Source of the DNA: Planctomycetota bacterium
GTDB lineage: Bacteria > Planctomycetota > SZUA-567 > H5-PLA8
Length of the DNA stretch: 64,000 bases
Reading direction: 5' to 3'
NCBI GenBank assembly: GCA_023150555.1
Contig: JAKLKQ010000015.1
Span: 1-64,000, forward strand
Shown here: piece by piece, positions 1 to 64,000 of the stretch
How positions within the stretch are numbered: position 1 is the first letter of the stretch
Layout of the letters: every line of letters begins with the position of its first letter
The notes under the pieces: generated by a model
Told to the model about the DNA's origin: nothing
The model's database searches: none
The model's input: only the letters and a program-made list of their open reading frames with translations
Program-made: the position numbers and the translations under genes

Positions 1-80
1 AATAGACGCCGCAGGCGCGCAATTGTCAACGGATTTCCAGCCATAATTGAAAAAGTCTTTGGGTTCTACAAAGTGCAGAG

Positions 81-96
81 TGTCACATATGTGACA
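81..96. promoter_or_regulatory. Perfect 16-bp palindrome, possible regulator site
   Basis: TGTCACATATGTGACA is its own reverse complement over 16 bp and lies in an AT-richer, gene-free stretch. The TGT..ACA ends resemble sites of homodimeric helix-turn-helix regulators in general, but I cannot assign a family. The only gene seen nearby is ccsA, which ends at 272 and is transcribed towards this site, so any target must lie to the left, outside the window. Confidence 0.4.
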
Positions 97-215
97 AAAC
101 GTCATATTTTGCGGGGCCGGAGGCCGGTATCCGGGCGCAGGAAGGTATAGCGCGAGAAAGGGCGGTTTCCTGCTTCCCGTTTCCTGTTTCGCATTCGCAT
201 AGCCAAAACTGGAAA

Positions 216-242
216 CCGGAGACGATTCGTTTCGTTCTCCGG
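216..242 (-). terminator. Possible terminator of the ccsA-containing operon
   Basis: CCGGAGA (216-222) pairs with TCTCCGG (236-242), and an inner CGA/TCG pairing extends the stem. On the minus strand the stem is followed by GTTTCCAGTTTT, an interrupted T-rich tract. It sits about 30 bp past the ccsA stop, where a terminator is expected. The T-tract is imperfect, so confidence is moderate. Confidence 0.4.
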
Positions 243-271
243 CCCCCTCTCTCGCACGCGCTGCGCGCGTG

Positions 272-2377
272 TCAGTTGTTGGTTTGCGGGACCGCGGAAC
301 CGGCCTCGCGCTGTGCGCGCGCGTCCTCGATGGGATCGGCCTTCGTGAGCTTGGCAGGGACCGAGGCGCCTGCGCTCCTGCGATAGATCAGGTCGCGCGC
401 CACGGAGACGGCGGTGAAGAAGATGTCCACGCCGGCCACGCTCAGCACCACGTATTCCCCGCCGCTGCCCGCGCCGTAGGCGTGCAGGCCGCCTTGCCCC
501 AGCTTGGGCAGCACGAAGTTGACGCCGTACCAAGCCATCATGATCGGCCAGAAGCCCAGCACCGCGCCGACGCACATGCCGAAGTTGGCCCACCAGCCGG
601 TGAAGCGCCCGTGGAGCACGATCAGGTAGAAGATCAGCCCGATGAAGGCCCAGGTCTCCTTCGGATCCCAGCCCCAGAAGCGGCCCCAGCTGTAGTAGGC
701 CCACACGCCGCCCAGGATCGTGCCGATGGCCAGCAGCAGCACGCCCACTTGCAGCACGCGATAGACGAACTGATGCATCGTGCGGTGTTCGTTCTTGCTG
801 CCCGGCCAGATCAGGTGCTGCCCCAGCGTTACGTGCCCAAGCACCCAGGCGAGAATGAACGCGGCGTAGCTGAGCGTAATCGTCAAAACGTGGATGGTGA
901 GCCAGAAGTTGTCGCGCAGGACAGGGACCAGCGGCTTGATGGAAGCCTCGAACCCGGGCATCTCGGGGTTGCCCAGCACCGCCGGCAGCATGTCCATCAG
1001 CACCAGGCACAGGAAGCCGCCGCAGGCGCCGCAGATCAGGAAGTAGCGCGGCTTGTAGATCAGTTCGAAGACAAGGCCGAAGAGCACCGCGCCGAAGCCG
1101 ACCCACACCACCGACTCGAACATGTTCGTCACCGGCGGACGTCCCGAGATCAGGCAGCGCACGGCGAACCCGTATACGTGGTACGCCAAGCCCGAAAGGA
1201 ATACGGCCATGACCAAGCCGCGCACGACCTTCGATTGAACGCGCAGCGTGACGGTGGCGAGAATGGCGGCCAGGAGATAGAGAATCCAGGCCTTGTTGAA
1301 CGGCCGCGTCTGGTTGTAGTCGATCTCGCGGGCAAGCGCCGCCTCGGCCGGGTAAACGCCGGGGCTGAGGTTCTCCAGCGTCTGGCGCAGCGTACGCGAG
1401 GCACTGGTGAACGCCGCCGCGTCGCGCTTCAGGTACGCGTCGCGGAAGGCGGCGAAGTCGCGGGCCACCTGCGCGGCCTGCTCGGCGGAGTAGTGGCCGA
1501 GGTAGGCCGCCATGAGCTTGTCGGCCGCCACCTCATCGCCCCGCGTGTGCTCCATGACGATCCGGGACCGGGCCATCGTCGAACCGCGGCTGAGTGCTTC
1601 CAGCGTGCCGACGGAGATCCACGAGCCGTCGGGATGGTTGGGGTGAGGCACGCAGAATGCGGTTTCGCCATTGAGGATGTCGTTCATGATCTGGCAGCGC
1701 TGGTAGACGATGCTCGCCTGGTTCTGCAGTTCAGGCACATTGGCCGCGCCCTTGGCCTGCGAGGCCTCGTGGGCCTCGCGAACCAGTTCCAGAATTCGGG
1801 GAACCGGCTGGCCGTCTTTCCCCACGGTCTTTCCGTTGGTCTTGAGGATCTGGCGGACGCTGAAGCGCTTGTCCGCTTCGCTGAGGCCCAGTTCCTGGCG
1901 CAACGGCAGGTACGAGACCAGGACGATGGGCTGTTCGAGCCAATCCTCGCGCGACCGGCTGCCCAGCCATATGGACAGGAAGACGTCCAGCGCTTCGTAC
2001 TTGAACTTGGTCTTCGGATCCTTCCAGTAGGGCACGGCCAGGAAGAACGGGCGGCCGGTGATGTTCTCGACGTTCTCGGACGCCAGCGTATGCAGGGGCT
2101 TCTTGCGCCCGCCGTCCTGCACGGCAATCAGCCCGGCTTCCTTGAAGTCCAAGTCCCCGGTCAGGGCCGCTTTTACCTCGCCGTGATCGTGCGCGTGATC
2201 GTGGTCGTGGTCGTGAACGTGCGCGGCCTCCGCTTCGGGCTTCTCCTCCTTCGGCCCGTGGGTGGTGATCACGTTCTCTCCGCTCTTGGACGATGGATCG
2301 TCCGGAGCGTCCTGCGCAGCCAGCGTGGCGCAGAAGAGGAGGTACGCAGCCAGGACCGGCAGATGACGTGTATGCAT
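272..2377 (-). CDS. ccsA: System II cytochrome c maturation protein CcsA, long form
   Basis: About 701 aa. CcsA is the membrane partner of ResB in System II, which exports heme and attaches it to CxxCH motifs of apocytochromes on the outer face of the cytoplasmic membrane. The C-terminal ~320 residues hold repeated hydrophobic segments and the WWD-type motif WGWDPKETW at about residue 567, the hallmark of CcsA/CcmC/CcmF proteins. The N-terminal half is a signal peptide (MHTRHLPVLAAYLLF) plus a large extracytoplasmic region, much longer than the ~300-400 aa of classical CcsA. Residues 53-65 have seven His alternating with other residues (HVHDHDHDHAHDH). I chose the ATG at 2377 because it gives a signal peptide, follows AGAAAGG, and begins 8 bp after the resB stop. 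It is probably in one operon with resB. It could supply the machinery for the cytochromes to the right. Confidence 0.9.
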   Translation of the reverse strand: MHTRHLPVLAAYLLFCATLAAQDAPDDPSSKSGENVITTHGPKEEKPEAEAAHVHDHDHDHAHDHGEVKAALTGDLDFKEAGLIAVQDGGRKKPLHTLASENVENITGRPFFLAVPYWKDPKTKFKYEALDVFLSIWLGSRSREDWLEQPIVLVSYLPLRQELGLSEADKRFSVRQILKTNGKTVGKDGQPVPRILELVREAHEASQAKGAANVPELQNQASIVYQRCQIMNDILNGETAFCVPHPNHPDGSWISVGTLEALSRGSTMARSRIVMEHTRGDEVAADKLMAAYLGHYSAEQAAQVARDFAAFRDAYLKRDAAAFTSASRTLRQTLENLSPGVYPAEAALAREIDYNQTRPFNKAWILYLLAAILATVTLRVQSKVVRGLVMAVFLSGLAYHVYGFAVRCLISGRPPVTNMFESVVWVGFGAVLFGLVFELIYKPRYFLICGACGGFLCLVLMDMLPAVLGNPEMPGFEASIKPLVPVLRDNFWLTIHVLTITLSYAAFILAWVLGHVTLGQHLIWPGSKNEHRTMHQFVYRVLQVGVLLLAIGTILGGVWAYYSWGRFWGWDPKETWAFIGLIFYLIVLHGRFTGWWANFGMCVGAVLGFWPIMMAWYGVNFVLPKLGQGGLHAYGAGSGGEYVVLSVAGVDIFFTAVSVARDLIYRRSAGASVPAKLTKADPIEDARAQREAGSAVPQTNN

Positions 2378-2385
2378 GACGGGCC

Positions 2386-4938
2386 TCAACCTTTCTGACT
2401 CGAGCCTACGGGGGTCTGTTCCTTCACGGCGGCCAGTTCGGCGTTCGAAGCCGGCGCGCCGCCGCCGGCCGGCGCCTCCACCTTGGCCGTTCCCTGCTGT
2501 CCGGCCTGCACCGCCGGCGTGCGACGGAAGTACGGCTTCAGGTAGAACATGGTGAAGATGCCGAAGCAGATCATCAGGCTGCCCAGCCACTTCGGGAGCC
2601 AGCCCGGATCGCGCAGGACCTGGATGCCGGACCAGTCTGGATTCTTTTCAGGTTCCAGCCCCGACTGAGAGAACTTGTAGGTCGTGCCCAGCCACGGGCC
2701 GTACCAGGTGGGCGGCCAGGTGGTGGGGTTGTTCATCCAGATGCGCCGCGTGTTGCGCGTGTAGCCGTCAACCTCGGCCATCGGAATGTACAGGTCGTCG
2801 TCCCTCGCGGACATGAAAGGATCACGGAACCGCAGGAAGCCGCCGCGGTCGTCGAGGATGGCGCCGTGAATCGTGGGCTCGTCGGGGTCGAGGCCGTACT
2901 CGTCGAAGAACTTCGAGCCCGGCTTCAAAACCACCTCGTCGGTCTGCTCGTCGAAGCTGAGCGTGCTCTCGTAGTTCATGAACGCATTGGAACCGATCAG
3001 GCCTTCCTGATGCTGCGCGCCCGCCTGCGCCAGTCCGACGGAGAACGGCAGCTCGGCATAACGGTGGTCCCAGCCCAGGGCCAACTTTTTGCCGCCGACG
3101 TTCACGGGTACGCCTCCCCCGCCGCCGGCCCGCAGGTTGCCGGCCCACACGCGCAGGGTCTCTCCGCCCGCGGCCACCTCGCACAGCGCGCCCATCCAGG
3201 GATTGCTGTCCTCGTGCTTGCCGCCGGCCATGGGCGCCCAGCTGGTGACGGGCTTGGCGGCATCGAGGGCCTTCTCGACGCTGAGTCCATCGCCGGGCAT
3301 CTTGAAGAAGCGCACCGGCTTGCCCAGCGTCAATTCCCCGCCGGCTTCGCGCTTCTCGCCGCGTTTGGCCACGTACGAGAGCTTCCCTTCGCGGTTCAGG
3401 TAAATGGTGAAGGACGCCTGCTCCTCCTGTTCTCCGGCGCCATGCATGCCCCCATGAGAACCTGACTTCTTCACGACGGTGTCCTCGACTTCGGGGCCGT
3501 ACAGATAGAAGAAAATACAGGGGTTCTTGAATTCGTCCGATTCGTTGTCCTTCGAATCGCCGTCCATCTTGAAGTCCTTGAAGAATTTCCTGATCTCCAA
3601 CTGCCATTCCGGCAGGCCGTCCAGCGGCAGTTTCTTGCCCACGTTCTCCAGCACGGAGATATCGAAGTCGCGGCCCTCCAGGGTGAGCTTCAGGCGGTGG
3701 TCCTTGTTCTTCTCGTCCACGACCAGTTTGCCTGCGACGCCCGATTTCCGCCCGGATTCGGCCGTGGACATCACCACGTCGCCGTTCCGGAAAATGTAGC
3801 TGCGTTCGACCAGCGGAACCAGCTTGGGCGCATCCGCGGCGTCTTCGGCCTTTTCTTCCGCCGGCGGATCGCCAAACTCAAAGGCAATTAGGGCATTGAG
3901 TACCGGCGCCGCGTCCCCGTCCTGCAGGACGTGGTACTGCGTGTCAATCATGGTGGACTGCAACTTAATGAGGATCATCGGCTGGCCCTTGGGCGTGGGC
4001 AGCAGATCCTCGGTGGTGTACTCGACCGGCTGTACGTCCACCAGCTTCACCTGCACCTCAGGGTCGGGCGTGTTCAGGTCGCGCGGCTGCTGCACCAGCG
4101 CGGCGGGGGACACCAGGTCCGGGTAGGCGCCGGCGAGCAGCAGCCGGTTGAGGTAGTACACCTCCTTATTGGAGAGCAACCGGGGACTGTAGGCCAGCAG
4201 GCGCTGGGCGTCCTCGGGCAGGTTCGCGTTCTCGAACAAGGGGCCCTTGAAGAAGCTTCGGCTGTTCAGGGCGCGGCTGAGGATCCCGGCGAGTTTCTCG
4301 GTGTCGAGTTCCTTGCCTTCCTTTTCCGCTTCTCCCTTCGCGGCGGAGAGATAGGCCGCGCGCTCCTTATCGCCGAAGAGCGCCCAGACCCGCTGCCCCA
4401 CCGTCTCGGCGGGATCCCGCCCGTCCTTGACCAGGCGCTCGGCGAGTTGGCGCCAGTCGCGCACATCGCCGGATTTCAATTCGTCGATGCTCGCCAGCAG
4501 AACGCTTGCGGCTTTCATCTGCACCCGCGTACTCGCCGGTTCGGGCTGGTCGAGCGAGAAGACCTGGAAGCTCTGGTCCATCAGCTGCATCTGGTTCACT
4601 GCGGGCCTGCCGCGGGTAAGCGAGAGGTACCCTTCCACGCCCCACTGCCGGTCGATCAGGCCGCCGAGCAGCAGCACGATGATGCCGGCATGGGTGATGA
4701 CGAAGCCGGTCTGGTACGGCTTCCAGGGGTACCGGATCGCCGCAGCACAGAAGAGGTTGACGACCAGCAGCACCATCCACGCGGAGAACCACCAGCTCTT
4801 GTAGACGAGCAGGCCGGCCACTTCGGCGCCATACTTGGATTCGTAGTAGGTGCCGGCCGCGCAGGCGTACAGCAGGACGGCCAGGAGGATGATGGCCAGC
4901 TTCAGCGACGCAAGAAACCGGTATATCGCTCGAAACAT
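2386..4938 (-). CDS. resB: System II cytochrome c maturation protein ResB, long form
   Basis: About 850 aa. ResB (Ccs1) works with CcsA in heme delivery and ligation to apocytochrome c. The N-terminus has three hydrophobic segments in the first ~100 residues, including LKLAIILLAVLLYACAAGTY and ITHAGIIVLLLGGLIDR, the typical ResB opening. A very large extracytoplasmic domain follows, then a last membrane segment (WLGSLMICFGIFTMFYL) near residue 790. This is considerably longer than most ResB proteins. An upstream in-frame extension exists, but the ATG at 4938 is preceded by AAGGA at good spacing and opens with the conserved membrane segment. It lies 91 bp downstream of the response regulator gene and directly upstream of ccsA, all in one direction. 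Confidence 0.87.
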   Translation of the reverse strand: MFRAIYRFLASLKLAIILLAVLLYACAAGTYYESKYGAEVAGLLVYKSWWFSAWMVLLVVNLFCAAAIRYPWKPYQTGFVITHAGIIVLLLGGLIDRQWGVEGYLSLTRGRPAVNQMQLMDQSFQVFSLDQPEPASTRVQMKAASVLLASIDELKSGDVRDWRQLAERLVKDGRDPAETVGQRVWALFGDKERAAYLSAAKGEAEKEGKELDTEKLAGILSRALNSRSFFKGPLFENANLPEDAQRLLAYSPRLLSNKEVYYLNRLLLAGAYPDLVSPAALVQQPRDLNTPDPEVQVKLVDVQPVEYTTEDLLPTPKGQPMILIKLQSTMIDTQYHVLQDGDAAPVLNALIAFEFGDPPAEEKAEDAADAPKLVPLVERSYIFRNGDVVMSTAESGRKSGVAGKLVVDEKNKDHRLKLTLEGRDFDISVLENVGKKLPLDGLPEWQLEIRKFFKDFKMDGDSKDNESDEFKNPCIFFYLYGPEVEDTVVKKSGSHGGMHGAGEQEEQASFTIYLNREGKLSYVAKRGEKREAGGELTLGKPVRFFKMPGDGLSVEKALDAAKPVTSWAPMAGGKHEDSNPWMGALCEVAAGGETLRVWAGNLRAGGGGGVPVNVGGKKLALGWDHRYAELPFSVGLAQAGAQHQEGLIGSNAFMNYESTLSFDEQTDEVVLKPGSKFFDEYGLDPDEPTIHGAILDDRGGFLRFRDPFMSARDDDLYIPMAEVDGYTRNTRRIWMNNPTTWPPTWYGPWLGTTYKFSQSGLEPEKNPDWSGIQVLRDPGWLPKWLGSLMICFGIFTMFYLKPYFRRTPAVQAGQQGTAKVEAPAGGGAPASNAELAAVKEQTPVGSSQKG

Positions 4939-5029
4939 GATGTGCGTTCCTTCTCTAAGAGCGGCTGCCCACCGGACATCCGGCCGGCCGTTGGCTGCCC
5001 CGCGTCCCACGGGCGGGGCTCCGGGGCGC

Positions 5030-6475
5030 TTACGGTTTCAGCGCGTTCTCTTCGTGCTCCAGTACATCCTTGACGCCGTCGGCGCCAGAAACTTCGCCGT
5101 CCTTTGCCACGCCCTTCGAAAGCCGGTACTGGAACGTGCTGCGCGGCAAGCCCAGCAGCTTCGCGGCGTTGGCCTGGTTGCCGTGGGCCATGTCCAGGGC
5201 CCACTTCAGCAGCGAGCGCTCGAAGGCCGCCAGCGTCGGCTCGAAGGGGATGCTCTGCCGGCCCTCGGTGTGCAGCGTGAAGAAGGGGTCCTCCTGCGCG
5301 GCGCGAATCGCCGCCGGCAGGTCGTGGGCCTGGATCACCGGGCCGCTGTGCAGCACGACGGCCGACTCGATGGCATGCTCCAGCTGCCGAACGTTGCCCG
5401 GCCAGTCGTAGGCCTGCAGCATCTTGAGCGCGTCGCCGGAGAGGCTGCGCGGCTTGCGGCCCAGGCGGTTGAGCGCGGACTTCAGGAAGAAGTCGGCCAG
5501 CACGGGCACGTCCTCGCGCCGGCTGCGCAGCGGCGGAATGTGGATCGTGACCACGCTGAGGCGGTACATCAGGTCGTCGCGGAAGAGCTTCTGCTCGACC
5601 AGCGCCGCCAGATCCTTCTTGGTCGCGGCCACCACGCGGATGTCCGCGGACTCCATGCGCGTGCTGCCCACGCGCTGGAAGGTGTGCGTCTGAAGCACGC
5701 GCAGCAAGCGGCCCTGGATGTCCATCGGCAGGTCGTCGATATCGTCGAGGAACAGGGTGCCGCCGTCGGCGGCCTTGATGTAGCCGTCGCGGCGGACGGA
5801 CGCGCCCGTGAAGGCGCCCTTCTCGTGCCCGAACAGCTCGGACTCGATCAGCGACTGCGGCAGCGCCGCGCAGGGCACGGCGATGAACGGCCCGCCCGCG
5901 CGCTGGCTGCGGCGGTGCAAGTAGCGCGTGCAGACTTCCTTGCCCGTACCCGTCTCGCCGACCATCAGGACGGTCGCGTTGGTGGCGGCGACGCGCTCCA
6001 GGGCTTCGCGCGTGGGCTTCATGCCCTCGCCCATGATCACCGGCTCGGCGCCGGCCTTCAGTTCCTGGACTTCCTGGCGCAGCGAGAGGTTGGCGCCGGC
6101 CAGTTCGATGTGCGCCATGGCGCGGTCCAGGCGCAAGCCGATCTCTTCGCCGCTGACGGGCTTGACCATGTAATCGACCGCGCCGGCCCGCATGGCGCGC
6201 ACGGCATCGCTGACGTCGTCGTAGCCGGTCATGACCAGCACGGGCCGGTTGGGGTTCAACTGCATGGAAGCTTCCAGGAGCGAGATGCCGTCCAGGCCGG
6301 GCATACGCACGTCGGTGATCAAGGCATCGACGGTCTCGGTCTTCAGAACCACCAGCGCGGCGTTGCCGTCCTCGGCCACCAGCACGTTGTAGCCGGCTTC
6401 GCTGAGGAACTCCTTGAGCGTAAGGGTCTTGAGGGGATCGTCGTCCGCGATCAGGACGGTGCAGTTCGATTTCAT
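5030..6475 (-). CDS. NtrC-family sigma-54-dependent response regulator
   Basis: 481 aa with all three expected domains. The receiver domain (1-120) has acidic residues D11-D13, the phospho-acceptor D55 in ITDVRMP and K105. The AAA+ domain has Walker A GETGTGKE (173-180) and the sigma-54 contact motif GAFTGA (220-225). A C-terminal Fis-type helix-turn-helix ([16 protein letters not shown]) binds DNA. The protein should activate sigma-54 promoters after phosphorylation by the kinase encoded 54 bp upstream. The start has a strong GGGAGG site. Five sequences with sigma-54 promoter geometry lie within 15 kb, in front of the cytochrome genes and the kinase, so this is the likely local activator (inference). 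The target signal is unknown. Confidence 0.95.
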
Positions 6476-6529
6476 GGCATCAACCTCCCCATGCCCTTCG
6501 CCTTACGCGTGCGTCCTGCGCACGGCGGG

Positions 6530-8395
6530 TCAGGACCCGCCGACCGACTCGAGCACCGAACCCGTCCGCCGGGCGCCTTCGTTGGGCAATGCATCGCTGG
6601 GCAGTATTACCGTAAAGCACGCACCCCACGGTTTCGAGAGATTCTCGAAGCTGATGTCGCCTCCGTGTTCCTGCGCGATGTTGCGGCTGACCACCAGGCC
6701 CAGCCCGGTGCCCTTTCCGACTTCCTTGGTCGTGAAGAACGAAGCAAATAGCTTGCCGGCATCCACATCCGGAATGCCGGGGCCCTGGTCGACCACCTTT
6801 ATGAGGACCCGCCCGTTCTCGCGGACGGCGCTGACTTTCACCGTGCCCCCGGCGGGCGTCGCGTCCACGGCGTTGTTGATCAGGTTGACCATCACCTGCA
6901 CCAGGCCCAACTCGTCGCCGCGAACCACCAGGTCGAGCGGGATCTCCGGCTCGATCACCAGCTTCACCCGGCTCAGGCGATGGTGCAGGAGCGCGCGGGC
7001 TTCCTCCAGGAACTTGGCCACCTGGACGTGCGCCCACTCGCTGCCGCCCGGAACGCGGCTGAAGTTCAGCAGCCGGCGCACGAAGGCGGCGATGCGCTCC
7101 AGGCCCGAGCGCTGCGCATGGGCGAACTGGCGGACTTTCTCGGGCTCCGAGGCGCTGCGTTCGATGATGCGCGAAGCCTCGATGGCCCCGTCCAGGGGGC
7201 TGTTGATCTCGTGTGCGACCACGGCCGTAAGCTGGCCGACCACGTTGAGTTTCTCGGCATGCGCCAGCGCGCGCCAGGATTGCAGCTGCTGGGTCACGTC
7301 GCGGGCGACTTCCACGATGCCCACGCAGGTCCCGTCCGCGCCCGAGACGCGGCTGATGGTCACGTCCAGGTCGCGGCCTTCGACCTTGGACTGGAATCGC
7401 TGGGTGGGCGCCTGTCCCGAGACGACCTTCTCGAACGCCGCGAGCGCCTTCGGCTGGCCGGCCCGCAGGGTCCGGTACGAAACCCCGGAAACCTGGCAGG
7501 TCTGCGCGTTCAAGTCGGCGGCCGCGCGGTTGCAGTAGACGATCTGGGCGTCCTCCCCGACAACCACGATGGCCGGGGCCAGGCTGTCCAGCACCGCCTG
7601 CACGCGCGCCTTTTCGACGCTCAGCGCCGAATGCGATTTCACCAGGTCTTCGACCTGCTGTTCAAGCCGGTTGGCCATCTCGTTGAAGGCGCCGGAGAGC
7701 AGGTCGGCTTCGTCGTGAGCGCCGGGCGTGCGCTCGACGCGCACGGACAACCGCCCGCCGCCGAACTCCTTCACGGCCTCGACCAGCGATACGATGGGGC
7801 GCGCAAGCCGAGAGAATCCCAGCCAGGCCACTCCGATCGAGAGCCCCAGGCCGCACAACACTGCGGCCAACAGACTGATGCAGACGTGCCGCACCGCCTT
7901 GTCCACCGGCACCCAGCTGAAGCCAACGTGGAGATAGCCCTGTTCGCCGCCGCCCAAAGGCTGGATGAGGTGCAGGACGTCGCCCCTCTCCGTGCGGACG
8001 TTGAACATGGACTTCGAAGGATGACTCGTGGACCGGTCACGGACCAGATCCGCCAGGTCGCCGGACGCTTCCGCTCCGGTAAGAGCATAGATCTGCGAGC
8101 CGTCAGGACTGCACACCGCCAGATAGTTGATATCCGGATTGGCCTGGCGAACCGATGCGAAGAGGTCGCTGATGGCCTGCGTGTCGTTGGCCTTGAGGTT
8201 CCGTTCCAGGTTGGGGGCCAGCAACGCGGCTGCCGTGGCGCTGGCCTGGCGGTGGCCCTCCTCTATATGGGACTGCACGACCAGCATGCCCACCACCTGC
8301 AGGAACAACGCCAACGTCAGCGAGACCATGCCCACCATCAGCATGATTCGCCGTCCCAGGGGGAGCAGGCGCAGGAACTTTTCGGTCGTCTTCAT
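6530..8395 (-). CDS. Membrane sensor histidine kinase (HAMP-PAS-HisKA-HATPase)
   Basis: 621 aa. A first membrane segment (about 16-40) and a second (about 171-195) flank an extracytoplasmic sensor region of ~130 aa. Next come HAMP (about 196-250), a PAS domain (about 258-360, with AIVVVGEDAQIVYCN), the dimerisation/phospho-acceptor helix with H395 in VAHEINSP, and an ATPase domain with NLINNAVDA and GTGLGLVV. It is the cognate kinase of the sigma-54 regulator encoded just downstream, with the order and spacing of an NtrB/NtrC-like operon. The periplasmic sensor suits an extracytoplasmic or redox-related stimulus, but nothing in the sequence names it. A sigma-54-like promoter candidate lies about 150 bp upstream, so autoregulation is possible. 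Confidence 0.95.
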   Translation of the reverse strand: MKTTEKFLRLLPLGRRIMLMVGMVSLTLALFLQVVGMLVVQSHIEEGHRQASATAAALLAPNLERNLKANDTQAISDLFASVRQANPDINYLAVCSPDGSQIYALTGAEASGDLADLVRDRSTSHPSKSMFNVRTERGDVLHLIQPLGGGEQGYLHVGFSWVPVDKAVRHVCISLLAAVLCGLGLSIGVAWLGFSRLARPIVSLVEAVKEFGGGRLSVRVERTPGAHDEADLLSGAFNEMANRLEQQVEDLVKSHSALSVEKARVQAVLDSLAPAIVVVGEDAQIVYCNRAAADLNAQTCQVSGVSYRTLRAGQPKALAAFEKVVSGQAPTQRFQSKVEGRDLDVTISRVSGADGTCVGIVEVARDVTQQLQSWRALAHAEKLNVVGQLTAVVAHEINSPLDGAIEASRIIERSASEPEKVRQFAHAQRSGLERIAAFVRRLLNFSRVPGGSEWAHVQVAKFLEEARALLHHRLSRVKLVIEPEIPLDLVVRGDELGLVQVMVNLINNAVDATPAGGTVKVSAVRENGRVLIKVVDQGPGIPDVDAGKLFASFFTTKEVGKGTGLGLVVSRNIAQEHGGDISFENLSKPWGACFTVILPSDALPNEGARRTGSVLESVGGS

Positions 8396-8553
8396 GTTCC
8401 GGTTCCCGCTCCTGTGCCGGGTGGCTGCCCGACTACCCCATTGGCTTCACAGCCGAGAAGTATCAATTCAGGTGCCAAGCCTCCGTCAATTTTTCGCCAT
8501 AAGTCTATCTATTTATCCTTTTATCACGCGGCTTCGCTGTTGGCAAGCACATT

Positions 8554-8569
8554 CGCATGCTCTAAGCCA
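8554..8569 (-). promoter_or_regulatory. Candidate sigma-54 promoter of the kinase operon
   Basis: Minus-strand TGGCTTAGAGCATGCG has GG-N10-GC spacing and matches TGGC at -24 and TGC at -12 of the consensus TGGCACG-N4-TTGCA. Transcription would start near 8543, leaving a leader of about 150 nt before the kinase ATG at 8395. It is the weakest -12 match of the five sites. Confidence 0.35.
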
Positions 8570-8758
8570 GAATTTGGGCACTGCCTTTTCAGGCTTGACT
8601 CAGGACACTCAATACATTGCGAGAAAACATGTTATGACGACTTCAGAATTCTGGCGAGTAAGGCTCCTTACCCAAAAATTTTCCTATGAGGAGGCGTCCA
8701 GCGCCGAATTTTGGGCGTGGTCCAGACCGCCGTCAGACCCGGAAGCAGGTATTGACGT

Positions 8759-8920
8759 CTAAGGCTGGCTGGCGGGTCTTGGTCCAAGTCGGATGGTTGC
8801 GTCGACTTTGCGCGTCGCCACCATTCCATGGGCCAGGTAGAGAAGCATCGCGCACACCAGGGCGACGACGATGACCGCCCCGGCCCGCCAGATCTGGGAT
8901 CCAATCGCTACTGCATTCAT
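8759..8920 (-). CDS. Possible small single-TM membrane protein (53 aa)
   Basis: The frame opens MNAVAIGSQIWRAGAV and contains one strong hydrophobic helix (about residues 12-34, AGAVIVVALVCAMLLYLAHG) followed by a basic, presumably cytoplasmic tail ending PRPASQP. A purine-rich AGAAGAGAG lies about 10 nt before the ATG. It is too short for function by homology and I do not recognise it. Position between the kinase and the cytochrome operon suggests a small accessory membrane peptide, but it could be a chance frame. Confidence 0.4.
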   Translation of the reverse strand: MNAVAIGSQIWRAGAVIVVALVCAMLLYLAHGMVATRKVDATIRLGPRPASQP

Positions 8921-9223
8921 CGATCTATCGCTCTCTTCTTTTACGCCGGTACCTTTGCCGCAAACGGTCGCGCCACTCGAGGATCGTGGTCCCCATAAAG
9001 CACTTTCTACGCCACATATTTCCCCGTATGCGAGGTTGATAAACTTCGCGGCACGAAATGGGACTGCATCGCATAGGATGACAGCGATTCCAGGCGGAGC
9101 ATGCGTCGATTGCTATGGAATGAGGGCAAACTTCAAAGACAAAAGCTCCACGCAGGGCCGCGATTCATGTCTGGAGAGGCCAGACTTCGCCAAGTTCCTG
9201 GCATACCCTGCCAATAATCCGTC

Positions 9224-9235
9224 GGCACCGGTGCC
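9224..9235. promoter_or_regulatory. 12-bp palindrome, candidate activator site
   Basis: GGCACCGGTGCC is a perfect palindrome about 240 bp upstream of the sigma-54-like promoter at 9476. NtrC-type activators bind dyad sites 80-250 bp upstream, so the position is permissible. The same sequence is not seen upstream of the other sites, which weakens the case. Confidence 0.2.
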
Positions 9236-9475
9236 AAGTTCTAGACGCCATCACAGCCCAAGTGGTTTAATGCAAAGAAGTTGCGCGGGTGTCGGGTACC
9301 GGCCCCCCTGGATTCCTGCAAAGACTTGCCGTTTCGTATATTTCATCTTCCTATTTTTGGATTCGTTTATCTCTTTATGCACTGATGGAACCGATTGTCC
9401 TGTCTGGAATTACAAAGCTAAGTGCTGAGGGCTTCCTGGCTTTACACCCCGCGATCACGGCCGAGTTGGTGAATA

Positions 9476-9491
9476 AGGTACCCCTTTTGCA
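9476..9491 (+). promoter_or_regulatory. Sigma-54-type (-24/-12) promoter of the cytochrome-NrfCD operon
   Basis: AGGTACCCCTTTTGCA has GG at 9477-9478 and GC at 9489-9490, exactly 10 bp apart. The -12 element TTTGCA matches fully (TTGCA) and the -24 element matches GG.AC. Transcription would begin near 9502, about 100 nt before the tetraheme cytochrome ATG at 9601. The neighbouring sigma-54 activator gene and similar sites at 13124, 20935 and 21414 support it. Confidence 0.6.
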
Positions 9492-9600
9492 TATCTTCCT
9501 GTACAGAGAAGGCCGAAATACCGGGATCCTGCTGTGTGGGCAGGACCGCCTGTTCCGAGGTGGATCGGCCGGAAGGCCGCAGAGACGAGGGGTATACGAC

Positions 9601-10224
9601 ATGATCGGACGAACGGGATTGGCCGCACTTTGCTGTACCCTCTGGATGGCGGCAGCATGTCACGCTGAGGACACCGACAACAAGTTTGTCGGCGTTGGGA
9701 AGTGCAAGAACTGCCACGCCGAGCCCACCAAGGGCGACCAGTACAACAACTGGTTGAAAGAAAAGCACTCCAAGGCATACGAGACACTGGCCTCGGAGGC
9801 CGCCAAGAAGACCGCGAAGGAGAAGGGCATTGAAGACCCGCAGAAGAGCGCCGAGTGCCTGCAATGCCACGTCACGGCCTACGGCGTCGCCGCCGAGCAG
9901 AAGCATAAGAAGTTCGACGAGACGCAGGGCGTGCAGTGCGAATCCTGCCACGGCCCCGGCGACAAGCACGTCAAAGCGCGCCTGGCCGGCGAGGATCCCC
10001 CGGCGGACAAGCCCTTGAAGATCGGCGAAGGCGAGATCAACCGAACGCCCGGTGCGGACACCTGCAAGAAGTGCCACAACGAGAAGTCCCCGAACTACAA
10101 GCCGTTCTGCTACAAGAAGTTCGCCAAGGAGATCGCGCACCTGGACCCGCGCCGTGGGCACGCCGCGGACCACTTCGACAAGTTGGAATGCGACTGCGAA
10201 GAGTGCAAGAAGGCAGGCAAGTGA
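9601..10224 (+). CDS. Tetraheme c-type cytochrome, cytochrome c554-like
   Basis: 207 aa, with a signal peptide (MIGRTGLAALCCTLWMAAACHA) and four CxxCH heme sites: CKNCH, CLQCH, CESCH and CKKCH. The first site, the C-x-x-C-H-x-x-x pattern after a short N-terminus and the CESCHGPG motif resemble the cytochrome c554 family of periplasmic electron carriers. The C-terminus carries extra cysteines (ECDCEEC) without His, which are not heme sites. The ATG at 9601 has GAGG upstream and gives a clean signal peptide; a longer upstream frame lacks one. It is the first gene of a four-gene operon that ends with the NrfD-like protein, and is probably the soluble periplasmic acceptor or donor. Confidence 0.88.
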   Translation: MIGRTGLAALCCTLWMAAACHAEDTDNKFVGVGKCKNCHAEPTKGDQYNNWLKEKHSKAYETLASEAAKKTAKEKGIEDPQKSAECLQCHVTAYGVAAEQKHKKFDETQGVQCESCHGPGDKHVKARLAGEDPPADKPLKIGEGEINRTPGADTCKKCHNEKSPNYKPFCYKKFAKEIAHLDPRRGHAADHFDKLECDCEECKKAGK

Positions 10225-10242
10225 GCGAAAGGGGATGCGACG

Positions 10243-10875
10243 GTGAACGCTTCATCCAAGAAGCTGGCCGTCACCCTGGCCGCCGCAGTGCTGCTCAGCC
10301 TGGGCGTCTTCCGATTCTGGGCCTTCTCGGCGGAAGAGAAGGAAGGCCCGGAAAAGGAAGCGTCCGCGGCTGAGGAGGACGGCGGAAAGAAGACCCCCGC
10401 TCCGGACTCCAAGCCCCCCGGCGCACAGCCCCAGAGCGTCATGGAAGATGCGGAAGCCACGCCCGTGGCCCCGCCGCCCTTCTCGCCAGGCATCTTCCCC
10501 TGTTCGGGCTGCCACGAGGACCTGGACCCCAACCCCACGGTCCGAACGCTTAAGCGCAAGCACACCAACATCGTACTGGAACACGATGAGAAAAACCGCT
10601 GGTGCTACGACTGCCACACACAAGGCAACATGGACAAATTGCATCTGGCCAGCGGCAAGCCGGTGGACTTCAGCGAGTCCTACAAACTCTGCGGACAGTG
10701 TCACGGCCCCACACTGCGCGACTGGAAGGCCGGCGAACACGGCAAGCGAACCGGAAGCTGGTCCGGCGCCAAACAGTATCTGCTATGCGTGAACTGCCAT
10801 AACCCGCATTCGCCCAAGTTCCAGCCCCTGAAACCGTTGCCGCCGCCAGTGCGGCCTAAAGATCTGAGGCCCTAG
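10243..10875 (+). CDS. Tetraheme cytochrome subunit, doubled-CxxCH type
   Basis: 210 aa. The GTG at 10243 follows AAAGGGG at good spacing. An N-terminal hydrophobic segment (KLAVTLAAAVLLSLGVFRFW) acts as signal or anchor, then a Glu/Pro/Ala-rich linker (about 30-80), then four heme sites CSGCH, CYDCH, CGQCH and CVNCH in the paired-CxxCH arrangement. Such cytochromes commonly accompany an FeS protein and an NrfD-like membrane subunit in quinone-linked complexes. The gene sits 18 bp after the c554-like gene and 2 bp before the FeS subunit gene, so the three are surely co-expressed. Confidence 0.88.
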   Translation: MNASSKKLAVTLAAAVLLSLGVFRFWAFSAEEKEGPEKEASAAEEDGGKKTPAPDSKPPGAQPQSVMEDAEATPVAPPPFSPGIFPCSGCHEDLDPNPTVRTLKRKHTNIVLEHDEKNRWCYDCHTQGNMDKLHLASGKPVDFSESYKLCGQCHGPTLRDWKAGEHGKRTGSWSGAKQYLLCVNCHNPHSPKFQPLKPLPPPVRPKDLRP

Positions 10876-10877
10876 CC

Positions 10878-11825
10878 ATGGCCCACGAGTGCCACTGCGA
10901 AACTATAGATTGCCAGACGCCGGCAGGCAACGAACAGGCGCCGTCTCCCGACCGCCGTGAGTGGGTGAAGGGCATGGCGGCCGTCGCGGCCGGCCTAATG
11001 GCGGCCGGCTGCACCGACCAGGCCTCGGTGGACGCCTTCCTCCAGAAGCACTTCCGCGAACTCTCCAAATCCGAGCTTCAGGAAGTTCTGGAGCGGCTCG
11101 AGAAGCAGTATTCGGAGCAATACGGGAAGGACGTCGAGGTCAAGGCAACGCCCGCGAAGGAAGGCGTGAACTTCGGCTACGCGCTGGATATCTCGCGCTG
11201 CATTGGCTGCCGGCGCTGCGTCTACGCCTGCGTGGGCGAGAACAACCAGTCGCGCGACCCGCAGGTCCACTGGATCACCGTGCTCGAGATGGACAAGGAG
11301 CACGGCGTCAGCCTGGAGCATGCCGACGCCTACTACGACGGCGAACAGGTGCCGCGCGAAGGCAAGTTCTACTTCCCGGTCGCCTGCCAGCAGTGCAGCA
11401 ACCCGCCCTGCTGCAAGGTCTGCCCCGTCAACGCAACGTACCCAGACCAGGACGGCATCGTGGTCATCGACTACGATTGGTGCATCGGCTGCCGCTGCTG
11501 CATGTCGGCCTGCCCGTACGGCGCACGCCGGTTCAACTGGAGCGACCCCTCGATCCCCAGCGACGAGATGAATCCCGACACCGAGTACCTGGGCAACCGG
11601 CCGCGCCCCAAAGGCGTCGTCGAAAAGTGTACCTTCTGCCTGCAGCGCACGCGCCAGGGGCTTTACCCGAAGTGCGTCGAGGCCTGCCCGGTCGGCGCGC
11701 GCAAGTTCGGCAACCTGTTGGACCCCAAGAGCGAGATTCGCTACATCCTCGAGAACAAGCGCGTCTTTATCCTCAAGGAAGAACTGAAGACGATGCCCAA
11801 GTTCTACTACTACTACGGGCTGTAA
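10878..11825 (+). CDS. Tat-exported four-cluster [4Fe-4S] ferredoxin subunit (NrfC/DsrO-like)
   Basis: 315 aa. It has a twin-arginine start (DRREWVKG, R26-R27) followed by a hydrophobic stretch and the lipobox LMAAGC (C45), so export by Tat and lipidation are predicted. Four cysteine groups follow: CIGCRRCVYAC (from C108), CSNPPCCKVCP, CIGCRCCMSACP and CTFC...CVEACP, enough for four [4Fe-4S] clusters. This is the iron-sulfur wire of NrfC/PsrB/DsrO-type complexes, which pass electrons between the NrfD-like membrane subunit and a catalytic or cytochrome partner. No molybdopterin catalytic subunit lies nearby, so here the partner is probably the tetraheme protein. It is 19 bp upstream of the NrfD-like gene. 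Confidence 0.93.
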   Translation: MAHECHCETIDCQTPAGNEQAPSPDRREWVKGMAAVAAGLMAAGCTDQASVDAFLQKHFRELSKSELQEVLERLEKQYSEQYGKDVEVKATPAKEGVNFGYALDISRCIGCRRCVYACVGENNQSRDPQVHWITVLEMDKEHGVSLEHADAYYDGEQVPREGKFYFPVACQQCSNPPCCKVCPVNATYPDQDGIVVIDYDWCIGCRCCMSACPYGARRFNWSDPSIPSDEMNPDTEYLGNRPRPKGVVEKCTFCLQRTRQGLYPKCVEACPVGARKFGNLLDPKSEIRYILENKRVFILKEELKTMPKFYYYYGL

Positions 11826-11844
11826 GGGAACGGGACGCTCGGCA

Positions 11845-13122
11845 ATGAAAAGCTTCGTGACCTTCGTCTTGGGGAGCATGCGGACGGTCTTCCGCGGCAG
11901 CCCGGCCTACTTCGCCTGGATCGGACTCCTGGTCCTGCTGATCATCCAGGGCATCGGCGCCTACTGCACCCAGGCAACCGAAGGCCTGATCGTCACCAAC
12001 ATGCGCGACAGCGTCTCCTGGGCGTTCTACATCGGGAACTTCACCTTCCTCGTCGGCGTGGCCGCCGCGGCCGTGATGCTGGTGATCCCGGCCTACATCT
12101 ACGACTGGAAGCCGATCAAGGAAGTCGTGGTCTTCGGCGAGATCCTGGCGGTCTCGGCGGTGATCATGTGCCTGCTCTTCGTGGTCGTGGACATGGGGCA
12201 CCCGGAGCGCTTCTGGCACCTGATGCCCTTCGTGGGGAAAGTGAACTTCCCCTCCTCGCTGCTCGCCTGGGATGCCCTGGTCCTGAACGCCTACCTGGGC
12301 CTGAACCTGGTCGTCGCCACGTACATCGTGTACTGCGCCTTCAACGGCAAACATTACAACCCGCAGATCGTGGTTCCGCTGGTCATCTTCTCGATCCCCA
12401 TGGCCATCAGCATCCACACGGTGACGGCCTTCCTCTACAACGGCATGGCCAGCCGCCCGTACTGGAACTCGGCCATCCTGGCGCCGCGGTTCCTGGCTTC
12501 GGCGTTCTGCTCGGGTCCGGCGATCCTGCTGATCCTCTTCCAGGTCCTGCGCAAGGTCACGAAGTTCGAGATCAAGGACGAGGCCCTGCACAAGATCGCG
12601 GAACTGATGGCCTACGCAATGGGCTTCAACCTCTTCCTGACCGCCGCCGAGATCTTCAAGGAGTACTACTCCGACACCCAGCACTTGGTCCACATCCAGT
12701 ACCTCTTCGGCGGCGTGCACGGCGAACACAGCCCCATCGCGCTGTATGGATGGGCCTCTCTGCTGTTGGGCATCTTCGCCTTCCTGCTCTTCCTGGTGCC
12801 GGCGACCCGGCGCAATCCGGTCACCATGAACGCGGGCGCGCTGATGATCTACGCGTCGGTCTACATCGAGAAGGGCATCGCGCTGATCATTCCCGGTTAC
12901 ACGCCGGATACGCTGGGCCAGATCTACGAGTACGTGCCCAGCATCACCGAGCTGCGCATATCCGCCGGCGTCTTCGGGGTCGGCTTCCTGGCCCTGACCC
13001 TGATGATCAAGGTTGCGGTGCACGCGATGTTCATCCCTCACGCGGAACACGCCGAACACGAAGGCGCGTCCCACGATACCCCCCAAGTGGCTCCTCCCGA
13101 GGCGGCGGCGAAGCCCGCCTGA
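11845..13122 (+). CDS. NrfD/DsrP-like quinone-interacting membrane protein
   Basis: 425 aa with about nine to ten hydrophobic helices across the whole length, and features of the NrfD/PsrC/DsrP family such as GHPERFWHL and SSLLAWDALVLNAYLG. Family members oxidise or reduce the quinone pool at the membrane and exchange electrons with a ferredoxin subunit like that encoded just upstream. The C-terminus is a His/Glu-rich tail (HAEHAEHEGASH). It is the last gene of the operon; a sigma-54-type promoter begins immediately after its stop codon. The FeS-NrfD pair with two tetraheme cytochromes suggests a quinol:cytochrome oxidoreductase. Direction of electron flow cannot be read from the sequence. 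Confidence 0.92.
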   Translation: MKSFVTFVLGSMRTVFRGSPAYFAWIGLLVLLIIQGIGAYCTQATEGLIVTNMRDSVSWAFYIGNFTFLVGVAAAAVMLVIPAYIYDWKPIKEVVVFGEILAVSAVIMCLLFVVVDMGHPERFWHLMPFVGKVNFPSSLLAWDALVLNAYLGLNLVVATYIVYCAFNGKHYNPQIVVPLVIFSIPMAISIHTVTAFLYNGMASRPYWNSAILAPRFLASAFCSGPAILLILFQVLRKVTKFEIKDEALHKIAELMAYAMGFNLFLTAAEIFKEYYSDTQHLVHIQYLFGGVHGEHSPIALYGWASLLLGIFAFLLFLVPATRRNPVTMNAGALMIYASVYIEKGIALIIPGYTPDTLGQIYEYVPSITELRISAGVFGVGFLALTLMIKVAVHAMFIPHAEHAEHEGASHDTPQVAPPEAAAKPA

Positions 13123-13123
13123 G

Positions 13124-13139
13124 TGGCCCATCGGTTGCA
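13124..13139 (+). promoter_or_regulatory. Sigma-54-type (-24/-12) promoter of the heptaheme cytochrome gene
   Basis: TGGCCCATCGGTTGCA differs from TGGCACG-N4-TTGCA at only two positions, and GG-N10-GC spacing is exact (13125-13126, 13137-13138). It starts 1 bp after the nrfD-like stop. Predicted transcription start is near 13150, about 137 nt before the ATG at 13287. It closely resembles the minus-strand site at 20935-20950. This is the best of the five sites. Confidence 0.7.
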
Positions 13140-13286
13140 TAAGATTTAAATAGCGGCGTAACGGACGCCGCGGCGCCCGGAGCCGCCGCCTTCTGGAACC
13201 TGAGCCTCACCCTTGGGTTGTACGGTTCACGAAAAGCAGATAGAAAGGTCGCATTACATTTGTCGTGATTCTGCAGGAGGAGCATC

Positions 13287-15008
13287 ATGGACAAGTCCAC
13301 CGGCCCCACGGAACCCAAGGCGCCCGACGAAAGCGCCGGCGCGTCCGAAGCTCCGAATTCCGATAACTTGGCCAAGGCCGCCGGGAATTCGGCTCCCGAG
13401 GCATCAGCCACGGCAGGCGAAGGCGCCGCGGACCTACAGGGGGATGCGAACAAGTCCGACCGCCCAGGCAGCTTCACCATCCGGCTGCAGTCCCTCCCTA
13501 AATCGGAGAGCGGCAGGATACGCATTACGTATGGCTACCTGGCCAAGAACCTGATCAGCCTGATGGGCATTTCGGGAATGGTCATCTTCGGCCTGATGCT
13601 GCTCTTCCTGTCCATGCTGGACCTGCTGGGCGTCTTTCGGGACGGCAGCCCCTACACCGGCCTGATCACCTACGTGCTGGTCCCCGCGCTGCTGACGGCC
13701 AGCTTCTTCTTCACCCTGCTGGGCATGGCCTGGCGATGGTGGCGCAGCAAGAAGCGGGGTATCCGGTTCGAAGTGGTGCCCGGCCACACGCGCAAGACCA
13801 AAGTCGCGGTCGTGGCGATGGCGATCTTCGTCACGCTCACCTGGGTCATGGGCACCAGCTTCGGCACATACCGCGCGTACCACTATATGGAGTCCAACGA
13901 ATTCTGCGGGCTGGCCTGCCACCAGGTGATGGAACCGGAATACGTCGCGGCCAAGATCTCGCCCCACAGCCGGGTGGCCTGCGTCGAGTGCCACATCGGG
14001 CCCGGCGCCGACTACTTCGTGAAGGCGAAGTACCGCGGCCTGCAGCAGCTCTGGCTCTCCTACAGCGACGAGGCGCAAACGCCGATCAAGACGCCCGTCG
14101 AGAGCATGCGCAGCGCGCGGGAGATCTGCGGGCAGTGCCACTGGCCGGACCGCTCGATTCAGAACGTCGAGCGCGTCTTCGTGCACTACGCCCAGGACGA
14201 CGAAAACACAAAGGTCCAGTACAACCTGATGATGAAGGTCGGCGGCGGCCCCATGAAGAGCCACGGCGCGCACTGGCACGCCAGCGAGCAGTTGGAAGTA
14301 CACTATCTGGCCCGCGACGAAGAACGCCAGGACATCCCCTACGTGCGCGTCAAGCAGCCGGACGGCAAGATCGAGGAATACATGGAGGACGGTTTCGACC
14401 GCTCCACGATCGTGGAATCGGAGCTGCGCCTGATGAGCTGTCTGGACTGCCACAACCGCCCGGCGCACCGCTTTCTGTCACCCAGCCGCGCGGTGAATGA
14501 AGCCATGCACCGCGAGGACATCTCGCCCAACCTGCCGGGCATCAAGAAGGTCGCCATGGACGCGCTGAAAGGCGACTACAAGACCCGCGACGAGGCCTTT
14601 ACCGCCATCGACAAGGCCCTGGACGACTACGTCAAAACGAAGAAGCTCACGCCCGAGCAGCGCGACCTGCTGCCCAAGACGCGCGAGAACTTGAAGGAGA
14701 TCTACGCCAAGCGCTTCTTCCCCGAGCACGGCGTCGACTACCGCGCCTTCTTCGACAACATGGGGCATTTCGAGTACAAGGGATGTGACCGCTGCCACGA
14801 CGGAAACCACAAGTCCGCCAACGGCGGCGAACCCATCACCCACGACTGCAACGCGTGCCACACGATCATCGCGCAGTCGACGGGCGAGGAAGAGGACAAG
14901 CCCAACGGGCAGGTGAACTACAAGGCAGTCAAGTTCGAGCACCCCGAGGACCCGGTGAACCTCAAGAAGAGCTGCAATTCGTGCCACGGGATAAAGAAGG
15001 ACAAGTAG
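13287..15008 (+). CDS. Membrane-anchored heptaheme c-type cytochrome (NapC/NrfH-like start)
   Basis: 573 aa. The first ~85 residues are a low-complexity Ala/Pro/Glu/Asp stretch on the cytoplasmic side. Three hydrophobic helices follow (about 92-115, 125-150 and 171-190). After them come one CxxxCH (CGLACHQVMEPEY) and six CxxCH sites: CVECH, CGQCH, CLDCH, CDRCH, CNACH and CNSCH. The membrane helix directly followed by a C..CH-x-V-M-x-P-E segment is the NapC/NrfH quinol-dehydrogenase theme, and CxxxCH first sites are known in that family. It therefore probably takes electrons from the membrane or quinol into the periplasm. The ATG at 13287 has AGGAGGAG upstream. It is the first gene of its own unit behind a strong sigma-54-like promoter. 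Confidence 0.9.
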   Translation: MDKSTGPTEPKAPDESAGASEAPNSDNLAKAAGNSAPEASATAGEGAADLQGDANKSDRPGSFTIRLQSLPKSESGRIRITYGYLAKNLISLMGISGMVIFGLMLLFLSMLDLLGVFRDGSPYTGLITYVLVPALLTASFFFTLLGMAWRWWRSKKRGIRFEVVPGHTRKTKVAVVAMAIFVTLTWVMGTSFGTYRAYHYMESNEFCGLACHQVMEPEYVAAKISPHSRVACVECHIGPGADYFVKAKYRGLQQLWLSYSDEAQTPIKTPVESMRSAREICGQCHWPDRSIQNVERVFVHYAQDDENTKVQYNLMMKVGGGPMKSHGAHWHASEQLEVHYLARDEERQDIPYVRVKQPDGKIEEYMEDGFDRSTIVESELRLMSCLDCHNRPAHRFLSPSRAVNEAMHREDISPNLPGIKKVAMDALKGDYKTRDEAFTAIDKALDDYVKTKKLTPEQRDLLPKTRENLKEIYAKRFFPEHGVDYRAFFDNMGHFEYKGCDRCHDGNHKSANGGEPITHDCNACHTIIAQSTGEEEDKPNGQVNYKAVKFEHPEDPVNLKKSCNSCHGIKKDK

Positions 15009-15061
15009 TCCAAGCACGGAGGCCGCCGGGGTCCGCGCAGGAACGTTTGAAAGGATCCCAC

Positions 15062-15427
15062 ATGCCGCCGACCGAAGCGCCGGCCACGCCGGCGCCCTTC
15101 GACACGACGCTGAACGAGCGCGAGCGCCGACTTACGCAGCGCCTGGTCGGGAAGTACATGCGTGAGGGCTCGCCCTTGCTGCGCAGCCTGCTCATCTTCA
15201 GCGCGCTGGTGGGCATCGGCCACGCCATCGAGCAGGCACCCCTGCCGGGCTGGGCGACCTTCCTTCTGGTGTACATACCGGCTATCTTCTTGTTCACGCG
15301 GTACCGGCGTTTCAGCATCTTCAAGTCCCGGCTGCTCTGCAAACTGTCGGTCATGGCCGGGGTCGTTGAGCTTTCCGCCGACGGGAAGCCGCTCGCGGCG
15401 CCGGCACATTTGGACAAGAGTTCCTAA
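15062..15427 (+). CDS. Small two-helix membrane protein of unknown function
   Basis: 121 aa. The N-terminal ~40 residues are hydrophilic and charged, with the pattern LNERERRLTQRLVGKYMREGSP. Two hydrophobic helices follow (about 45-62 and 68-85), then a basic loop and a short polar tail ending LDKSS. I do not recognise the family. The ATG at 15062 follows GAAAGGATC; a longer in-frame extension would overlap the heptaheme gene. It sits 53 bp downstream of the heptaheme cytochrome and 26 bp before the HEAT-repeat gene, so an assembly or anchoring role is plausible but unproven. Confidence 0.7.
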   Translation: MPPTEAPATPAPFDTTLNERERRLTQRLVGKYMREGSPLLRSLLIFSALVGIGHAIEQAPLPGWATFLLVYIPAIFLFTRYRRFSIFKSRLLCKLSVMAGVVELSADGKPLAAPAHLDKSS

Positions 15428-15453
15428 GGACGGATTCCCGAAATGGGAATGAC

Positions 15454-17883
15454 ATGACGCAAGACGCGCCGCCCCCTTCACCGCAGAGCCCCAATTTCCG
15501 CGAAGGCGGGGAAGCACCGCGGCACTTCGTCGGACCGAACGCACCGGCATCCTCCGGACCGGGGCGTTATGTGTCTCTCCTCGCCCTGCTCGGCGTCGTT
15601 GCGGTGGCGGTCGTGGTCTGGCTGCGCCTCGATGCCGGCAGCACAAACACCGAGCCGGGAACCGGCCCGACACCGCCTGGGACGCACGACGGCACGAAGC
15701 CCAACAACGAAACTCCGGAGCCGGCGAACGAGGACCGGGCTGCGCTGCGCCTTTCCGAAGGCCAGCGGTCGATTGCGGACGTCGCCTCGGCGCTGAAGAC
15801 CCAGCCGAAGTGGGCGGCACCGGGCTGGGAAGAATGGGCCGGGGGCTGGCGCGTTACGGAGTACCGCGGCGTCCCCGAGCTTCAGGATGCGGAAGCGCTC
15901 GCGCTGCTTTCGCAGATCGGTCTGCTCGCGCGCCCGGCTACCGGCGGCGGGTGGGAAGTCCGGCCCGAGAACTGCACCGAGCGCCTTTGGAAGCTTCTGG
16001 CTGCCGACGTCGACCCGCACGGCGCGAGTTGGGGCGCCCTGCGCCCCTGGACCCGCCTGACGCTGCACGACGAGCGGCCGTTCGGCGTGCTGCTCGAGGC
16101 CGCCAAGGCGAAACCCGGCGCGGAATCCCTGGCTGCGCTGGGCTTCGCCCTGCACGGCCGCACGCGCATCCTGCGCGTGGAGAACTCGGGGCGCATCGCA
16201 CTGACGACGGACGATCTCCCTTCGAGCGAGCAAAGGTTGGCTGCCGAAGCGCTGCTTTGCGCGGCAGCCGATCCGGCGAACAGCAAGGACTCTCGCCTGC
16301 GCGCCGCGGCCGTCGCGGCCCTGGGCGAGCGCCTGCGCAGCGCGCCTCAGGAGCAGCTGCCCGCTGAGCATCCGGTGATGGCGCGTCTGGCGGCAGCGCT
16401 GAAAGACGCGGACTTGGAGGTGGCCTGCCAGGCGGCATTGGCATTGGGCGAAACCGCCTCGGCAGACGCGGTCCCGGTCCTGTTCCAGGTCTTGGAACAG
16501 GCGCAGACGCCCGCGACGCTGTCCGCGGCGGCCATGGCGGCGCTCTGGCATGCCGAGGGCCTGGGCCGGCGCTTGGGTGCCGAGGAACTGGGAAAAGAGG
16601 CCTGGACCCGGCGTCGGGACGTGCACTTGGTGCTGCGCCCGTGGCTCATCGCCTTTGCCGAGAAGGAAGACCCCGCAAGACTCGACACCGCGCGCGCGGC
16701 CGCCTGGCTGCGCCTCACGGACGTCTTCCATCCCAAGCCTATGCCCGAAGCCTTCGCGGCTTCCGTGGCCGAGCGGCTCTGGGCCAGCGGCGAAACCCCC
16801 GCACGGCTGGTGGTCGTCTCGAGGCAGCGCGCGCGCCGCCTGGACCTGCCTGGCGCGCCCTCCGACGAAGTGCGCGTCGCGATGCTGGCCGGGCCGCTGT
16901 GGCACCGCGAGCCGCTGCCGTTCGCGGATGCCCAGGATCTTTTCGCGAGGGGCTCCTTCCCGGTCCGGCAGGCGGTGCTCTGGCGGATGACGCGCTTCGA
17001 GCCTGCCCGCACAGCCGCCAAGCGGGATGCCTCGGCGGAGGCCCTCGCCCAACTCCTCGGCGAGGCCGCGCGAAAGGAGAGCGATTCGCGCCTGCGCAGC
17101 CTGGCTCTGCTTGCGCTGTACAAGGAGCGCCCGCTGGAGGGCGCCGGCGGTCGGACCTGGCGGCTGTGGGTCGACCCGACGCTGGCCATGGACGTCTTCC
17201 TTGCGGAAATGGACGCCGCCACGCAGACGACCGCCGCCTCGATCGTAGGGCGCATCGCGGGCCCCTACGACCTGCTGCCCAAGCACCTGAACCGCGTGGC
17301 CGGCCAGAATCCCCAGGCCGTGGAGGAGTTGTTCGAACAGCTGCGGCTGCGCTGGCAGGGCGGCGAAGGGAAGAACGAAGGGTTCGATACGGAAATCAAG
17401 AAACTCCTCAGTCAGCTAAAAAACGCGGAGCACAAGTCGCTGGCGGCGCTCGCGCACTGGCTGCGCACCTGCGATCCCGGCTTGGATCTAGCCGACCGCC
17501 TGCGCCTGGTCCGCGCCTGCCCGACGGCGGCCTCGAAGGCGATGGCCATGAGTTCCCTGGCCGACCTGCTGCTGCGCACCAACGCCATGCTTCCGGCGTC
17601 TCAGGCGAACTTCCTGCTCGGCGACCCCGAACCCGCGCTTCGCACCGCCTTCTTTCGCGAAGGCCTGGCCGCGCGCACCGATGCCTCCGAATCCGAACGC
17701 ATGGCCTTGTATCGAAAGGGGCTTTCCGACAAGGCGCCGGCCGTGCGCGTGGCCGCGCTCAAGGCGCTTGCGCCGGTCTGGTCCGAGCTGAAGGATGAAT
17801 TGGGCAAACAGGTGGAGAAGCTTGCGGCGGACGATCCGGATACCCAGGTTCGCGCCGCGGCCGCGGCGTTGACGCAAGAGTAG
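15454..17883 (+). CDS. Membrane-anchored HEAT-repeat protein
   Basis: 809 aa. A hydrophobic helix near residues 41-57 (LLALLGVVAVAVVVWLRL) follows a Pro-rich N-terminus. The rest, presumably outside the cytoplasm, is alpha-helical and Ala/Leu-rich. HEAT/PBS-like units are clearest around 275-355 (LRAAAVAALGE, VACQAALALGE) and at the C-terminus (VRVAALKALAP, VRAAAAALTQ). Such repeats form protein-binding scaffolds. No heme or catalytic motif is seen. Being the last gene of the heptaheme unit, it may be a scaffold for the electron-transfer complex (inference). The start codon has only a weak GGGA site. Confidence 0.7.
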   Translation: MTQDAPPPSPQSPNFREGGEAPRHFVGPNAPASSGPGRYVSLLALLGVVAVAVVVWLRLDAGSTNTEPGTGPTPPGTHDGTKPNNETPEPANEDRAALRLSEGQRSIADVASALKTQPKWAAPGWEEWAGGWRVTEYRGVPELQDAEALALLSQIGLLARPATGGGWEVRPENCTERLWKLLAADVDPHGASWGALRPWTRLTLHDERPFGVLLEAAKAKPGAESLAALGFALHGRTRILRVENSGRIALTTDDLPSSEQRLAAEALLCAAADPANSKDSRLRAAAVAALGERLRSAPQEQLPAEHPVMARLAAALKDADLEVACQAALALGETASADAVPVLFQVLEQAQTPATLSAAAMAALWHAEGLGRRLGAEELGKEAWTRRRDVHLVLRPWLIAFAEKEDPARLDTARAAAWLRLTDVFHPKPMPEAFAASVAERLWASGETPARLVVVSRQRARRLDLPGAPSDEVRVAMLAGPLWHREPLPFADAQDLFARGSFPVRQAVLWRMTRFEPARTAAKRDASAEALAQLLGEAARKESDSRLRSLALLALYKERPLEGAGGRTWRLWVDPTLAMDVFLAEMDAATQTTAASIVGRIAGPYDLLPKHLNRVAGQNPQAVEELFEQLRLRWQGGEGKNEGFDTEIKKLLSQLKNAEHKSLAALAHWLRTCDPGLDLADRLRLVRACPTAASKAMAMSSLADLLLRTNAMLPASQANFLLGDPEPALRTAFFREGLAARTDASESERMALYRKGLSDKAPAVRVAALKALAPVWSELKDELGKQVEKLAADDPDTQVRAAAAALTQE

Positions 17884-17890
17884 CCCGCCA

Positions 17891-17941
17891 AGTAACCGTT
17901 GTTACTCGTCCATGCAAGCCTGAGCGGCAAATGCGCCGCTC
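17891..17941. terminator. Two hairpins between convergent genes
   Basis: AGTAAC-CGTT-GTTACT (17891-17906) and GAGCGGC-AAATGC-GCCGCTC (17922-17941) are perfect stems between the HEAT-repeat gene and the oppositely oriented 13-heme gene. They could act as bidirectional terminators, but neither is followed by a real T-tract on either strand. Confidence 0.3.
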
Positions 17942-17960
17942 CGCGCTTTCGGAAAAGCCG

Positions 17961-19004
17961 CTAGCGTTTGTGGCAGTTCAGGCAGTCGGTGCCCGGATCG
18001 GGGTGCGGCGCCAGGAGTCCGCCGTGGCAGGTCGAACTCTGGCAGTCCGTCGGCGACACGAGGGTGGGCGGGTGGGTGTTGGGCACCGTGGGCGCCGCGT
18101 TGTGGCTCGGCGTGCCCTTGTGGCAGACGAAGCAGGTGTTGTCGCGCAGTGGGAAGTGGCAGGTCGTGCAGTGGTCGCTCTCGAAATTGCCGCGGTGGTT
18201 CTGCGGAGCCGTGGTGCGGTGGCAGCGCACGCAGAAGTCTTCCGTATGGCAGACCTTGCAGCTGCGGTCCATCTCGGCCATCACGCCGTGGCCGCGCAGG
18301 CGCCAGTAGTCGGTGTGGTTCTTGGGCTCTTCCTCCCGGTGGCACTTGACGCAGGTCTGCTGGGTATGGCAGAGGTCGCAGCTGGCCGTGCTGCCCTTGG
18401 CCACGAACCCGGCCTCGCGCCCGTGCAGTTCCTTCCAGTTGTCCTGGTGGTTCGCGGGCTTCCATTCGCGCGAGATGTAGGTGTGGCAGACCAGGCAGCT
18501 GTCCTTCGCGTTGTCGCGTACGCCGACCTTCTGCTTGGCGTGGCAATCCATGCAGTCCTTCATGGTCACGCGCACGGCCATCGTGACCTTCTTGCTCTTC
18601 TCGATGCCCTTGTGGCAGCTGCTACACTGGACCTTGGCGTCGGCGTGCCGCTTGTGGCTGAACTTCACGTCGTCGGTGAAGTGCGTGAAATTCGAGAACT
18701 GGACGACGCCGTTTTTCTCGAAGTTGCTGACGCGCTTGGCCTCGGGCTTCTTGGCATCGAGGCCTTTGTGGCACTTCATGCAGCTGTCCAGTTCGGGCAT
18801 GCCGGCCTTGTCTTCCTTCGTGGCGCCCTTGTGGCAGACGATGCACTCGATCTCTTCGTCTTCGACGTGGATTGCGTGCGGGAAGCTCGGGGTGTTCCGC
18901 TTGGGCGCGCCGTCTTCCTTGTCGCAGCCCACCAGCACGGCCAGAGCGGCCAGAGCCAGCAGGCCCAGGGGCGGAAGCAAGCGTCTATGTCGTCGCACAC
19001 CCAT
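17961..19004 (-). CDS. 13-heme c-type cytochrome lipoprotein
   Basis: 347 aa. The N-terminus is a lipoprotein signal: basic RRHRR, a hydrophobic run, and lipobox LAVLVGC. There are twelve CxxCH motifs (CIVCH, CMKCH, CSSCH, CMDCH, CLVCH, CDLCH, CVKCH, CKVCH, CVRCH, CTTCH, CFVCH and CLNCH) plus one CxxxxCH (CQSSTCH), giving up to 13 hemes, about one per 27 residues. This density is typical of nanowire-like cytochromes in porin-cytochrome conduits. The gene follows the beta-barrel gene by 41 bp on the same strand, as in MtrAB- or OmbB/OmaB-type pairs, so it probably occupies or docks to the pore. No close family assignment is claimed. RBS GGGAAGG precedes the ATG. Confidence 0.9.
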   Translation of the reverse strand: MGVRRHRRLLPPLGLLALAALAVLVGCDKEDGAPKRNTPSFPHAIHVEDEEIECIVCHKGATKEDKAGMPELDSCMKCHKGLDAKKPEAKRVSNFEKNGVVQFSNFTHFTDDVKFSHKRHADAKVQCSSCHKGIEKSKKVTMAVRVTMKDCMDCHAKQKVGVRDNAKDSCLVCHTYISREWKPANHQDNWKELHGREAGFVAKGSTASCDLCHTQQTCVKCHREEEPKNHTDYWRLRGHGVMAEMDRSCKVCHTEDFCVRCHRTTAPQNHRGNFESDHCTTCHFPLRDNTCFVCHKGTPSHNAAPTVPNTHPPTLVSPTDCQSSTCHGGLLAPHPDPGTDCLNCHKR

Positions 19005-19045
19005 GGTCGGCCTTCCCTATCGCCATCCCAAGGCAGGCGTCCGGT

Positions 19046-20791
19046 TCAGAAATCGAATCGGAAGCTGGCCGTAAACGTATGGAAATTGTCGGTCCGGCTC
19101 TCTTCGAACTCGTACTTCGCGTCCAGGCGCGCCCACTTCGTGGGCCTCCAGCGGTGCTTGATGTAGTATCCGCGGACCTCGTCGCGCTCGTTTACCGCGA
19201 AGAAATCGAACTTGTACAGGCTGTAATCCGTACCGACCGAGGTCCGGTTTTCCTTGTTCCACTGGTAGGTGATGTCGCCGCCGGCCTGCGCCGTGCTTGG
19301 CGCGTGCTCGTGGCCGTCGTAGCGCATGCCGGTCAGGCTGAAGGTCAGGCCCTTCACGGGCAGATCGCGGATCTGGAATGTGACGTGGTAGCGGTCGAAT
19401 TCGCGGTTGAACTGGCTCTCCTCGCCCGTCAGGCGGCGAGCGGTGGCGCCGCCTTCCATCCAGAAGTGGTCGTTCCAGCCCTTGCTGACGATGATCGTGC
19501 CGCGGTGATAGGGCTCTTGCCCCTGGAGCGTATCGAAGAAGTAGTCGAACTCGTTGCTCGTGCGCCGCAGCTGCTGGAACCAGCCCTGGTAGGAGCCAGA
19601 GACCTGCAGGCGCCATTCGGGCTTGCTGTAGACCACGCGCGCGGTGGCGTCGCGGATCTCGTCGTCCAGCGCGGTCGCGCGGCCGTAGATATGGATGTTG
19701 GGATTGCGGAAGGTCTGCCACAGGCTCAGGGCCAGCAGATCGTTGTGGTGCGCGCGGTGGCGATTGATGTCGTCGGCCGCGTGCGTCCAGTCCAGGCGCA
19801 TGCGGGCCGTCTCCCAGGGCCGGCCTTCGGCAGCCAAGCCGGCGACGACGTCTTCGCTGGTGGACGGCGCGAACTGGTGGACCGGGATGCCTCCGTAGAA
19901 GCTGAAGCGCACGTCGTACTTGCCGAAGAAGCCCTCGGTGTCCAGCCGCAGCCCGTCGAATTGCAGGATCTCGGGGGTCTCGAACATGAACTGGCGGCCG
20001 GCGCGGATGAACTCGATGCCCTGCACGCGGTGGATGTCCGCGTAACAAGAGTACAGGCGCAGGTCCAGCGCGCTGCTGTAGGTGTCCAGAACGTTGTAGA
20101 AGACGTCCGAGTTGATGCCCGTCCTGCGGCTGTCGAGGTCGGCCGAGAAGCGCAAGTCGAAGTGCCCCGTCGCGCGGTGGACCTGCTTGTCGCCGACGTC
20201 CATCGTAACCAGCTGGTAGATGTCCTGGTCCTTGGCCCCTTCGCCGCTGCGGATCCTGTAGCGCGTCGTCGTGGAGCCGGTGACCGGGAAGTCGAAGAAG
20301 CGCTCGCCCAGGGACTTAAAGTCCTCGGCACGCTTCCGGCGCTGCTCCAACTGCTCGGGTGTGGGTTCGGGAGCGGGCGGAACGACCGGTTCGGGCTCCG
20401 CCTCCTCCTTACCTTCAGCGCCCTTGACGTCGCCTTCCCTCGGCGCGGCTTCCTTCTCCTTCTCGCCGTCGTCCTCGTCCTTGTCCTGGTCTTCCGCCTT
20501 GGCCCTTTCGTCCTTCGGATCGCCGAGCGGCTCGCCTTCCTGCGCGCCTTCGCCGGCTCCCGCAGGCGCCTCTGCCGGCGCAGCCGTGGGTTCGTCGGCG
20601 GCCACCGCGGTGGGAACGGTCTCGCCCTCTTCGGTTTCGGCGGCAGGCTTGGGCTGGTCCGATTCGGCCGGCGTTCCGTCCGGAGCGGGCGGAGGCAACA
20701 GTGCGCCTTCTTCAGCCAAGGCGCAGTTGGCCGTGGCCATCAGGACGCCGAAGCAAAAGGCAACGGCCAGCGATCGAATGGAGGTCGCCAT
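19046..20791 (-). CDS. Outer-membrane beta-barrel, putative porin of a porin-cytochrome conduit
   Basis: 581 aa. The signal peptide (SIRSLAVAFCFGVLMATANCALA) is followed by about 140 residues very rich in Ala, Pro, Glu and Asp, a disordered acidic linker. The remaining ~400 residues alternate polar and aromatic residues in amphipathic strands with repeated Tyr/Arg/Asp turns (for example RWRPTKWARLDAKYEF) and end in FRFDF, the C-terminal Phe expected for BAM-inserted barrels. No heme motif. Its position directly before the 13-heme lipoprotein gene suggests that the barrel sheathes that cytochrome. An ordinary porin or alginate-export-like channel is the alternative. Ribosome binding sequence before the ATG is weak. 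Confidence 0.75.
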   Translation of the reverse strand: MATSIRSLAVAFCFGVLMATANCALAEEGALLPPPAPDGTPAESDQPKPAAETEEGETVPTAVAADEPTAAPAEAPAGAGEGAQEGEPLGDPKDERAKAEDQDKDEDDGEKEKEAAPREGDVKGAEGKEEAEPEPVVPPAPEPTPEQLEQRRKRAEDFKSLGERFFDFPVTGSTTTRYRIRSGEGAKDQDIYQLVTMDVGDKQVHRATGHFDLRFSADLDSRRTGINSDVFYNVLDTYSSALDLRLYSCYADIHRVQGIEFIRAGRQFMFETPEILQFDGLRLDTEGFFGKYDVRFSFYGGIPVHQFAPSTSEDVVAGLAAEGRPWETARMRLDWTHAADDINRHRAHHNDLLALSLWQTFRNPNIHIYGRATALDDEIRDATARVVYSKPEWRLQVSGSYQGWFQQLRRTSNEFDYFFDTLQGQEPYHRGTIIVSKGWNDHFWMEGGATARRLTGEESQFNREFDRYHVTFQIRDLPVKGLTFSLTGMRYDGHEHAPSTAQAGGDITYQWNKENRTSVGTDYSLYKFDFFAVNERDEVRGYYIKHRWRPTKWARLDAKYEFEESRTDNFHTFTASFRFDF

Positions 20792-20934
20792 GCGATGTTT
20801 CGAACACTTTTCCTTTTGAGAGCAGGGCTTAACTTATCTGCCAAATCCCCAATGCGCAAGTGCAACCTTCGCGAAATGCCCAAATTCTCGCGGGCAACGC
20901 GAACGTAAATGAAGGCACGAAGCCATATTCGCAA

Positions 20935-20950
20935 CGCAACCGGAAGGCCA
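20935..20950 (-). promoter_or_regulatory. Sigma-54-type (-24/-12) promoter of the porin-cytochrome operon
   Basis: Minus-strand TGGCCTTCCGGTTGCG has exact GG-N10-GC spacing and matches TGGC at -24 and TTGC at -12. It shares TGGCC and CGGTTGC with the site at 13124. Transcription would start near 20924, about 133 nt before the porin ATG at 20791. Confidence 0.6.
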
Positions 20951-21282
20951 GTGCCACGTTTCCCAAGGCATACATGCCAGTAGATTCGGTGAACTCGGTT
21001 CCGTGCAGACTGCCCTATGTGAATTGCGTTTCGCCTTCAAACCACCGCATCGCCAAGTAGTTGGTACAGGGATTGGGCCTCATTGTGAAGCCTTGGCTTT
21101 TGGAAACATTGGCTGCCAATTTTCCGGCGCTCGCGACCGGGAAATTGGCGAACAGCTTCGGCGGGCAGCGATGCTCGAAAATGCTGGCCAGGCGCGATGC
21201 GACAATTAGATATAGATATCCTCTGTTACTCGTTTGGCGCCCTTGAATTACATGCGTAGCCCTGTGGGGTACCAAGGCCCGG

Positions 21283-21297
21283 CACCTGCCATAGGTG
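21283..21297. promoter_or_regulatory. Small dyad upstream of the octaheme promoter
   Basis: CACCT-GCCAT-AGGTG is a perfect 5-bp inverted repeat about 120 bp upstream of the -24 element at 21415, the usual distance for an NtrC-family activator. The arms are short, so it could be chance. Confidence 0.2.
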
Positions 21298-21413
21298 GGA
21301 CGAAGTTCATAAGCTCAATACTCGAACCCGCTTATACGCCACCCCTCCTACCTGCAAAGATGTTACATCTTGCGGCCAATGGGTTTATATTTTAGGTATA
21401 TCTTTAAAATTTT

Positions 21414-21429
21414 AGGCATTTGCTTTGCA
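21414..21429 (+). promoter_or_regulatory. Sigma-54-type (-24/-12) promoter of the octaheme cytochrome gene
   Basis: AGGCATTTGCTTTGCA has GG at 21415-21416 and GC at 21427-21428, 10 bp apart. It matches GGCA at -24 and all of TTGCA at -12. Transcription would start near 21440, 50 nt before the ATG at 21490. Confidence 0.6.
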
Positions 21430-21489
21430 GATGCCAGATTAATGGTTGGTACAGTATTCTTGGGGCTGCGGGTGGAGGAGGATTCGATC

Positions 21490-23616
21490 ATGACTACGTG
21501 GGTGAAGGCACGGTGGGGGCGCCTCCTGCTAGCGGTCCTGGCTTTGGCAGGAGTGCTGGTGGCAAGCCAAGTCGGCGAGGAGGTCCAAGCGACCTCGGCG
21601 GTCTCAAAGGCCGTCGCTAAGGTCAAGACCAAGAGCATCAAGGGTAGCGTGACCGACAGTCAGGGCCGCATCCTGGTCGGCGCCACGGTCTACTTTATCG
21701 ATGCCTCAACGATCAATTTCGATGCCATCACCCAGGCAAGCATGGGGGACCGGTCCGCGGAAGACCGCGACGAACCACTGGAAGACATCATCCGCGACGA
21801 CGTCAAGCGCGCCGCTTTGCCCTTTGCGATCACGGACAGCAAGGGCCGCTTCAAGGCCAAGCTGCCCGTCGCCCGCCACTTCGCCTTTGTTGAACCCAAC
21901 AACTCCGACTATCTACCTGGTGGCAGTGTCAGCCGTGAGGCCTTCCTGCCCACGTCCCTGCCCAAGACGGGATTGAACATTCAAGTCAGCTGGGCCACAC
22001 CCGGCGATGCCACCTACATCGGCACAACCGCCTGCCTGGTCTGCCACGATGGCGGCTTGGCGACCGACAAGCGCGGTTGGGGCAGCCACGGGCACGCCCT
22101 GATGTACACTCGTGCAAGCGGCCCAACGACCATCCAGGACTTCTCCAAGCACCCCGGATGGGATGACTTCGCAAACAAGTTCCTGCCGGGCACGACCCAT
22201 ACGACTGGCACCAAGATCTTCCTGGTGGACTACGACAAGCTGCAAACCCGCCGCTTTATCCTCAAAGAAGGCAGCGCGGGAACTTCCACCGTGTTCTTCA
22301 CGGTTTACCTCTGGAAGGACACCAACGATGGCAATAAGTCCAAGGTCACGGTCGAAAGCGCAGCGGCCTCCGGCGACGCGGGGACGATCAACACCTATGA
22401 AGCCCTCGGCTTCATGGGCGGATACATCCGGCAACGTGTCCTGCTGAAGATCGAACCTACCCGCCTGGGCTTCTTCCGCGGCTTCCAGTTCCAGGCAATA
22501 GCGGGCAGCCCCTCGCAGGGCCAGGACTTCAACTACGACCGGAACAAGAAGCCCTACACGGAATCGGGCTCCGGCGGCGGCGGCATCCGGGACCTCTTCG
22601 ACGAGACCGGCGCCACGCCCAAGCAAAAGTTGCCTTCCGCCGTCTCAAAGAGCAGCATCTCCTGCGCGCTGTGCCATAACGGCGGCGCCACTCAGGTAAA
22701 CAAGCCCGCGCTCATCAACGGCGAGCAGCTGTTCACGACCGTCGGCGACCCCAACGGCGTCTTCGCCACCGGCGAAGCGTCCGACGGACTCCAGGACCTG
22801 GGCATCACCTGCGAACAGTGCCACGGCCCGGGTTCCAAGCATCGCGAACAAGCGCTGCTGCCCGACGAGATTATCAGCAAGAAGGTCACCATCACCCACA
22901 AAGGCAAGCATATCGTTCAGCCCGAAATGCTGAGCGTCGAGCGCGCCAGCCTGATCTGCGGCCGCTGCCACGGCAGCATCGAAGCGGAGCACCCCTGGCC
23001 GATGCCCGGCATCAGCCGCGCGGAATGGCTGGACATGGTCGTCGACGAAGGGAACTCGACCGGCGTCAGCGCCTCCAGGCTCTGGGCAGACGGCATCCAC
23101 GAGAAGGGCGGCCACCACGGCATGGGCTACACCAACTACATGCAGTCCGTGCACTACCGGAACGACCGCAAACTGGTGGCCTGCTTCGACTGCCACGGAC
23201 TCCATGGCGAGACGGACTACAAGTACGGCCTGAAAGCCGATCCGGACGACAGCACCGCGGGCCTCTGCCAGTCCTGCCACCTCAAGGACATCCGCCAACA
23301 CATGGAAGACAAGACCGGCGACGACATGAAGGGTCTGAGCACCAAGTGCTACGAATGCCACATGACCCGCACCGGAACCGGCGGCGCCGGCAAGCCCGGG
23401 CTCTTCAACGGCACACCAACGGGCAACCCGGCCACCGATCCGAGCATCGTCTACTGGCAGGGCGACCAGTCGAGCCACGTATGGGACGTGCCGAGCAAGA
23501 TGAGCGTGGGCGTGGCAAGCGTCCAGCCGGCTCTGGCGATGCCGACGCCGTACACCAACAACTGCGGCACCTGTCACGACGCCTCGGCGCTGCCGTTCCT
23601 GCCGCCGGAGCCGTAA
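21490..23616 (+). CDS. Secreted octaheme cytochrome with N-terminal carboxypeptidase-regulatory-like domain
   Basis: 708 aa. The signal peptide (LLLAVLALAGVLVASQ) is followed by a beta-sandwich-like segment (about 48-140, with IKGSVTDSQGRILVGATVYF and ITDSKGRFKAKLP) typical of carboxypeptidase-regulatory-like domains. Eight heme sites follow: CLVCH, CALCH, CEQCH, CGRCH, CFDCH, CQSCH, CYECH and CGTCH. Spacing between the first and second heme is unusually long (about 210 residues), so an extra domain lies between them. The fold could place it on the cell surface as terminal reductase or as an outer partner of the porin-cytochrome complex (inference). A frame extends 40 codons upstream, but the ATG at 21490 has GGAGGAG before it and starts the signal peptide. 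A strong terminator follows the gene. Confidence 0.88.
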   Translation: MTTWVKARWGRLLLAVLALAGVLVASQVGEEVQATSAVSKAVAKVKTKSIKGSVTDSQGRILVGATVYFIDASTINFDAITQASMGDRSAEDRDEPLEDIIRDDVKRAALPFAITDSKGRFKAKLPVARHFAFVEPNNSDYLPGGSVSREAFLPTSLPKTGLNIQVSWATPGDATYIGTTACLVCHDGGLATDKRGWGSHGHALMYTRASGPTTIQDFSKHPGWDDFANKFLPGTTHTTGTKIFLVDYDKLQTRRFILKEGSAGTSTVFFTVYLWKDTNDGNKSKVTVESAAASGDAGTINTYEALGFMGGYIRQRVLLKIEPTRLGFFRGFQFQAIAGSPSQGQDFNYDRNKKPYTESGSGGGGIRDLFDETGATPKQKLPSAVSKSSISCALCHNGGATQVNKPALINGEQLFTTVGDPNGVFATGEASDGLQDLGITCEQCHGPGSKHREQALLPDEIISKKVTITHKGKHIVQPEMLSVERASLICGRCHGSIEAEHPWPMPGISRAEWLDMVVDEGNSTGVSASRLWADGIHEKGGHHGMGYTNYMQSVHYRNDRKLVACFDCHGLHGETDYKYGLKADPDDSTAGLCQSCHLKDIRQHMEDKTGDDMKGLSTKCYECHMTRTGTGGAGKPGLFNGTPTGNPATDPSIVYWQGDQSSHVWDVPSKMSVGVASVQPALAMPTPYTNNCGTCHDASALPFLPPEP

Positions 23617-23645
23617 GTCTCGCAGCAAGCCGTACCCACGTATGT

Positions 23646-23681
23646 ACCGCCCGGGCAGCCCCGCCCGGGCGGTTTATTTTT
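23646..23681 (+). terminator. Strong rho-independent terminator after the octaheme gene
   Basis: ACCGCCCGGGC (23646-23656) and GCCCGGGCGGT (23663-23673) form a perfect 11-bp stem with a 6-nt loop, followed by TTTATTTTT. It lies 30 bp past the octaheme stop and marks the right end of the electron-transfer island. Confidence 0.92.
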
Positions 23682-23722
23682 GGACCAATCCAGTTCGACG
23701 GAAAACCGAGCGGCCCACGCGG

Positions 23723-24862
23723 TCAGCTCACAAAAGCGGCGCTCGAGCGTCCCGGCTGAAAATGAATGGGCAACGTAACGCGAACCGAAGGCATGCTGCG
23801 GCACGCCAGCCGCGAAGCCATCAGGCGCACGGCTAGACGGCCCAGTTCCACATAGTCGACCGTCGCCGCGGTCAGGTTTCCCGTCGTGAAGGACTTCTTG
23901 CTTCCGTCGGCCGCGGCCAGGCTCACCTGGCGCGGGCATTCCAGCCCCAAGACCTTCAGGGCATCCAGCACGGGATTGAGCATCATGCCCATGCAAAGGA
24001 CGTAGGCGCTTAGATTGTGCCGGCGCTGAAAGTCGGGCAGCAGGCCGCGCGCGGCCGTGCCGTCGCGCCCGACGTCGAGCACCCAGTAGGCGCCCTGAGC
24101 CCCGCCCACGGACGCCATCGCATGCAGATACCCGGCCAGGCGCTGCTGCCAGGTCGGATCGCTGCTGCGGTAATTGGGGCCCTCGCCGATGAAGCCGATC
24201 CGGCGGTGCCCCAGCGCCAGCAGGTGCGCGGCGGCCTGCAGGCCGGCGTCGTAATGGTCCACGACGACGGCATCGAACTGCGCGTGCGGGGGGCAGTAGT
24301 CGATCGCCACGACGGGAATGCCGGCCCGGACGAAGTCGTTGAGCACCGGGGCGTTGTAGGCCTCGAGGGCGATCAGGCCCTGAACCGCTTCCGCCAGGCG
24401 TTCGGGCGACAGCGGCGGCAACTGGTGAATTGTGTTCTGGGTGTCCGGCGCGTTGGCATAGAGCGTCAGGCCGCACGGCGGCGTCAGCGACTCGCGGATG
24501 CCCGCCATCACCGGCGGTACGAAGCGGCCGGTCTCGAAGGTGTTCGCCGGGAGCGAAGTGAGGATCCCCAACTTCGATAGGACTGGCGAGGCCGGCTGGT
24601 TCGCCGCGGGTTGGGCGACGAACGTGCCGAGGTGCCGGCGGCGCTGCAGAATGCCCTCGCCGGCCAGTTCGACGAGCGCCTGCCGCACCGCACGATGCGT
24701 GCTGCCGGTGCGCTCCTTGATCTCCTGCTCGACCAGGCGCGCGCCGCCGGGCAACTCGTTGCGGAGGATCTGCAGGCGCAGTTTCTCCTTCACGTTCCGC
24801 ACCTGGTCGGCATGCGTACCGGCGGGGCGCCGCTCGCGGTTGTCTGCCGGCTCGCTGGCCAC
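23723..24862 (-). CDS. GntR/LacI hybrid transcriptional regulator (AraR-like)
   Basis: 379 aa. An N-terminal GntR-type winged helix (about 20-85, with LRLQILRNELPGGARLVEQ and HRAVRQALVELAGEGILQRR) is joined to a LacI-type periplasmic-binding-protein sensor domain (about 95-375, with LGILTSL, GHRRIGFIGEG and VDYVELGRLAVRLM). This is the architecture of AraR, which senses sugars or glycan fragments. It starts with GTG preceded by GGAGGAGG. It is divergent from the DUF4091-like secreted protein gene, which it probably controls. The ligand is unknown. Confidence 0.88.
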   Translation of the reverse strand: MASEPADNRERRPAGTHADQVRNVKEKLRLQILRNELPGGARLVEQEIKERTGSTHRAVRQALVELAGEGILQRRRHLGTFVAQPAANQPASPVLSKLGILTSLPANTFETGRFVPPVMAGIRESLTPPCGLTLYANAPDTQNTIHQLPPLSPERLAEAVQGLIALEAYNAPVLNDFVRAGIPVVAIDYCPPHAQFDAVVVDHYDAGLQAAAHLLALGHRRIGFIGEGPNYRSSDPTWQQRLAGYLHAMASVGGAQGAYWVLDVGRDGTAARGLLPDFQRRHNLSAYVLCMGMMLNPVLDALKVLGLECPRQVSLAAADGSKKSFTTGNLTAATVDYVELGRLAVRLMASRLACRSMPSVRVTLPIHFQPGRSSAAFVS

Positions 24863-24974
24863 GTCGCTGGGTCCTCCTCCCTATCCTTGCGACCGCCGCG
24901 GCGGCCGATGTAGAAGGCTACCAAGCCGCACGGCCTTTTGTCCTTAACGTACAGCATGCCGCCTGCCAGGACAT

Positions 24975-25005
24975 CTGTAACTTCAATTGAATTAAGAGCT
25001 TACAG
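24975..25005. promoter_or_regulatory. Imperfect inverted repeat, candidate operator of the GntR/LacI regulator
   Basis: CTGTAA (24975-24980) and TTACAG (25000-25005) are inverted arms centred in the divergent AT-rich spacer. TTCAATTGAA (24982-24991) inside it is a perfect palindrome but off-centre. Position between regulator and target suits an operator; the symmetry is only partial. Confidence 0.3.
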
Positions 25006-25127
25006 CCCGCGCACAGAAGAGAAATTGTTTGGATTACGAATACCGACAACACGGATAGTGTATCTAGAACTCAGGGTGTGAGTAACGCACGACGCGGAGC
25101 ATACTCGTCCTTCGCAGGGAGGTCCTC

Positions 25128-27809
25128 GTGAAACCGACCGTCTCCTTTCTTTGTGCCGGCGCGATCCTGGTGGCACTGGCCTGCGGACTGCCCGTACGCG
25201 CGAAGGAGGATGCACAAGGCAGCAAGCATGCGGTCCTGGACTGGAATGCCGACTACTGGCATTACCTCCTGAGCCTGCGGTCGCCCGAGTACGCCTCCGT
25301 TTGGAAGGACCGGAAAGGCCGCGAAGTCCGCTACCTCAACTACCAGCGCGGTTGGCACATCGGATACTCGCGCAGCCGCATCAGCCTGGGTGAGATTCCC
25401 GAGGTTTGGACGCAGCCTGGATTCGACGACTCCGGCTGGGTCGTAAAGAAAGGCGGACCGGAAGCAGGCGCCGGCTGGTACGACCAGATCGTGCGCGTGG
25501 CGTGCGTTCGCGGGCGCTTCGAGGTGCCCGATCCCGGCAAGGTCACCGGCCTCATCCTGGAAGCCCGGTACATCGGCGGCCTGGCGGTCTTCCTCAACGG
25601 GAAGGAAGTGGCCCGCAAGCATCTGCCCGAAGGGCCGCTGAACGGCGACACCATGGCCGACGGCTATCCGGACGAGGCCTACGCCTGGGGCATCCCGCTC
25701 AACAAGCACAACTATCCGCAGTCCGTTTCCGAGTGGAAGGCGCCGGACGAGAAATCCGAACGCGTCCGCACCTTCCAGATCGCGATCGACCCAAAGCTTC
25801 TGGCCAAGGGCACCAACGTACTGAGCCTGTCCTTCCATCGCGCCGGCTACGGCCCGCCTGCGGGACAGTGGAGTTACGAGGCCATGAACGGCTACAAGAA
25901 CACGCCCTGGCCGCACTTCACCATGCTCGATTGCACTCTAAGCGCGGAGCCGGTGGGCTCGGCTCGAGCCCTCGCGCCCGCAACGGGTTCGGCGTTGTGG
26001 AGCGCGGACATCCATCGCCGGCTCGTAAACCGCGACACCGGAGCGCGCTTGCCCGCGGTGATCCGGATGGTTGGGGCGCGCAACGGCGTCTATTCGGGAC
26101 AGGCGGTGCTGGAAACCGGCGAAGACCGCAACGCGCTACAGGCGCACGTCAGCGACCTGGTCCTGGCGGGCGGCGGAGGCCGGATTCCGGCTACCGCCGT
26201 ATCCGTGCGTTACGGCGTCGGCACGCCTCTGGATTCAATGCGCGTTGCGCCCTGGGATCGCCACGGATCCTACTACAGCCCCGATGCCACTCGCCTGCTG
26301 GAGAGCTACGCCTTTGGAACCGGCAACCGGTTCCAGAATCAGGACGAGCGGGTCAACCCAAGCAAAGAAGTGCAGGAAGAAGCCAAGAAGATCGAACTCT
26401 TCGACGCGCTTTCGGACACCCCGCCAGCCCGGCTCGCCGCCGGCAGCTGCCAACCGATCTGGATCAGCGTCCGAATTCCCAAGGATGCCACGCCTGGCCT
26501 GTACACCGGAACCATGACCGTGAATACGGACAAACCCCTCACGGGGGAGATTCGCCTCCAAGTCGCCGACTGGTCCTTGCCGGACGCGAAAGACCTCGCA
26601 TCCTTTGTTGGCCTCCAGCAGTCCCTAGAACCATTGGCGGCGCATTACAAATGTGCGCACTGGTCCGATGAACACTGGGCGTTGCTGGAACGCTCGACGG
26701 CCTTGCTGAGCGAGATCGGCAACGACCTGGCCGTGCTGCCGCTGATCTGCGGAGGCGAAGCCGACAACGTAGAGAGCTTGGTGACGTGGAACAAGCAGGG
26801 CGACGGCTACACCTACGACTGGAAAAACTTCGACCGGTACCTGGCTCTCATCGAGAAGTACTGGGGCCGAAACACGGCGATCGTCGGCGAGATCTGCTGG
26901 GTGCCGTACACCAGTAAGGGCTGGGTCGTCGTCCAGCCAGGCGTGTCTGTCGAAACGGACGGCAAGACCCAAAAGACCGAACTCCCCGCACCGGGTTCCG
27001 AAGAATGGAAGAAGGTCTTCGTTCCGTTCGCAAGAGCCGTGCACGAACGGCTGAAGAGCAAGGGGTTCGAACGCTTTTACTGGGGCTGGTTCTACGACAA
27101 CGCGGAGCCGCTGCTGCCTATGGCAAAGGCCATGGCCGAAGCCCTTACGTCCGTCGGATGGGCGCGTGCCAGCCACAACGGGTTCGGCAACAAACCGCTC
27201 GTCCCTGGCGCCGAGGTCGCCAACCTCGACATGCACATCCGCGGTTTCTCCGAGCCCTTCACCAAGGAGCATGAGCCCATCAGCCATCGCGGATGGAAAA
27301 ACGCAGGCAACCTGCTGTTCCCACGCGTTGCCTCCCAAATCCAATCCATCAATCCTGTCGAAGCGCCGATGGCCTTGCGATGGCTGCCCGAAAACTGCCT
27401 GGTCAACGGCGCCGCGGGATTCGGCCGCATGGGCGCCGACTATTTCCCGCCTTTCCGATTCGGCAACTGGTATCATCCGTTCGTGAACTACCTGCTGGCG
27501 CCAGGTCCCAAGGGCGCCTTGGGCACGGTCCGCTTCGAAGCCCTTCGCGAAGGCCTGCAGGAGGCCGAAGTCCGCATCGCACTCGAACGCGCCGATAACG
27601 ACGCCACCGAACCGGCCAAGTCGGTCCTGGCCGCGCGCATCCATGCGATCGGCGCCCTGCCCACGGGAGCCTCCAGCGCGATGTCCGAGTACTACGGCGG
27701 CTGGCAGGAGCGCAGTTGGGATTTGTATTCGGCCGTCGCGGCCGCATTCGGCGGCAAGGCGCTTTCGGAGAAGGAAAAGCAGGCCTTTTTCGCTGCACCC
27801 GGACGCTAA
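25128..27809 (+). CDS. Large secreted protein, DUF4091/glycoside-hydrolase-like
   Basis: 893 aa, starting at GTG with GGGAGG upstream and a signal peptide (VSFLCAGAILVALACGLPVRA). The N-terminal ~270 residues look like a carbohydrate-binding jelly roll of the kind in sugar hydrolases (FDDSGWVVKKG, GLAVFLNGKEV, GTNVLSLSFHRAGYG). A segment with SVRIPKDATPGLYTGTM leads into a (beta/alpha)-barrel-like C-terminal half. I recognise this as the DUF4091 type often annotated as a glycoside-hydrolase-like domain. Catalytic residues cannot be fixed from sequence alone. The neighbouring sugar-type regulator supports a role in polysaccharide breakdown. Secretion to periplasm or outside is predicted. Confidence 0.7.
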   Translation: MKPTVSFLCAGAILVALACGLPVRAKEDAQGSKHAVLDWNADYWHYLLSLRSPEYASVWKDRKGREVRYLNYQRGWHIGYSRSRISLGEIPEVWTQPGFDDSGWVVKKGGPEAGAGWYDQIVRVACVRGRFEVPDPGKVTGLILEARYIGGLAVFLNGKEVARKHLPEGPLNGDTMADGYPDEAYAWGIPLNKHNYPQSVSEWKAPDEKSERVRTFQIAIDPKLLAKGTNVLSLSFHRAGYGPPAGQWSYEAMNGYKNTPWPHFTMLDCTLSAEPVGSARALAPATGSALWSADIHRRLVNRDTGARLPAVIRMVGARNGVYSGQAVLETGEDRNALQAHVSDLVLAGGGGRIPATAVSVRYGVGTPLDSMRVAPWDRHGSYYSPDATRLLESYAFGTGNRFQNQDERVNPSKEVQEEAKKIELFDALSDTPPARLAAGSCQPIWISVRIPKDATPGLYTGTMTVNTDKPLTGEIRLQVADWSLPDAKDLASFVGLQQSLEPLAAHYKCAHWSDEHWALLERSTALLSEIGNDLAVLPLICGGEADNVESLVTWNKQGDGYTYDWKNFDRYLALIEKYWGRNTAIVGEICWVPYTSKGWVVVQPGVSVETDGKTQKTELPAPGSEEWKKVFVPFARAVHERLKSKGFERFYWGWFYDNAEPLLPMAKAMAEALTSVGWARASHNGFGNKPLVPGAEVANLDMHIRGFSEPFTKEHEPISHRGWKNAGNLLFPRVASQIQSINPVEAPMALRWLPENCLVNGAAGFGRMGADYFPPFRFGNWYHPFVNYLLAPGPKGALGTVRFEALREGLQEAEVRIALERADNDATEPAKSVLAARIHAIGALPTGASSAMSEYYGGWQERSWDLYSAVAAAFGGKALSEKEKQAFFAAPGR

Positions 27810-27848
27810 CAGGCTACCGAAAATACGAACCTCGTGGAGAACCGCGCG

Positions 27849-29753
27849 ATGCGCAATCGATCCCTGTTGCGAACGGCTGCGGCCCTGGCACTGGTCCCCG
27901 CACTTCTTCTGGCGGGCGGCCTGGTGGCCTCGCGTGCCTTGGCCCTGATCAACCCGAACTTCACGCCCGTGCATGTGGAGAAGAGTTCCACGCACATTCT
28001 CGCGCTCAAGCCCAAGTGCGCAAAACCCGGCGCGAACGCTGCGACCCTCGAAATCGCCGAAACGATCAAAGGCAAGGCGCCCGGCGCGAGCCTGAGTATC
28101 GACTTCAACAAGGTCGCCGGCGAGAAGGACGGCAAACAGGCGGCCGACGAATTGCTCACACTTCTGGCGGAGAGCGAGAAGAAGGGCGAAGCCGTTTTCC
28201 TCGCCATTGGCGAGATGGAAGGCAAGCGCGCGGCTCTGTTGCACGTCAGCGGCCAGTGGGCCCGCCTGACCCCAGGCACCGATGAAACCGCCTGGCAGTT
28301 CGAAAAGCTCGACCCCATGCTTCGCAGCACCTTCAACGGCAGCACGGACATGCTGCTCGAGACGATGCGCTACATGCGCAAGTTCCCGGACATGCCCATC
28401 ATGCCCGCCACCGGCGGCGTCAATTGGGACAGCCAGAACAAGCTCGAAAGCCTGCGCGGCAAGGCCGGCGCGGTGATTCCCGTCGACGTCAACGGCGACG
28501 GCCTGCTTGACCTCTTCGCCGCCTGCGCCGAAGGCGACATCCTCTGGGTCCAGAAGGACACCACATTTGCGCCGCTCGAGAAGTGGAATTCCAAGTGCAT
28601 CTCCGCGGCATGGGCCGACTTCAATGCCGACGGCCACCCCGACTGCGCGCTCCTGGGCGCCGACGGCTCGCTCCGGCTCCGCCTGCAAGATGCGTCGGGC
28701 AAGTTTTCCGACTTGGACGTGAAGCCCGCCGGCAGCCTTGCGAATGCCCGAAGCGTGCAGGCGGTCGGCCTTGCACCCGGAGCACCGTCAAGCCTGGTAA
28801 TCGGCGGCAACGGCGCGCCTGTGGTGCTTCGGAACAAAGGCACGCAGCCGCCGGCCTTCGAAACCCTCCCGCTTGGAACTATCGATTCGAAGGACTGGGG
28901 CCCCAGCGGGCCGGTGGTCGTCGCGGACTTCGACAACGACGGCCGCCCGGACCTGCTGCACTGCTTCCAGAAGAACGGCGCTCATTACTGCGGCGAGGAC
29001 GGCGGCTTCGCGGCCCCGGTTGCCTGCAGCGCGGCGATGGGCGAAGCGAAGGAGCGCTCCGTAACGCTGGCGGACTTCGATGGCGACGGGCGCCTGGACC
29101 TGTACCTCAGCGGCGGCGGCTCCCTTCCCGTGCTCCTGCAGAACCGCGAAGGCGGCTTCAGCGACGTATCGCGTTTCTGCGGAGAGCCCAGCTACAACCT
29201 CCAGCCCGGCGCTACCTGCATCGCGGCCGGAGATTTCAACAACGACACCTTCGCCGATCTTTTTGTCGGCTACGGCGAGGACGCCGGCCAGTTCTACTAC
29301 AACCGCGGCTTCCGAAGCTTCGCCATCAACGAAGCCCTCAAGTTCCACGACGACGACATGCCCGGCCAGGGCAAAGGCCAGAGCGCTGCGGCCTGGGCCG
29401 ACTTCGACAGCGACGGCGCATTGGATCTGGCGTGTGTACTGGCCAACGGCGATGTGTATCTCGCCAAGACCACGCTCGGAACGATGATGACGCCCGCCTG
29501 CCTTCACGTTAAGCTGCCGCCGGACGCCCGCAGTTGCGGCACGCTGAACATTCGTCTCGCGATTGAAGGCCGTTGCATCGGCGCGGCGCGCGCAACGGCG
29601 CACGGGCCGGCGGCCTTCTTCGGAATCCCGCAAGCCGGCGAGTACGAAGTGCGCTGGCAGTTGCCGGGTCAGCCGGAAGTCTCGAAGAAAGTGATCGTCG
29701 AGAATGCGCCGGTGGAAATCGTAGTCGGCCCGTCTCCGAAGGCCGGCCAATAG
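27849..29753 (+). CDS. Secreted FG-GAP/VCBS-repeat protein
   Basis: 634 aa. It has a signal peptide (LLRTAAALALVPALLLAGGLVASRALA). From about residue 200 at least six FG-GAP repeats carry calcium-binding Asp/Asn loops: DVNGDGLLDLF, DFNADGHPDC, DFDNDGRPDLL, DFDGDGRLDLY, DFNNDTFADLF and DFDSDGALDLA. Together they predict a beta-propeller. The C-terminal ~80 residues are a separate beta-rich domain. Propellers of this kind bind ligands or proteins; no catalytic site is evident. The ATG at 27849 is preceded by GGAG; a GTG 15 bp upstream is the alternative. It is 39 bp after the DUF4091-like gene, and probably in the same operon. Confidence 0.8.
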   Translation: MRNRSLLRTAAALALVPALLLAGGLVASRALALINPNFTPVHVEKSSTHILALKPKCAKPGANAATLEIAETIKGKAPGASLSIDFNKVAGEKDGKQAADELLTLLAESEKKGEAVFLAIGEMEGKRAALLHVSGQWARLTPGTDETAWQFEKLDPMLRSTFNGSTDMLLETMRYMRKFPDMPIMPATGGVNWDSQNKLESLRGKAGAVIPVDVNGDGLLDLFAACAEGDILWVQKDTTFAPLEKWNSKCISAAWADFNADGHPDCALLGADGSLRLRLQDASGKFSDLDVKPAGSLANARSVQAVGLAPGAPSSLVIGGNGAPVVLRNKGTQPPAFETLPLGTIDSKDWGPSGPVVVADFDNDGRPDLLHCFQKNGAHYCGEDGGFAAPVACSAAMGEAKERSVTLADFDGDGRLDLYLSGGGSLPVLLQNREGGFSDVSRFCGEPSYNLQPGATCIAAGDFNNDTFADLFVGYGEDAGQFYYNRGFRSFAINEALKFHDDDMPGQGKGQSAAAWADFDSDGALDLACVLANGDVYLAKTTLGTMMTPACLHVKLPPDARSCGTLNIRLAIEGRCIGAARATAHGPAAFFGIPQAGEYEVRWQLPGQPEVSKKVIVENAPVEIVVGPSPKAGQ

Positions 29754-29761
29754 GATCCCGG

Positions 29762-30577
29762 ATGACGTCCACGCTTCCGTACGACACGCACACCCACACA
29801 CCGCTGTGCAAACATGCCGAAGGCGAGCCCGAAGCCTACGCCGAAGCGGCGCTGCGCCGCGGGATGAAAGGCATCTTCGTCACCTGCCACAACCCGATGC
29901 CCGACGGGTGGAGTCCGAACGTGCGGATGGCCCCCGAAGAATTCGGAGCTTACCTGGCGCTGGTCGCGCGCGCGAAACAGGCAATGTCCGGACGGGTCGA
30001 GGTGCGCCTGGGTCTTGAGTGCGACTATTTTCCCGGCGCCGAACCGTGGCTCGAAAAACAGATCGCCTCCGCGCCGCTGGAGTATGTGCTCGGCTCGGTG
30101 CACTCGCACATCAGCGCCTACAAACAGGCGTTCTTCCGCGGCGACATGCAGGCCTATCGTGCGCTCTACTTCGACCATCTGGCGCGCGCCGCCGAATCTA
30201 AACTCTTCGATTGCCTGGCACATCCGGATCTGGTCAAGAACCAGGACGCCGAATCCTGGAATCCCGAATCGGTGCTCGACGACATCCGGCGCGCGCTAGA
30301 CCGCATCGCGAAGACCGGCGTGGCCATGGAAGTGAACACCTCGGGCCTGAACAAATTCTGCGAGGAGATCTTCCCCGGCCCGTTGATCCTCAGAGAAATT
30401 GGCGCGCGCGGCATCCCCGTGACCGTGGGCAGCGACGCTCACAAGCCCGAACGGATCGGTGCGGATTTCGACCTCGCCTTGAAAGCCCTTGCGGCGGCCG
30501 GAATCGAGTCCGTTTCCTACTTCTTCGAACGCCGCCGCACGGAATTCCGAATCAACCCGGACGCCATTACGGCATAA
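29762..30577 (+). CDS. PHP-domain phosphoesterase, histidinol-phosphatase-like
   Basis: 271 aa, the usual length of PHP-type histidinol phosphatases. The metal motif DTHTHT opens the protein (residues 8-13). Further ligands are expected at GLECDYF, GSVHSH, AHPDL, and the C-terminal GSDAHKPERIG. The fold hydrolyses phosphate esters with a trinuclear metal site. Histidinol phosphate is the best-known substrate, but no other his genes are nearby, so another sugar phosphate is possible. The ATG at 29762 lies 8 bp after the FG-GAP stop. Confidence 0.85.
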   Translation: MTSTLPYDTHTHTPLCKHAEGEPEAYAEAALRRGMKGIFVTCHNPMPDGWSPNVRMAPEEFGAYLALVARAKQAMSGRVEVRLGLECDYFPGAEPWLEKQIASAPLEYVLGSVHSHISAYKQAFFRGDMQAYRALYFDHLARAAESKLFDCLAHPDLVKNQDAESWNPESVLDDIRRALDRIAKTGVAMEVNTSGLNKFCEEIFPGPLILREIGARGIPVTVGSDAHKPERIGADFDLALKALAAAGIESVSYFFERRRTEFRINPDAITA

Positions 30578-30582
30578 CACCC

Positions 30583-30606
30583 GGCGGTTTCCCCGACCGC
30601 CTTCTT
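30583..30606 (+). terminator. Weak hairpin after the PHP gene
   Basis: GGCGGT (30583-30588) pairs with ACCGCC (30596-30601) over a 7-nt loop and is followed by TTCTT. Weak, but it lies just after a stop codon and before a 160-bp gap. Confidence 0.35.
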
Positions 30607-30653
30607 CGCAACACCTTGAATCAATGAACCTTACACCGTCGCGGAGCCGCGTT

Positions 30654-30665
30654 TTCCGCGCGGAA
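30654..30665. promoter_or_regulatory. 12-bp palindrome upstream of the oxidoreductase pair
   Basis: TTCCGCGCGGAA is a perfect palindrome with the central CG step common in LacI-family operators, about 100 bp before the start of the frameshifted oxidoreductase gene. No matching regulator gene lies adjacent. Confidence 0.25.
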
Positions 30666-30763
30666 TCCGGCATTACGACAATACCGACGCTGTATGTAAC
30701 AGGAGAAACCGTTCGTCCATCCACACGCCGCCGGACGCAACTGCAAATGAGAAGGAGCACTTC

Positions 30764-31818
30764 GTGGCGAAGAAACTAAAAGTAGGCATCGTGGGCGCCG
30801 GCGGAATCTGGAAGTCGCACCTGCCAGGATGGCAGGCCAGTCCCGACGCGGAGTTGGTTGCGATCGCGGACCTGATCCCCGAAAACCTGAAGCGCGCCGG
30901 CGAGATGACCGGCGCCGAACGCCTCTACACGAAGGCTAGAGACCTCTACGCCGATCCCGACATCGACATCGTCGACATCTGCACGGCCAACCGCTTCCAC
31001 GCGCCGCTGGCCATCGGGGCGCTGGACGCCGGTAAACACGTGCTGTGCGAGAAGCCCCTGGCGCCCACGCCCGAGGAAGTGCGGCGCATGATTGCGGCGC
31101 GCGACCGCAGTGGCAGGTTGCTGATGACGGCGCAAAACTACCGCTTCGAGGCATCCAGCCGCGCGCTGAAGGCGGAGATCGACGACGGGCTGCTGGGCGA
31201 GATCTACCACACTCGCTGCTGGGCGCTGCGCCGTTCGGGGTGCTCGACCCGGCCGAGTTTCGTCTCCAAGCAGAACAGCGGCGGCGGCCCGTGCATCGAT
31301 ATCGGCGTGCATATCCTGGACCTGGGCCTGTGGCTGATGGGCAATCCGCGCCCGGTCGCCGTCAGCGGCGCGACGCAGGACAAGCTGCGCCGCAACCCGG
31401 GCGCCTTCGTCGGCGCGGGCCGGACGATCCCAGACTGCTGGGCGTCGAGGAATTCGCGGTCGGCTTCGTGCGCTTCGAGAACGGCGCGACGCTGATCTTG
31501 GAGACGAGTTGGATCCTGCACCACGACGACAGCGCAGGAGACACGCATCTGTGGCTTTACGGAACGCAGGCCGGCGCGCACTGGCCCGCCAACAAAATCA
31601 TCGGAACCAACTACCGCACCAAGCAGTACCGCGACATAACCCTGCCCTTCGAGCCGGGCATGGAAGCGCACGCGGCGGAGTGCGTCGCCTTTGCCGACGC
31701 TGTCGCGCATGGCAAACCCTCGCCCGTGCCCGCCGAGCAGTCGCTGGACGTGATCGCGATCCTGGATGGACTGTACCGCGCCGCGGCAAGCGGCCGCGAA
31801 GTAACCCTCGATCGGTGA
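30764..31818 (+). pseudogene. Gfo/Idh/MocA oxidoreductase interrupted by a frameshift
   Basis: The frame starts at GTG 30764 (AAGGAG upstream) with the Rossmann motif VGIVGAGGIWKSHLP and continues through CEKPLAPT and the GGGPCIDIGVHILDLGLWLMG segment. Near 31405-31425 homology passes to another frame, which reads DPRLLGVEEFAVGFVRFENG and runs to the stop at 31818. Without the shift the protein would be about 350 aa, normal for NAD(P)-dependent sugar oxidoreductases of this family. One missing base in the GC-rich GCGGGCCGGACG stretch would explain it. It may be a real inactivating mutation or an assembly error. The following intact paralogue could compensate. Confidence 0.85.
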
Positions 31819-31843
31819 GGAAGACCTTTCAAGGAGGCGACGC

Positions 31844-32857
31844 ATGCCGGAAATCGTTCTGGGCCTGGCCGGAGCCGCGCACATCCACATGCCGGGTTAC
31901 CTGAAGATGCTGAAGGAACGCGCCGGCGTGCGCGTAAAGCACGTCTGGGACCACGACGCCAGCCGCGCGGCGCGCAACGCGCTCGAACTGAACGCGGCGG
32001 CCACCGGCGATTTGGACACCCTGCTGGGCGATCCCGAAGTCCAGGCCGTGCTGGTCTGTTCGGAGACCGACCGCCACCGCAACGTGGTGATCGCGGCGGC
32101 GAAGGCCAAGAAGCACCTCTACGTCGAGAAGCCGCTCGGCCTGGCCACCGCCGACGCCACGGCGATCGCCGCGGCCATCGATTCGGCCGGCGTGCTCTTC
32201 CAGACCGGTTTCGGAAAGCGCAGCCCCGGCTACCACCGCTTCCTCAAGCGGGCCATTGAGCAGGGTCACTTCGGCAAGATCACGCGCATCCGCGTCACGA
32301 TGGTGCACGGCGGCGCGCTGCGCGACGGGAAGTTCTCGGGCGAATACGCCTGGATGGCCGACGCGCGCCAAGCCGGCGGCGGCGGCTTCTTCGACCTGGG
32401 CGGTCACGGCCTGGATTTGCTCTTGTGGATGATGGGTGACGTCGAAGCCGCCACCGCGACAGTGGGCTCGGCGACGGGGCGCTACCCGCTCTGCGACGAG
32501 TTCGGCGAAGGCCAGTTGCGCTTCGCCAACGGCGCCATCGGCACCATCGCGGCAGGTTGGGTCGACCTCACGGATCCGGTGGACTTTGCGATCTGGGGCA
32601 CCGAAGGCCAAGCGTACCTGACGCGTGACGACGCGCTGTACTTCAAGAGCAGCCACGTGGCCGGTGCCGAGGGCAAAGAGCCGTGGACCGTTCTGCCGCC
32701 CGACCTGCCCCACAACTTCCTGCGCTTCCTCGACGCCGTCGAAGGAAAGGGAATGGTCGAACTGATCTCCGCGAAGGAAGCGGCCTACGTCAGCGCGGTG
32801 ATGGACGCCCTGTACCGCGGCGCGAAAGAAGGGATCTGGGTTAAGCCCGAACGGTGA
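31844..32857 (+). CDS. Gfo/Idh/MocA-family NAD(P)-dependent oxidoreductase
   Basis: 337 aa. The N-terminal Rossmann domain (LGLAGAAHIHMPGYL, then VLVCSETDRHRNVV and VEKPLGLA) binds NAD(P). The C-terminal alpha/beta domain holds GGGGFFDLGGHGLDLLLWMMG, where K/D/H catalytic positions usually fall. It is a soluble cytoplasmic enzyme acting on a sugar or polyol; the substrate cannot be deduced. RBS AAGGAGG precedes the ATG. It is 25 bp after the frameshifted paralogue. Confidence 0.85.
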   Translation: MPEIVLGLAGAAHIHMPGYLKMLKERAGVRVKHVWDHDASRAARNALELNAAATGDLDTLLGDPEVQAVLVCSETDRHRNVVIAAAKAKKHLYVEKPLGLATADATAIAAAIDSAGVLFQTGFGKRSPGYHRFLKRAIEQGHFGKITRIRVTMVHGGALRDGKFSGEYAWMADARQAGGGGFFDLGGHGLDLLLWMMGDVEAATATVGSATGRYPLCDEFGEGQLRFANGAIGTIAAGWVDLTDPVDFAIWGTEGQAYLTRDDALYFKSSHVAGAEGKEPWTVLPPDLPHNFLRFLDAVEGKGMVELISAKEAAYVSAVMDALYRGAKEGIWVKPER

Positions 32858-32869
32858 ACGCCGGGACGG

Positions 32870-33568
32870 TTACACCGAAGGTAGCGCGGCCACGCCCACC
32901 AGCAGTTTCACCCGATAGGCAAGGCGCAACGAATCGCCCGTGATCGGGTCGCACAACTCCGCGCGGAAGCTGGACTCGCAGCGCATCTCGCCGCCCAGCA
33001 CCGGCACCGTGCCGCCGAAGACCACCAGCCCGTCGCGCGAGCCCACCGCTTCGCTCGCCAGTTCCAACAGGCGCTCGGGTTCGAGCAACCGCGCGAGCAA
33101 CCCGTCCTGATACACGGATTCGCCGTCCGGCGCGCCGCCGGTCCAGCTCTTCAATTGCAGGCAGTCCCATCCTTTCCGAACGTCCTCGAACGCCCAGACG
33201 TCGCGGCCCACCACCTTCGGGCAGACCTGCTTGGAGCTGAGTATGTCGTGGCGCTCGAGTGCGCGATCGGTGTGGTCGCTGCCGACGCCGACCCACACGC
33301 GCGCGCCGCTGATGAAGAAGACGGGCTCAACTTCGCCGCTGGTGCGCGGCGAGACGACTTCGATCGCCTCGTCCTGGCTGAGGATGCGCGCGGGCGCGGG
33401 GAGCACCAGCGGAACCTGCGCGGGCGGCGGCACGCCTTCGTGCTTCAACTCCTCGATGTGCGCCCGTACGGCGGCTTGGTCGCGGCCGGTGTACCCGAGG
33501 CAGATCAGGCGCCGCGCGGTGAACGAAACCGGCGCGCCGCCGCGGCGGTTGGCAAGCTTGAGTTCCAT
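32870..33568 (-). CDS. DUF2848-family protein
   Basis: 232 aa. It shows the family pattern near the N-terminus (LICLGYTGRDQAAVRAHIEEL) and the central SGEVEPVFF...VWVGVGSDHTDRALE segment. DUF2848 proteins resemble the fumarylacetoacetase/hydratase-like fold set, often near aromatic or amide catabolism genes, but no activity is established to my knowledge. It lies downstream of the nitrilase-cupin gene (6 bp gap) in the operon of the FadR-type regulator. Confidence 0.75.
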   Translation of the reverse strand: MELKLANRRGGAPVSFTARRLICLGYTGRDQAAVRAHIEELKHEGVPPPAQVPLVLPAPARILSQDEAIEVVSPRTSGEVEPVFFISGARVWVGVGSDHTDRALERHDILSSKQVCPKVVGRDVWAFEDVRKGWDCLQLKSWTGGAPDGESVYQDGLLARLLEPERLLELASEAVGSRDGLVVFGGTVPVLGGEMRCESSFRAELCDPITGDSLRLAYRVKLLVGVAALPSV

Positions 33569-33574
33569 GGCGGT

Positions 33575-34753
33575 CTATTCTCCCTTTCGCGCGTCGGCCG
33601 GGTCGAAGTAGTGGATCTCGAACAGCAGACAGCCGTTCTTGCTCTTGAAGGGACCGTGCGGCGTATGCGGAGGCCGCACGGCGTAGGTGAACGGCTCGAA
33701 GACCTCGCCGCCGACTTCCAGGTCGCCTTCGACCAGGAAGACCTCTTCCCAGTACTCGTGCTCAAAGGGCTCGGTAGTGAACGCGCCGGGCTGGAAGCGC
33801 AGCAGCCGCGAACGTGTGCCGGTGCGCGCCTGTTCGTCCAGCTTTCCGGCCAGCACCTTCTGCTCGATGTCCTTCGGGTACCCGGGCGGCGCAGCAAAAC
33901 CGTCCTTTACGTTCACAGTGAAGAACTCGAGATGTTCTTTCAGCATGGCGCGATCCTTTCTCTTCAAGCAGGAATTCGTGGCGGCGCCCAGCACGCGGTC
34001 GGCCAGCGCGGGGAATTCGCGACGCGCGGCCTCGGCGCGCTGCGGATCGACATAGGCGGTGACGATCTCTTCGCCTTCGCTGCCGCGCGCCAGGACCTCG
34101 CCCCACGGATCGACGATGTGGCTGTTGCCGGCCAACGTCTTGCCCGCGTTCGTGCCGGCGCAGTTGCAACTGATGAGCCAAGACTGGTTTTCGAGCGCCC
34201 GCGCGCGGTTGAAGAGCCGCCACGGCTTGACGCGCGCCGCCGGCCACGCCGACGCGACGAGGAAGAGATGCGCGCCTCGATCCACCATCGCACGAAAGAG
34301 TTCCGGGAAGCGCAGGTCGTAACACGTGGCAAGCCCGGCGCGGCCCCACGGCGTATCGGCGACAACGGGTTCGCTGCCGGCGCACAACGCCTTGCGTTCC
34401 TCGCTGCCGTAGCCGAAGAGGTGCATCTTGCGGTAACGCGCTACCAATTGGCCGGACGCGTCGATGAGGATGCTGGTATTGAAGAGTTTCCCGCCCTCGT
34501 TTTCGACCAGGCTCCCGCCGAAGATCCAGGCCTTCAGCGCGCGGGCCTTCTCGCGCAGAGCCTTGACGGTCGGGCCATCCAGGGTCTCGGCGTCGGCCGC
34601 ATAGCGGTCGAAGGCAAAGTAGCCGGTCGGCCAGAGCTCGGGCAGCAGCACCAGATCGCTGCCTTTGCTCTTGTCGAGCAGCGCGAGCGCGCGCTCCACT
34701 GTCGCGGCCTTAGGTTCGTCGCAGATCTCAAGCTGTACGCTGCTCGCGCGCAT
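33575..34753 (-). CDS. Nitrilase-superfamily amidase fused in frame to a cupin domain
   Basis: 392 aa. Residues 1-260 are a carbon-nitrogen hydrolase with the Glu-Lys-Cys triad E39 (LLPELWP), K109 (RYRKMHLF) and C144 (ATCYDLRFPELF). Residues 270-392 form a small cupin (HEYWEEVFLVEGDLEVGGEVF ... RPPHTPHGPF). The join has its own AGAAAGGA site and an in-frame ATG at 33946, exactly as if a separate cupin gene began there, and another frame at the join reads a TGA just before it. So either this is a genuine fusion or the nitrilase stop codon has been lost, with the cupin also made alone. The hydrolase probably acts on a small amide in the pathway with the hydroxylase across the divergent promoter. 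Confidence 0.8.
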   Translation of the reverse strand: MRASSVQLEICDEPKAATVERALALLDKSKGSDLVLLPELWPTGYFAFDRYAADAETLDGPTVKALREKARALKAWIFGGSLVENEGGKLFNTSILIDASGQLVARYRKMHLFGYGSEERKALCAGSEPVVADTPWGRAGLATCYDLRFPELFRAMVDRGAHLFLVASAWPAARVKPWRLFNRARALENQSWLISCNCAGTNAGKTLAGNSHIVDPWGEVLARGSEGEEIVTAYVDPQRAEAARREFPALADRVLGAATNSCLKRKDRAMLKEHLEFFTVNVKDGFAAPPGYPKDIEQKVLAGKLDEQARTGTRSRLLRFQPGAFTTEPFEHEYWEEVFLVEGDLEVGGEVFEPFTYAVRPPHTPHGPFKSKNGCLLFEIHYFDPADARKGE

Positions 34754-35426
34754 CGGCGCTCTCCTTTTCGTGAGCCGACCGCACTTGGGCTTCGGTCGCG
34801 GCCAGGTGCGCCTTCATCGCACGCGCGGCCGCGCCGGCGTCCCCCTTGCGCAGGGCTTCCAGGATGCGCTCGTGTTCGGCGCGTACCTCGCCCATGCGCC
34901 CTTCGCGCGTCAGCGCCGCGTGGCCCAGCAGCACGACGCAGGCGCGCAGGTTCTCAAGCAACGCGGCGAGCTGGCGGTTTTCCTGCTGCGCCAACAGCGC
35001 GCGGTGAAAGGCCTCGTCGGCCTCCAGAAACGCGCCGGCGTCGCCCTTGGCCTCGGCCTTCTTCATCGCACCCATAGCCTGCTCGAGCGAACCGAGCCGC
35101 GCCTTGTCTCCGCCCGCGCGCTCCGCGACCTTCTGGACGACGTGGCCTTCGATCAGCTGCCGCGCCTCGAAGAGTTCCCCGATCTCGCGGGGGCCGAAAT
35201 GCCGCATGCGGTAGCCGCGACCCTTCAACGGTTCGAGGAAGCCCTCGGCGCTGAGCTGCAGCAGGGCCTCGCGGACAGGCGTGCGGGAGACGCCCAGCTT
35301 GTCGGCCAGCTGGTTCGCCGAATGGATCTCGTGCGCGGGCAGTCTGCCCGAGAGCAGGAGTTCGCGGATCCGCCGGTAGACAAGGTCCTTCAGCGTTTCG
35401 GGGCGCGGGATGGTCAGCGTGCGCAT
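34728..35426 (-). CDS. FadR-type GntR transcriptional regulator
   Basis: 232 aa. It has an N-terminal winged helix (about 10-75, with LKDLVYRRIRELLLSGRLP and LGVSRTPVREALLQLSAEGFL) and an all-helical FCD ligand domain (about 85-220, with EARQLIEGHVVQKVAER and EHERILEALRKGDAGAA). Such regulators respond to small organic acids. Its 3' end overlaps the nitrilase-cupin start by 26 bp, so the genes are translationally coupled. A perfect operator dyad lies 50 bp upstream of the start, over the promoter of the divergent hydroxylase gene, so it probably represses both that gene and itself. Confidence 0.9.
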   Translation of the reverse strand: MRTLTIPRPETLKDLVYRRIRELLLSGRLPAHEIHSANQLADKLGVSRTPVREALLQLSAEGFLEPLKGRGYRMRHFGPREIGELFEARQLIEGHVVQKVAERAGGDKARLGSLEQAMGAMKKAEAKGDAGAFLEADEAFHRALLAQQENRQLAALLENLRACVVLLGHAALTREGRMGEVRAEHERILEALRKGDAGAAARAMKAHLAATEAQVRSAHEKESADAREQRTA

Positions 35427-35460
35427 GCGTCCTTTCTTCAGGCACCGAGGAATTTGGGGC

Positions 35461-35498
35461 TTGACCCGGCCGCCTAGGTAGTATACTACATACTACCT
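35461..35498 (+). promoter_or_regulatory. Hydroxylase promoter overlaid by a GntR operator
   Basis: AGGTAGTAT-ACTAC-ATACTACCT (35476-35498) is an inverted repeat with perfect 9-bp arms. A -35 TTGACC (35461-35466) and -10 TATACT (35482-35487) with a short 15-bp spacer overlap it. TATACT is also readable on the minus strand. The site lies between the FadR-type regulator and the divergent hydroxylase gene, so binding would block transcription. Confidence 0.8.
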
Positions 35499-35554
35499 GA
35501 ACGGGCTGTCAAGTGTCCAAATGCGCCCGCAGAAAGATTTGAGGAGACCCGCCC

Positions 35555-37003
35555 ATGCGCACCGGCCTGGCGTACTTGAAGAGCCTCGACGACGACCGCT
35601 GCATCTACCTGCGCGGCGAGCGCGTAAGGAAGGTGGCCGAGCACCCCGCCTTCCGCGGCATCACCAAGTCCGTCGCAGGGCTGTACGACCACGCCGCCGA
35701 TCCCAAGAACGGGATGATCTACACCTCGCCCGAGACCGGCGAACCGGCAAACAAGGTTTTCATGATCCCGCGCAGCCAGGAAGACCTGGTGGAGCGCCGC
35801 AAGGCGATCAAGCAGTGGGCGAGCCTCACGAACGGCCTGGTCGGCCGCAGCCCGGACCACGTCGGTAGCTTTCTGGCGGGTTTTGCCGGCAACGCGCGGT
35901 TCTTCGACACCGAGAAGCGAAAGTTCGGCAAGAACGTCGAGGACTTCTACCGGCGCGTGCTGAAAGAAGACCTCTACGTCAGCTACGTGATCATCCCGCC
36001 GCAGTCGGACCGCAGCAAGACGGCGCAGGGTCAGGAGTTCGCCTTCCACCAGGTCGGCGTTGCCGAAGAGCGCGCCGACGGCATCGTCGTGCGCGGCGCG
36101 CAGATGTTGGGCACGGCCACCACCGTCTGCGACTACCTCCTGGTCAGCTGCATCGTGCCGATGAAGCCCGGCGACGAGCCCTACGCGAACACGTTCGTGC
36201 TGCCGGTCGGCGCCAAGGGCCTGAAGCTCTACTGCCGGCCGCCCTACGCGCTCGACCGCACCAGCGTCTACGACTATCCGCTGTCCACGCGCTACGACGA
36301 GACCGACGTGCTGGCGGTCTTCGACGACGTTTTCATTCCTTGGGAGCACGTCTTCGTGTGCCAAGACGTCGAGAAGGTGCGCGCGCAGTTCTTCGCCACG
36401 CCCGCGCACGTGCTGGGCAACAACCAGGCGCAGATCCGCCTGAGCACGAAGATGCAGTTCCTGATCGGCCTCGCGCGCAAAATCGCCGCGACCAACGGCG
36501 TCGACGGTTTCCCCGGCGTGGTCGAGAAGCTGGGCGAACTGGCGTGCCTGGCGGCGATCGTCGAGGGCATGGAGCTGGCCAGCGAGAGCACCTGCTCGAT
36601 CGACAAGAACGGCGTCGCGAAACCCAACCCCCGCTTCCTGTACGGCACGATGGGCCTGCAGGCGGAACTCTACCCGCGCGCGGTGCAAATCCTGCGCGAA
36701 CTGGCCGGCGGCGGCCCGCTGCAGGTGCCTAGTTCCAGCGCGGACCTTCTGAGCCCCGAAACCGCACCCGACCTGAAGAAGTTCATCCGGTCGCCCGGCG
36801 TGCCGGCCGAGGAACGCATTAAGCTCTTCAAGCTCGCGTGGGACTTGGTGGGCACCGAGTTCGGCGGGCGGCACCTGCAGTACGAGATGTTCTACGCGGG
36901 CGCGCCGTTCGTCGCGAAGGGATACTCGTTCCGCAACTACGGCTACGACGAGGCGGTCGCGCAGGTCGACCGCTGCCTGGCGAGCTACGGCATCAACGAC
37001 TGA
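35555..37003 (+). CDS. hpaB: 4-hydroxyphenylacetate 3-hydroxylase-type flavin monooxygenase (HpaB-like)
   Basis: 482 aa, the usual length of the oxygenase component. It has the family features RTGLAYLKSLDD at the start, the central IIPPQSDRSK segment that lines the FADH2 site, VLAVFDDVFIPWEHVFVC, and the C-terminal GGRHLQYEMFYAGAP. The enzyme uses reduced FAD and O2 to hydroxylate a phenolic ring. No HpaC-like flavin reductase is next to it, so reductant must come from elsewhere. A related family member, 4-hydroxybutyryl-CoA dehydratase, is an alternative, but the typical FeS cysteines of that enzyme are not apparent. RBS GAGGAG precedes the ATG. Likely controlled by the divergent FadR-type regulator. 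Confidence 0.82.
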   Translation: MRTGLAYLKSLDDDRCIYLRGERVRKVAEHPAFRGITKSVAGLYDHAADPKNGMIYTSPETGEPANKVFMIPRSQEDLVERRKAIKQWASLTNGLVGRSPDHVGSFLAGFAGNARFFDTEKRKFGKNVEDFYRRVLKEDLYVSYVIIPPQSDRSKTAQGQEFAFHQVGVAEERADGIVVRGAQMLGTATTVCDYLLVSCIVPMKPGDEPYANTFVLPVGAKGLKLYCRPPYALDRTSVYDYPLSTRYDETDVLAVFDDVFIPWEHVFVCQDVEKVRAQFFATPAHVLGNNQAQIRLSTKMQFLIGLARKIAATNGVDGFPGVVEKLGELACLAAIVEGMELASESTCSIDKNGVAKPNPRFLYGTMGLQAELYPRAVQILRELAGGGPLQVPSSSADLLSPETAPDLKKFIRSPGVPAEERIKLFKLAWDLVGTEFGGRHLQYEMFYAGAPFVAKGYSFRNYGYDEAVAQVDRCLASYGIND

Positions 37004-37012
37004 CGCCACCTG

Positions 37013-37255
37013 CTAAGGCAGGTTGCGGTGCGAGCCGTCGCAGAACGGCTTCTTGTTCGAGTGCTTGCAGTTGCAAAGCGCCACTTTCTTCTTTTCCGAG
37101 AGCTCCAGCTTCTGCGGCGAGAGGCCCGTGCCTTTGTGCGAACCGTCGCAGAAGGGCTGGTTCTTGCTGCGCCCGCAGGCGCACCACCAGTAGGTCCCGG
37201 CGTCTAGTTCCAGCACGGCGGGGGACTTGGCGGCAACGACCGGTTTCTCGGCCAC
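37013..37255 (-). CDS. Small protein with two CDGSH iron-sulfur motifs
   Basis: 80 aa. It carries two copies of the CDGSH signature, CACGRSKNQPFCDGSH and CNCKHSNKKPFCDGSH, each with three Cys and one His that bind a [2Fe-2S] cluster. Tandem CDGSH proteins of this size are soluble electron-transfer or cluster-transfer proteins in bacteria. The start is GTG at 37255 (AAAGGAG upstream). It is convergent with the hydroxylase gene, 9 bp apart. Confidence 0.9.
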   Translation of the reverse strand: MAEKPVVAAKSPAVLELDAGTYWWCACGRSKNQPFCDGSHKGTGLSPQKLELSEKKKVALCNCKHSNKKPFCDGSHRNLP

Positions 37256-37296
37256 GGCATGCTCCTTTATTAAGGCCTGCGCCGACGGACCCGCCG

Positions 37297-38199
37297 TCAG
37301 CGCTCCAGGTCCATCAACTGCTCCGGCACATCGGGAAAGTATTCCAGCGCGATGTGATTCTGCCGCACGTCCTCGTCGGAGCCGTCGCCAATCTGCATGC
37401 GCCCGATTAGCTCCTTCCATCGGCCCTGCGTGACGTGAAACTCACCGCGCCCGAAGATCGCGGCGGCGAAGACCTGCTTCTGCGGCGCGCCGAAGGGCTG
37501 CGGCGCCACACCTTCCACGAACTCGCCGTGCAGGTAGGCGATCTCGGCGAACTCGCCGCCGTCCTGCTTCTTCAGGTCCAGGAGTTCGACGCGGCTGACG
37601 CGGCCCTGGGCGCTGACCTTGAAGTTGCCGGCCAGCTGAACCAGGTGCGCGTTCAGTTCCCAGGTGTCGCCGGCGCGCACGGCTCTGGCGGGCAGTTCGA
37701 AGGCGAAGGCCGCCCAACTGCGGGCCGGGGCGTCGAGGTAGAAGCTCTTGTTGGTGCCGTCGGCGCCCAGCAGCAGGCGCAGGTCCACGATGCCTGTCTT
37801 CTTCTCGATCAGCTTGTCGAACAGGCCCGCTTCCGAGGCCGCGCCCGGCATGCCGGCGTTGGGGCGAATCAGCAGGGCTTCGCGGTGGCGATCGCTGCGC
37901 GCGCGCACGACGGCCAGCGCATCAGCGTCCTTGGGCATCTCCAGCGCTTTGATGCGGGTCTTCCACTTCTCGATCATCTGCGCGCCCAGGGCGCTGGTGG
38001 GATCCTTCAGCGCCTCCAGTGTCTCCCGGATGGGGAACTTCGCGTCGGGGTCCTGCTTGAGATCGACCTCGCGTGTGACGGCCTTGAAGGTCAGTGCCTT
38101 CTTGTCGCCTAGATCCCACTTGAGTTCCACCGCCCCGGCGCGGAAGACCGGCAGCAGGAGGCCAAGGAACGCCAGGAAGCGCATGGTTTTGGAGGTCAT
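37297..38199 (-). CDS. Secreted protein of unknown function
   Basis: About 300 aa. A short signal peptide (MRFLAFLGLLLPVFRAGA) is followed by a soluble, beta-rich chain that opens ELKWDLGDKKALTFKAV. I do not recognise a domain. The start at 38199 has GGAG upstream; 38184 (MRFLAF) is the alternative. It is divergent from the M16 protease and upstream of the CDGSH gene on the same strand. Confidence 0.6.
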   Translation of the reverse strand: MTSKTMRFLAFLGLLLPVFRAGAVELKWDLGDKKALTFKAVTREVDLKQDPDAKFPIRETLEALKDPTSALGAQMIEKWKTRIKALEMPKDADALAVVRARSDRHREALLIRPNAGMPGAASEAGLFDKLIEKKTGIVDLRLLLGADGTNKSFYLDAPARSWAAFAFELPARAVRAGDTWELNAHLVQLAGNFKVSAQGRVSRVELLDLKKQDGGEFAEIAYLHGEFVEGVAPQPFGAPQKQVFAAAIFGRGEFHVTQGRWKELIGRMQIGDGSDEDVRQNHIALEYFPDVPEQLMDLER

Positions 38200-38255
38200 T
38201 TCGATCGCATCTCCGGTCCCCCAGTCAGACGGCTTTGCCCAGGGGGCATTCAATA

Positions 38256-38284
38256 GGCATAGGGAGCTTTCGAGGGGCCGTCAA
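38256..38284 (-). promoter_or_regulatory. Possible sigma-70 promoter of the unknown secreted protein
   Basis: Minus-strand TTGACG and TATGCC are separated by 17 bp, and a start near 38249 would give a 50-nt leader. The -35 is good; the -10 is poor. Confidence 0.3.
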
Positions 38285-38338
38285 GGACAGGGCGCGGCCC
38301 TCCTTTTCCTTCGGAATCTCTCCTGGGCGCACAGTCCA

Positions 38339-38370
38339 TGAAGCGGATAATCTCGGTGTTCGCCGCTTCA
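38339..38370. repeat. 8-bp-arm inverted repeat in the protease leader
   Basis: TGAAGCGG (38339-38346) and CCGCTTCA (38363-38370) are perfect inverted arms around 16 nt, ending 25 nt before the M16 protease start. It could be an operator or a 5' UTR hairpin. Confidence 0.35.
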
Positions 38371-38395
38371 CGGCCCGTACCTTCAGGAGCCCCTC

Positions 38396-41155
38396 ATGAA
38401 TACTCGCCTTGTGCGCCTGGCGCTTTCTACCGGCGCCGTCGTTCTGGGCGTACTCCTGTGCAGTGCCGGCGCAACGGCCCGCGCGGGCGAAGCTGCCACT
38501 TTGCCGGGGGCGCCGGAAGTGCCCGCGGCAGTGCGCGCGGCTATGGAAGCCTTGCCCAAGGACGTTCGCCCGCTGGAACTGCGCGCGGCGCGCAACGGCG
38601 CCGTCTACGCGCTGCTGCCCAACGGCTGCGAGCTGATCGTGAAGGAGAAGCGCACCGCGCCCGTGGCCACCGTGCAGGCCTGGGTGCGCACCGGCGCGAT
38701 CCACGAAGGCGCCGCGCTGGGCGCAGGGCTGAGCCATTTCTGCGAGCACATGCTCTTCAAAGGCACCACCAAACGGCCCACCGGCAAGCTGGACCAGGAG
38801 ATCCGCGGCGGCGGCGGCGACAACAACGCGTACACCACCTCCGAGCGCACCGTCTACCACGTCACCGGCGTGAGGGAAGGCTTCGACACGGCGTTCGCCG
38901 CGGTGGCTGACATGCTGATGGACAGCACCTTCCCGCCCGAGGAGACCGCCAAGGAACACGGCGTCGTCTGCAAGGAGATCGAGCGCAGCCTCGACGAGCC
39001 ACAGGACGCGTTCTGGGAGGCCTGGGAGCGCACCATCTTCCAAGCGCATCCCTACCGCGTGCCCGTGCTGGGCTACCCCGAACGCTTCAAGGCCGTCACG
39101 CGCGACGAGGTCTTCGCCTACTACAAGAACCGCTACGTCCCGCAGCTGACCACCTTCATCGCCGTCGGCGATCTCGATGCCGCCGCCGTGCTGCCACAAA
39201 TGGCCAAAACCCTTGCGCCATGGCCGCGCACCAACGCCTCCCCCGCGTTTGTTCCGCTGGAGCCCCCGCAAACCGCGCCGCGCCGCACGGAGGTCTCGCA
39301 TCCGCTGTGCAAGATGTCCAAGTTCATCCTCGGTTACCCCACGGTCGCGCTGCGGCACCCGGACCTGTACGCGCTCGACGTGCTCACATCGATCCTCGGC
39401 GACGGCCGCGCCAGCCGGCTGTACCAGTCGGTGCTCGACGAGCAGCAGCTCGTGCACGAGATCGAGGCCTACCACTGGACGCCGATGTACGCCGGGTACT
39501 TCTTCGTGTCGGCCAGCGCCGACGAGAAGGAACTGGCCAAGGCCGAGGCCGCCGTCCGCGCAGTGCTCGAGGCGGCCACGCGCGAAAAACCGTCGGAGGA
39601 GGAACTCGAGCGCGCCAAGCGCAAGGTGAAGGCCCAGCACGTCTTCGAGCAGATGACCGTGGATGGCGTCGCCTCCGGCCTGGGCAGCGACTGGCTGGTG
39701 GCGGGCGACCTGGACTTCTCCCAGACCTACGTCGAAGGCATCGCGAAGGTCACGGCGGACGACGTCCTGCGCGTCGCGCGGCAGTATTTCGATCCGCAGA
39801 AGATCAACGTGACGGTGCTTAAGCCCGGCGCGGCGGAAAATACGCCCGCAGCGCCCGGCGAGAAGGCAGCCCCAACCGACAAACCGCCCGTCGCGGAGCC
39901 GGTGCTGCAAAGGGAACCGCCCGTACATGAAGTCAAACTCGACAACGGCCTGCGGGTGGTGGTGCGGCAGGATCCGTCGCTGCCGGCGGTTCACGCGACG
40001 CTGGCCGGCCTGGGCGGGCAGCGCTGGGAACCGGAATCGCTGTCCGGCGCGGGCAAGTTCCTCGCCGGGATGCTCGACCGCGGTACCGAGAAGCGAAGCA
40101 AGGAAATACTCGCGGCCAACGTAGAGAGCCTCGGCGCGGCGCTGTCGCCCTTCGGAGGGCGCAACGCCTTCGGCCTGCAGGTGCGCTGCCTGAAGGAGGA
40201 CTTTCCCGTGCTGCTGGAAGCCGCGGCCGACTGCCTGCTGCATCCTAAGTTTGCGCCGGAGGAGGTCGAGAAGCTTCGCACCGAGACGCTCGCGGCGATA
40301 GAGGAAGAAGACGAGTCGCTGTGGACGCTAAACGACAAGGTCCTGCGCCCGCTGCTGTACGGCACGCATCCCTACGCGCGGCGCACGCTCGGTACCAGGG
40401 AGAGCATTGCCAAGATCGGCGCCGAGGATCTCCGTAAGCTTCACACCGTGTGGGTGCGGCCCGACAACTTGGTGCTGGCCGTCACCGGCGACGTCGACCC
40501 CAAGACCGTCGCCGAACAGGCGTCCGCAATCTTCAAGGACCTGAAGGCCCCGGCTGGCCCGCTGCCGCAGGCACCCGCCCTGCCCCCGCCGGGCGGGAAG
40601 AAGGAAGGCGACCGCAGCGAAGAAAATATCGAAGGCGCGCTGATGCAGCTGGCCTTCCGCGGCGTGCCGCTGACGGATCCGGACCGCGACGCGCTGGACT
40701 TCATCGCCGCGACACTCAGCAGCCTGGGAGGCCGCCTGCTGGTCGCGCTGCGCGAGGAGGAAGGCCTTACCTATTCGGCCGGCGTGTACAACGACGCGCA
40801 GGTAGACGGTGGCGCGATCGTCTTCTATGCCCAAACGGATTCGGAGAAGCTGCCTCGCTGCATCGAGAAGACCTGGGCCGAGATCGAGAAACTCCGCGCT
40901 CAGCCGATCCCCGGCGACGAACTGGAACGTGTGAAAAGCTACCTCGTCGGCACCTTCGCCACCGGCCTTCAGGACCAGGAGGATGTTGCATTGCGTATGG
41001 CGCTCGCGCAACTCTACGGCGAAGGCCTGAACACAGTCTTCCGCCGCGGCGCCCGCTTCCGCGCGCTGACGGCGGCGAAGATCCAAGCGGCGGCCGAGAA
41101 ATACTTGGATCCGGAACGCGCGGTCAAGGCCGTGGTTCGTCCGATAACACATTGA
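38396..41155 (+). CDS. M16 (pitrilysin-type) zinc protease
   Basis: 919 aa, a secreted (signal peptide MNTRLVRLALSTGAVVLGVLL) two-halved M16 peptidase. The first half has the inverted zinc motif HFCEH (H114, E117, H118) and the downstream ligand E194 in VVCKEIERS. The second half, after a Pro/Ala linker near 480, repeats the fold but lacks HxxEH, as usual for the inactive partner. It probably degrades peptides in the periplasm. RBS CAGGAG precedes the ATG. Confidence 0.92.
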   Translation: MNTRLVRLALSTGAVVLGVLLCSAGATARAGEAATLPGAPEVPAAVRAAMEALPKDVRPLELRAARNGAVYALLPNGCELIVKEKRTAPVATVQAWVRTGAIHEGAALGAGLSHFCEHMLFKGTTKRPTGKLDQEIRGGGGDNNAYTTSERTVYHVTGVREGFDTAFAAVADMLMDSTFPPEETAKEHGVVCKEIERSLDEPQDAFWEAWERTIFQAHPYRVPVLGYPERFKAVTRDEVFAYYKNRYVPQLTTFIAVGDLDAAAVLPQMAKTLAPWPRTNASPAFVPLEPPQTAPRRTEVSHPLCKMSKFILGYPTVALRHPDLYALDVLTSILGDGRASRLYQSVLDEQQLVHEIEAYHWTPMYAGYFFVSASADEKELAKAEAAVRAVLEAATREKPSEEELERAKRKVKAQHVFEQMTVDGVASGLGSDWLVAGDLDFSQTYVEGIAKVTADDVLRVARQYFDPQKINVTVLKPGAAENTPAAPGEKAAPTDKPPVAEPVLQREPPVHEVKLDNGLRVVVRQDPSLPAVHATLAGLGGQRWEPESLSGAGKFLAGMLDRGTEKRSKEILAANVESLGAALSPFGGRNAFGLQVRCLKEDFPVLLEAAADCLLHPKFAPEEVEKLRTETLAAIEEEDESLWTLNDKVLRPLLYGTHPYARRTLGTRESIAKIGAEDLRKLHTVWVRPDNLVLAVTGDVDPKTVAEQASAIFKDLKAPAGPLPQAPALPPPGGKKEGDRSEENIEGALMQLAFRGVPLTDPDRDALDFIAATLSSLGGRLLVALREEEGLTYSAGVYNDAQVDGGAIVFYAQTDSEKLPRCIEKTWAEIEKLRAQPIPGDELERVKSYLVGTFATGLQDQEDVALRMALAQLYGEGLNTVFRRGARFRALTAAKIQAAAEKYLDPERAVKAVVRPITH

Positions 41156-41666
41156 CGCAAAGGGGCATTCGCCTCTCGCATATTGCGACACCGCACCGCC
41201 GCGCCTGTACGGCACGCCTACGCTGCGGCCACCGGACGCTAGGCGCGATCAAGCGCACGCATGGCGCACAAGTGCGGACGCTTTTTCTTACTTGTTGCAA
41301 ACCTTCGAGTTGGGAGTTTTCTTTCCAATGCCGCTCCTGGTGGCACGCCTCTTGTTGGTTAGCACCTTGAAGGAGGCCAAGTTAGGCTCCTGTCTGTGGC
41401 AATATGCGCAGGTCGCAGGAGGCATAGTTCGGGGTTGGAAACGCATCCCCATGGGGGGGACGTTCCCCGGAGATCAAACCAGGACTATCAACCGCAGAGA
41501 CCGCTCGGGGAACAACATTCAAGGAGGTGCATTTAGAAAGGTTCTGCCAAGGGAACCGCTCTAAACTAAGAGTTTCTTGGCGGTCTCTGCGGTGATTATA
41601 ATGTGCGCTGGACGCGCCCCGGACTGAAAAGCCCTGGGCGCCGTGTTTAGGCGGAGTCGTTGGGGA
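41156..41666. other. 511-bp gap between convergent genes
   Basis: It separates the M16 protease and the minus-strand DUF4388 protein gene. No credible gene is seen. It holds a 14-bp inverted repeat (41491-41504 and 41580-41593) and an isolated TGGCACGCCTCTTGT resembling a -24/-12 element but with GT in place of GC. Confidence 0.5.
41491..41593. repeat. 14-bp inverted repeat bracketing about 75 bp
   Basis: ACCGCAGAGACCGC (41491-41504) and GCGGTCTCTGCGGT (41580-41593) are exact inverted arms in a gene-free stretch. The sequence resembles the intergenic ACCGCAGAGA-type repeats I recall from several bacterial phyla, but this is memory, not a search. It could be a remnant of a small mobile element or a structured RNA. 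Confidence 0.55.
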
Positions 41667-44600
41667 TCAGTCGGCCTTGAAGACCCAGAGGAAACCGTTG
41701 GCCGTGGCTACGTAAATCGTCGTGCCGTCGGCGGCCAGTGCCACGGGTGCGGCATCCACATCCAGCGGAGCGGTCCAGAGCACCACCTTGCCTTCCAGGT
41801 CCAGCAGATGCAGGCGATTGGCCTGTGCGACGGCCACCCGTTTCGCGTCCACCGCGACAGGCGCGACCGGCGCGTCCTTGCCGATGGGCGGCAGCGCGTC
41901 GAAGGCCGTGTCCTTGTCCGGCGAAAAGCGTTCGATCATTCCATCCGACGTCAGCAGCCCTAAGCCCGCGCCGCACGGGAACAGGCCGAAGGCGCTCGCG
42001 GCGGCCTGCTTTGAATAGCGGGCCTGGCCGGTCGCAGCATCCCAGACCGTGACCTTGCCGTCGGCGCCGGCCATGCCCACCGCGGAACCGTCGGCGCTGA
42101 GCACCGGCGGTGCCAGAGGCTTGGGCGGCAGGTCGGCCGTCCACTTCGTTTCGCCGGACAGCACGTCCATGGCGTACAGCTTGCCGTCGGCCCGCGGCGC
42201 AAAGTAGAGCTTACCGTCGCACGCCAGGCCCAGGCCGCTGCCGGCTTCGCCGCCGGGCAGGGTCTTTGCGCTGAAAAGCGGAACGCCCTTTTCCAAATCG
42301 AAGGCCGCAAGGCCGTCCTCGGTCAGCACCCCGGCGTGAAGCGCGGAACCGGCCACCGTGGGGCCGGCCAGTATCGCTTTAGGCGCGCCAACTTCCGAGA
42401 CCTTCCCTTCAGGCAGCGGGACCCGGAGAATCGTGGCGTTTGCGGTGGCGGCCAGAAGATCGAGCTTGCCGTCCGGGCGCTTGGGTGTCAGCACGGGCCG
42501 CTGCAGAGCGATCGGCGTGGCGCCTTCCGCACTGAAATTGGCAACCGTGCTGTCGGAGCCCTTGGCCGCTTCCGTAGCGGTCAGGATCGCGCCTTTGGCC
42601 AAGGCGACCCAGCCGTCCCGCGCTGCCAGGCCTCCCGCATCGGGTGCGACCAGGATGCGCGGCGGGACGCTTGGCAGGCGGTCCAAGCGCGCAAAAATCG
42701 CGTCCTTGTCCAGGTACTGATAGCGCAGGTGGGCCGGTGCGTAACCGGGTTTCTCCAATTGCAGGCGAATCAGGCCGGCCAGCGGCACCGAGACGTCGCA
42801 CGGCGTGGGCGTGGGTTGCACTTCGCCGTTCACCGTCACCGTGGCTCCCGCCGGACTCGAGGTGACCTTTACTGTGGCCTTGACCAGCGCCGCCGCGCTG
42901 GTGAAGGGGTACTTCGCGATCAGCTCCCGCTTTTGGGCCAGGGCCGCATCGGCCTCCTTGATCAAGCTGATCTGCTCGAGCAGCTTCTGCGCGCTGCCCT
43001 CGTCGGCCTTGGTACCGGCCCGCTGAGCTTCGGGCACGGCCTTTTGGATCGCTTCGAGAGCGCGCCTGGCGTTGTTGGGATCGGGGTGCTTCTCGAGGAG
43101 CGCGATCAGGGAGTCGCGGCCGAACTTGACGTTGTCCCCGCCGGTATTGATGCGAAGCCGGGCGACGTTGATCTCGCCGTTGTAGGCGGTCTGCATGTCG
43201 TTGATCTTCGGCAGTTCGGCATCGGCTTCCTTCGCCAGGGCCGAATCGGGATAGGAGTCGGTCACGAACTTGAACGCATCCTTGGCGTCGTCCAGGTCGT
43301 TGGCGGCGAGGCAGAGGCGGGCCTTGGCGAGCTGGCGCTGCGCCGCTCGGCGCTTCTCGCCCATCTCGTTGATGGTCTTGCGCAGGCGGATGTCCACCGA
43401 CTTCAACAGCGGGTCGTTCTTCGCGCTGAGTTCGGCCAGGAGATTGATCAAGGCCTGGAGCCGGCCTTCGGCCGTCTTCTCCGCGCTGACGACTTCAATC
43501 TTCTTGTTGGCCTCGTCGGTGACGACCTTCTCCAGAATGGCCATGAGCCTCTTGCGGCTCTCGCCGAGGTCGCTCTTTCGGTCGTAAACAAGCGGAACGA
43601 CCCAAACCTTTTCGACGGCAGCGAAGATAGACCTCAGCTCGGCCGCATTGTTGCTCGTCGCGTGGGTCTCGATCTCCCGGATCAGCCGGTCGGCCTCCGT
43701 CTCGATCTCCTTCTGGAAGGTCTCGCGCAGCACGTCCATGCGCTTGTTCAGATCGGCGTTCTGCCACTGCTTCAACAGGTTGTTATGAACTTCCATCCAG
43801 TCCCTGCGCGCCTTGGCTTCTTCGATCAGCACCAAGTGCGCATTGTACTGCTTGTCTTCCTCGGGCGTGACCTTCACTTCCTTCGGGCGCATGAAGTAAT
43901 ACCAGTACGCGCCGCCGCCGCCGCCGATCAGAAGCACCAGAACCACGATGACCTTGGGCCAGACCGAGGGCTTGGTCTGGATCATCAGCTGCGGCGCCGG
44001 CCGCCGGATGACCTCGCTGCGCACGCGCGCCGCGCCGGCCTGGGAGCCCGAGGCCAGGTCGCGTTTCTTCGCGATGCCGTCGACGATCTTCTGCAAGGCA
44101 CTCTTGCGGCTGGCGTCGGTTTCCACGCTCAGAGCGTACTGAGCGAGGCGGTCGGCCTCCTCCATGCGTCCTTCGGCGAGGTGCTCGGTGGCAACGTCCG
44201 GGTAACTCTCCAGCGCCGTGGGCTCCAGCAGCCCGGCGTCCCAGAGTTCCATCAGCAGGAGGTTGGTGTTCAGGCGGCCCAAGCAGCCCTTCTGGACCAT
44301 GGCCTCGACGGAGCGGTTCTCGCCGCACAGCCGGAGCAAGATCAGCCCTTCCTCGCTCAGGCCTTCGCCGCTTTCCAGCAGCTCGCGCCCGGCGTCGGTG
44401 AGGTGAAAGAGCATATCCTGGCTGTGGATGCGCTCTTCGAACTTCTGCCACTCGCCCTTTTTCTGCGCAAAGTCGGCGAGCAACTGGTTGGGATCCAGCT
44501 TCAGGCGCATGAAGCCGCCGCCCAAGGCCATCTTGGCGTCGAGGTTGGCGTTGGCGAGGAAGTCGTAGTCCCCGCTGCGCAGCATAAACAGGTCGCCGAT

Positions 44601-44939
44601 CTCCTCTTCGACCTGGAACCGCAGCGCCGCTTCCAGGCCTTCCGCGTCGACGGCGCCGATGTCCATCAGCACCTGGCCCAGCAGCATGCCGCTGGCCTTT
44701 TGCGCTTCGAGCGCCTTCTTCAATTCGTCTTCGGAAATCAGGCCCCGTGCCAGCAGCAGGTCGCCGATGGGAACTCGGCTGGGCCCGCGGGCCACGATGG
44801 AGATGGAGCCGTCCTGAATCTCGACAAAACGCGCGCCGTCCGGCGCCTGGATGCGAAGCAACCCCGTCGAGCCGCTGCCGGACAGCTCGTGAAACACGTC
44901 GGCCAGTTTGCTGGTCGCAAGATTACCTTTAAGCCCCAT
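41667..44939 (-). CDS. DUF4388 (PATAN)-TM-PEGA-PQQ-propeller protein
   Basis: 1090 aa. The N-terminal ~150 residues match DUF4388/PATAN (MGLKGNLATSKLADVFHEL ... GTLR-like LLRIQAPDGARF), found in signalling proteins of bacteria such as planctomycetes and myxobacteria. One membrane helix lies at about 328-350. A long helical region follows, then a PEGA domain (about 690-760, with VKVTSSPAGATVTVNGE), then a PQQ-type beta-propeller to the end. The protein would have cytoplasmic PATAN and extracytoplasmic sensory or scaffold parts. Function is not known. RBS GGGGAG precedes the ATG. A good sigma-70 promoter is found upstream. It is divergent from the giant zinc-ribbon protein. Confidence 0.8.
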   Translation of the reverse strand: MGLKGNLATSKLADVFHELSGSGSTGLLRIQAPDGARFVEIQDGSISIVARGPSRVPIGDLLLARGLISEDELKKALEAQKASGMLLGQVLMDIGAVDAEGLEAALRFQVEEEIGDLFMLRSGDYDFLANANLDAKMALGGGFMRLKLDPNQLLADFAQKKGEWQKFEERIHSQDMLFHLTDAGRELLESGEGLSEEGLILLRLCGENRSVEAMVQKGCLGRLNTNLLLMELWDAGLLEPTALESYPDVATEHLAEGRMEEADRLAQYALSVETDASRKSALQKIVDGIAKKRDLASGSQAGAARVRSEVIRRPAPQLMIQTKPSVWPKVIVVLVLLIGGGGGAYWYYFMRPKEVKVTPEEDKQYNAHLVLIEEAKARRDWMEVHNNLLKQWQNADLNKRMDVLRETFQKEIETEADRLIREIETHATSNNAAELRSIFAAVEKVWVVPLVYDRKSDLGESRKRLMAILEKVVTDEANKKIEVVSAEKTAEGRLQALINLLAELSAKNDPLLKSVDIRLRKTINEMGEKRRAAQRQLAKARLCLAANDLDDAKDAFKFVTDSYPDSALAKEADAELPKINDMQTAYNGEINVARLRINTGGDNVKFGRDSLIALLEKHPDPNNARRALEAIQKAVPEAQRAGTKADEGSAQKLLEQISLIKEADAALAQKRELIAKYPFTSAAALVKATVKVTSSPAGATVTVNGEVQPTPTPCDVSVPLAGLIRLQLEKPGYAPAHLRYQYLDKDAIFARLDRLPSVPPRILVAPDAGGLAARDGWVALAKGAILTATEAAKGSDSTVANFSAEGATPIALQRPVLTPKRPDGKLDLLAATANATILRVPLPEGKVSEVGAPKAILAGPTVAGSALHAGVLTEDGLAAFDLEKGVPLFSAKTLPGGEAGSGLGLACDGKLYFAPRADGKLYAMDVLSGETKWTADLPPKPLAPPVLSADGSAVGMAGADGKVTVWDAATGQARYSKQAAASAFGLFPCGAGLGLLTSDGMIERFSPDKDTAFDALPPIGKDAPVAPVAVDAKRVAVAQANRLHLLDLEGKVVLWTAPLDVDAAPVALAADGTTIYVATANGFLWVFKAD

Positions 44940-45559
44940 CGGGCCGCGTGCTCCCCATTTGCCGCCCTGGTATCCTGCCGGATCCGTGCCCTGGATGCAC
45001 GTCGCCGAATGTCTGCGCTCTGCTATCGCCTACCGCTCGGTGTAAAGGGTAAAGTCGTGTCGCGCCCCTTGGACCGGTCGCTTCTACCGTGAAATCTGGC
45101 GCCTGTGTGATGCCCTTGGGCCCGGGGCAAACTCCCAAGGCACCTGTGATGTAACGCAACGCGTTCGATTAGAATACCGGGGGCTAATCCGGATTGTCAA
45201 GGTCGATATATGCACAATGTGCGGTAGGGCCTTGCTGGCGCCTGCTCAATCCCAAGTCCGGACGACGCAACTTTTTAAGAATCCATGCCACTGCCGACTC
45301 CGCGGTTCGTAGTACTTGGTAGAGGCCGTTTGCCTGGACCGGAGATTCATGCGTTGTCGCGCATCGCCAGCCCAAGTTGGGCTCGACGGAGGGTCCGGGT
45401 TGCGCCAGAATGGCAGTCGCCTTTGAACCGAAAATCGAGCAGGGCCTACCTGCGCCACGGGGATCTCGGACAGCCATTTTTTACCTGAGCCATCCGACTT
45501 TCCAACGCGTCTAACAAGCGGGCCTGACAGCTCATACATTCGCCGCACCTGGAGGATTC
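44940..45559. other. 620-bp divergent spacer
   Basis: It separates the DUF4388 protein (minus) from the giant zinc-ribbon protein (plus). No credible gene is present. A sigma-70 promoter facing minus is at 45171-45200; a promoter for the plus-strand gene was not found with confidence. Confidence 0.5.
45171..45200 (-). promoter_or_regulatory. Sigma-70-type promoter of the DUF4388 protein gene
   Basis: Minus-strand TTGACA (45200-45195) and TATTCT (45176-45171) are separated by 18 bp. The -35 is perfect and the -10 matches 4 of 6. Transcription would start near 45164, leaving a leader of about 225 nt. Confidence 0.6.
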
Positions 45560-48500
45560 ATGTCCAACGGTTCCGCCTCTTCCGAAATCAACTTCAACTG
45601 CTCGCACTGTGGAAAGGAATTGGTCGTGCCGGCCGCTCAAGCCGGCACCGCCTACCGATGCCCCGCGTGCCAAGGCGATTGCCAGGTACCGCCCCTGCTT
45701 CCCGATCCCAATGCGCCCACGATGAAGATGCGCCCGTCCAGCGGGCTTCGCGCAGGCGTAACCGGCAGCGGCGCGCGCCCGTCTGTCCCTGGAAGCGGTT
45801 CACGTCCGGCCGTCCCCGGCAGCGGTGCGCGTCCGTCTGTTTCGGGAAGCGGCACGCGCCGAGCAGTGCCCGGCAGCGGACAGCGGCCGGCGGTGGCCTC
45901 CGAGAGTACTTCGGCGCAAGTCCCTCCGCCCGAAGTGAAGGCGTCGCCTTCGGGCTCGGCCGCCCGGCGCGCGGTGGTGCAGCCCACCGGCGAGACCGCC
46001 ACGCCCGCCCCGACGCCCCAGATTGCACCGCAGGAGACCGTCCAGTCGCCCGAGATCTCTTCCCCCGGCAGCGGCATGCGCCCGCGCATTCCCGGCAGCG
46101 GCGCGCGGCCCGGTGTTCCGGGCAGCGGCCTGCGCGGCGGCGTGCGCGATCCCAACCGCCCCGGCTCGGGCTTCCGCCCCCGCGTAGCCGGTCAGGCCAC
46201 CGACGATCCACGCGTGCGCGGCGGCGCGGGCCGAAAGCCTTCGGGCGGCCGCACCATGATGCTGGCGGCCGCCGGCGCCTGCGCGCTGGTGATCATCGTG
46301 GCCGTCGCGATGGCGATCTCCAACAGCCAGGCGCGAGCGGAGCGCGAACAGAACATCACGCGGCTGATGGGCGAAGCCAAGGCGGCCATGGAGGCCGGCG
46401 AAATCGAGAAGGCCGTCGGGGATTCGGCGAAGGCGCAGGCGATCATCAACGCGAATCTCGCGGAACTCGAAGCCCAGAAGGTCACCGCCTGGAAGGCCGT
46501 GCAGGATGAGATCGCCTCCCGCAAGCAGCGCAGCGACGACATCGACCGCCAGATCGCCTCGGCCGGAAAGGACCTCAAGAAAACCCGCCAGGACCTGGAG
46601 CGACAGCTGACGCTTCTGCCGCCGAAGGACCCGAGCTGGGATTTCCTGAGCAATAAGATCCGGGCCGCACTGGCCGACATCGACGCGAAGGAGCGCGAGG
46701 CCCTGCGCGCCGAGTTCCAGAAGGAGCTGAAGGCGGCGGAGAAGGCCTACCTCGCCGGGAAGATCGAGGACTCCGTGAACGCCGCGGAGAAACTCGAATC
46801 GCGCATCGCGGCGCAGACCAAGGTAAAGGATGCGGCGATCACGAAGCGGACCGGCGAACTGCGCGAACTTGGCCGCGTGCACGGCGCCGTGACGCGCGCG
46901 CGCTTCTCGGCGCGGCAAGACTTCGAAGGCACCCGCAAGCAGCTCGACGCGCTGGCCAAGAGCCTTTCGCCGGACAACGCCGACCACAAGCCGATCCTGG
47001 CGTACCTCGAGGAGACGCGCAAAGCCGTCGCGGAGGAAGAGAAGCGCTTCAAGCAGTTCAGCCCGGCCGACCTGCAGGGCCTGACCGAGTTCGCGCAGAA
47101 GCTGGCCGAGCGCAACCGGGAGATCGCCATCGGCGCCGCCGAGGTGGGCGTGGGCGTGCCGTTGACTTGGCGGGGCAAGAAGGTCTACGTGACCTTGGAA
47201 GGCGAAGCGAAGGAGCAAGTTCTGGAATCCGATGGCTACCGCTTCCAGGTCGACTTCAAGGATCGCAAGAACTTCCTGATGCGCTACCCCGCCGCCGCGT
47301 TGACCATCGTGCAGCGCCTGGGCGAGGAAATGAAACAGGCCGCCGTTCCGCCCGGTCCGCCCGTCTGGAAGACGGTTCACGACGCCCCCTGGCCCGTGGC
47401 CCGGCGCACGGTCGAGGACAAGGAGCAGTGCTTCGCGCTGGGCAATGTGTACGCAGGCGCCGAAAAAACGGCCGAGGACAACGCCGAGAAAATCCTCGAC
47501 GAAGCGGTCGAGCGCCTGAACAAGGACCTCGACGGCGACGACAAGATCCCCGACGACGTCCGAAAGGTGGTGCTGAAGCTCGTCACCGGCGCGCGCAAGG
47601 ATCTCGACATGTACGACTTCCTGCCCAAGGATTTCAGCCGCCGCGCGTTGTACGACGGCTACATCGAGCAAAATGTGGAAGGCGCCGGGCAACGCCACGA
47701 GCCTGCGCTTTCCAACTACCGCAAGGCGTACGACGACTTCACGCGCCTGCGCGCCCGGTTCGACGGCACGAAGCCCGACGGCAGCAAATTCGAGCACCTG
47801 GTCAACAGCGACGGACACGTCGTCTACGTCGTCTACGACAAAGCCAAGGACGTCACCACGTTCGGCATCCGGCATCCCCTCGCCGACCAGCGTCCGCTGC
47901 TGTTCGTCGTCTGCGAGTTCGCCGGCAAGCACGAACAGCTGCCCGAGGAAGCCAAGCCTCTGGCCGTGCACATGGCCCAGCCGTCCTTCGGCTACCTCTC
48001 CACCTACCGTCCCGACGGCGACAAGTTCGAATGCGACCGCGCCGCCTGGGCCGCCGCCGTGGCCATCGGCTCACACACCGGCACCCGCCCGTACTGGGGC
48101 TCGCCGGAATGGCAGTTCCCGCCCCACGTGCTTCTGGTCGACACGCTGGGCAACCCAAAGGCCATCGCCACCGAGTTTGGGCGCGTGGATCTGCCTGACT
48201 TCCACACCATCGCCGACGCCGCCAAGCGCCGCGAGGCCCAGGACGCCTACCTGGACAAGCTCGCCAAGGTCCTCAACGCCACGGGCCTCCTGCACCTGTA
48301 CTTCCTCTACTTCCACCAGTACGTGCTCGACAGCCCGGTCGTCACCTGCCGCGGCCTTCTGGGCAGCAGCACCGCCAGCGGTGACATCCACCAGAACGTT
48401 TACGAGTCGCTCAACCGCCGCCTGGGCGGCAAGTACCTGGGCGACTGCGACGACCTGGCCGAGTTCTACATGAACGTCACGCGCCGTCAGGGCAAGCTCA

Positions 48501-50242
48501 GCTTCGTGATGGCCGTGCCCAAGCACGCCACCTGCGGCTGGGTCGAGAAGAACGGCGACACCTACCAGATGCAGTTCCTTGACACCGGACCGCCGCGCAT
48601 CTTCCGCGAAAGCAACCTGGACAAGGTCGTCGAGGCCGGTTCGCGCAGCTACGACGAAGAGGAGCGCACCATGCGCTTCGACCCGCGCAGCATGGGCTTC
48701 CTCTTCCGCTTCGCCGGCGAACCCACCCGCACGCAATACTGGCTCTCGACCCGCATGTTCGTGGACAAGGACTACGCCGAGATCATGGAGCGCGTGCAGG
48801 GCTACTGGCACTTCCACTTCTACGCCCTCGGCATCAACACTATGACGAACATGATCAACAAGGGCGACCGCGTACCCGAGAACTGCACAGAACTCAGTGG
48901 TCTGTACATGTTCGTTAAGGAGCTCGAGAAGGGTATCCACTGGACCAAAGAGGCGCTCAAACAGCTCCAGCCCGGCGAGGAGCTCACGCGCGTCAACGAG
49001 GAGATGCGCGTCGCCCGCATGTACGAGGACCTGGAGCGCGACGACGAGGCCTTCGAAGCGATGAAGTGGACCTACGAGCGGCTGCTCAAGCACCCCAGCA
49101 CTCAGGAAGAGCTGGTCGACTACATGCAGCGCTTCGCCAGCTCGCGCCTCGAGATGGCCGGCATGCTTCTCAGCCTGGACCGGCCCTGGGACGCCTGGAA
49201 GATGCTCAACTTCGACGCCAGGATCCGACTGCAGCAGCAGCGGACCCTGCCGCTCCAGCACGGCATCACCCTGACCAGCATCTACGACAAGATGCAGGAG
49301 TTGATTCGCGAGAAGGGATTCGCGCCGAACAAGGAACAAAACGACGAGATGGCGTTGCTCAAGGACGCCGTCCTCAAGCCCTTCTACGCCGTGCTCCTGT
49401 TCCGCCGCGACGACGACATCGGCGACATCCTGCGCAAGTACGGTTTCATGGGCAGCTACTACGCCACCCTGTACGGAAAGGAGAAACTGCAGGAAGAACT
49501 CCTCAAGCCCGGTCCCTTCCCCGAAAAGAACAAGAATCACATGGACCGCCGCAAGGCCACCGAGGAAGAAGATTGGTCGTGGATCCGCGTCTCGCCCTTC
49601 TCCTACGGGTTCGCCATTGGGGAATGCCTGGATCCCGAGGACCCGCCCGAAAAGTGGCGCAGGGACGACGCCGTGAAGCTCATCGAACGCATGAAAGTCG
49701 CCGCCAAGGAAGCCACGCGGTTTGGTTCCGTCTCTTCCGCCGACTCCGTGTTGCTGACCAACAGCGTCCTGCACGCCTTCCTGACCAAGAACTGGGCCGC
49801 GTTCGAGGACGTCATGAAGGACGTCCAGCGGCGAAACTTCGCCCGCGACACCGAGTCCGTTGCCGAGACCTTCGGCAGCTGTGCGCGCTACGTCACGCCG
49901 CAGGAGTTCGCAGCCCAGTACAAGGTGTTCACCAAGTACGTCGAAGCCAAGCCGCACTACTTCGCCGTTGTCTACGACGCCTACCGCGCCGAGGCCTACG
50001 ACCACGCCCGCGAGGCCGCCAAGCTGGCCGTCGCGCACTGGCCCGAAGACCAGGACATGAAACGCGAGGCCGAATTCCTCGAGACGCTCATCAAGGAACG
50101 CCTCAAGGAAAAGGCCGAGAAGGACGCGAAGAAGAAGGCCACTGAAGCCGAGAAGGAAAAGAAAGGCGGCGCCGTGCCCCCCGCACCCAAGGGCATCGTG
50201 CCGCTGAACGTCGCGCCGCCGGAACTTCGCAAGGCCGGCTGA
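45560..50242 (+). CDS. Giant zinc-ribbon/TM/transglutaminase-like protein
   Basis: 1560 aa. Residues 14-37 hold a zinc ribbon (C14, C17, C34, C37) of the kind common at the start of planctomycete proteins. Residues ~66-210 are a degenerate repeat of PGSG-x-RP units. A membrane helix lies at about 232-254, then coiled coil to ~500. A region near 960-1010 reads LGDCDDLAEFYMNV, then PKHATCGW, then QFLDTGPP, giving a possible transglutaminase-like Cys-His-Asp set (C963, H989, D1008). The rest is helical. The architecture suggests a membrane-spanning protein with cytoplasmic zinc ribbon and exported enzymatic or scaffold part. The catalytic assignment is an inference from short motifs. RBS CTGGAGG precedes the ATG. 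Confidence 0.7.
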   Translation: MSNGSASSEINFNCSHCGKELVVPAAQAGTAYRCPACQGDCQVPPLLPDPNAPTMKMRPSSGLRAGVTGSGARPSVPGSGSRPAVPGSGARPSVSGSGTRRAVPGSGQRPAVASESTSAQVPPPEVKASPSGSAARRAVVQPTGETATPAPTPQIAPQETVQSPEISSPGSGMRPRIPGSGARPGVPGSGLRGGVRDPNRPGSGFRPRVAGQATDDPRVRGGAGRKPSGGRTMMLAAAGACALVIIVAVAMAISNSQARAEREQNITRLMGEAKAAMEAGEIEKAVGDSAKAQAIINANLAELEAQKVTAWKAVQDEIASRKQRSDDIDRQIASAGKDLKKTRQDLERQLTLLPPKDPSWDFLSNKIRAALADIDAKEREALRAEFQKELKAAEKAYLAGKIEDSVNAAEKLESRIAAQTKVKDAAITKRTGELRELGRVHGAVTRARFSARQDFEGTRKQLDALAKSLSPDNADHKPILAYLEETRKAVAEEEKRFKQFSPADLQGLTEFAQKLAERNREIAIGAAEVGVGVPLTWRGKKVYVTLEGEAKEQVLESDGYRFQVDFKDRKNFLMRYPAAALTIVQRLGEEMKQAAVPPGPPVWKTVHDAPWPVARRTVEDKEQCFALGNVYAGAEKTAEDNAEKILDEAVERLNKDLDGDDKIPDDVRKVVLKLVTGARKDLDMYDFLPKDFSRRALYDGYIEQNVEGAGQRHEPALSNYRKAYDDFTRLRARFDGTKPDGSKFEHLVNSDGHVVYVVYDKAKDVTTFGIRHPLADQRPLLFVVCEFAGKHEQLPEEAKPLAVHMAQPSFGYLSTYRPDGDKFECDRAAWAAAVAIGSHTGTRPYWGSPEWQFPPHVLLVDTLGNPKAIATEFGRVDLPDFHTIADAAKRREAQDAYLDKLAKVLNATGLLHLYFLYFHQYVLDSPVVTCRGLLGSSTASGDIHQNVYESLNRRLGGKYLGDCDDLAEFYMNVTRRQGKLSFVMAVPKHATCGWVEKNGDTYQMQFLDTGPPRIFRESNLDKVVEAGSRSYDEEERTMRFDPRSMGFLFRFAGEPTRTQYWLSTRMFVDKDYAEIMERVQGYWHFHFYALGINTMTNMINKGDRVPENCTELSGLYMFVKELEKGIHWTKEALKQLQPGEELTRVNEEMRVARMYEDLERDDEAFEAMKWTYERLLKHPSTQEELVDYMQRFASSRLEMAGMLLSLDRPWDAWKMLNFDARIRLQQQRTLPLQHGITLTSIYDKMQELIREKGFAPNKEQNDEMALLKDAVLKPFYAVLLFRRDDDIGDILRKYGFMGSYYATLYGKEKLQEELLKPGPFPEKNKNHMDRRKATEEEDWSWIRVSPFSYGFAIGECLDPEDPPEKWRRDDAVKLIERMKVAAKEATRFGSVSSADSVLLTNSVLHAFLTKNWAAFEDVMKDVQRRNFARDTESVAETFGSCARYVTPQEFAAQYKVFTKYVEAKPHYFAVVYDAYRAEAYDHAREAAKLAVAHWPEDQDMKREAEFLETLIKERLKEKAEKDAKKKATEAEKEKKGGAVPPAPKGIVPLNVAPPELRKAG

Positions 50243-50257
50243 TGGCGTGCCGGACGG

Positions 50258-52246
50258 CTAGAGGTAGCGCTTCAGCCAGTCCGTGATGCGCCGCAGGCGC
50301 TCCAATCGGTTCATCGGCTTGCCGCCGCGCGAAAGCCCGTGAGACTCGCCCTCGAACTGCACCAGCTCCACCGTTCTCTTCAGGAACTTCATCGTCGTGA
50401 ACAGTTCCTGCGCCTGTCCCAGCGGACAGCGGTAGTCTTCCTCGCTGTGGATAATCAGCAACGGCGCGGTGATGCGGTGCGCGTAGAAGTTCGGACTGCG
50501 CCGGTGGTATAGCATCGGATCTTCCCACGGCATCTTCTTGAAGTACCAGCCCGGGAAATGCCCGATGTCCGACGTTCCGAACATCGTGAAACGGTTGCCC
50601 GCCTGGCGCATCGTGATGCCGGCGCGGAAGCGCTTGCTGTGCGTCAGCACCCAGGTGGTCATGAACCCGCCGTAGCTTCCGCCGACCACACCCTGCCGCT
50701 TGGCGTCGACATACGGCCTGCGCGCCACGGTCGCCGCGAAGGCCATCAGATCGCTGAAGTCGTCGGTGCCCCAGCGGTCCTGGATGCAGGCGCGGAAGCG
50801 CGAGCCGTAGCCGTCGCTGCCGCGCGGGTTGCAGAAGGCCACCACGTAGCCCTGCGCGGCCAGCAGGTGCAGTTCGTGATACAGCGAATAGCCGTACTGG
50901 CACGCCGGCCCGCCGTGAATCTGCAGCACCATCGGATACTTTTTTCCGCGCTTCATGCCCGGCGGATGCAGGATCCAGCCGTGGACCCGCGCTCGCCCAT
51001 TGCGGATCACGATCTCTTCGGGTTCGGTGAGCTTCAACGACGTTAGGACCCGCCGGTTGACATTCGTCAGCCGCTGCGCCGCGCCGCTGCCGTCCAGCCG
51101 CAAAGCGTACACCTCGCCGGCGTCCATGATCGTCGTCGCGACCACGGCCGCGCGGTTTCCGTTCGGTACCACAGACAGGCCGAGCGTGTTAACGTCCCCG
51201 GCGAACTCCTCGCGCACCGGGCCGCCCGTGCCTGCCACCGAGAAGACGCGGTAGCCGCCGCGGTCGTCCACGCCGAAGGCCAGGCGCTCCTCGGCGCCGT
51301 CGTCGTAGCGTTCCATGAGGTTCGTGAACGGGTTCGCGTTCACGTCCGCCAGCACGCCGTTGCGCAGCCAGCGGTCCAGCTTCGGCGTTAGGTCCTTCGC
51401 CGCGCCGCCCGCCGCCGGGATCCGGTACACGTGCACCGGCACGTGGACGCCTTGGCCCTTGGGCGCGAAGTGGCCCAGGAAATAGATCGTCCGCCCGTCG
51501 CGCGACCAGGCCGGCGCCGAGCACGCGCCGTAACGCCGCGTCACCTGGCGCGGGCGGCCGCCCTTCAGCGGAACGACGTGCAGGTCCGTGTTGCCCGGGT
51601 TCCAGTCGGCGTCGGGCATCCGGTTGCTGGCGAAAGCGACGCGCTTGCCGTCCGGACTGATCGCGCCGTCCGCGTCGTCGTTCTCGCCGAAGGTGATCTG
51701 CCTCGCCTTGCCGCTGTTCACCGAGACCGTCCACAGGTGCCAGCGCTCGGCGGGCAGGTAGCCGTCGCCGTCGAGCTTGTGATTCAGGCGGGTGATGTGC
51801 TTGAAGTTCGCCTGCACCTTGCGCTTCTTCGAATCCACCGGCGGCTGGATGCGGTGCCCGAACAAGATCGTTCGGCCGTCCGGCGACCAGAGCAACTGCC
51901 GAATCGGCCCGCCTTCCAGCTTCGTCAGCGCGCGCGGCGAACCGCCCCGCGCGTTCATCAGGTAGAGCTGGGTCTTATTGCCGCGCTTGGAGATGAACGC
52001 GATGCGCTTGCCGTCTGGGCTGAAGACGGGATTCGAATCGAGCACCTCGCCCTGCGTGCGCTGCCGCACCGCGCCGCCGCGCATGGGAACTTCGTACAGG
52101 TGGCTGACGTAGCGGTTCTTGCCGAATACGGCGTGCTTGACCGAGTACACGACGCGCGAACCGTCCGGCGAGAGCGTCGGCGAACCGGGCATGGCGAACC
52201 GGAAGAGGTCCTCCGCGGTCAGAAGCCGCTTTCGCTCATGCCCCAT
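50258..52246 (-). CDS. S9 prolyl-oligopeptidase-family serine peptidase
   Basis: 662 aa. The N-terminal ~400 residues form a beta-propeller (SPDGKRIAFIS, SPDGRTILFG, SPDGKRVAFAS repeats). The alpha/beta-hydrolase domain has the nucleophile S524 in GGSYGGF, D604 in SEEDYRCP and H636 in GESHGLS. No signal peptide is obvious, so it probably acts in the cytoplasm on peptides. The ATG at 52246 follows GGAGGAAGC. It overlaps the sulfatase end by 28 bp and is translated from the same operon. Confidence 0.9.
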   Translation of the reverse strand: MGHERKRLLTAEDLFRFAMPGSPTLSPDGSRVVYSVKHAVFGKNRYVSHLYEVPMRGGAVRQRTQGEVLDSNPVFSPDGKRIAFISKRGNKTQLYLMNARGGSPRALTKLEGGPIRQLLWSPDGRTILFGHRIQPPVDSKKRKVQANFKHITRLNHKLDGDGYLPAERWHLWTVSVNSGKARQITFGENDDADGAISPDGKRVAFASNRMPDADWNPGNTDLHVVPLKGGRPRQVTRRYGACSAPAWSRDGRTIYFLGHFAPKGQGVHVPVHVYRIPAAGGAAKDLTPKLDRWLRNGVLADVNANPFTNLMERYDDGAEERLAFGVDDRGGYRVFSVAGTGGPVREEFAGDVNTLGLSVVPNGNRAAVVATTIMDAGEVYALRLDGSGAAQRLTNVNRRVLTSLKLTEPEEIVIRNGRARVHGWILHPPGMKRGKKYPMVLQIHGGPACQYGYSLYHELHLLAAQGYVVAFCNPRGSDGYGSRFRACIQDRWGTDDFSDLMAFAATVARRPYVDAKRQGVVGGSYGGFMTTWVLTHSKRFRAGITMRQAGNRFTMFGTSDIGHFPGWYFKKMPWEDPMLYHRRSPNFYAHRITAPLLIIHSEEDYRCPLGQAQELFTTMKFLKRTVELVQFEGESHGLSRGGKPMNRLERLRRITDWLKRYL

Positions 52247-53697
52247 GCTTCCTCCCCTCCCTCTCCCTTGCCTTTGGCGCGGCCGCCTTCTTCGGCGTAG
52301 GCCTTCTCGATGGCCACGCGCAGCGGATGCGCTGGATGCCCGGTGTTGCGCGCCTGGACCGGCATGTTCTCCAGCCAGTGCGTCACCAGCGCCTCGCGCA
52401 GCCGTGCCTCGTCGCCGGCATAATCCGCGCGCCCGGCGCGGTTGTCGAGCTCGTCCGGATCGTTGTGCAGGTCGTAGAGTTCCGCTTCTCCCGTTGCGTA
52501 CTGCACATACTTGATGCGCCCGTCGAAGGCCATCGCGCGTCCGCTGTACTCGCAAAAGACCAGCTCGCGCCCAGGTCCGGAAGGATCGGCCAGCAGCGGC
52601 GCAATGGAACGCCCCTGCAACGTCTTGGGTTTCTCTGCGCCGGTGGCCTCGTAAAAGAGCGGCACGAGATCGAGCGTGCTGACCAGCCCCGCGCAGCGCG
52701 CGCCGGCTTTGGCCCCGGGCCCGCGCACCAGCAGCGGCACGTGCGCCATGGACTCGTAGAAGAAACTCTTGTAGCACAGCCCGTGGTCGCCCAGCGCATC
52801 GCCATGGTCGGAAGTGAATACGATCAGCGTATCGTCCAGCGTGCCGGCGCGTTCCAGCGCGGCGAGCATCTTGCCGATGCCTTCATCGATCAGCGTGATA
52901 TTCGCGAAGTAGTGCTGGCGCCAGCGGCGGTACTGCTCGGGCGTCGCATTCGTGCAGTCGATGCGGAACATCCCGTTGTTCAGATTCTTGCTCGAATGAC
53001 TGCGCTGCGCCTTGGGCTTGCCGGAAAGCTCCGCGCGGCTGCCGACGGGCTCGGGGATCGGGGCCATTTCGTACAGCTTAGCGAATTCCGGCGGCGGGTC
53101 GTACGGATCGTGCGGTCCGGGGAAGCTGACCCACGAGGCGAAGGGTTCGCGGCCGTGCTTCTCGAGCCACTCGGCGGCGCGGTCGCCGACAAACGCGTCG
53201 ATGTGCGTCTCCTTGCCGTGCGGCCATGTCGGCGCACCCAGGCTTTCGTAGTAACCCGGCAGCGTGACGGGATGCGGGCGTTCGATGCCGCGCGATCTGA
53301 GCCACTGGTAGTGGTCGTCGGGCAGGTACATGTGACGCTTGTCTTCGGCGGTGATGCGTTCGCCAAAACCCGCCGGCAGGTCCCACGGCGCGAAGTGCAT
53401 CTTGCCGATCGCCGCGGTGCGCTTGCCCGCCGCGCCCAGGGCCGCCGGCCAGGTGGGGACCGCGTCCGGAAGCCACGAGCCATTGCCCATCACGCCGCAG
53501 GCGCTGGGCCACTGCCCGCACATCAGGCTCGCTCGGCTGGGCACACAGACCGGCGAGGTGACGTAGCAGCGTTCGAAGACGGTGCCTTCGCGCGCGATGC
53601 GCTCCAGGTTCGGCGCCTTCACGAAGCCGCGCCCGTAGCACGGCAGGCTGTCGAAGCGCTGCTGGTCGGTGGTGATGAAGAGCAGGTTCCGCGCCAC
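52219..53697 (-). CDS. Type I sulfatase
   Basis: 492 aa. It opens NLLFITTDQQRFDSL with the metal-binding Asp residues and has the formylglycine signature C51-V-P-S-R55 (CVPSRAS), which needs a formylglycine-generating enzyme. Other family segments are TSDHGDALGDHG and the C-terminal subdomain. It hydrolyses sulfate esters, probably of sulfated glycans; no signal peptide is evident, which is unusual if the substrate is extracellular. The start is GTG at 53697, one base after the secA stop. Such sulfatases are abundant in planctomycetes. Confidence 0.92.
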   Translation of the reverse strand: MARNLLFITTDQQRFDSLPCYGRGFVKAPNLERIAREGTVFERCYVTSPVCVPSRASLMCGQWPSACGVMGNGSWLPDAVPTWPAALGAAGKRTAAIGKMHFAPWDLPAGFGERITAEDKRHMYLPDDHYQWLRSRGIERPHPVTLPGYYESLGAPTWPHGKETHIDAFVGDRAAEWLEKHGREPFASWVSFPGPHDPYDPPPEFAKLYEMAPIPEPVGSRAELSGKPKAQRSHSSKNLNNGMFRIDCTNATPEQYRRWRQHYFANITLIDEGIGKMLAALERAGTLDDTLIVFTSDHGDALGDHGLCYKSFFYESMAHVPLLVRGPGAKAGARCAGLVSTLDLVPLFYEATGAEKPKTLQGRSIAPLLADPSGPGRELVFCEYSGRAMAFDGRIKYVQYATGEAELYDLHNDPDELDNRAGRADYAGDEARLREALVTHWLENMPVQARNTGHPAHPLRVAIEKAYAEEGGRAKGKGEGGEEAWGMSESGF

Positions 53698-53698
53698 G

Positions 53699-57055
<3,357 letters not shown>

Positions 57056-57163
57056 GACAGGTGCTCCTGAAATCTCGCTCGCTGGCGGCCGCGGCTCCAA
57101 CGCGGAGCGGGCCGGACTACGAATCACTTTTGTTTCGCGGTCGGGGGTACGGCGAGCGTTACG

Positions 57164-57574
57164 TCAGGGCGCGGACGTCTGGCGTTGCGAACGGGCAGGA
57201 TCGAGGCGCGCGGGCAGGCCGGCGGCCTCGGGTACAGCGGGAAGCGCGACGGCGCGCGGCGCGGCGACGGGCGCGGGAACGGCCGCGTGTGCGCAGGTGA
57301 TGCGGTCCAGCGCGTGGATCACGCACGCGGCTTTGCGCGCCAGCGCCAGGCGGGCCTGCTCGACCGAATGCGTCACGCCGCCGTTGACGGCCCACGAAAG
57401 CCCCGGCGCGCGCAGCAGTTCGGCGCGCGCGGTCGTGCCGGCGTCGGCGTTCTCCGCGGTGTCGGCCAGCGCCGCCTGCGAAGTGACGCAGGTGGCCAGC
57501 ACCATCAGCGCGGGCGCACCCAGCCACAGCCGGCCGCTGGCCCTCACGACGGTCTTATCGGTCCAAGCCCACAT
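57164..57574 (-). CDS. Small secreted protein of unknown function
   Basis: 136 aa if it starts at 57574. A basic stretch and hydrophobic run (LWLGAPALMVLATCVTSQAALA) form a signal peptide. The rest is Ala-rich with a C-terminal Pro/Ala/Val tail. No domain recognised. The RBS is weak and a longer frame exists upstream, so the start is uncertain. It is upstream of secA and in the same direction. Confidence 0.45.
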   Translation of the reverse strand: MWAWTDKTVVRASGRLWLGAPALMVLATCVTSQAALADTAENADAGTTARAELLRAPGLSWAVNGGVTHSVEQARLALARKAACVIHALDRITCAHAAVPAPVAAPRAVALPAVPEAAGLPARLDPARSQRQTSAP

Positions 57575-57752
57575 GCCTGTAAAGGTATCCGCTATCCGTG
57601 CCGTTGTCCAGACGGGCGCCCGGCCCCCGCCCTGCCCGCGAATTGAACTCCCTGATGCCATTGAAGTTGCAGCGAAGCGGTGCATTCACGCCTGCGCACA
57701 CGGCTCCTTGTATAACGAGGCGCGCCGGAAGCTTTCGCCCAGCGGTCTTGGA

Positions 57753-58001
57753 CTAGTGGCAGCTACAGCGGCCGCCCGGGCAACCGCCGCTGGAAGGCGC
57801 GGGACCCGAGTCGCCGCTGGGTTTGGTCAGGAGCATGCCGCCGGAGATGGCGCGTTCGACCTTCGCGCTCTTGGGCGTTTTGCCGGGTTCAAGCCCCGCG
57901 GCCTCGCAGAGTTGGCCCCAGGTCTCGATCGATTCCTTCATGCCGTGGCGCACCTCGACCTTGCGCCCGTTGGCCTCGCAGACGTATTCGTACAGCGGCA
58001 T
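57753..58001 (-). CDS. FmdB-like small protein lacking most zinc ligands
   Basis: 82 aa. It opens MPLYEYVCEANGRKVEV, the FmdB/putative zinc-ribbon start, but the expected CxxC is CEAN and no second pair follows in place. The C-terminus is PGGRCSCH. Either a degenerate family member or one using other residues. Confidence 0.65.
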   Translation of the reverse strand: MPLYEYVCEANGRKVEVRHGMKESIETWGQLCEAAGLEPGKTPKSAKVERAISGGMLLTKPSGDSGPAPSSGGCPGGRCSCH

Positions 58002-58152
58002 GCAATCGCCCTCCCGAACCGCCTCCTTATATAGGAGCGAGCGGGGCGAAATTCAAGAGGCCGGCGGCCTGCGCGCTCGCCTCCTTAAAGGGAAGGATGC
58101 CGAAGGCGCACCTTCCCTAACCTCTCCCCCTGACCGCTCGCCCCTGATATTT

Positions 58153-61011
58153 TCACTCCGCGTCCTTGACCTCGCGCAGGCTGATCGTCTGCGAAGCGTG
58201 GTAATCGAGTTTCGCGCTGACGATGCGCATGTTGCCATGGTCGGCGACGAAGATTCGGCGGTCGGTGTGCGTGGTGACGTAGGCGCCGTTGAAGAAACCG
58301 ATGTCGTCGCCGGCGGGACCGCTCAGCTCCACGTTGCCGTAGCGACCGATGCGCAGGATCAGGTTCCCCGCGCTGTCCAGCACCGCAACGTTGTACTGGA
58401 AGGGCGCGGGCACGATCGAGCGCCCGAAATAATCGAGGTTGAAGCGCCCGTGCCAGCACGCGCAGCCGCCGCCCGCGCGGGACGGGTTGAAGCCGGCGAA
58501 GCCGCCGCCGCCGAAGAACCACAGCGCGTTCTCCACCCACGCGCCGCCGGTCTTGCCGCCGTAAAGGTCCATCGGGCGGTCCGGGCGCCCTTCCTTCGGC
58601 AAAGGTATCGCGCCTTCGTTGCTGAGGACCTTGCCCTTGTTCGGATGGAACTTGATCAGCGACTCCGACATGTCGTTGAAGTACTTCTTGCCGCCGTACA
58701 CGCGTGAAGGCGCGGCCAGAACGTACAGGTCGCCTTGCGCGTCGATCTGCACGCCGTCGAGTTGCGGGAGGCCGGGGATGGCATTCGAATGGATCACCTG
58801 GCCGTGGCGATCCCAGACATGCACGCTGCACGAAATCGGCGAGATGTTGTAGCCGGGATAGATCTGGATGTCGCGGCGCGCGGTCTTGAACGGGCTGTTG
58901 GCGCCCGCGCGGCGGTCTTCGTTCTGCACGTCGGCGCGGTTGCCGCAGGCGACGACCAGTTCGCCGCGCGCGTTGATTCCCATGCCGCTCTGGTGGTAGC
59001 AGACCGTGCCGCTGGCGGGCAACTCCAGGGCCGCGATGGCCGGCGAAGTGCGCCCGCCCATGCCGCCGTCCTGGCCGACCTTGTCGTACTCGGTGCCGTA
59101 ATCCCAGGGGATCTCGCGCCAGGTCTTGGAGTCGAAGCGCACCACACGGTCCTGCGTACGCAGGTAGGCGGCGCCGGTGAGGTCGAAGGCCATGTCCATC
59201 GGGTTGAAGGGCAACTCCTGCACGTCGATCTTGCCGCTCAGAGGATCGATGATCAGCGCATTGCTGAATGCCTTGCAGGTCGGACCGCTGTCGGGCTCGC
59301 CGACATACAATTTCTCCGAGACGGGGTTGAAGTAGAGATACTGGATGTGGTGCTTGTTGCTGCCCAGCACCTTGGCATCCTTCTCCGCCTGCTCGGCGAA
59401 GGAGAAGGTCGTCTCCCACTTGCCCTTCTTCTTCTGCAGGACGCGGATGTTGTGCTTCCACAGCGCCGGATCGTTGCGACTGGCGGCCCATCCGCCGTTG
59501 ATGTGCTCGTCGCCTTCCGTCACCGCGTGCTTGCGGCCGACGATCCACAGCGCGGGCTCGGCGCTCCACGAATCCAGCTCAACTTGATAGAGCGCGCCCA
59601 GCGCGAAGTAGTAGCCCGGATCGCCCCAGCCCAGGTCGATCGGGTCGGTGTACTTCTTCTGCGGGCTGGGCATCGGCGAGTACATACTGACGGTGGTCGC
59701 CTGCTTCTTGCGCGGATCGAAGTTCGTCGCCTTCTGGACGTCGTGCGGGATGCCGTTGGGCGTCCAGCTGAGGATGTAGATCTCGCCGGTCCTCTGGTGC
59801 ACCAGCACCTTCGCGGGCGCGGGGTGCTTGATGCTCTGAACCAGCTTGCCGTCGGGCGCGAAGACCTGCACGCGGTCGTTCATGAAGTCGCTGACGTACA
59901 CGCGGCCTTCGGCGTCGACGGCGACGGAGGTGGGCGTGTTGAACTGCTTCTCCCCGCTGCCCCACTCCTTGCGCTCGATGCTGCCGCACATCACCTGCGG
60001 AGGGTCGTCCTTCTCGAAGTCCATCTTCATCAGCGCGTGGTAGCAGCCGCTGTCGAAGCGGCTGAACCAGAGGAACCCCGTGAGGTACAGCGTTTTGGCG
60101 TCGGGCGAGAACGCCAGGCTCGACGGGCCGATCAGGTACTTGCCCTGGTCGTAGCCGCCGTAGCCCTGGTGCGAGAGCTGGAAGCCTACCTTCGGCCCCG
60201 AGAACGGCAGGCCGCCGCTGCTGCCGTCGGTGGAAATGCGGTTGAGCGTCTCGTAGGCGACGGCGATGCGGTTGCCTTTCGCCGCCAAACCCATCGCCGC
60301 CCAGCCGTAGCGGCAGTTCTTGTCCTCGATGTCGTCGTTGCTGCCGCAGTTCAGGAGCGTCTGCTGGTAGAATCCGTACTTCGTCGGCAGGCGGTAGCCT
60401 TCGGGGAAGTCCGCCCAGTTCAGCCCCTGCACCTCCTTGACCTTGTCCGCCGGATACGGGTGTACCGTGCGGATGTATGCGCCGTCGTGCCCGAAGAGCC
60501 GGATGTGGTCCATGCCCATGCCGTCGTAGACGTACACGCCTTCGGGTGCGGCGGACATGATCGGCATCGGCCCGATCCGCTTGTGCGGCGACCAGTACAG
60601 GTTCTTGTCGAAACTCGCCCGCAAGCCCAGGCTGACCCGCACGCGGCAGGAATCCTTGTCGTCTACGTATTTGCCTTGGTCGTCCTTGCCGTCCCAGACG
60701 ACGCGCTGCTTCAGCGCGTTCTTCTCGAAGGGCGGCGGCGCGTTGTTGCCCAGCACGCCGCTGGCCAGGTGGCGGATGATCTTGCCGTCCGAATCCTCGA
60801 CGGCCACCGTCGCATCGCAGTAGCCCTTCGACGCGAAGGCGACTTCGATGCGGTCGCCGGTGCGCGTCACCGCGGGCGCCTCGGCGAACTCGAAGACCTG
60901 CTGCCGCTTGACCTTCAGCTCGGCGTAGGGATCGCCGTCCTCCGCGCGCGCGTTCGCCGCCAAAAGCACCCCAACCGCCAGGCAGGCCATACCCATCGTC
61001 CGCATCGTCAT
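58153..61011 (-). CDS. Large secreted NHL/propeller protein, paralogue 1
   Basis: 952 aa. The signal peptide (MGMACLAVGVLLAANARA) is followed by an Ig-like FlgD-type module (about 50-130, with TVAVEDSDGKIIRHLASG and VVWDGKDDQGKYV) and a long beta-rich region with NHL-type units such as VAVDAEGRVYVSDFMNDRVQVF. It should fold as a beta-propeller outside the cytoplasm. Function unknown. RBS GGGAGGG precedes the ATG. It is 46 bp downstream of its paralogue. Confidence 0.75.
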   Translation of the reverse strand: MTMRTMGMACLAVGVLLAANARAEDGDPYAELKVKRQQVFEFAEAPAVTRTGDRIEVAFASKGYCDATVAVEDSDGKIIRHLASGVLGNNAPPPFEKNALKQRVVWDGKDDQGKYVDDKDSCRVRVSLGLRASFDKNLYWSPHKRIGPMPIMSAAPEGVYVYDGMGMDHIRLFGHDGAYIRTVHPYPADKVKEVQGLNWADFPEGYRLPTKYGFYQQTLLNCGSNDDIEDKNCRYGWAAMGLAAKGNRIAVAYETLNRISTDGSSGGLPFSGPKVGFQLSHQGYGGYDQGKYLIGPSSLAFSPDAKTLYLTGFLWFSRFDSGCYHALMKMDFEKDDPPQVMCGSIERKEWGSGEKQFNTPTSVAVDAEGRVYVSDFMNDRVQVFAPDGKLVQSIKHPAPAKVLVHQRTGEIYILSWTPNGIPHDVQKATNFDPRKKQATTVSMYSPMPSPQKKYTDPIDLGWGDPGYYFALGALYQVELDSWSAEPALWIVGRKHAVTEGDEHINGGWAASRNDPALWKHNIRVLQKKKGKWETTFSFAEQAEKDAKVLGSNKHHIQYLYFNPVSEKLYVGEPDSGPTCKAFSNALIIDPLSGKIDVQELPFNPMDMAFDLTGAAYLRTQDRVVRFDSKTWREIPWDYGTEYDKVGQDGGMGGRTSPAIAALELPASGTVCYHQSGMGINARGELVVACGNRADVQNEDRRAGANSPFKTARRDIQIYPGYNISPISCSVHVWDRHGQVIHSNAIPGLPQLDGVQIDAQGDLYVLAAPSRVYGGKKYFNDMSESLIKFHPNKGKVLSNEGAIPLPKEGRPDRPMDLYGGKTGGAWVENALWFFGGGGFAGFNPSRAGGGCACWHGRFNLDYFGRSIVPAPFQYNVAVLDSAGNLILRIGRYGNVELSGPAGDDIGFFNGAYVTTHTDRRIFVADHGNMRIVSAKLDYHASQTISLREVKDAE

Positions 61012-61057
61012 GGTCCAAATCCCTCCCCGTTCGCCGAAGTCCGGATGCGCAAACTGC

Positions 61058-63664
61058 TCACTTGATCTCCGCCGCTTCGTCGGCCTCGTAGCCGAGCTTC
61101 ACCTTCACCACGCGCAGGCCGACCGTATCGCTGACGTACGCGTGCGTGTCGCTGACGGCGACGTACGCCGGCCAGCCCAGCGGCGGCTCGGGGCCGTCCT
61201 TCGCGTCCTGGTTTCCGTAGCGCCCGAAGCGTCCGATCTCGTTGTTGTTCGTGTCGATGACCTCGACGCGGAACTGGCACAGGTTCGGATAGAAGACGCG
61301 GCCGTAGGGATCGACGTCGAAGCCGGTGCCTTCGCACATGCACACCGGCGTGCCGGCCGGGTAGGTCTCGCTGTAGGGCGAGTACCCGAAGCGCACCCAT
61401 TCCGCGCCCAGGACCTCGCACGTCTTGTGCGGGTAGTGGCCCATCTGGAAGTACTGGAACTTCTGCCTCGGTCCGTCCTTCACTTCGGCGGGCAGGCCCT
61501 CGAAGTCGTTCTTCTCGCGGTCGCTTTCGATCCAGGCGAAGGCCCCGCCGCGCGCCGGGAACTTCACGATGCTGCCGTGCATGTACAGGTACCAGTAGTG
61601 CTGCATGCCGATGCTGTTGAAGTAGTCGGGGATCTTCTCCAGCTTGCCGTCGAAGAACGCCGGCAGGTCGCGGTCGAGCGGGCGGATCGGAACGGTGATG
61701 TACACGTTGCCCTGCGCGTCGACGCGCGGCACGCTGCCGCGGCGCACGTTCCAGACCGCGCGCTTGGTCTTCTTCAGCGCCTTGTCATACACGTCTAGGT
61801 GGTGCGGGCCCTGTTCGGGCTTGATCACGTAGATCAGGTCGCCCAGCAGCTCCATGTAGTTGAGTTGAAAGGTCATCATGCCGCCCCACTCGGTGCGGTG
61901 GGTCTCCTGGCCGTCCCACTTCTTGGGCTTCAGGTCGCGGGTCCAGCGCATCAGGCCGGAGTCCTTGCCCCAGCAGTGCGTGATGTAGTCGCCGTTGGGC
62001 TCGACGCCCAACTGGCTGCCCGACGAGCCCATGTACGGGCCGCCGTCGTTCTTCGGGAACTGGACGGTGCGCACGAACTTGCCGGTCTTCTCTTCGAACT
62101 GGTACCACTTCTCGCCCTGCACCTTGACATACAGATCGCCGTGCGCGCGGTCGTAGAGCAGGTCGCGAGGGCCGTCGCCCCAGTGGCCCTTGGGCCGCGC
62201 GAGTTTCACTTCCTCGAATGCCGCGCCGGTGTCGCGATAGCAGTTCAGGAAGTTGGCGCCCTCCTTCGCGTACGGGAGTCCGGGCACCCAGACGAGCGGC
62301 GGCGCGGCGTTCGAATCTAGCACGATGCGGTGCGTGCCGAAGTTCGGGCTCAGACCCGTCGAGGGCAGCGCGAGCTTCGCCGTCTCCTTGCCGCTCTTCC
62401 AGTCGGCGTACTTGAGCAGCAGGGCGTCCTTCGTGCGCGCCTTGCCGTCCTTGTTGGGCTTGGCCTCGGGCACGTACGAGCAGACGTACAGCGCCTTGGT
62501 CTTCGGGTCGGCCTGGACGATGTGCGGCTGCGTGACTTTCAGTTCGCCGGCGAACGCCCCGTCGCTTTCCTTGAACGCCGCGACGCGGTCGGCGGCCGGG
62601 TCGGCGACGAAGAGCAGCCCGTCCATGACGCACAGCCCGCGCGGCGCGGTGAAGCGGTCCTTTTCCGTACCGGGCTCGTCGACCTTGCCGAGAAAGAGCG
62701 CGCTCTTGCGCGTGGCCAGGTCCACTTTCCAGACGCCGGGCACGGGCTTGTTCGCGCCCCAGGCGCCGCGGCAGATGCCGCTGACGTACAGCGCCTTGCC
62801 GTCGCCGCTGAGCGCCAAGGCAGGCCGGCCGCCCTGCGCGTCCTTGATGTCCCCGGCGATGGGCTCGCTGAGGAACGTCTCGTAAGGAAGGCCGCCGTCC
62901 TCGTCGATGCAGCACAGCCGCGCGTCGTCGACGAGCCAGTACAGCCGGCCGTCGGGGCCGGCGACGGGGCTGCAGAACTCGGACATGCTGCGCCCGCGCG
63001 CCAGGATCGAGTCGGGGTAGAAGCTCAGCGAGTGCCAGTTGTGGCAGTGCGGCACGGTGCGGCCCTGCTCGTCCTGGAACGCACCGGTCGCCTTCACCTT
63101 CTCGTAGGGCAGGTCGGCGCCGAAGGGCAGGATCTGCTTCACGTACTTCGCTTCGCGGTCGAGGATGCGGATCTTGAAACCGCCCTGGTTCCCGTTGGCC
63201 GTGGGGTCGCGGTAAAACGCGTAGAGTTTCCCGTCGGCGCGCACGGCAACGGCATTGATCGGCGGCGACGCATCGGGCTCGTACAGCAGGAAGCCGTCGA
63301 AGACCGGCTTCAGACCCAGCCGCACGCGGGCCTTGAACGGCCCGCCTTCCGCGGGCTTGCCGGCGTCGTCCGTGCCGTCCCAGGCGAGTTCCTGCTTCAG
63401 CGCACCGGCCTGCAGCGGCGGCGGCGGATTCTTGCCCAGGCGTCCGGCGGCGAGGTGCCGCACGACCTTGCCCTGCGCGTCCTCGATCTGAACCGCCACG
63501 TCGGTCTCGACGGCGGCCTCGAAGGCAATTTTCGCCCCCGCGCCGTCCTTCGTGACAGCCGGCGCCTGGGCGAAGCGCGCGGCGTCGGCCGCAGCGCCCG
63601 CCGCGGTGGCATCCGCGTGCACAGCCAGGAGGAAATAGAGGACCATGGCGAGCAGCTTACGCAT
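61058..63664 (-). CDS. Large secreted NHL/propeller protein, paralogue 2
   Basis: 868 aa, same architecture as the downstream gene. The signal peptide is MRKLLAMVLYFLLAVHA, followed by an Ig-like part (VAVQIEDAQGKVVRHLAAG, ELAWDGTDDAGKP) and propeller repeats (LCVMDGLLFVADPAADRVAAF). Sequence identity with the first paralogue is visible in the N-terminal 130 residues. The start overlaps the upstream regulator gene by 8 bp (translational coupling). Confidence 0.75.
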   Translation of the reverse strand: MRKLLAMVLYFLLAVHADATAAGAAADAARFAQAPAVTKDGAGAKIAFEAAVETDVAVQIEDAQGKVVRHLAAGRLGKNPPPPLQAGALKQELAWDGTDDAGKPAEGGPFKARVRLGLKPVFDGFLLYEPDASPPINAVAVRADGKLYAFYRDPTANGNQGGFKIRILDREAKYVKQILPFGADLPYEKVKATGAFQDEQGRTVPHCHNWHSLSFYPDSILARGRSMSEFCSPVAGPDGRLYWLVDDARLCCIDEDGGLPYETFLSEPIAGDIKDAQGGRPALALSGDGKALYVSGICRGAWGANKPVPGVWKVDLATRKSALFLGKVDEPGTEKDRFTAPRGLCVMDGLLFVADPAADRVAAFKESDGAFAGELKVTQPHIVQADPKTKALYVCSYVPEAKPNKDGKARTKDALLLKYADWKSGKETAKLALPSTGLSPNFGTHRIVLDSNAAPPLVWVPGLPYAKEGANFLNCYRDTGAAFEEVKLARPKGHWGDGPRDLLYDRAHGDLYVKVQGEKWYQFEEKTGKFVRTVQFPKNDGGPYMGSSGSQLGVEPNGDYITHCWGKDSGLMRWTRDLKPKKWDGQETHRTEWGGMMTFQLNYMELLGDLIYVIKPEQGPHHLDVYDKALKKTKRAVWNVRRGSVPRVDAQGNVYITVPIRPLDRDLPAFFDGKLEKIPDYFNSIGMQHYWYLYMHGSIVKFPARGGAFAWIESDREKNDFEGLPAEVKDGPRQKFQYFQMGHYPHKTCEVLGAEWVRFGYSPYSETYPAGTPVCMCEGTGFDVDPYGRVFYPNLCQFRVEVIDTNNNEIGRFGRYGNQDAKDGPEPPLGWPAYVAVSDTHAYVSDTVGLRVVKVKLGYEADEAAEIK

Positions 63665-64000
63665 TGCGAAGTTCCCCCATTGAGGTCATGCGAGGCGCCT
63701 GCGCGACGCCGGATGCCTGAAATCGCATCGGCATGCCCACGCGCAGGCAGGGGCGTTCGGGGCGCTGCAGGCGCGCGGCGAGCAACTCGACGGCTACCTC
63801 GCCCATCGCCGCCGCATCGATGCTGATCGGGAAGACCCCATCGAGCGCCGGCTCGCTGGCACTTCCGGAGCCGGCGCCGGCAAGCGTCCAGCCGGCGCGC
63901 GCGGCGGCCGCGCAAAGTTCCTGCGCCTGGTTCATGTTGTGCGCCAGCACCGCCTGCGGGCGGCGCTCCGGCGGCAGCGCGAGCATCTTCGGCAGCAACG
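63657..64000 (-). CDS. GntR/LacI-type regulator, C-terminal part (cut by window edge)
   Basis: Only the last ~114 residues are in the window. They read as the C-terminal lobe of a LacI-type sensor domain (VFPISIDAAAMGEVAVELLAARLQ). The gene continues past 64000. It overlaps the first NHL gene by 8 bp, so it is in the same operon and probably regulates it. GntR or LacI DNA-binding domain cannot be decided from this part. Confidence 0.7.
   Translation of the reverse strand, partial: LLPKMLALPPERRPQAVLAHNMNQAQELCAAAARAGWTLAGAGSGSASEPALDGVFPISIDAAAMGEVAVELLAARLQRPERPCLRVGMPMRFQASGVAQAPRMTSMGELRNA

Follow-up and report, generated by a model that had tools for sequence, protein, structure and literature searches.

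Gene content of the cluster

Between positions 9601 and 23616 of the window, as we call the whole 64-kb stretch of DNA analyzed here, five genes encode multiheme cytochromes with, in gene order, 4, 4, 7, 13 and 8 heme sites, that is, 36 sites made up of 34 CX2CH motifs, one CX3CH and one CX4CH. An earlier interpretation made from the letters alone (the sequence-only reading) had counted the same cytochromes and hemes, which the reading frames and their motifs confirm. A six-frame translation of the 64 kb, scanned for CX2CH only, contains just two such motifs outside this interval (58224 on the plus strand and 41410 on the minus strand), so that the heme cluster stands far above background. The genome, which is 93.5% complete, had been ascribed to a planctomycete, in agreement with the best named match of the 13-heme protein, found in a Planctomycetota MAG (L086; 53% identity).

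Genes for cytochrome maturation and signal transduction occupy the minus strand ahead of the cytochromes. ResB and CcsA, both predicted in the sequence-only reading, exceed their Pfam cut-offs: a ResB-like cytochrome c assembly protein is encoded at 2386-5010 (PF05140, 49.8 over 24.6) and a CcsA/CcsB-type assembly protein for heme delivery at 272-2590 (PF01578, 103.9 over 29.9; TIGR03144, 135.9, under 187.6), the true start of the latter being probably later than called. Next to them lie a sigma-54-dependent NtrC-type response regulator (5030-6475; PF00158, PF00072 and PF02954 over cut-offs) and a membrane sensor histidine kinase with HAMP and PAS domains (6530-8395; PF02518, PF00672 and PF00512 over cut-offs), which is likely its partner. 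It is possible that the regulator controls the cluster; a relative of it (> 150 bits) is present in 8 of the 42 fetched loci that carry the barrel/13-heme gene pair described below (conduit loci). Two genes of the interval, both on the plus strand, were absent from the earlier reading: one for a small protein with two hydrophobic segments and no family over cut-off (15062-15427), and one for a HEAT-repeat protein anchored in the membrane by one N-terminal hydrophobic segment (15454-17883; PF13646, 36.9 over 27.7). The latter is a candidate scaffold, a relative of which lies near an ImcH gene in locus L006.

The beta-barrel, the 13-heme lipoprotein and their possible partner cytochromes

The minus-strand gene at 19046-20791 encodes an outer-membrane beta-barrel, for which the AlphaFold2 model predicts 22 strands, with 312 of 581 residues at pLDDT >= 90 and the N-terminal 130 residues disordered. 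Its C-terminal residue is a Phe that is invariant among 33 and among 37 aligned sequences. All 50 Foldseek matches listed for the model are outer-membrane barrels; among these 50, the matches are generic, none is named MtrB or Pcc, and TM-scores (query) reach at most 0.44. Membership of the MtrB/PioB family was considered and rejected, since no such Pfam match was obtained at E <= 0.01 in 37 barrels and none of the four matches of a PDB profile search belongs to it. The sequence-only reading had named a barrel unrelated to conduit porins as a refuting outcome; the barrel does not resemble MtrB in sequence, but its strand number and gene context are those described for Pcc porins.

In all 42 fetched loci the barrel gene lies directly upstream of the 13-heme gene, and the barrel and the lipoprotein, already noticed side by side in the earlier reading, are a real pair. 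Within the 12-20 kb fetched for loci L082-L085 no other frame with at least three heme sites was found, and the pair thus also exists without neighbors. The lipoprotein (17961-19004, minus strand), the candidate wire, carries 12 CX2CH motifs, one CX4CH and a lipobox. All 13 heme sites are invariant among 43 aligned proteins, 13 distal histidines, one per site, are conserved (11 of them invariant), and the lipobox Cys27 is kept in 42 of the 43. Of the 294 genomes sampled from the phylum, 55 encode the protein (E <= 1e-25), counting that of the window. Its structural model is poor (mean pLDDT 56.4), and no heme chain can therefore be traced through it. A decaheme MtrA/DmsE-family identity was rejected, given the 13 sites and a TIGR03508 score of 23.2 bits against a cut-off of 192.2.

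The 13-heme protein consists of an N-terminal pentaheme module (approximately residues 32-175) and a C-terminal 8-heme module (approximately 182-347). Sequence matches of the N-terminal part are of the QrcA/ACIII type (QrcA model NF041781, 58.5, under the cut-off of 180). In four sister clusters this pentaheme module is a protein of its own, and in five genomes (5 loci) it is joined to the tetraheme cytochrome of the NrfD module (see below), while the C-terminal part is also found in other phyla as a separate 7-heme protein adjoining homologous barrels. The wire is therefore modular, a pentaheme arm and a C-terminal part each having stand-alone counterparts, which is new here. Relatives with 14 sites are present in Brocadia (L109, L112 and L114) and Jettenia (L113), in stop-to-stop frames of 344-363 aa (392 aa in L115), and further cytochromes lie nearby in the Jettenia locus and in Anammoxibacter (L108). 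Locus L104 comes from MAG OFTM77, which is named in the available text of PMC10732223, and L093, L102, L107 and L108 bear the same isolate prefix.

Two further cytochromes are encoded at the ends of the interval, both on the plus strand. The first (9601-10224) is a tetraheme protein of the cytochrome c554 family and a candidate periplasmic carrier (PF13435, 64.7 bits over a cut-off of 20.8; PDB cytochrome c554 1bvb, E 2.3e-7). Its four CX2CH motifs are invariant and three distal histidines are kept in 18-22 of 22 aligned sequences, the window's included; a relative is found in 25 of the 42 conduit loci. The last (21490-23616), divergent from the barrel/13-heme pair, is an exported 8-heme protein and a candidate surface cytochrome. 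All eight of its CX2CH motifs are invariant among eight aligned sequences, again including the window's, and no lipobox was seen in its sequence. It matches CarboxypepD_reg below cut-off (18.9 bits) and GSU2203/DmsE-type models far below theirs; in four loci (L047, L073, L074 and L076) a relative is the next gene downstream of the one for the 13-heme protein.

Candidate quinol oxidases

Three plus-strand genes at 10243-13122 form what appears, from family profiles and gene order, to be a DsrJOP-like module of a tetraheme cytochrome, an FeS protein and an NrfD-type subunit; the last two are the FeS-NrfD quinone module of the sequence-only reading, which the profiles confirm. The tetraheme cytochrome (10243-10875) has one N-terminal hydrophobic segment and occupies the place of DsrJ, which is triheme. 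Its four CX2CH motifs and four distal histidines are kept in 16-18 of 18 aligned sequences, the window's included, and an MtrC/MtrF domain is recognized (PF22113, 31.5 over 30). The DsrO-like 4Fe-4S protein (10878-11825) passes PF13247 but stays under the DsrO cut-off (NF045797, 175.8 bits, cut-off 200); its translation contains a twin-arginine-like signal (RREWVKG) and a lipobox-like MAAGC. The NrfD-type, DsrP-like membrane subunit (11845-13122), the putative quinone site, exceeds the DsrP cut-off (NF045798, 408.7 bits over 350) and matches PF03916 (135.6 bits). Eight hydrophobic segments are found in it at a strict threshold, and its four PDB matches are all NrfD/ACIII subunit C chains. In each of the 20 fetched loci the tetraheme gene comes immediately before those for the FeS protein and the NrfD subunit. 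Family profile searches found neither DsrM nor DsrK among the proteins of the cluster. DsrA (TIGR02064) gave no match in the window genome; 14 control genomes yielded none over the cut-off and eight below it, that is, no true positive control.

The second candidate quinol oxidase is an ImcH-type inner-membrane heptaheme cytochrome of the NapC/NirT family (13287-15008, plus strand). Three hydrophobic segments are followed by a CX3CH and six CX2CH motifs, an anatomy that fits the description of ImcH in the available text of PMC6295460. The CX3CH is kept in 12 of 12 aligned sequences, the window's included, and PF03264 matches at 28.7 over 24.1 (residues 175-267), placing the NapC/NirT similarity near the third segment. 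No PDB relative was found at E <= 0.01, and just 5 of the 42 conduit loci have an ImcH relative (> 100 bits).

Proposed route of the electrons

The cluster is probably a planctomycete extracellular electron transfer system of the Pcc type, fed by two quinol oxidases. At the inner membrane, the ImcH-type cytochrome would oxidize quinol, and the DsrP/DsrO-like NrfD-FeS pair would also do so and deliver electrons to its own tetraheme cytochrome. The c554-type protein and the pentaheme arm at the N terminus of the lipoprotein may then relay them across the periplasm to the 8-heme half of the 13-heme protein, which would be inserted in the barrel, and on to the 8-heme protein at the surface. Contact between these parts, the outward direction and an acceptor outside the cell are presumed. 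Invariant hemes, the gene pairing, the 22-strand barrel, the ImcH anatomy and the DsrP score all support the path from quinone pool to outer-membrane porin-cytochrome conduit proposed in the sequence-only reading, and both gene orders recur elsewhere (42 of 42 and 20 of 20 fetched loci). That all five cytochromes form a single wire is conjectural, close DsrO being found in none of the 42 conduit loci.

Because of this last result the window has to be seen as two adjoining modules that usually sit apart, and the FeS-NrfD module, separate from the conduit in most relatives, may serve a different chain. Two neighboring systems, a DsrJOP-like periplasmic quinone:cytochrome oxidoreductase for another chain and an ImcH/Pcc conduit, are hence a serious though rather unlikely alternative, compatible with the conduit half of the preferred explanation. 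In fact, a genome of the same family (G002) has the 4-heme/DsrO/DsrP module on one contig (C500) and the conduit and ImcH on another (C699). However, the conduit lies in one cluster with the module in L169 and L170 and on one contig with it in G301, the module lies near an ImcH gene in L160, and the two are linked by the pentaheme fusion and by enriched co-occurrence: of 21 genomes with the close DsrP-like clade, 14 also have the conduit, compared with 41 of the other 273 (uncorrected for kinship). More distant NrfD relatives show no such link (3 of 36 against 52 of 258).

It is less probable still that the same conduit works inward. Quinone would then be reduced by ImcH or the NrfD subunit, with electrons that enter the wire from an extracellular donor, be it Fe(II), Mn(II), a partner cell or a metal surface. 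The available text of PMC8076601 counts NrfD complexes such as Nhc among the cytochrome c3:quinone oxidoreductases, Qrc is described, in partial sources, as working towards menaquinone, and porin-cytochrome pairs of other bacteria, according to similar excerpts, serve both directions. The genome also encodes two COX1-family (PF00115) proteins over cut-off, which could reach a downstream acceptor. Against this, no RuBisCO large chain, which represents one carbon fixation route only, was matched in the 93.5% complete genome, and the available text of PMC6295460 ties ImcH relatives to quinol oxidation only. The two PF00115 genes and the missing RuBisCO match suit a respiring heterotroph.

A periplasmic reductase system for nitrite, sulfite, tetrathionate or polysulfide, with accessory cytochromes and a solute porin, is very improbable: NrfD/FeS modules are common in such reductases (PMC8076601, available text) and the cytochrome encoded first belongs to the c554 family, but no catalytic reductase family, including those of Nrf/Mcc/Otr type, exceeds its cut-off in the ten proteins, homology to a nitrite, sulfite or tetrathionate reductase (one of the two refuting outcomes named in the sequence-only reading) was not seen, DsrA was not found in the genome, the only CXXCK-like motif of the cytochromes (10195) has its lysine in < 90% of 22 aligned sequences, and the barrel is tied to the 13-heme protein in all of the 42 loci fetched.

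Beyond the window, and with somewhat less than even confidence, two swappable modules may define a conduit lineage shared by Planctomycetota, anammox bacteria among them, and several other phyla. One would be the C-terminal wire bound to the barrel; in Nitrospirota, Acidiferrobacterales and Spirochaetota it is also found as a separate 7-heme protein, next to homologous barrels. The other would be the ActA/QrcA-type pentaheme arm, fused to the wire, alone, or on the cytochrome of the DsrJOP-like quinol oxidase, a plug docking either end of the periplasm. Alongside CymA, CbcL and ImcH, the NrfD module would then add a fourth type to the quinol oxidases that serve extracellular electron transfer.

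A candidate for the full path that leads from the quinone pool to the cell surface can thus be named in a phylum with few such paths described, and a cell that uses it may respire onto, or feed from, outside solids. Anammox bacteria deliver electrons to electrodes, for which a porin-cytochrome complex is invoked in the available text of PMC7188810; since Brocadia and Jettenia share the sequence-defined conduit family, this complex becomes testable by name. The fused pentaheme arm likewise makes the electron crossing of the periplasm testable, and the DsrP-like module suggests that extracellular respiration may draw on quinol oxidation of the NrfD type, possibly with ion translocation.

Comparison with known systems

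The module shares a cytochrome, an FeS protein and an NrfD-type subunit over the DsrP cut-off with the JOP part of DsrMKJOP, as outlined in the available text of PMC8076601, and differs in its tetraheme cytochrome, its DsrO score and the lack of a DsrA match. The membrane segments and heme motifs of the ImcH-type protein are those of Geobacter ImcH; however, the available part of the survey in PMC6295460 lists no planctomycete ImcH and no mtrAB or mtoAB beside imcH, whereas here the gene stands in a planctomycete and near a barrel/13-heme pair. The N-terminal part of the wire matches the pentaheme cytochromes QrcA and ActA (NF041781; PDB 6f0k_A, 8k9e_A and 6btm_A), which sit on a quinone enzyme, while the arm in the window is fused to an outer-membrane wire module. 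MtrAB and PioAB are alike in principle, with a multiheme wire in a barrel, but MtrAB has 10 sites rather than 13, and 28 motifs are predicted for MtrB against 22 strands here.

By description, the clusters of freshwater Verrucomicrobia (PMC5615132) and Planctomycetota MAGs (PMC10732223; PMC13264449) are similar, as their available texts pair a multiheme cytochrome with an adjacent porin of about 20 strands, although the partners there are octaheme or decaheme. ImcH- or NapC/NirT-like cytochromes occur in six of eight porin-cytochrome clusters of one group in these sources, and such genes have already been reported in porin-cytochrome clusters (PMC13264449, available text). The closest known systems are the Pcc pairs, above all the one encoded by two genes in Candidatus Kuenenia stuttgartiensis (Shi et al., 2014; PMC4245776, available text here and below), in which the barrel gene likewise adjoins that of an exported multiheme cytochrome. 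Pcc porins have 18-22 strands, a range that includes the 22 modeled here; Pcc cytochromes of Anaeromyxobacter and Kuenenia have 12-14 sites in 338-344 aa, that of Kuenenia 14 in about 340 aa, which the 14-site Brocadia and Jettenia relatives resemble by published description rather than by sequence. Unlike the Kuenenia pair, the wire in the window has 13 sites, and an ImcH module, an NrfD module and an 8-heme partner lie nearby. The sequence-only reading knew of no system with this exact composition; the kind of system is not new, Pcc pairs including that of Kuenenia being in print (PMC4245776), but its modular make-up has been little described.

Composition and surroundings of the cluster

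The window represents bases 1-64000 of a 118,595-base contig in a genome of 6.62 Mb that is 93.5% complete. The five cytochrome genes, the FeS-NrfD pair, the barrel gene and the ResB/CcsA genes described in the sequence-only reading are all present at the places it assigned them, and its 36 heme sites were confirmed as 4, 4, 7 (one CX3CH), 13 (one CX4CH) and 8. Six-frame translation revealed only two CX2CH motifs in the rest of the 64 kb, and the window contains neither a tRNA nor an Rfam family over its gathering score. The likely ATG codons of the first and last cytochromes are located at 9601 and 21490, respectively; three of the proteins were entered in the family searches with codons upstream of the likely ATG (from 9589, 15050 and 21370).

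Upstream of the cluster, an NtrC-type σ54 regulator and a membrane kinase are encoded (5030-8395). Five σ54 promoter sites with one mismatch were found vs 1.84 expected, a number matched by 6 of 100 shuffles, and sites with two mismatches occurred at chance level. A large membrane-anchored HEAT-repeat protein is encoded between the ImcH-type gene and the conduit (15454-17883), and a relative of it lies near ImcH in a genome of the same family (L006). The genes next to the cluster encode a GntR-headed LacI-type regulator (23723-24862), a glycoside hydrolase 123-like protein (25128-27809) and an FG-GAP repeat protein (27834-29753).

The inner-membrane end

The heptaheme protein encoded at 13287-15008 (forward strand) contains three strong hydrophobic segments (85-103, 130-148 and 173-191), followed by a CX3CH and then six CX2CH motifs. 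This matches the published anatomy of ImcH, described as three membrane segments, an adjoining atypical CX3CH and, in Geobacter, six typical motifs, with 5 to 9 typical motifs across homologues (PMC6295460). The protein also passes the NapC/NirT cut-off, and in an alignment of 12 sequences, including that of the window, all of these motifs are invariant except the last CX2CH, which is present in 6.

The NrfD module is formed by a tetraheme cytochrome (10243-10875), a DsrO-like FeS protein (10878-11825) and a DsrP-like NrfD protein (11845-13122), all encoded on the forward strand. The NrfD protein scores over the DsrP equivalog cut-off (408.7 vs 350) and its FeS partner under that of DsrO (175.8 vs 200). 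NrfD relatives occur in 57 of 294 genomes of the phylum, including that of the window (E <= 1e-30), and all 20 places fetched have the genes in the order tetraheme, DsrO-like, DsrP-like. The 20 comprise one distant place (G253) and, outside the window, 19 of the 20 places of the close clade (all but G228). On two Actinobacteria contigs (L133:5742-12358 and L137:4837-11557) a similar quinone module leads into multiheme proteins, with tetraheme, DsrO-like and DsrP-like genes followed by four cytochromes of 11, 9, 9 and 12 sites; Actinobacteria are usually regarded as lacking a classical outer membrane.

The predicted outer-membrane conduit

The putative conduit consists of a barrel (19046-20791) and a 13-heme lipoprotein, here called the wire (17961-19004), both encoded on the reverse strand. 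The barrel is modeled with 22 strands and a disordered N-terminal stretch of 130 residues, 312 of its 581 residues having a pLDDT of at least 90, and its Foldseek matches to solved structures, among the 50 listed, are outer-membrane barrels (E down to 2.6e-10, with low TM-scores). Among 37 members of the barrel family none matched the MtrB/PioB Pfam family, and any one Pfam family, chiefly of porins, was matched by at most 3 members and always weakly. In NCBIfam the barrel also matched a DNA polymerase subunit at 27 bits (cut-off 964), probably through its low-complexity N-terminus.

The 13-heme protein was detected in 55 of 294 genomes (E <= 1e-25), at 63 places including that of the window, and 42 of the other 62, mostly the better-scoring ones and from 37 genomes, were examined. 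These include L006 and L008; L007, which lacks a full 13-heme frame, was left out, as were named loci repeating sampled genomes (L086 = G002, L104 = G044, L088 = G087 and others), and split or fused matches in G089, G132 and G238 are known solely through the NrfD search. The pairing noted in the sequence-only reading recurs throughout, since the barrel lies on the same strand directly upstream of the 13-heme gene in 42/42 loci, the matched parts being separated by 3 to 348 bases; adjacency was counted on matched domains, and overlapping stop-to-stop frames give 38/42. In the alignment of 43 sequences all 13 heme sites are invariant, the lipobox cysteine is present in 42, and 13 distal histidines are conserved, 11 of them in all sequences, one in 41 and one in 35. 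One distal histidine per heme fits bis-His electron transfer, with no catalytic heme. The structural model of this protein was too poor to use.

The twelfth heme site of the window protein is a CX4CH (18024-18044, reverse strand; residues 321-327), a motif absent from 41 of the 42 aligned relatives and found at the same place in the remaining one (L084). Frames of the wire family with 17 sites lie beside a barrel relative at L169:10006-11514, L170:3096-4451 and L108:9980-11302, two of which share a cluster with the NrfD module.

A modular wire

In single-sequence searches, matches to QrcA and to the ACIII pentaheme subunit cover residues 38-174 of the 13-heme protein, and in profile searches matches of this type extend to position 220 of 354 at most. 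When the 13-heme family profile was run over the fetched frames, each part was also found alone. Stand-alone 5-heme frames of 181-192 amino acids occur in four conduit clusters (L046, L048, L065 and L102, with L088 and L091 as copies) and fall within profile positions 7-175. Eight loci (L123 to L129 and L131), from Nitrospirota, Acidiferrobacterales, another gammaproteobacterium and Spirochaetota, contain stand-alone frames of 6 or 7 sites that cover positions 182-327 (182-299 in L124). A barrel relative is located upstream in 8/8 of these loci, two with low scores (58 bits in L125, and 39 bits in a cut frame in L129), which ties the barrel to the C-terminal half.

A pentaheme domain of this family is fused to the N-terminus of the NrfD module's tetraheme subunit in five genomes (L167, L168, L170, L171 and L172), giving a nine-site protein in which the pentaheme part precedes the tetraheme part. 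All five genomes also carry conduit matches, G089 and G132 by partial ones. We read the pentaheme as a shared relay domain able to sit at either end of the periplasm. As ActA and QrcA are normally parts of NrfD complexes, the fusion to the tetraheme protein may simply retain this old partnership. Neither a 5+8 modular wire nor a pentaheme arm on a DsrJOP-like module was found described in the titles, abstracts and passages covered by the literature search, and the modular wire is open to bench tests.

Linkage of the modules

Many conduit loci are cut by contig ends, so the co-occurrence counts (n=42) are lower bounds. A c554 relative is present in 25 loci, and 24 have a large multiheme gene immediately downstream. 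An NtrC-type regulator (> 150 bits) and ResB or CcsA relatives occur in 8 loci each, and an ImcH relative (> 100 bits) and an 8-heme relative (> 100 bits) in 5 each; a close DsrO was found in 0/42. ImcH also lies near the pair in the named loci L093, L095, L097 and L111, and near the NrfD module in L160. In L169 and L170 the NrfD module and the conduit lie in one cluster, and in G301 on one contig. The conduit is present in 14 of 21 genomes with the close NrfD clade (at least 459 bits) vs 41 of 273 others (Fisher p 6e-7, uncorrected for kinship, with the window's genome among the 14 and the two samples of 294 taken as the same genomes). Distant NrfD relatives show no link to the conduit (3/36 vs 52/258). 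In the same-family genome G002 module and conduit are located on different contigs. The window therefore brings together modules that are often found apart.

Proposed route and direction of electron flow

In the proposed route, ImcH and the NrfD-FeS-tetraheme module would each take quinol. Electrons would be carried through the periplasm by the c554-family tetraheme (9601-10224, forward strand) and the pentaheme arm, and through the barrel by the C-terminal half of the wire, and the 8-heme protein (21490-23616, forward strand) or further surface cytochromes would pass them onward. By standard barrel geometry, the lumen within 22 strands is estimated to resemble that in TonB-dependent receptors, whose plug comprises ~150 residues, compared with ~165 in the wire's C-terminal half.

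We infer that electrons flow outward because the window's genome encodes no RuBisCO large chain and two PF00115 genes over cut-off, and ImcH has so far been tied to quinol oxidation (PMC6295460). An inward route through the conduit may nevertheless exist. PF00115 comprises oxidases, although nitric oxide reductases can also belong to it. The best fit is a facultative respirer that uses an acceptor outside the cell.

Comparison with known systems

PCC3/PCC4 systems are reported with some Planctomycetes; PCC4, which likewise combines a porin, an FeS protein and a membrane protein, was rejected because its membrane protein is described as a five-helix protein with two HX13H motifs, not NrfD (PMC5566968). 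The Pfam and PDB profile searches and the number of hemes led to the rejection of MtrAB; the second tetraheme protein narrowly passes an MtrC/MtrF domain cut-off (PF22113, 31.5 vs 30). A reductase system, close homology to which would by the terms of the sequence-only reading have refuted it, was rejected as well, since among the ten proteins no catalytic reductase family exceeds its cut-off and no DsrA was found in the window's genome (in a search without a control above cut-off), the latter arguing against a role in sulfite reduction.

The sequence-only reading knew of no described system with this composition. The kind of system is already known: Pcc pairs are published (PMC4245776), porin-multiheme cytochrome systems are reported in Verrucomicrobia (PMC5615132), porin-cytochrome clusters are known that include ImcH-like or NapC/NirT cytochromes (PMC13264449), and one tunnel metagenome-assembled genome is described as having porin-cytochrome genes, with an NrfD cluster lying downstream of such a complex (PMC10732223). 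The gene set itself was described in none of the titles and abstracts found, supplements and subscription journals lying outside the search. Of the 71 ImcH homologues listed by Zhong and Shi, 0 are planctomycete, and they report no mtrAB/mtoAB next to imcH (PMC6295460); a large scan includes 440 clusters for which its reference library has no homologues (PMC11475568).

A scan of genome contigs with the 13-heme protein gave 58 named loci, including Candidatus Brocadia, Jettenia and Anammoxibacter. The wire relatives have 14 sites in Brocadia (L109, L112, L114 and L115) and Jettenia (L113), and 13 (L107) and 17 (L108) in Anammoxibacter; that of L132 is cut by the contig end. No further frames with at least 3 sites were found in the fetched stretches of the four Brocadia loci, and such frames are present near the pair in L113 and L108. 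The Kuenenia Pcc pair is described as a porin and a periplasmic cytochrome without an outer cytochrome, distant from other Pcc members, the Kuenenia and Anaeromyxobacter cytochromes together having 338-344 amino acids and 12-14 sites (PMC4245776), and a porin-cytochrome complex has been invoked in electrode-dependent anammox (PMC7188810). From the published description of the Kuenenia pair, the window pair is tentatively taken to be of the same lineage. In all, there is good support for reading the cluster as a gene set for extracellular electron transfer; its kind is known, and its lineage and composition have been little described.
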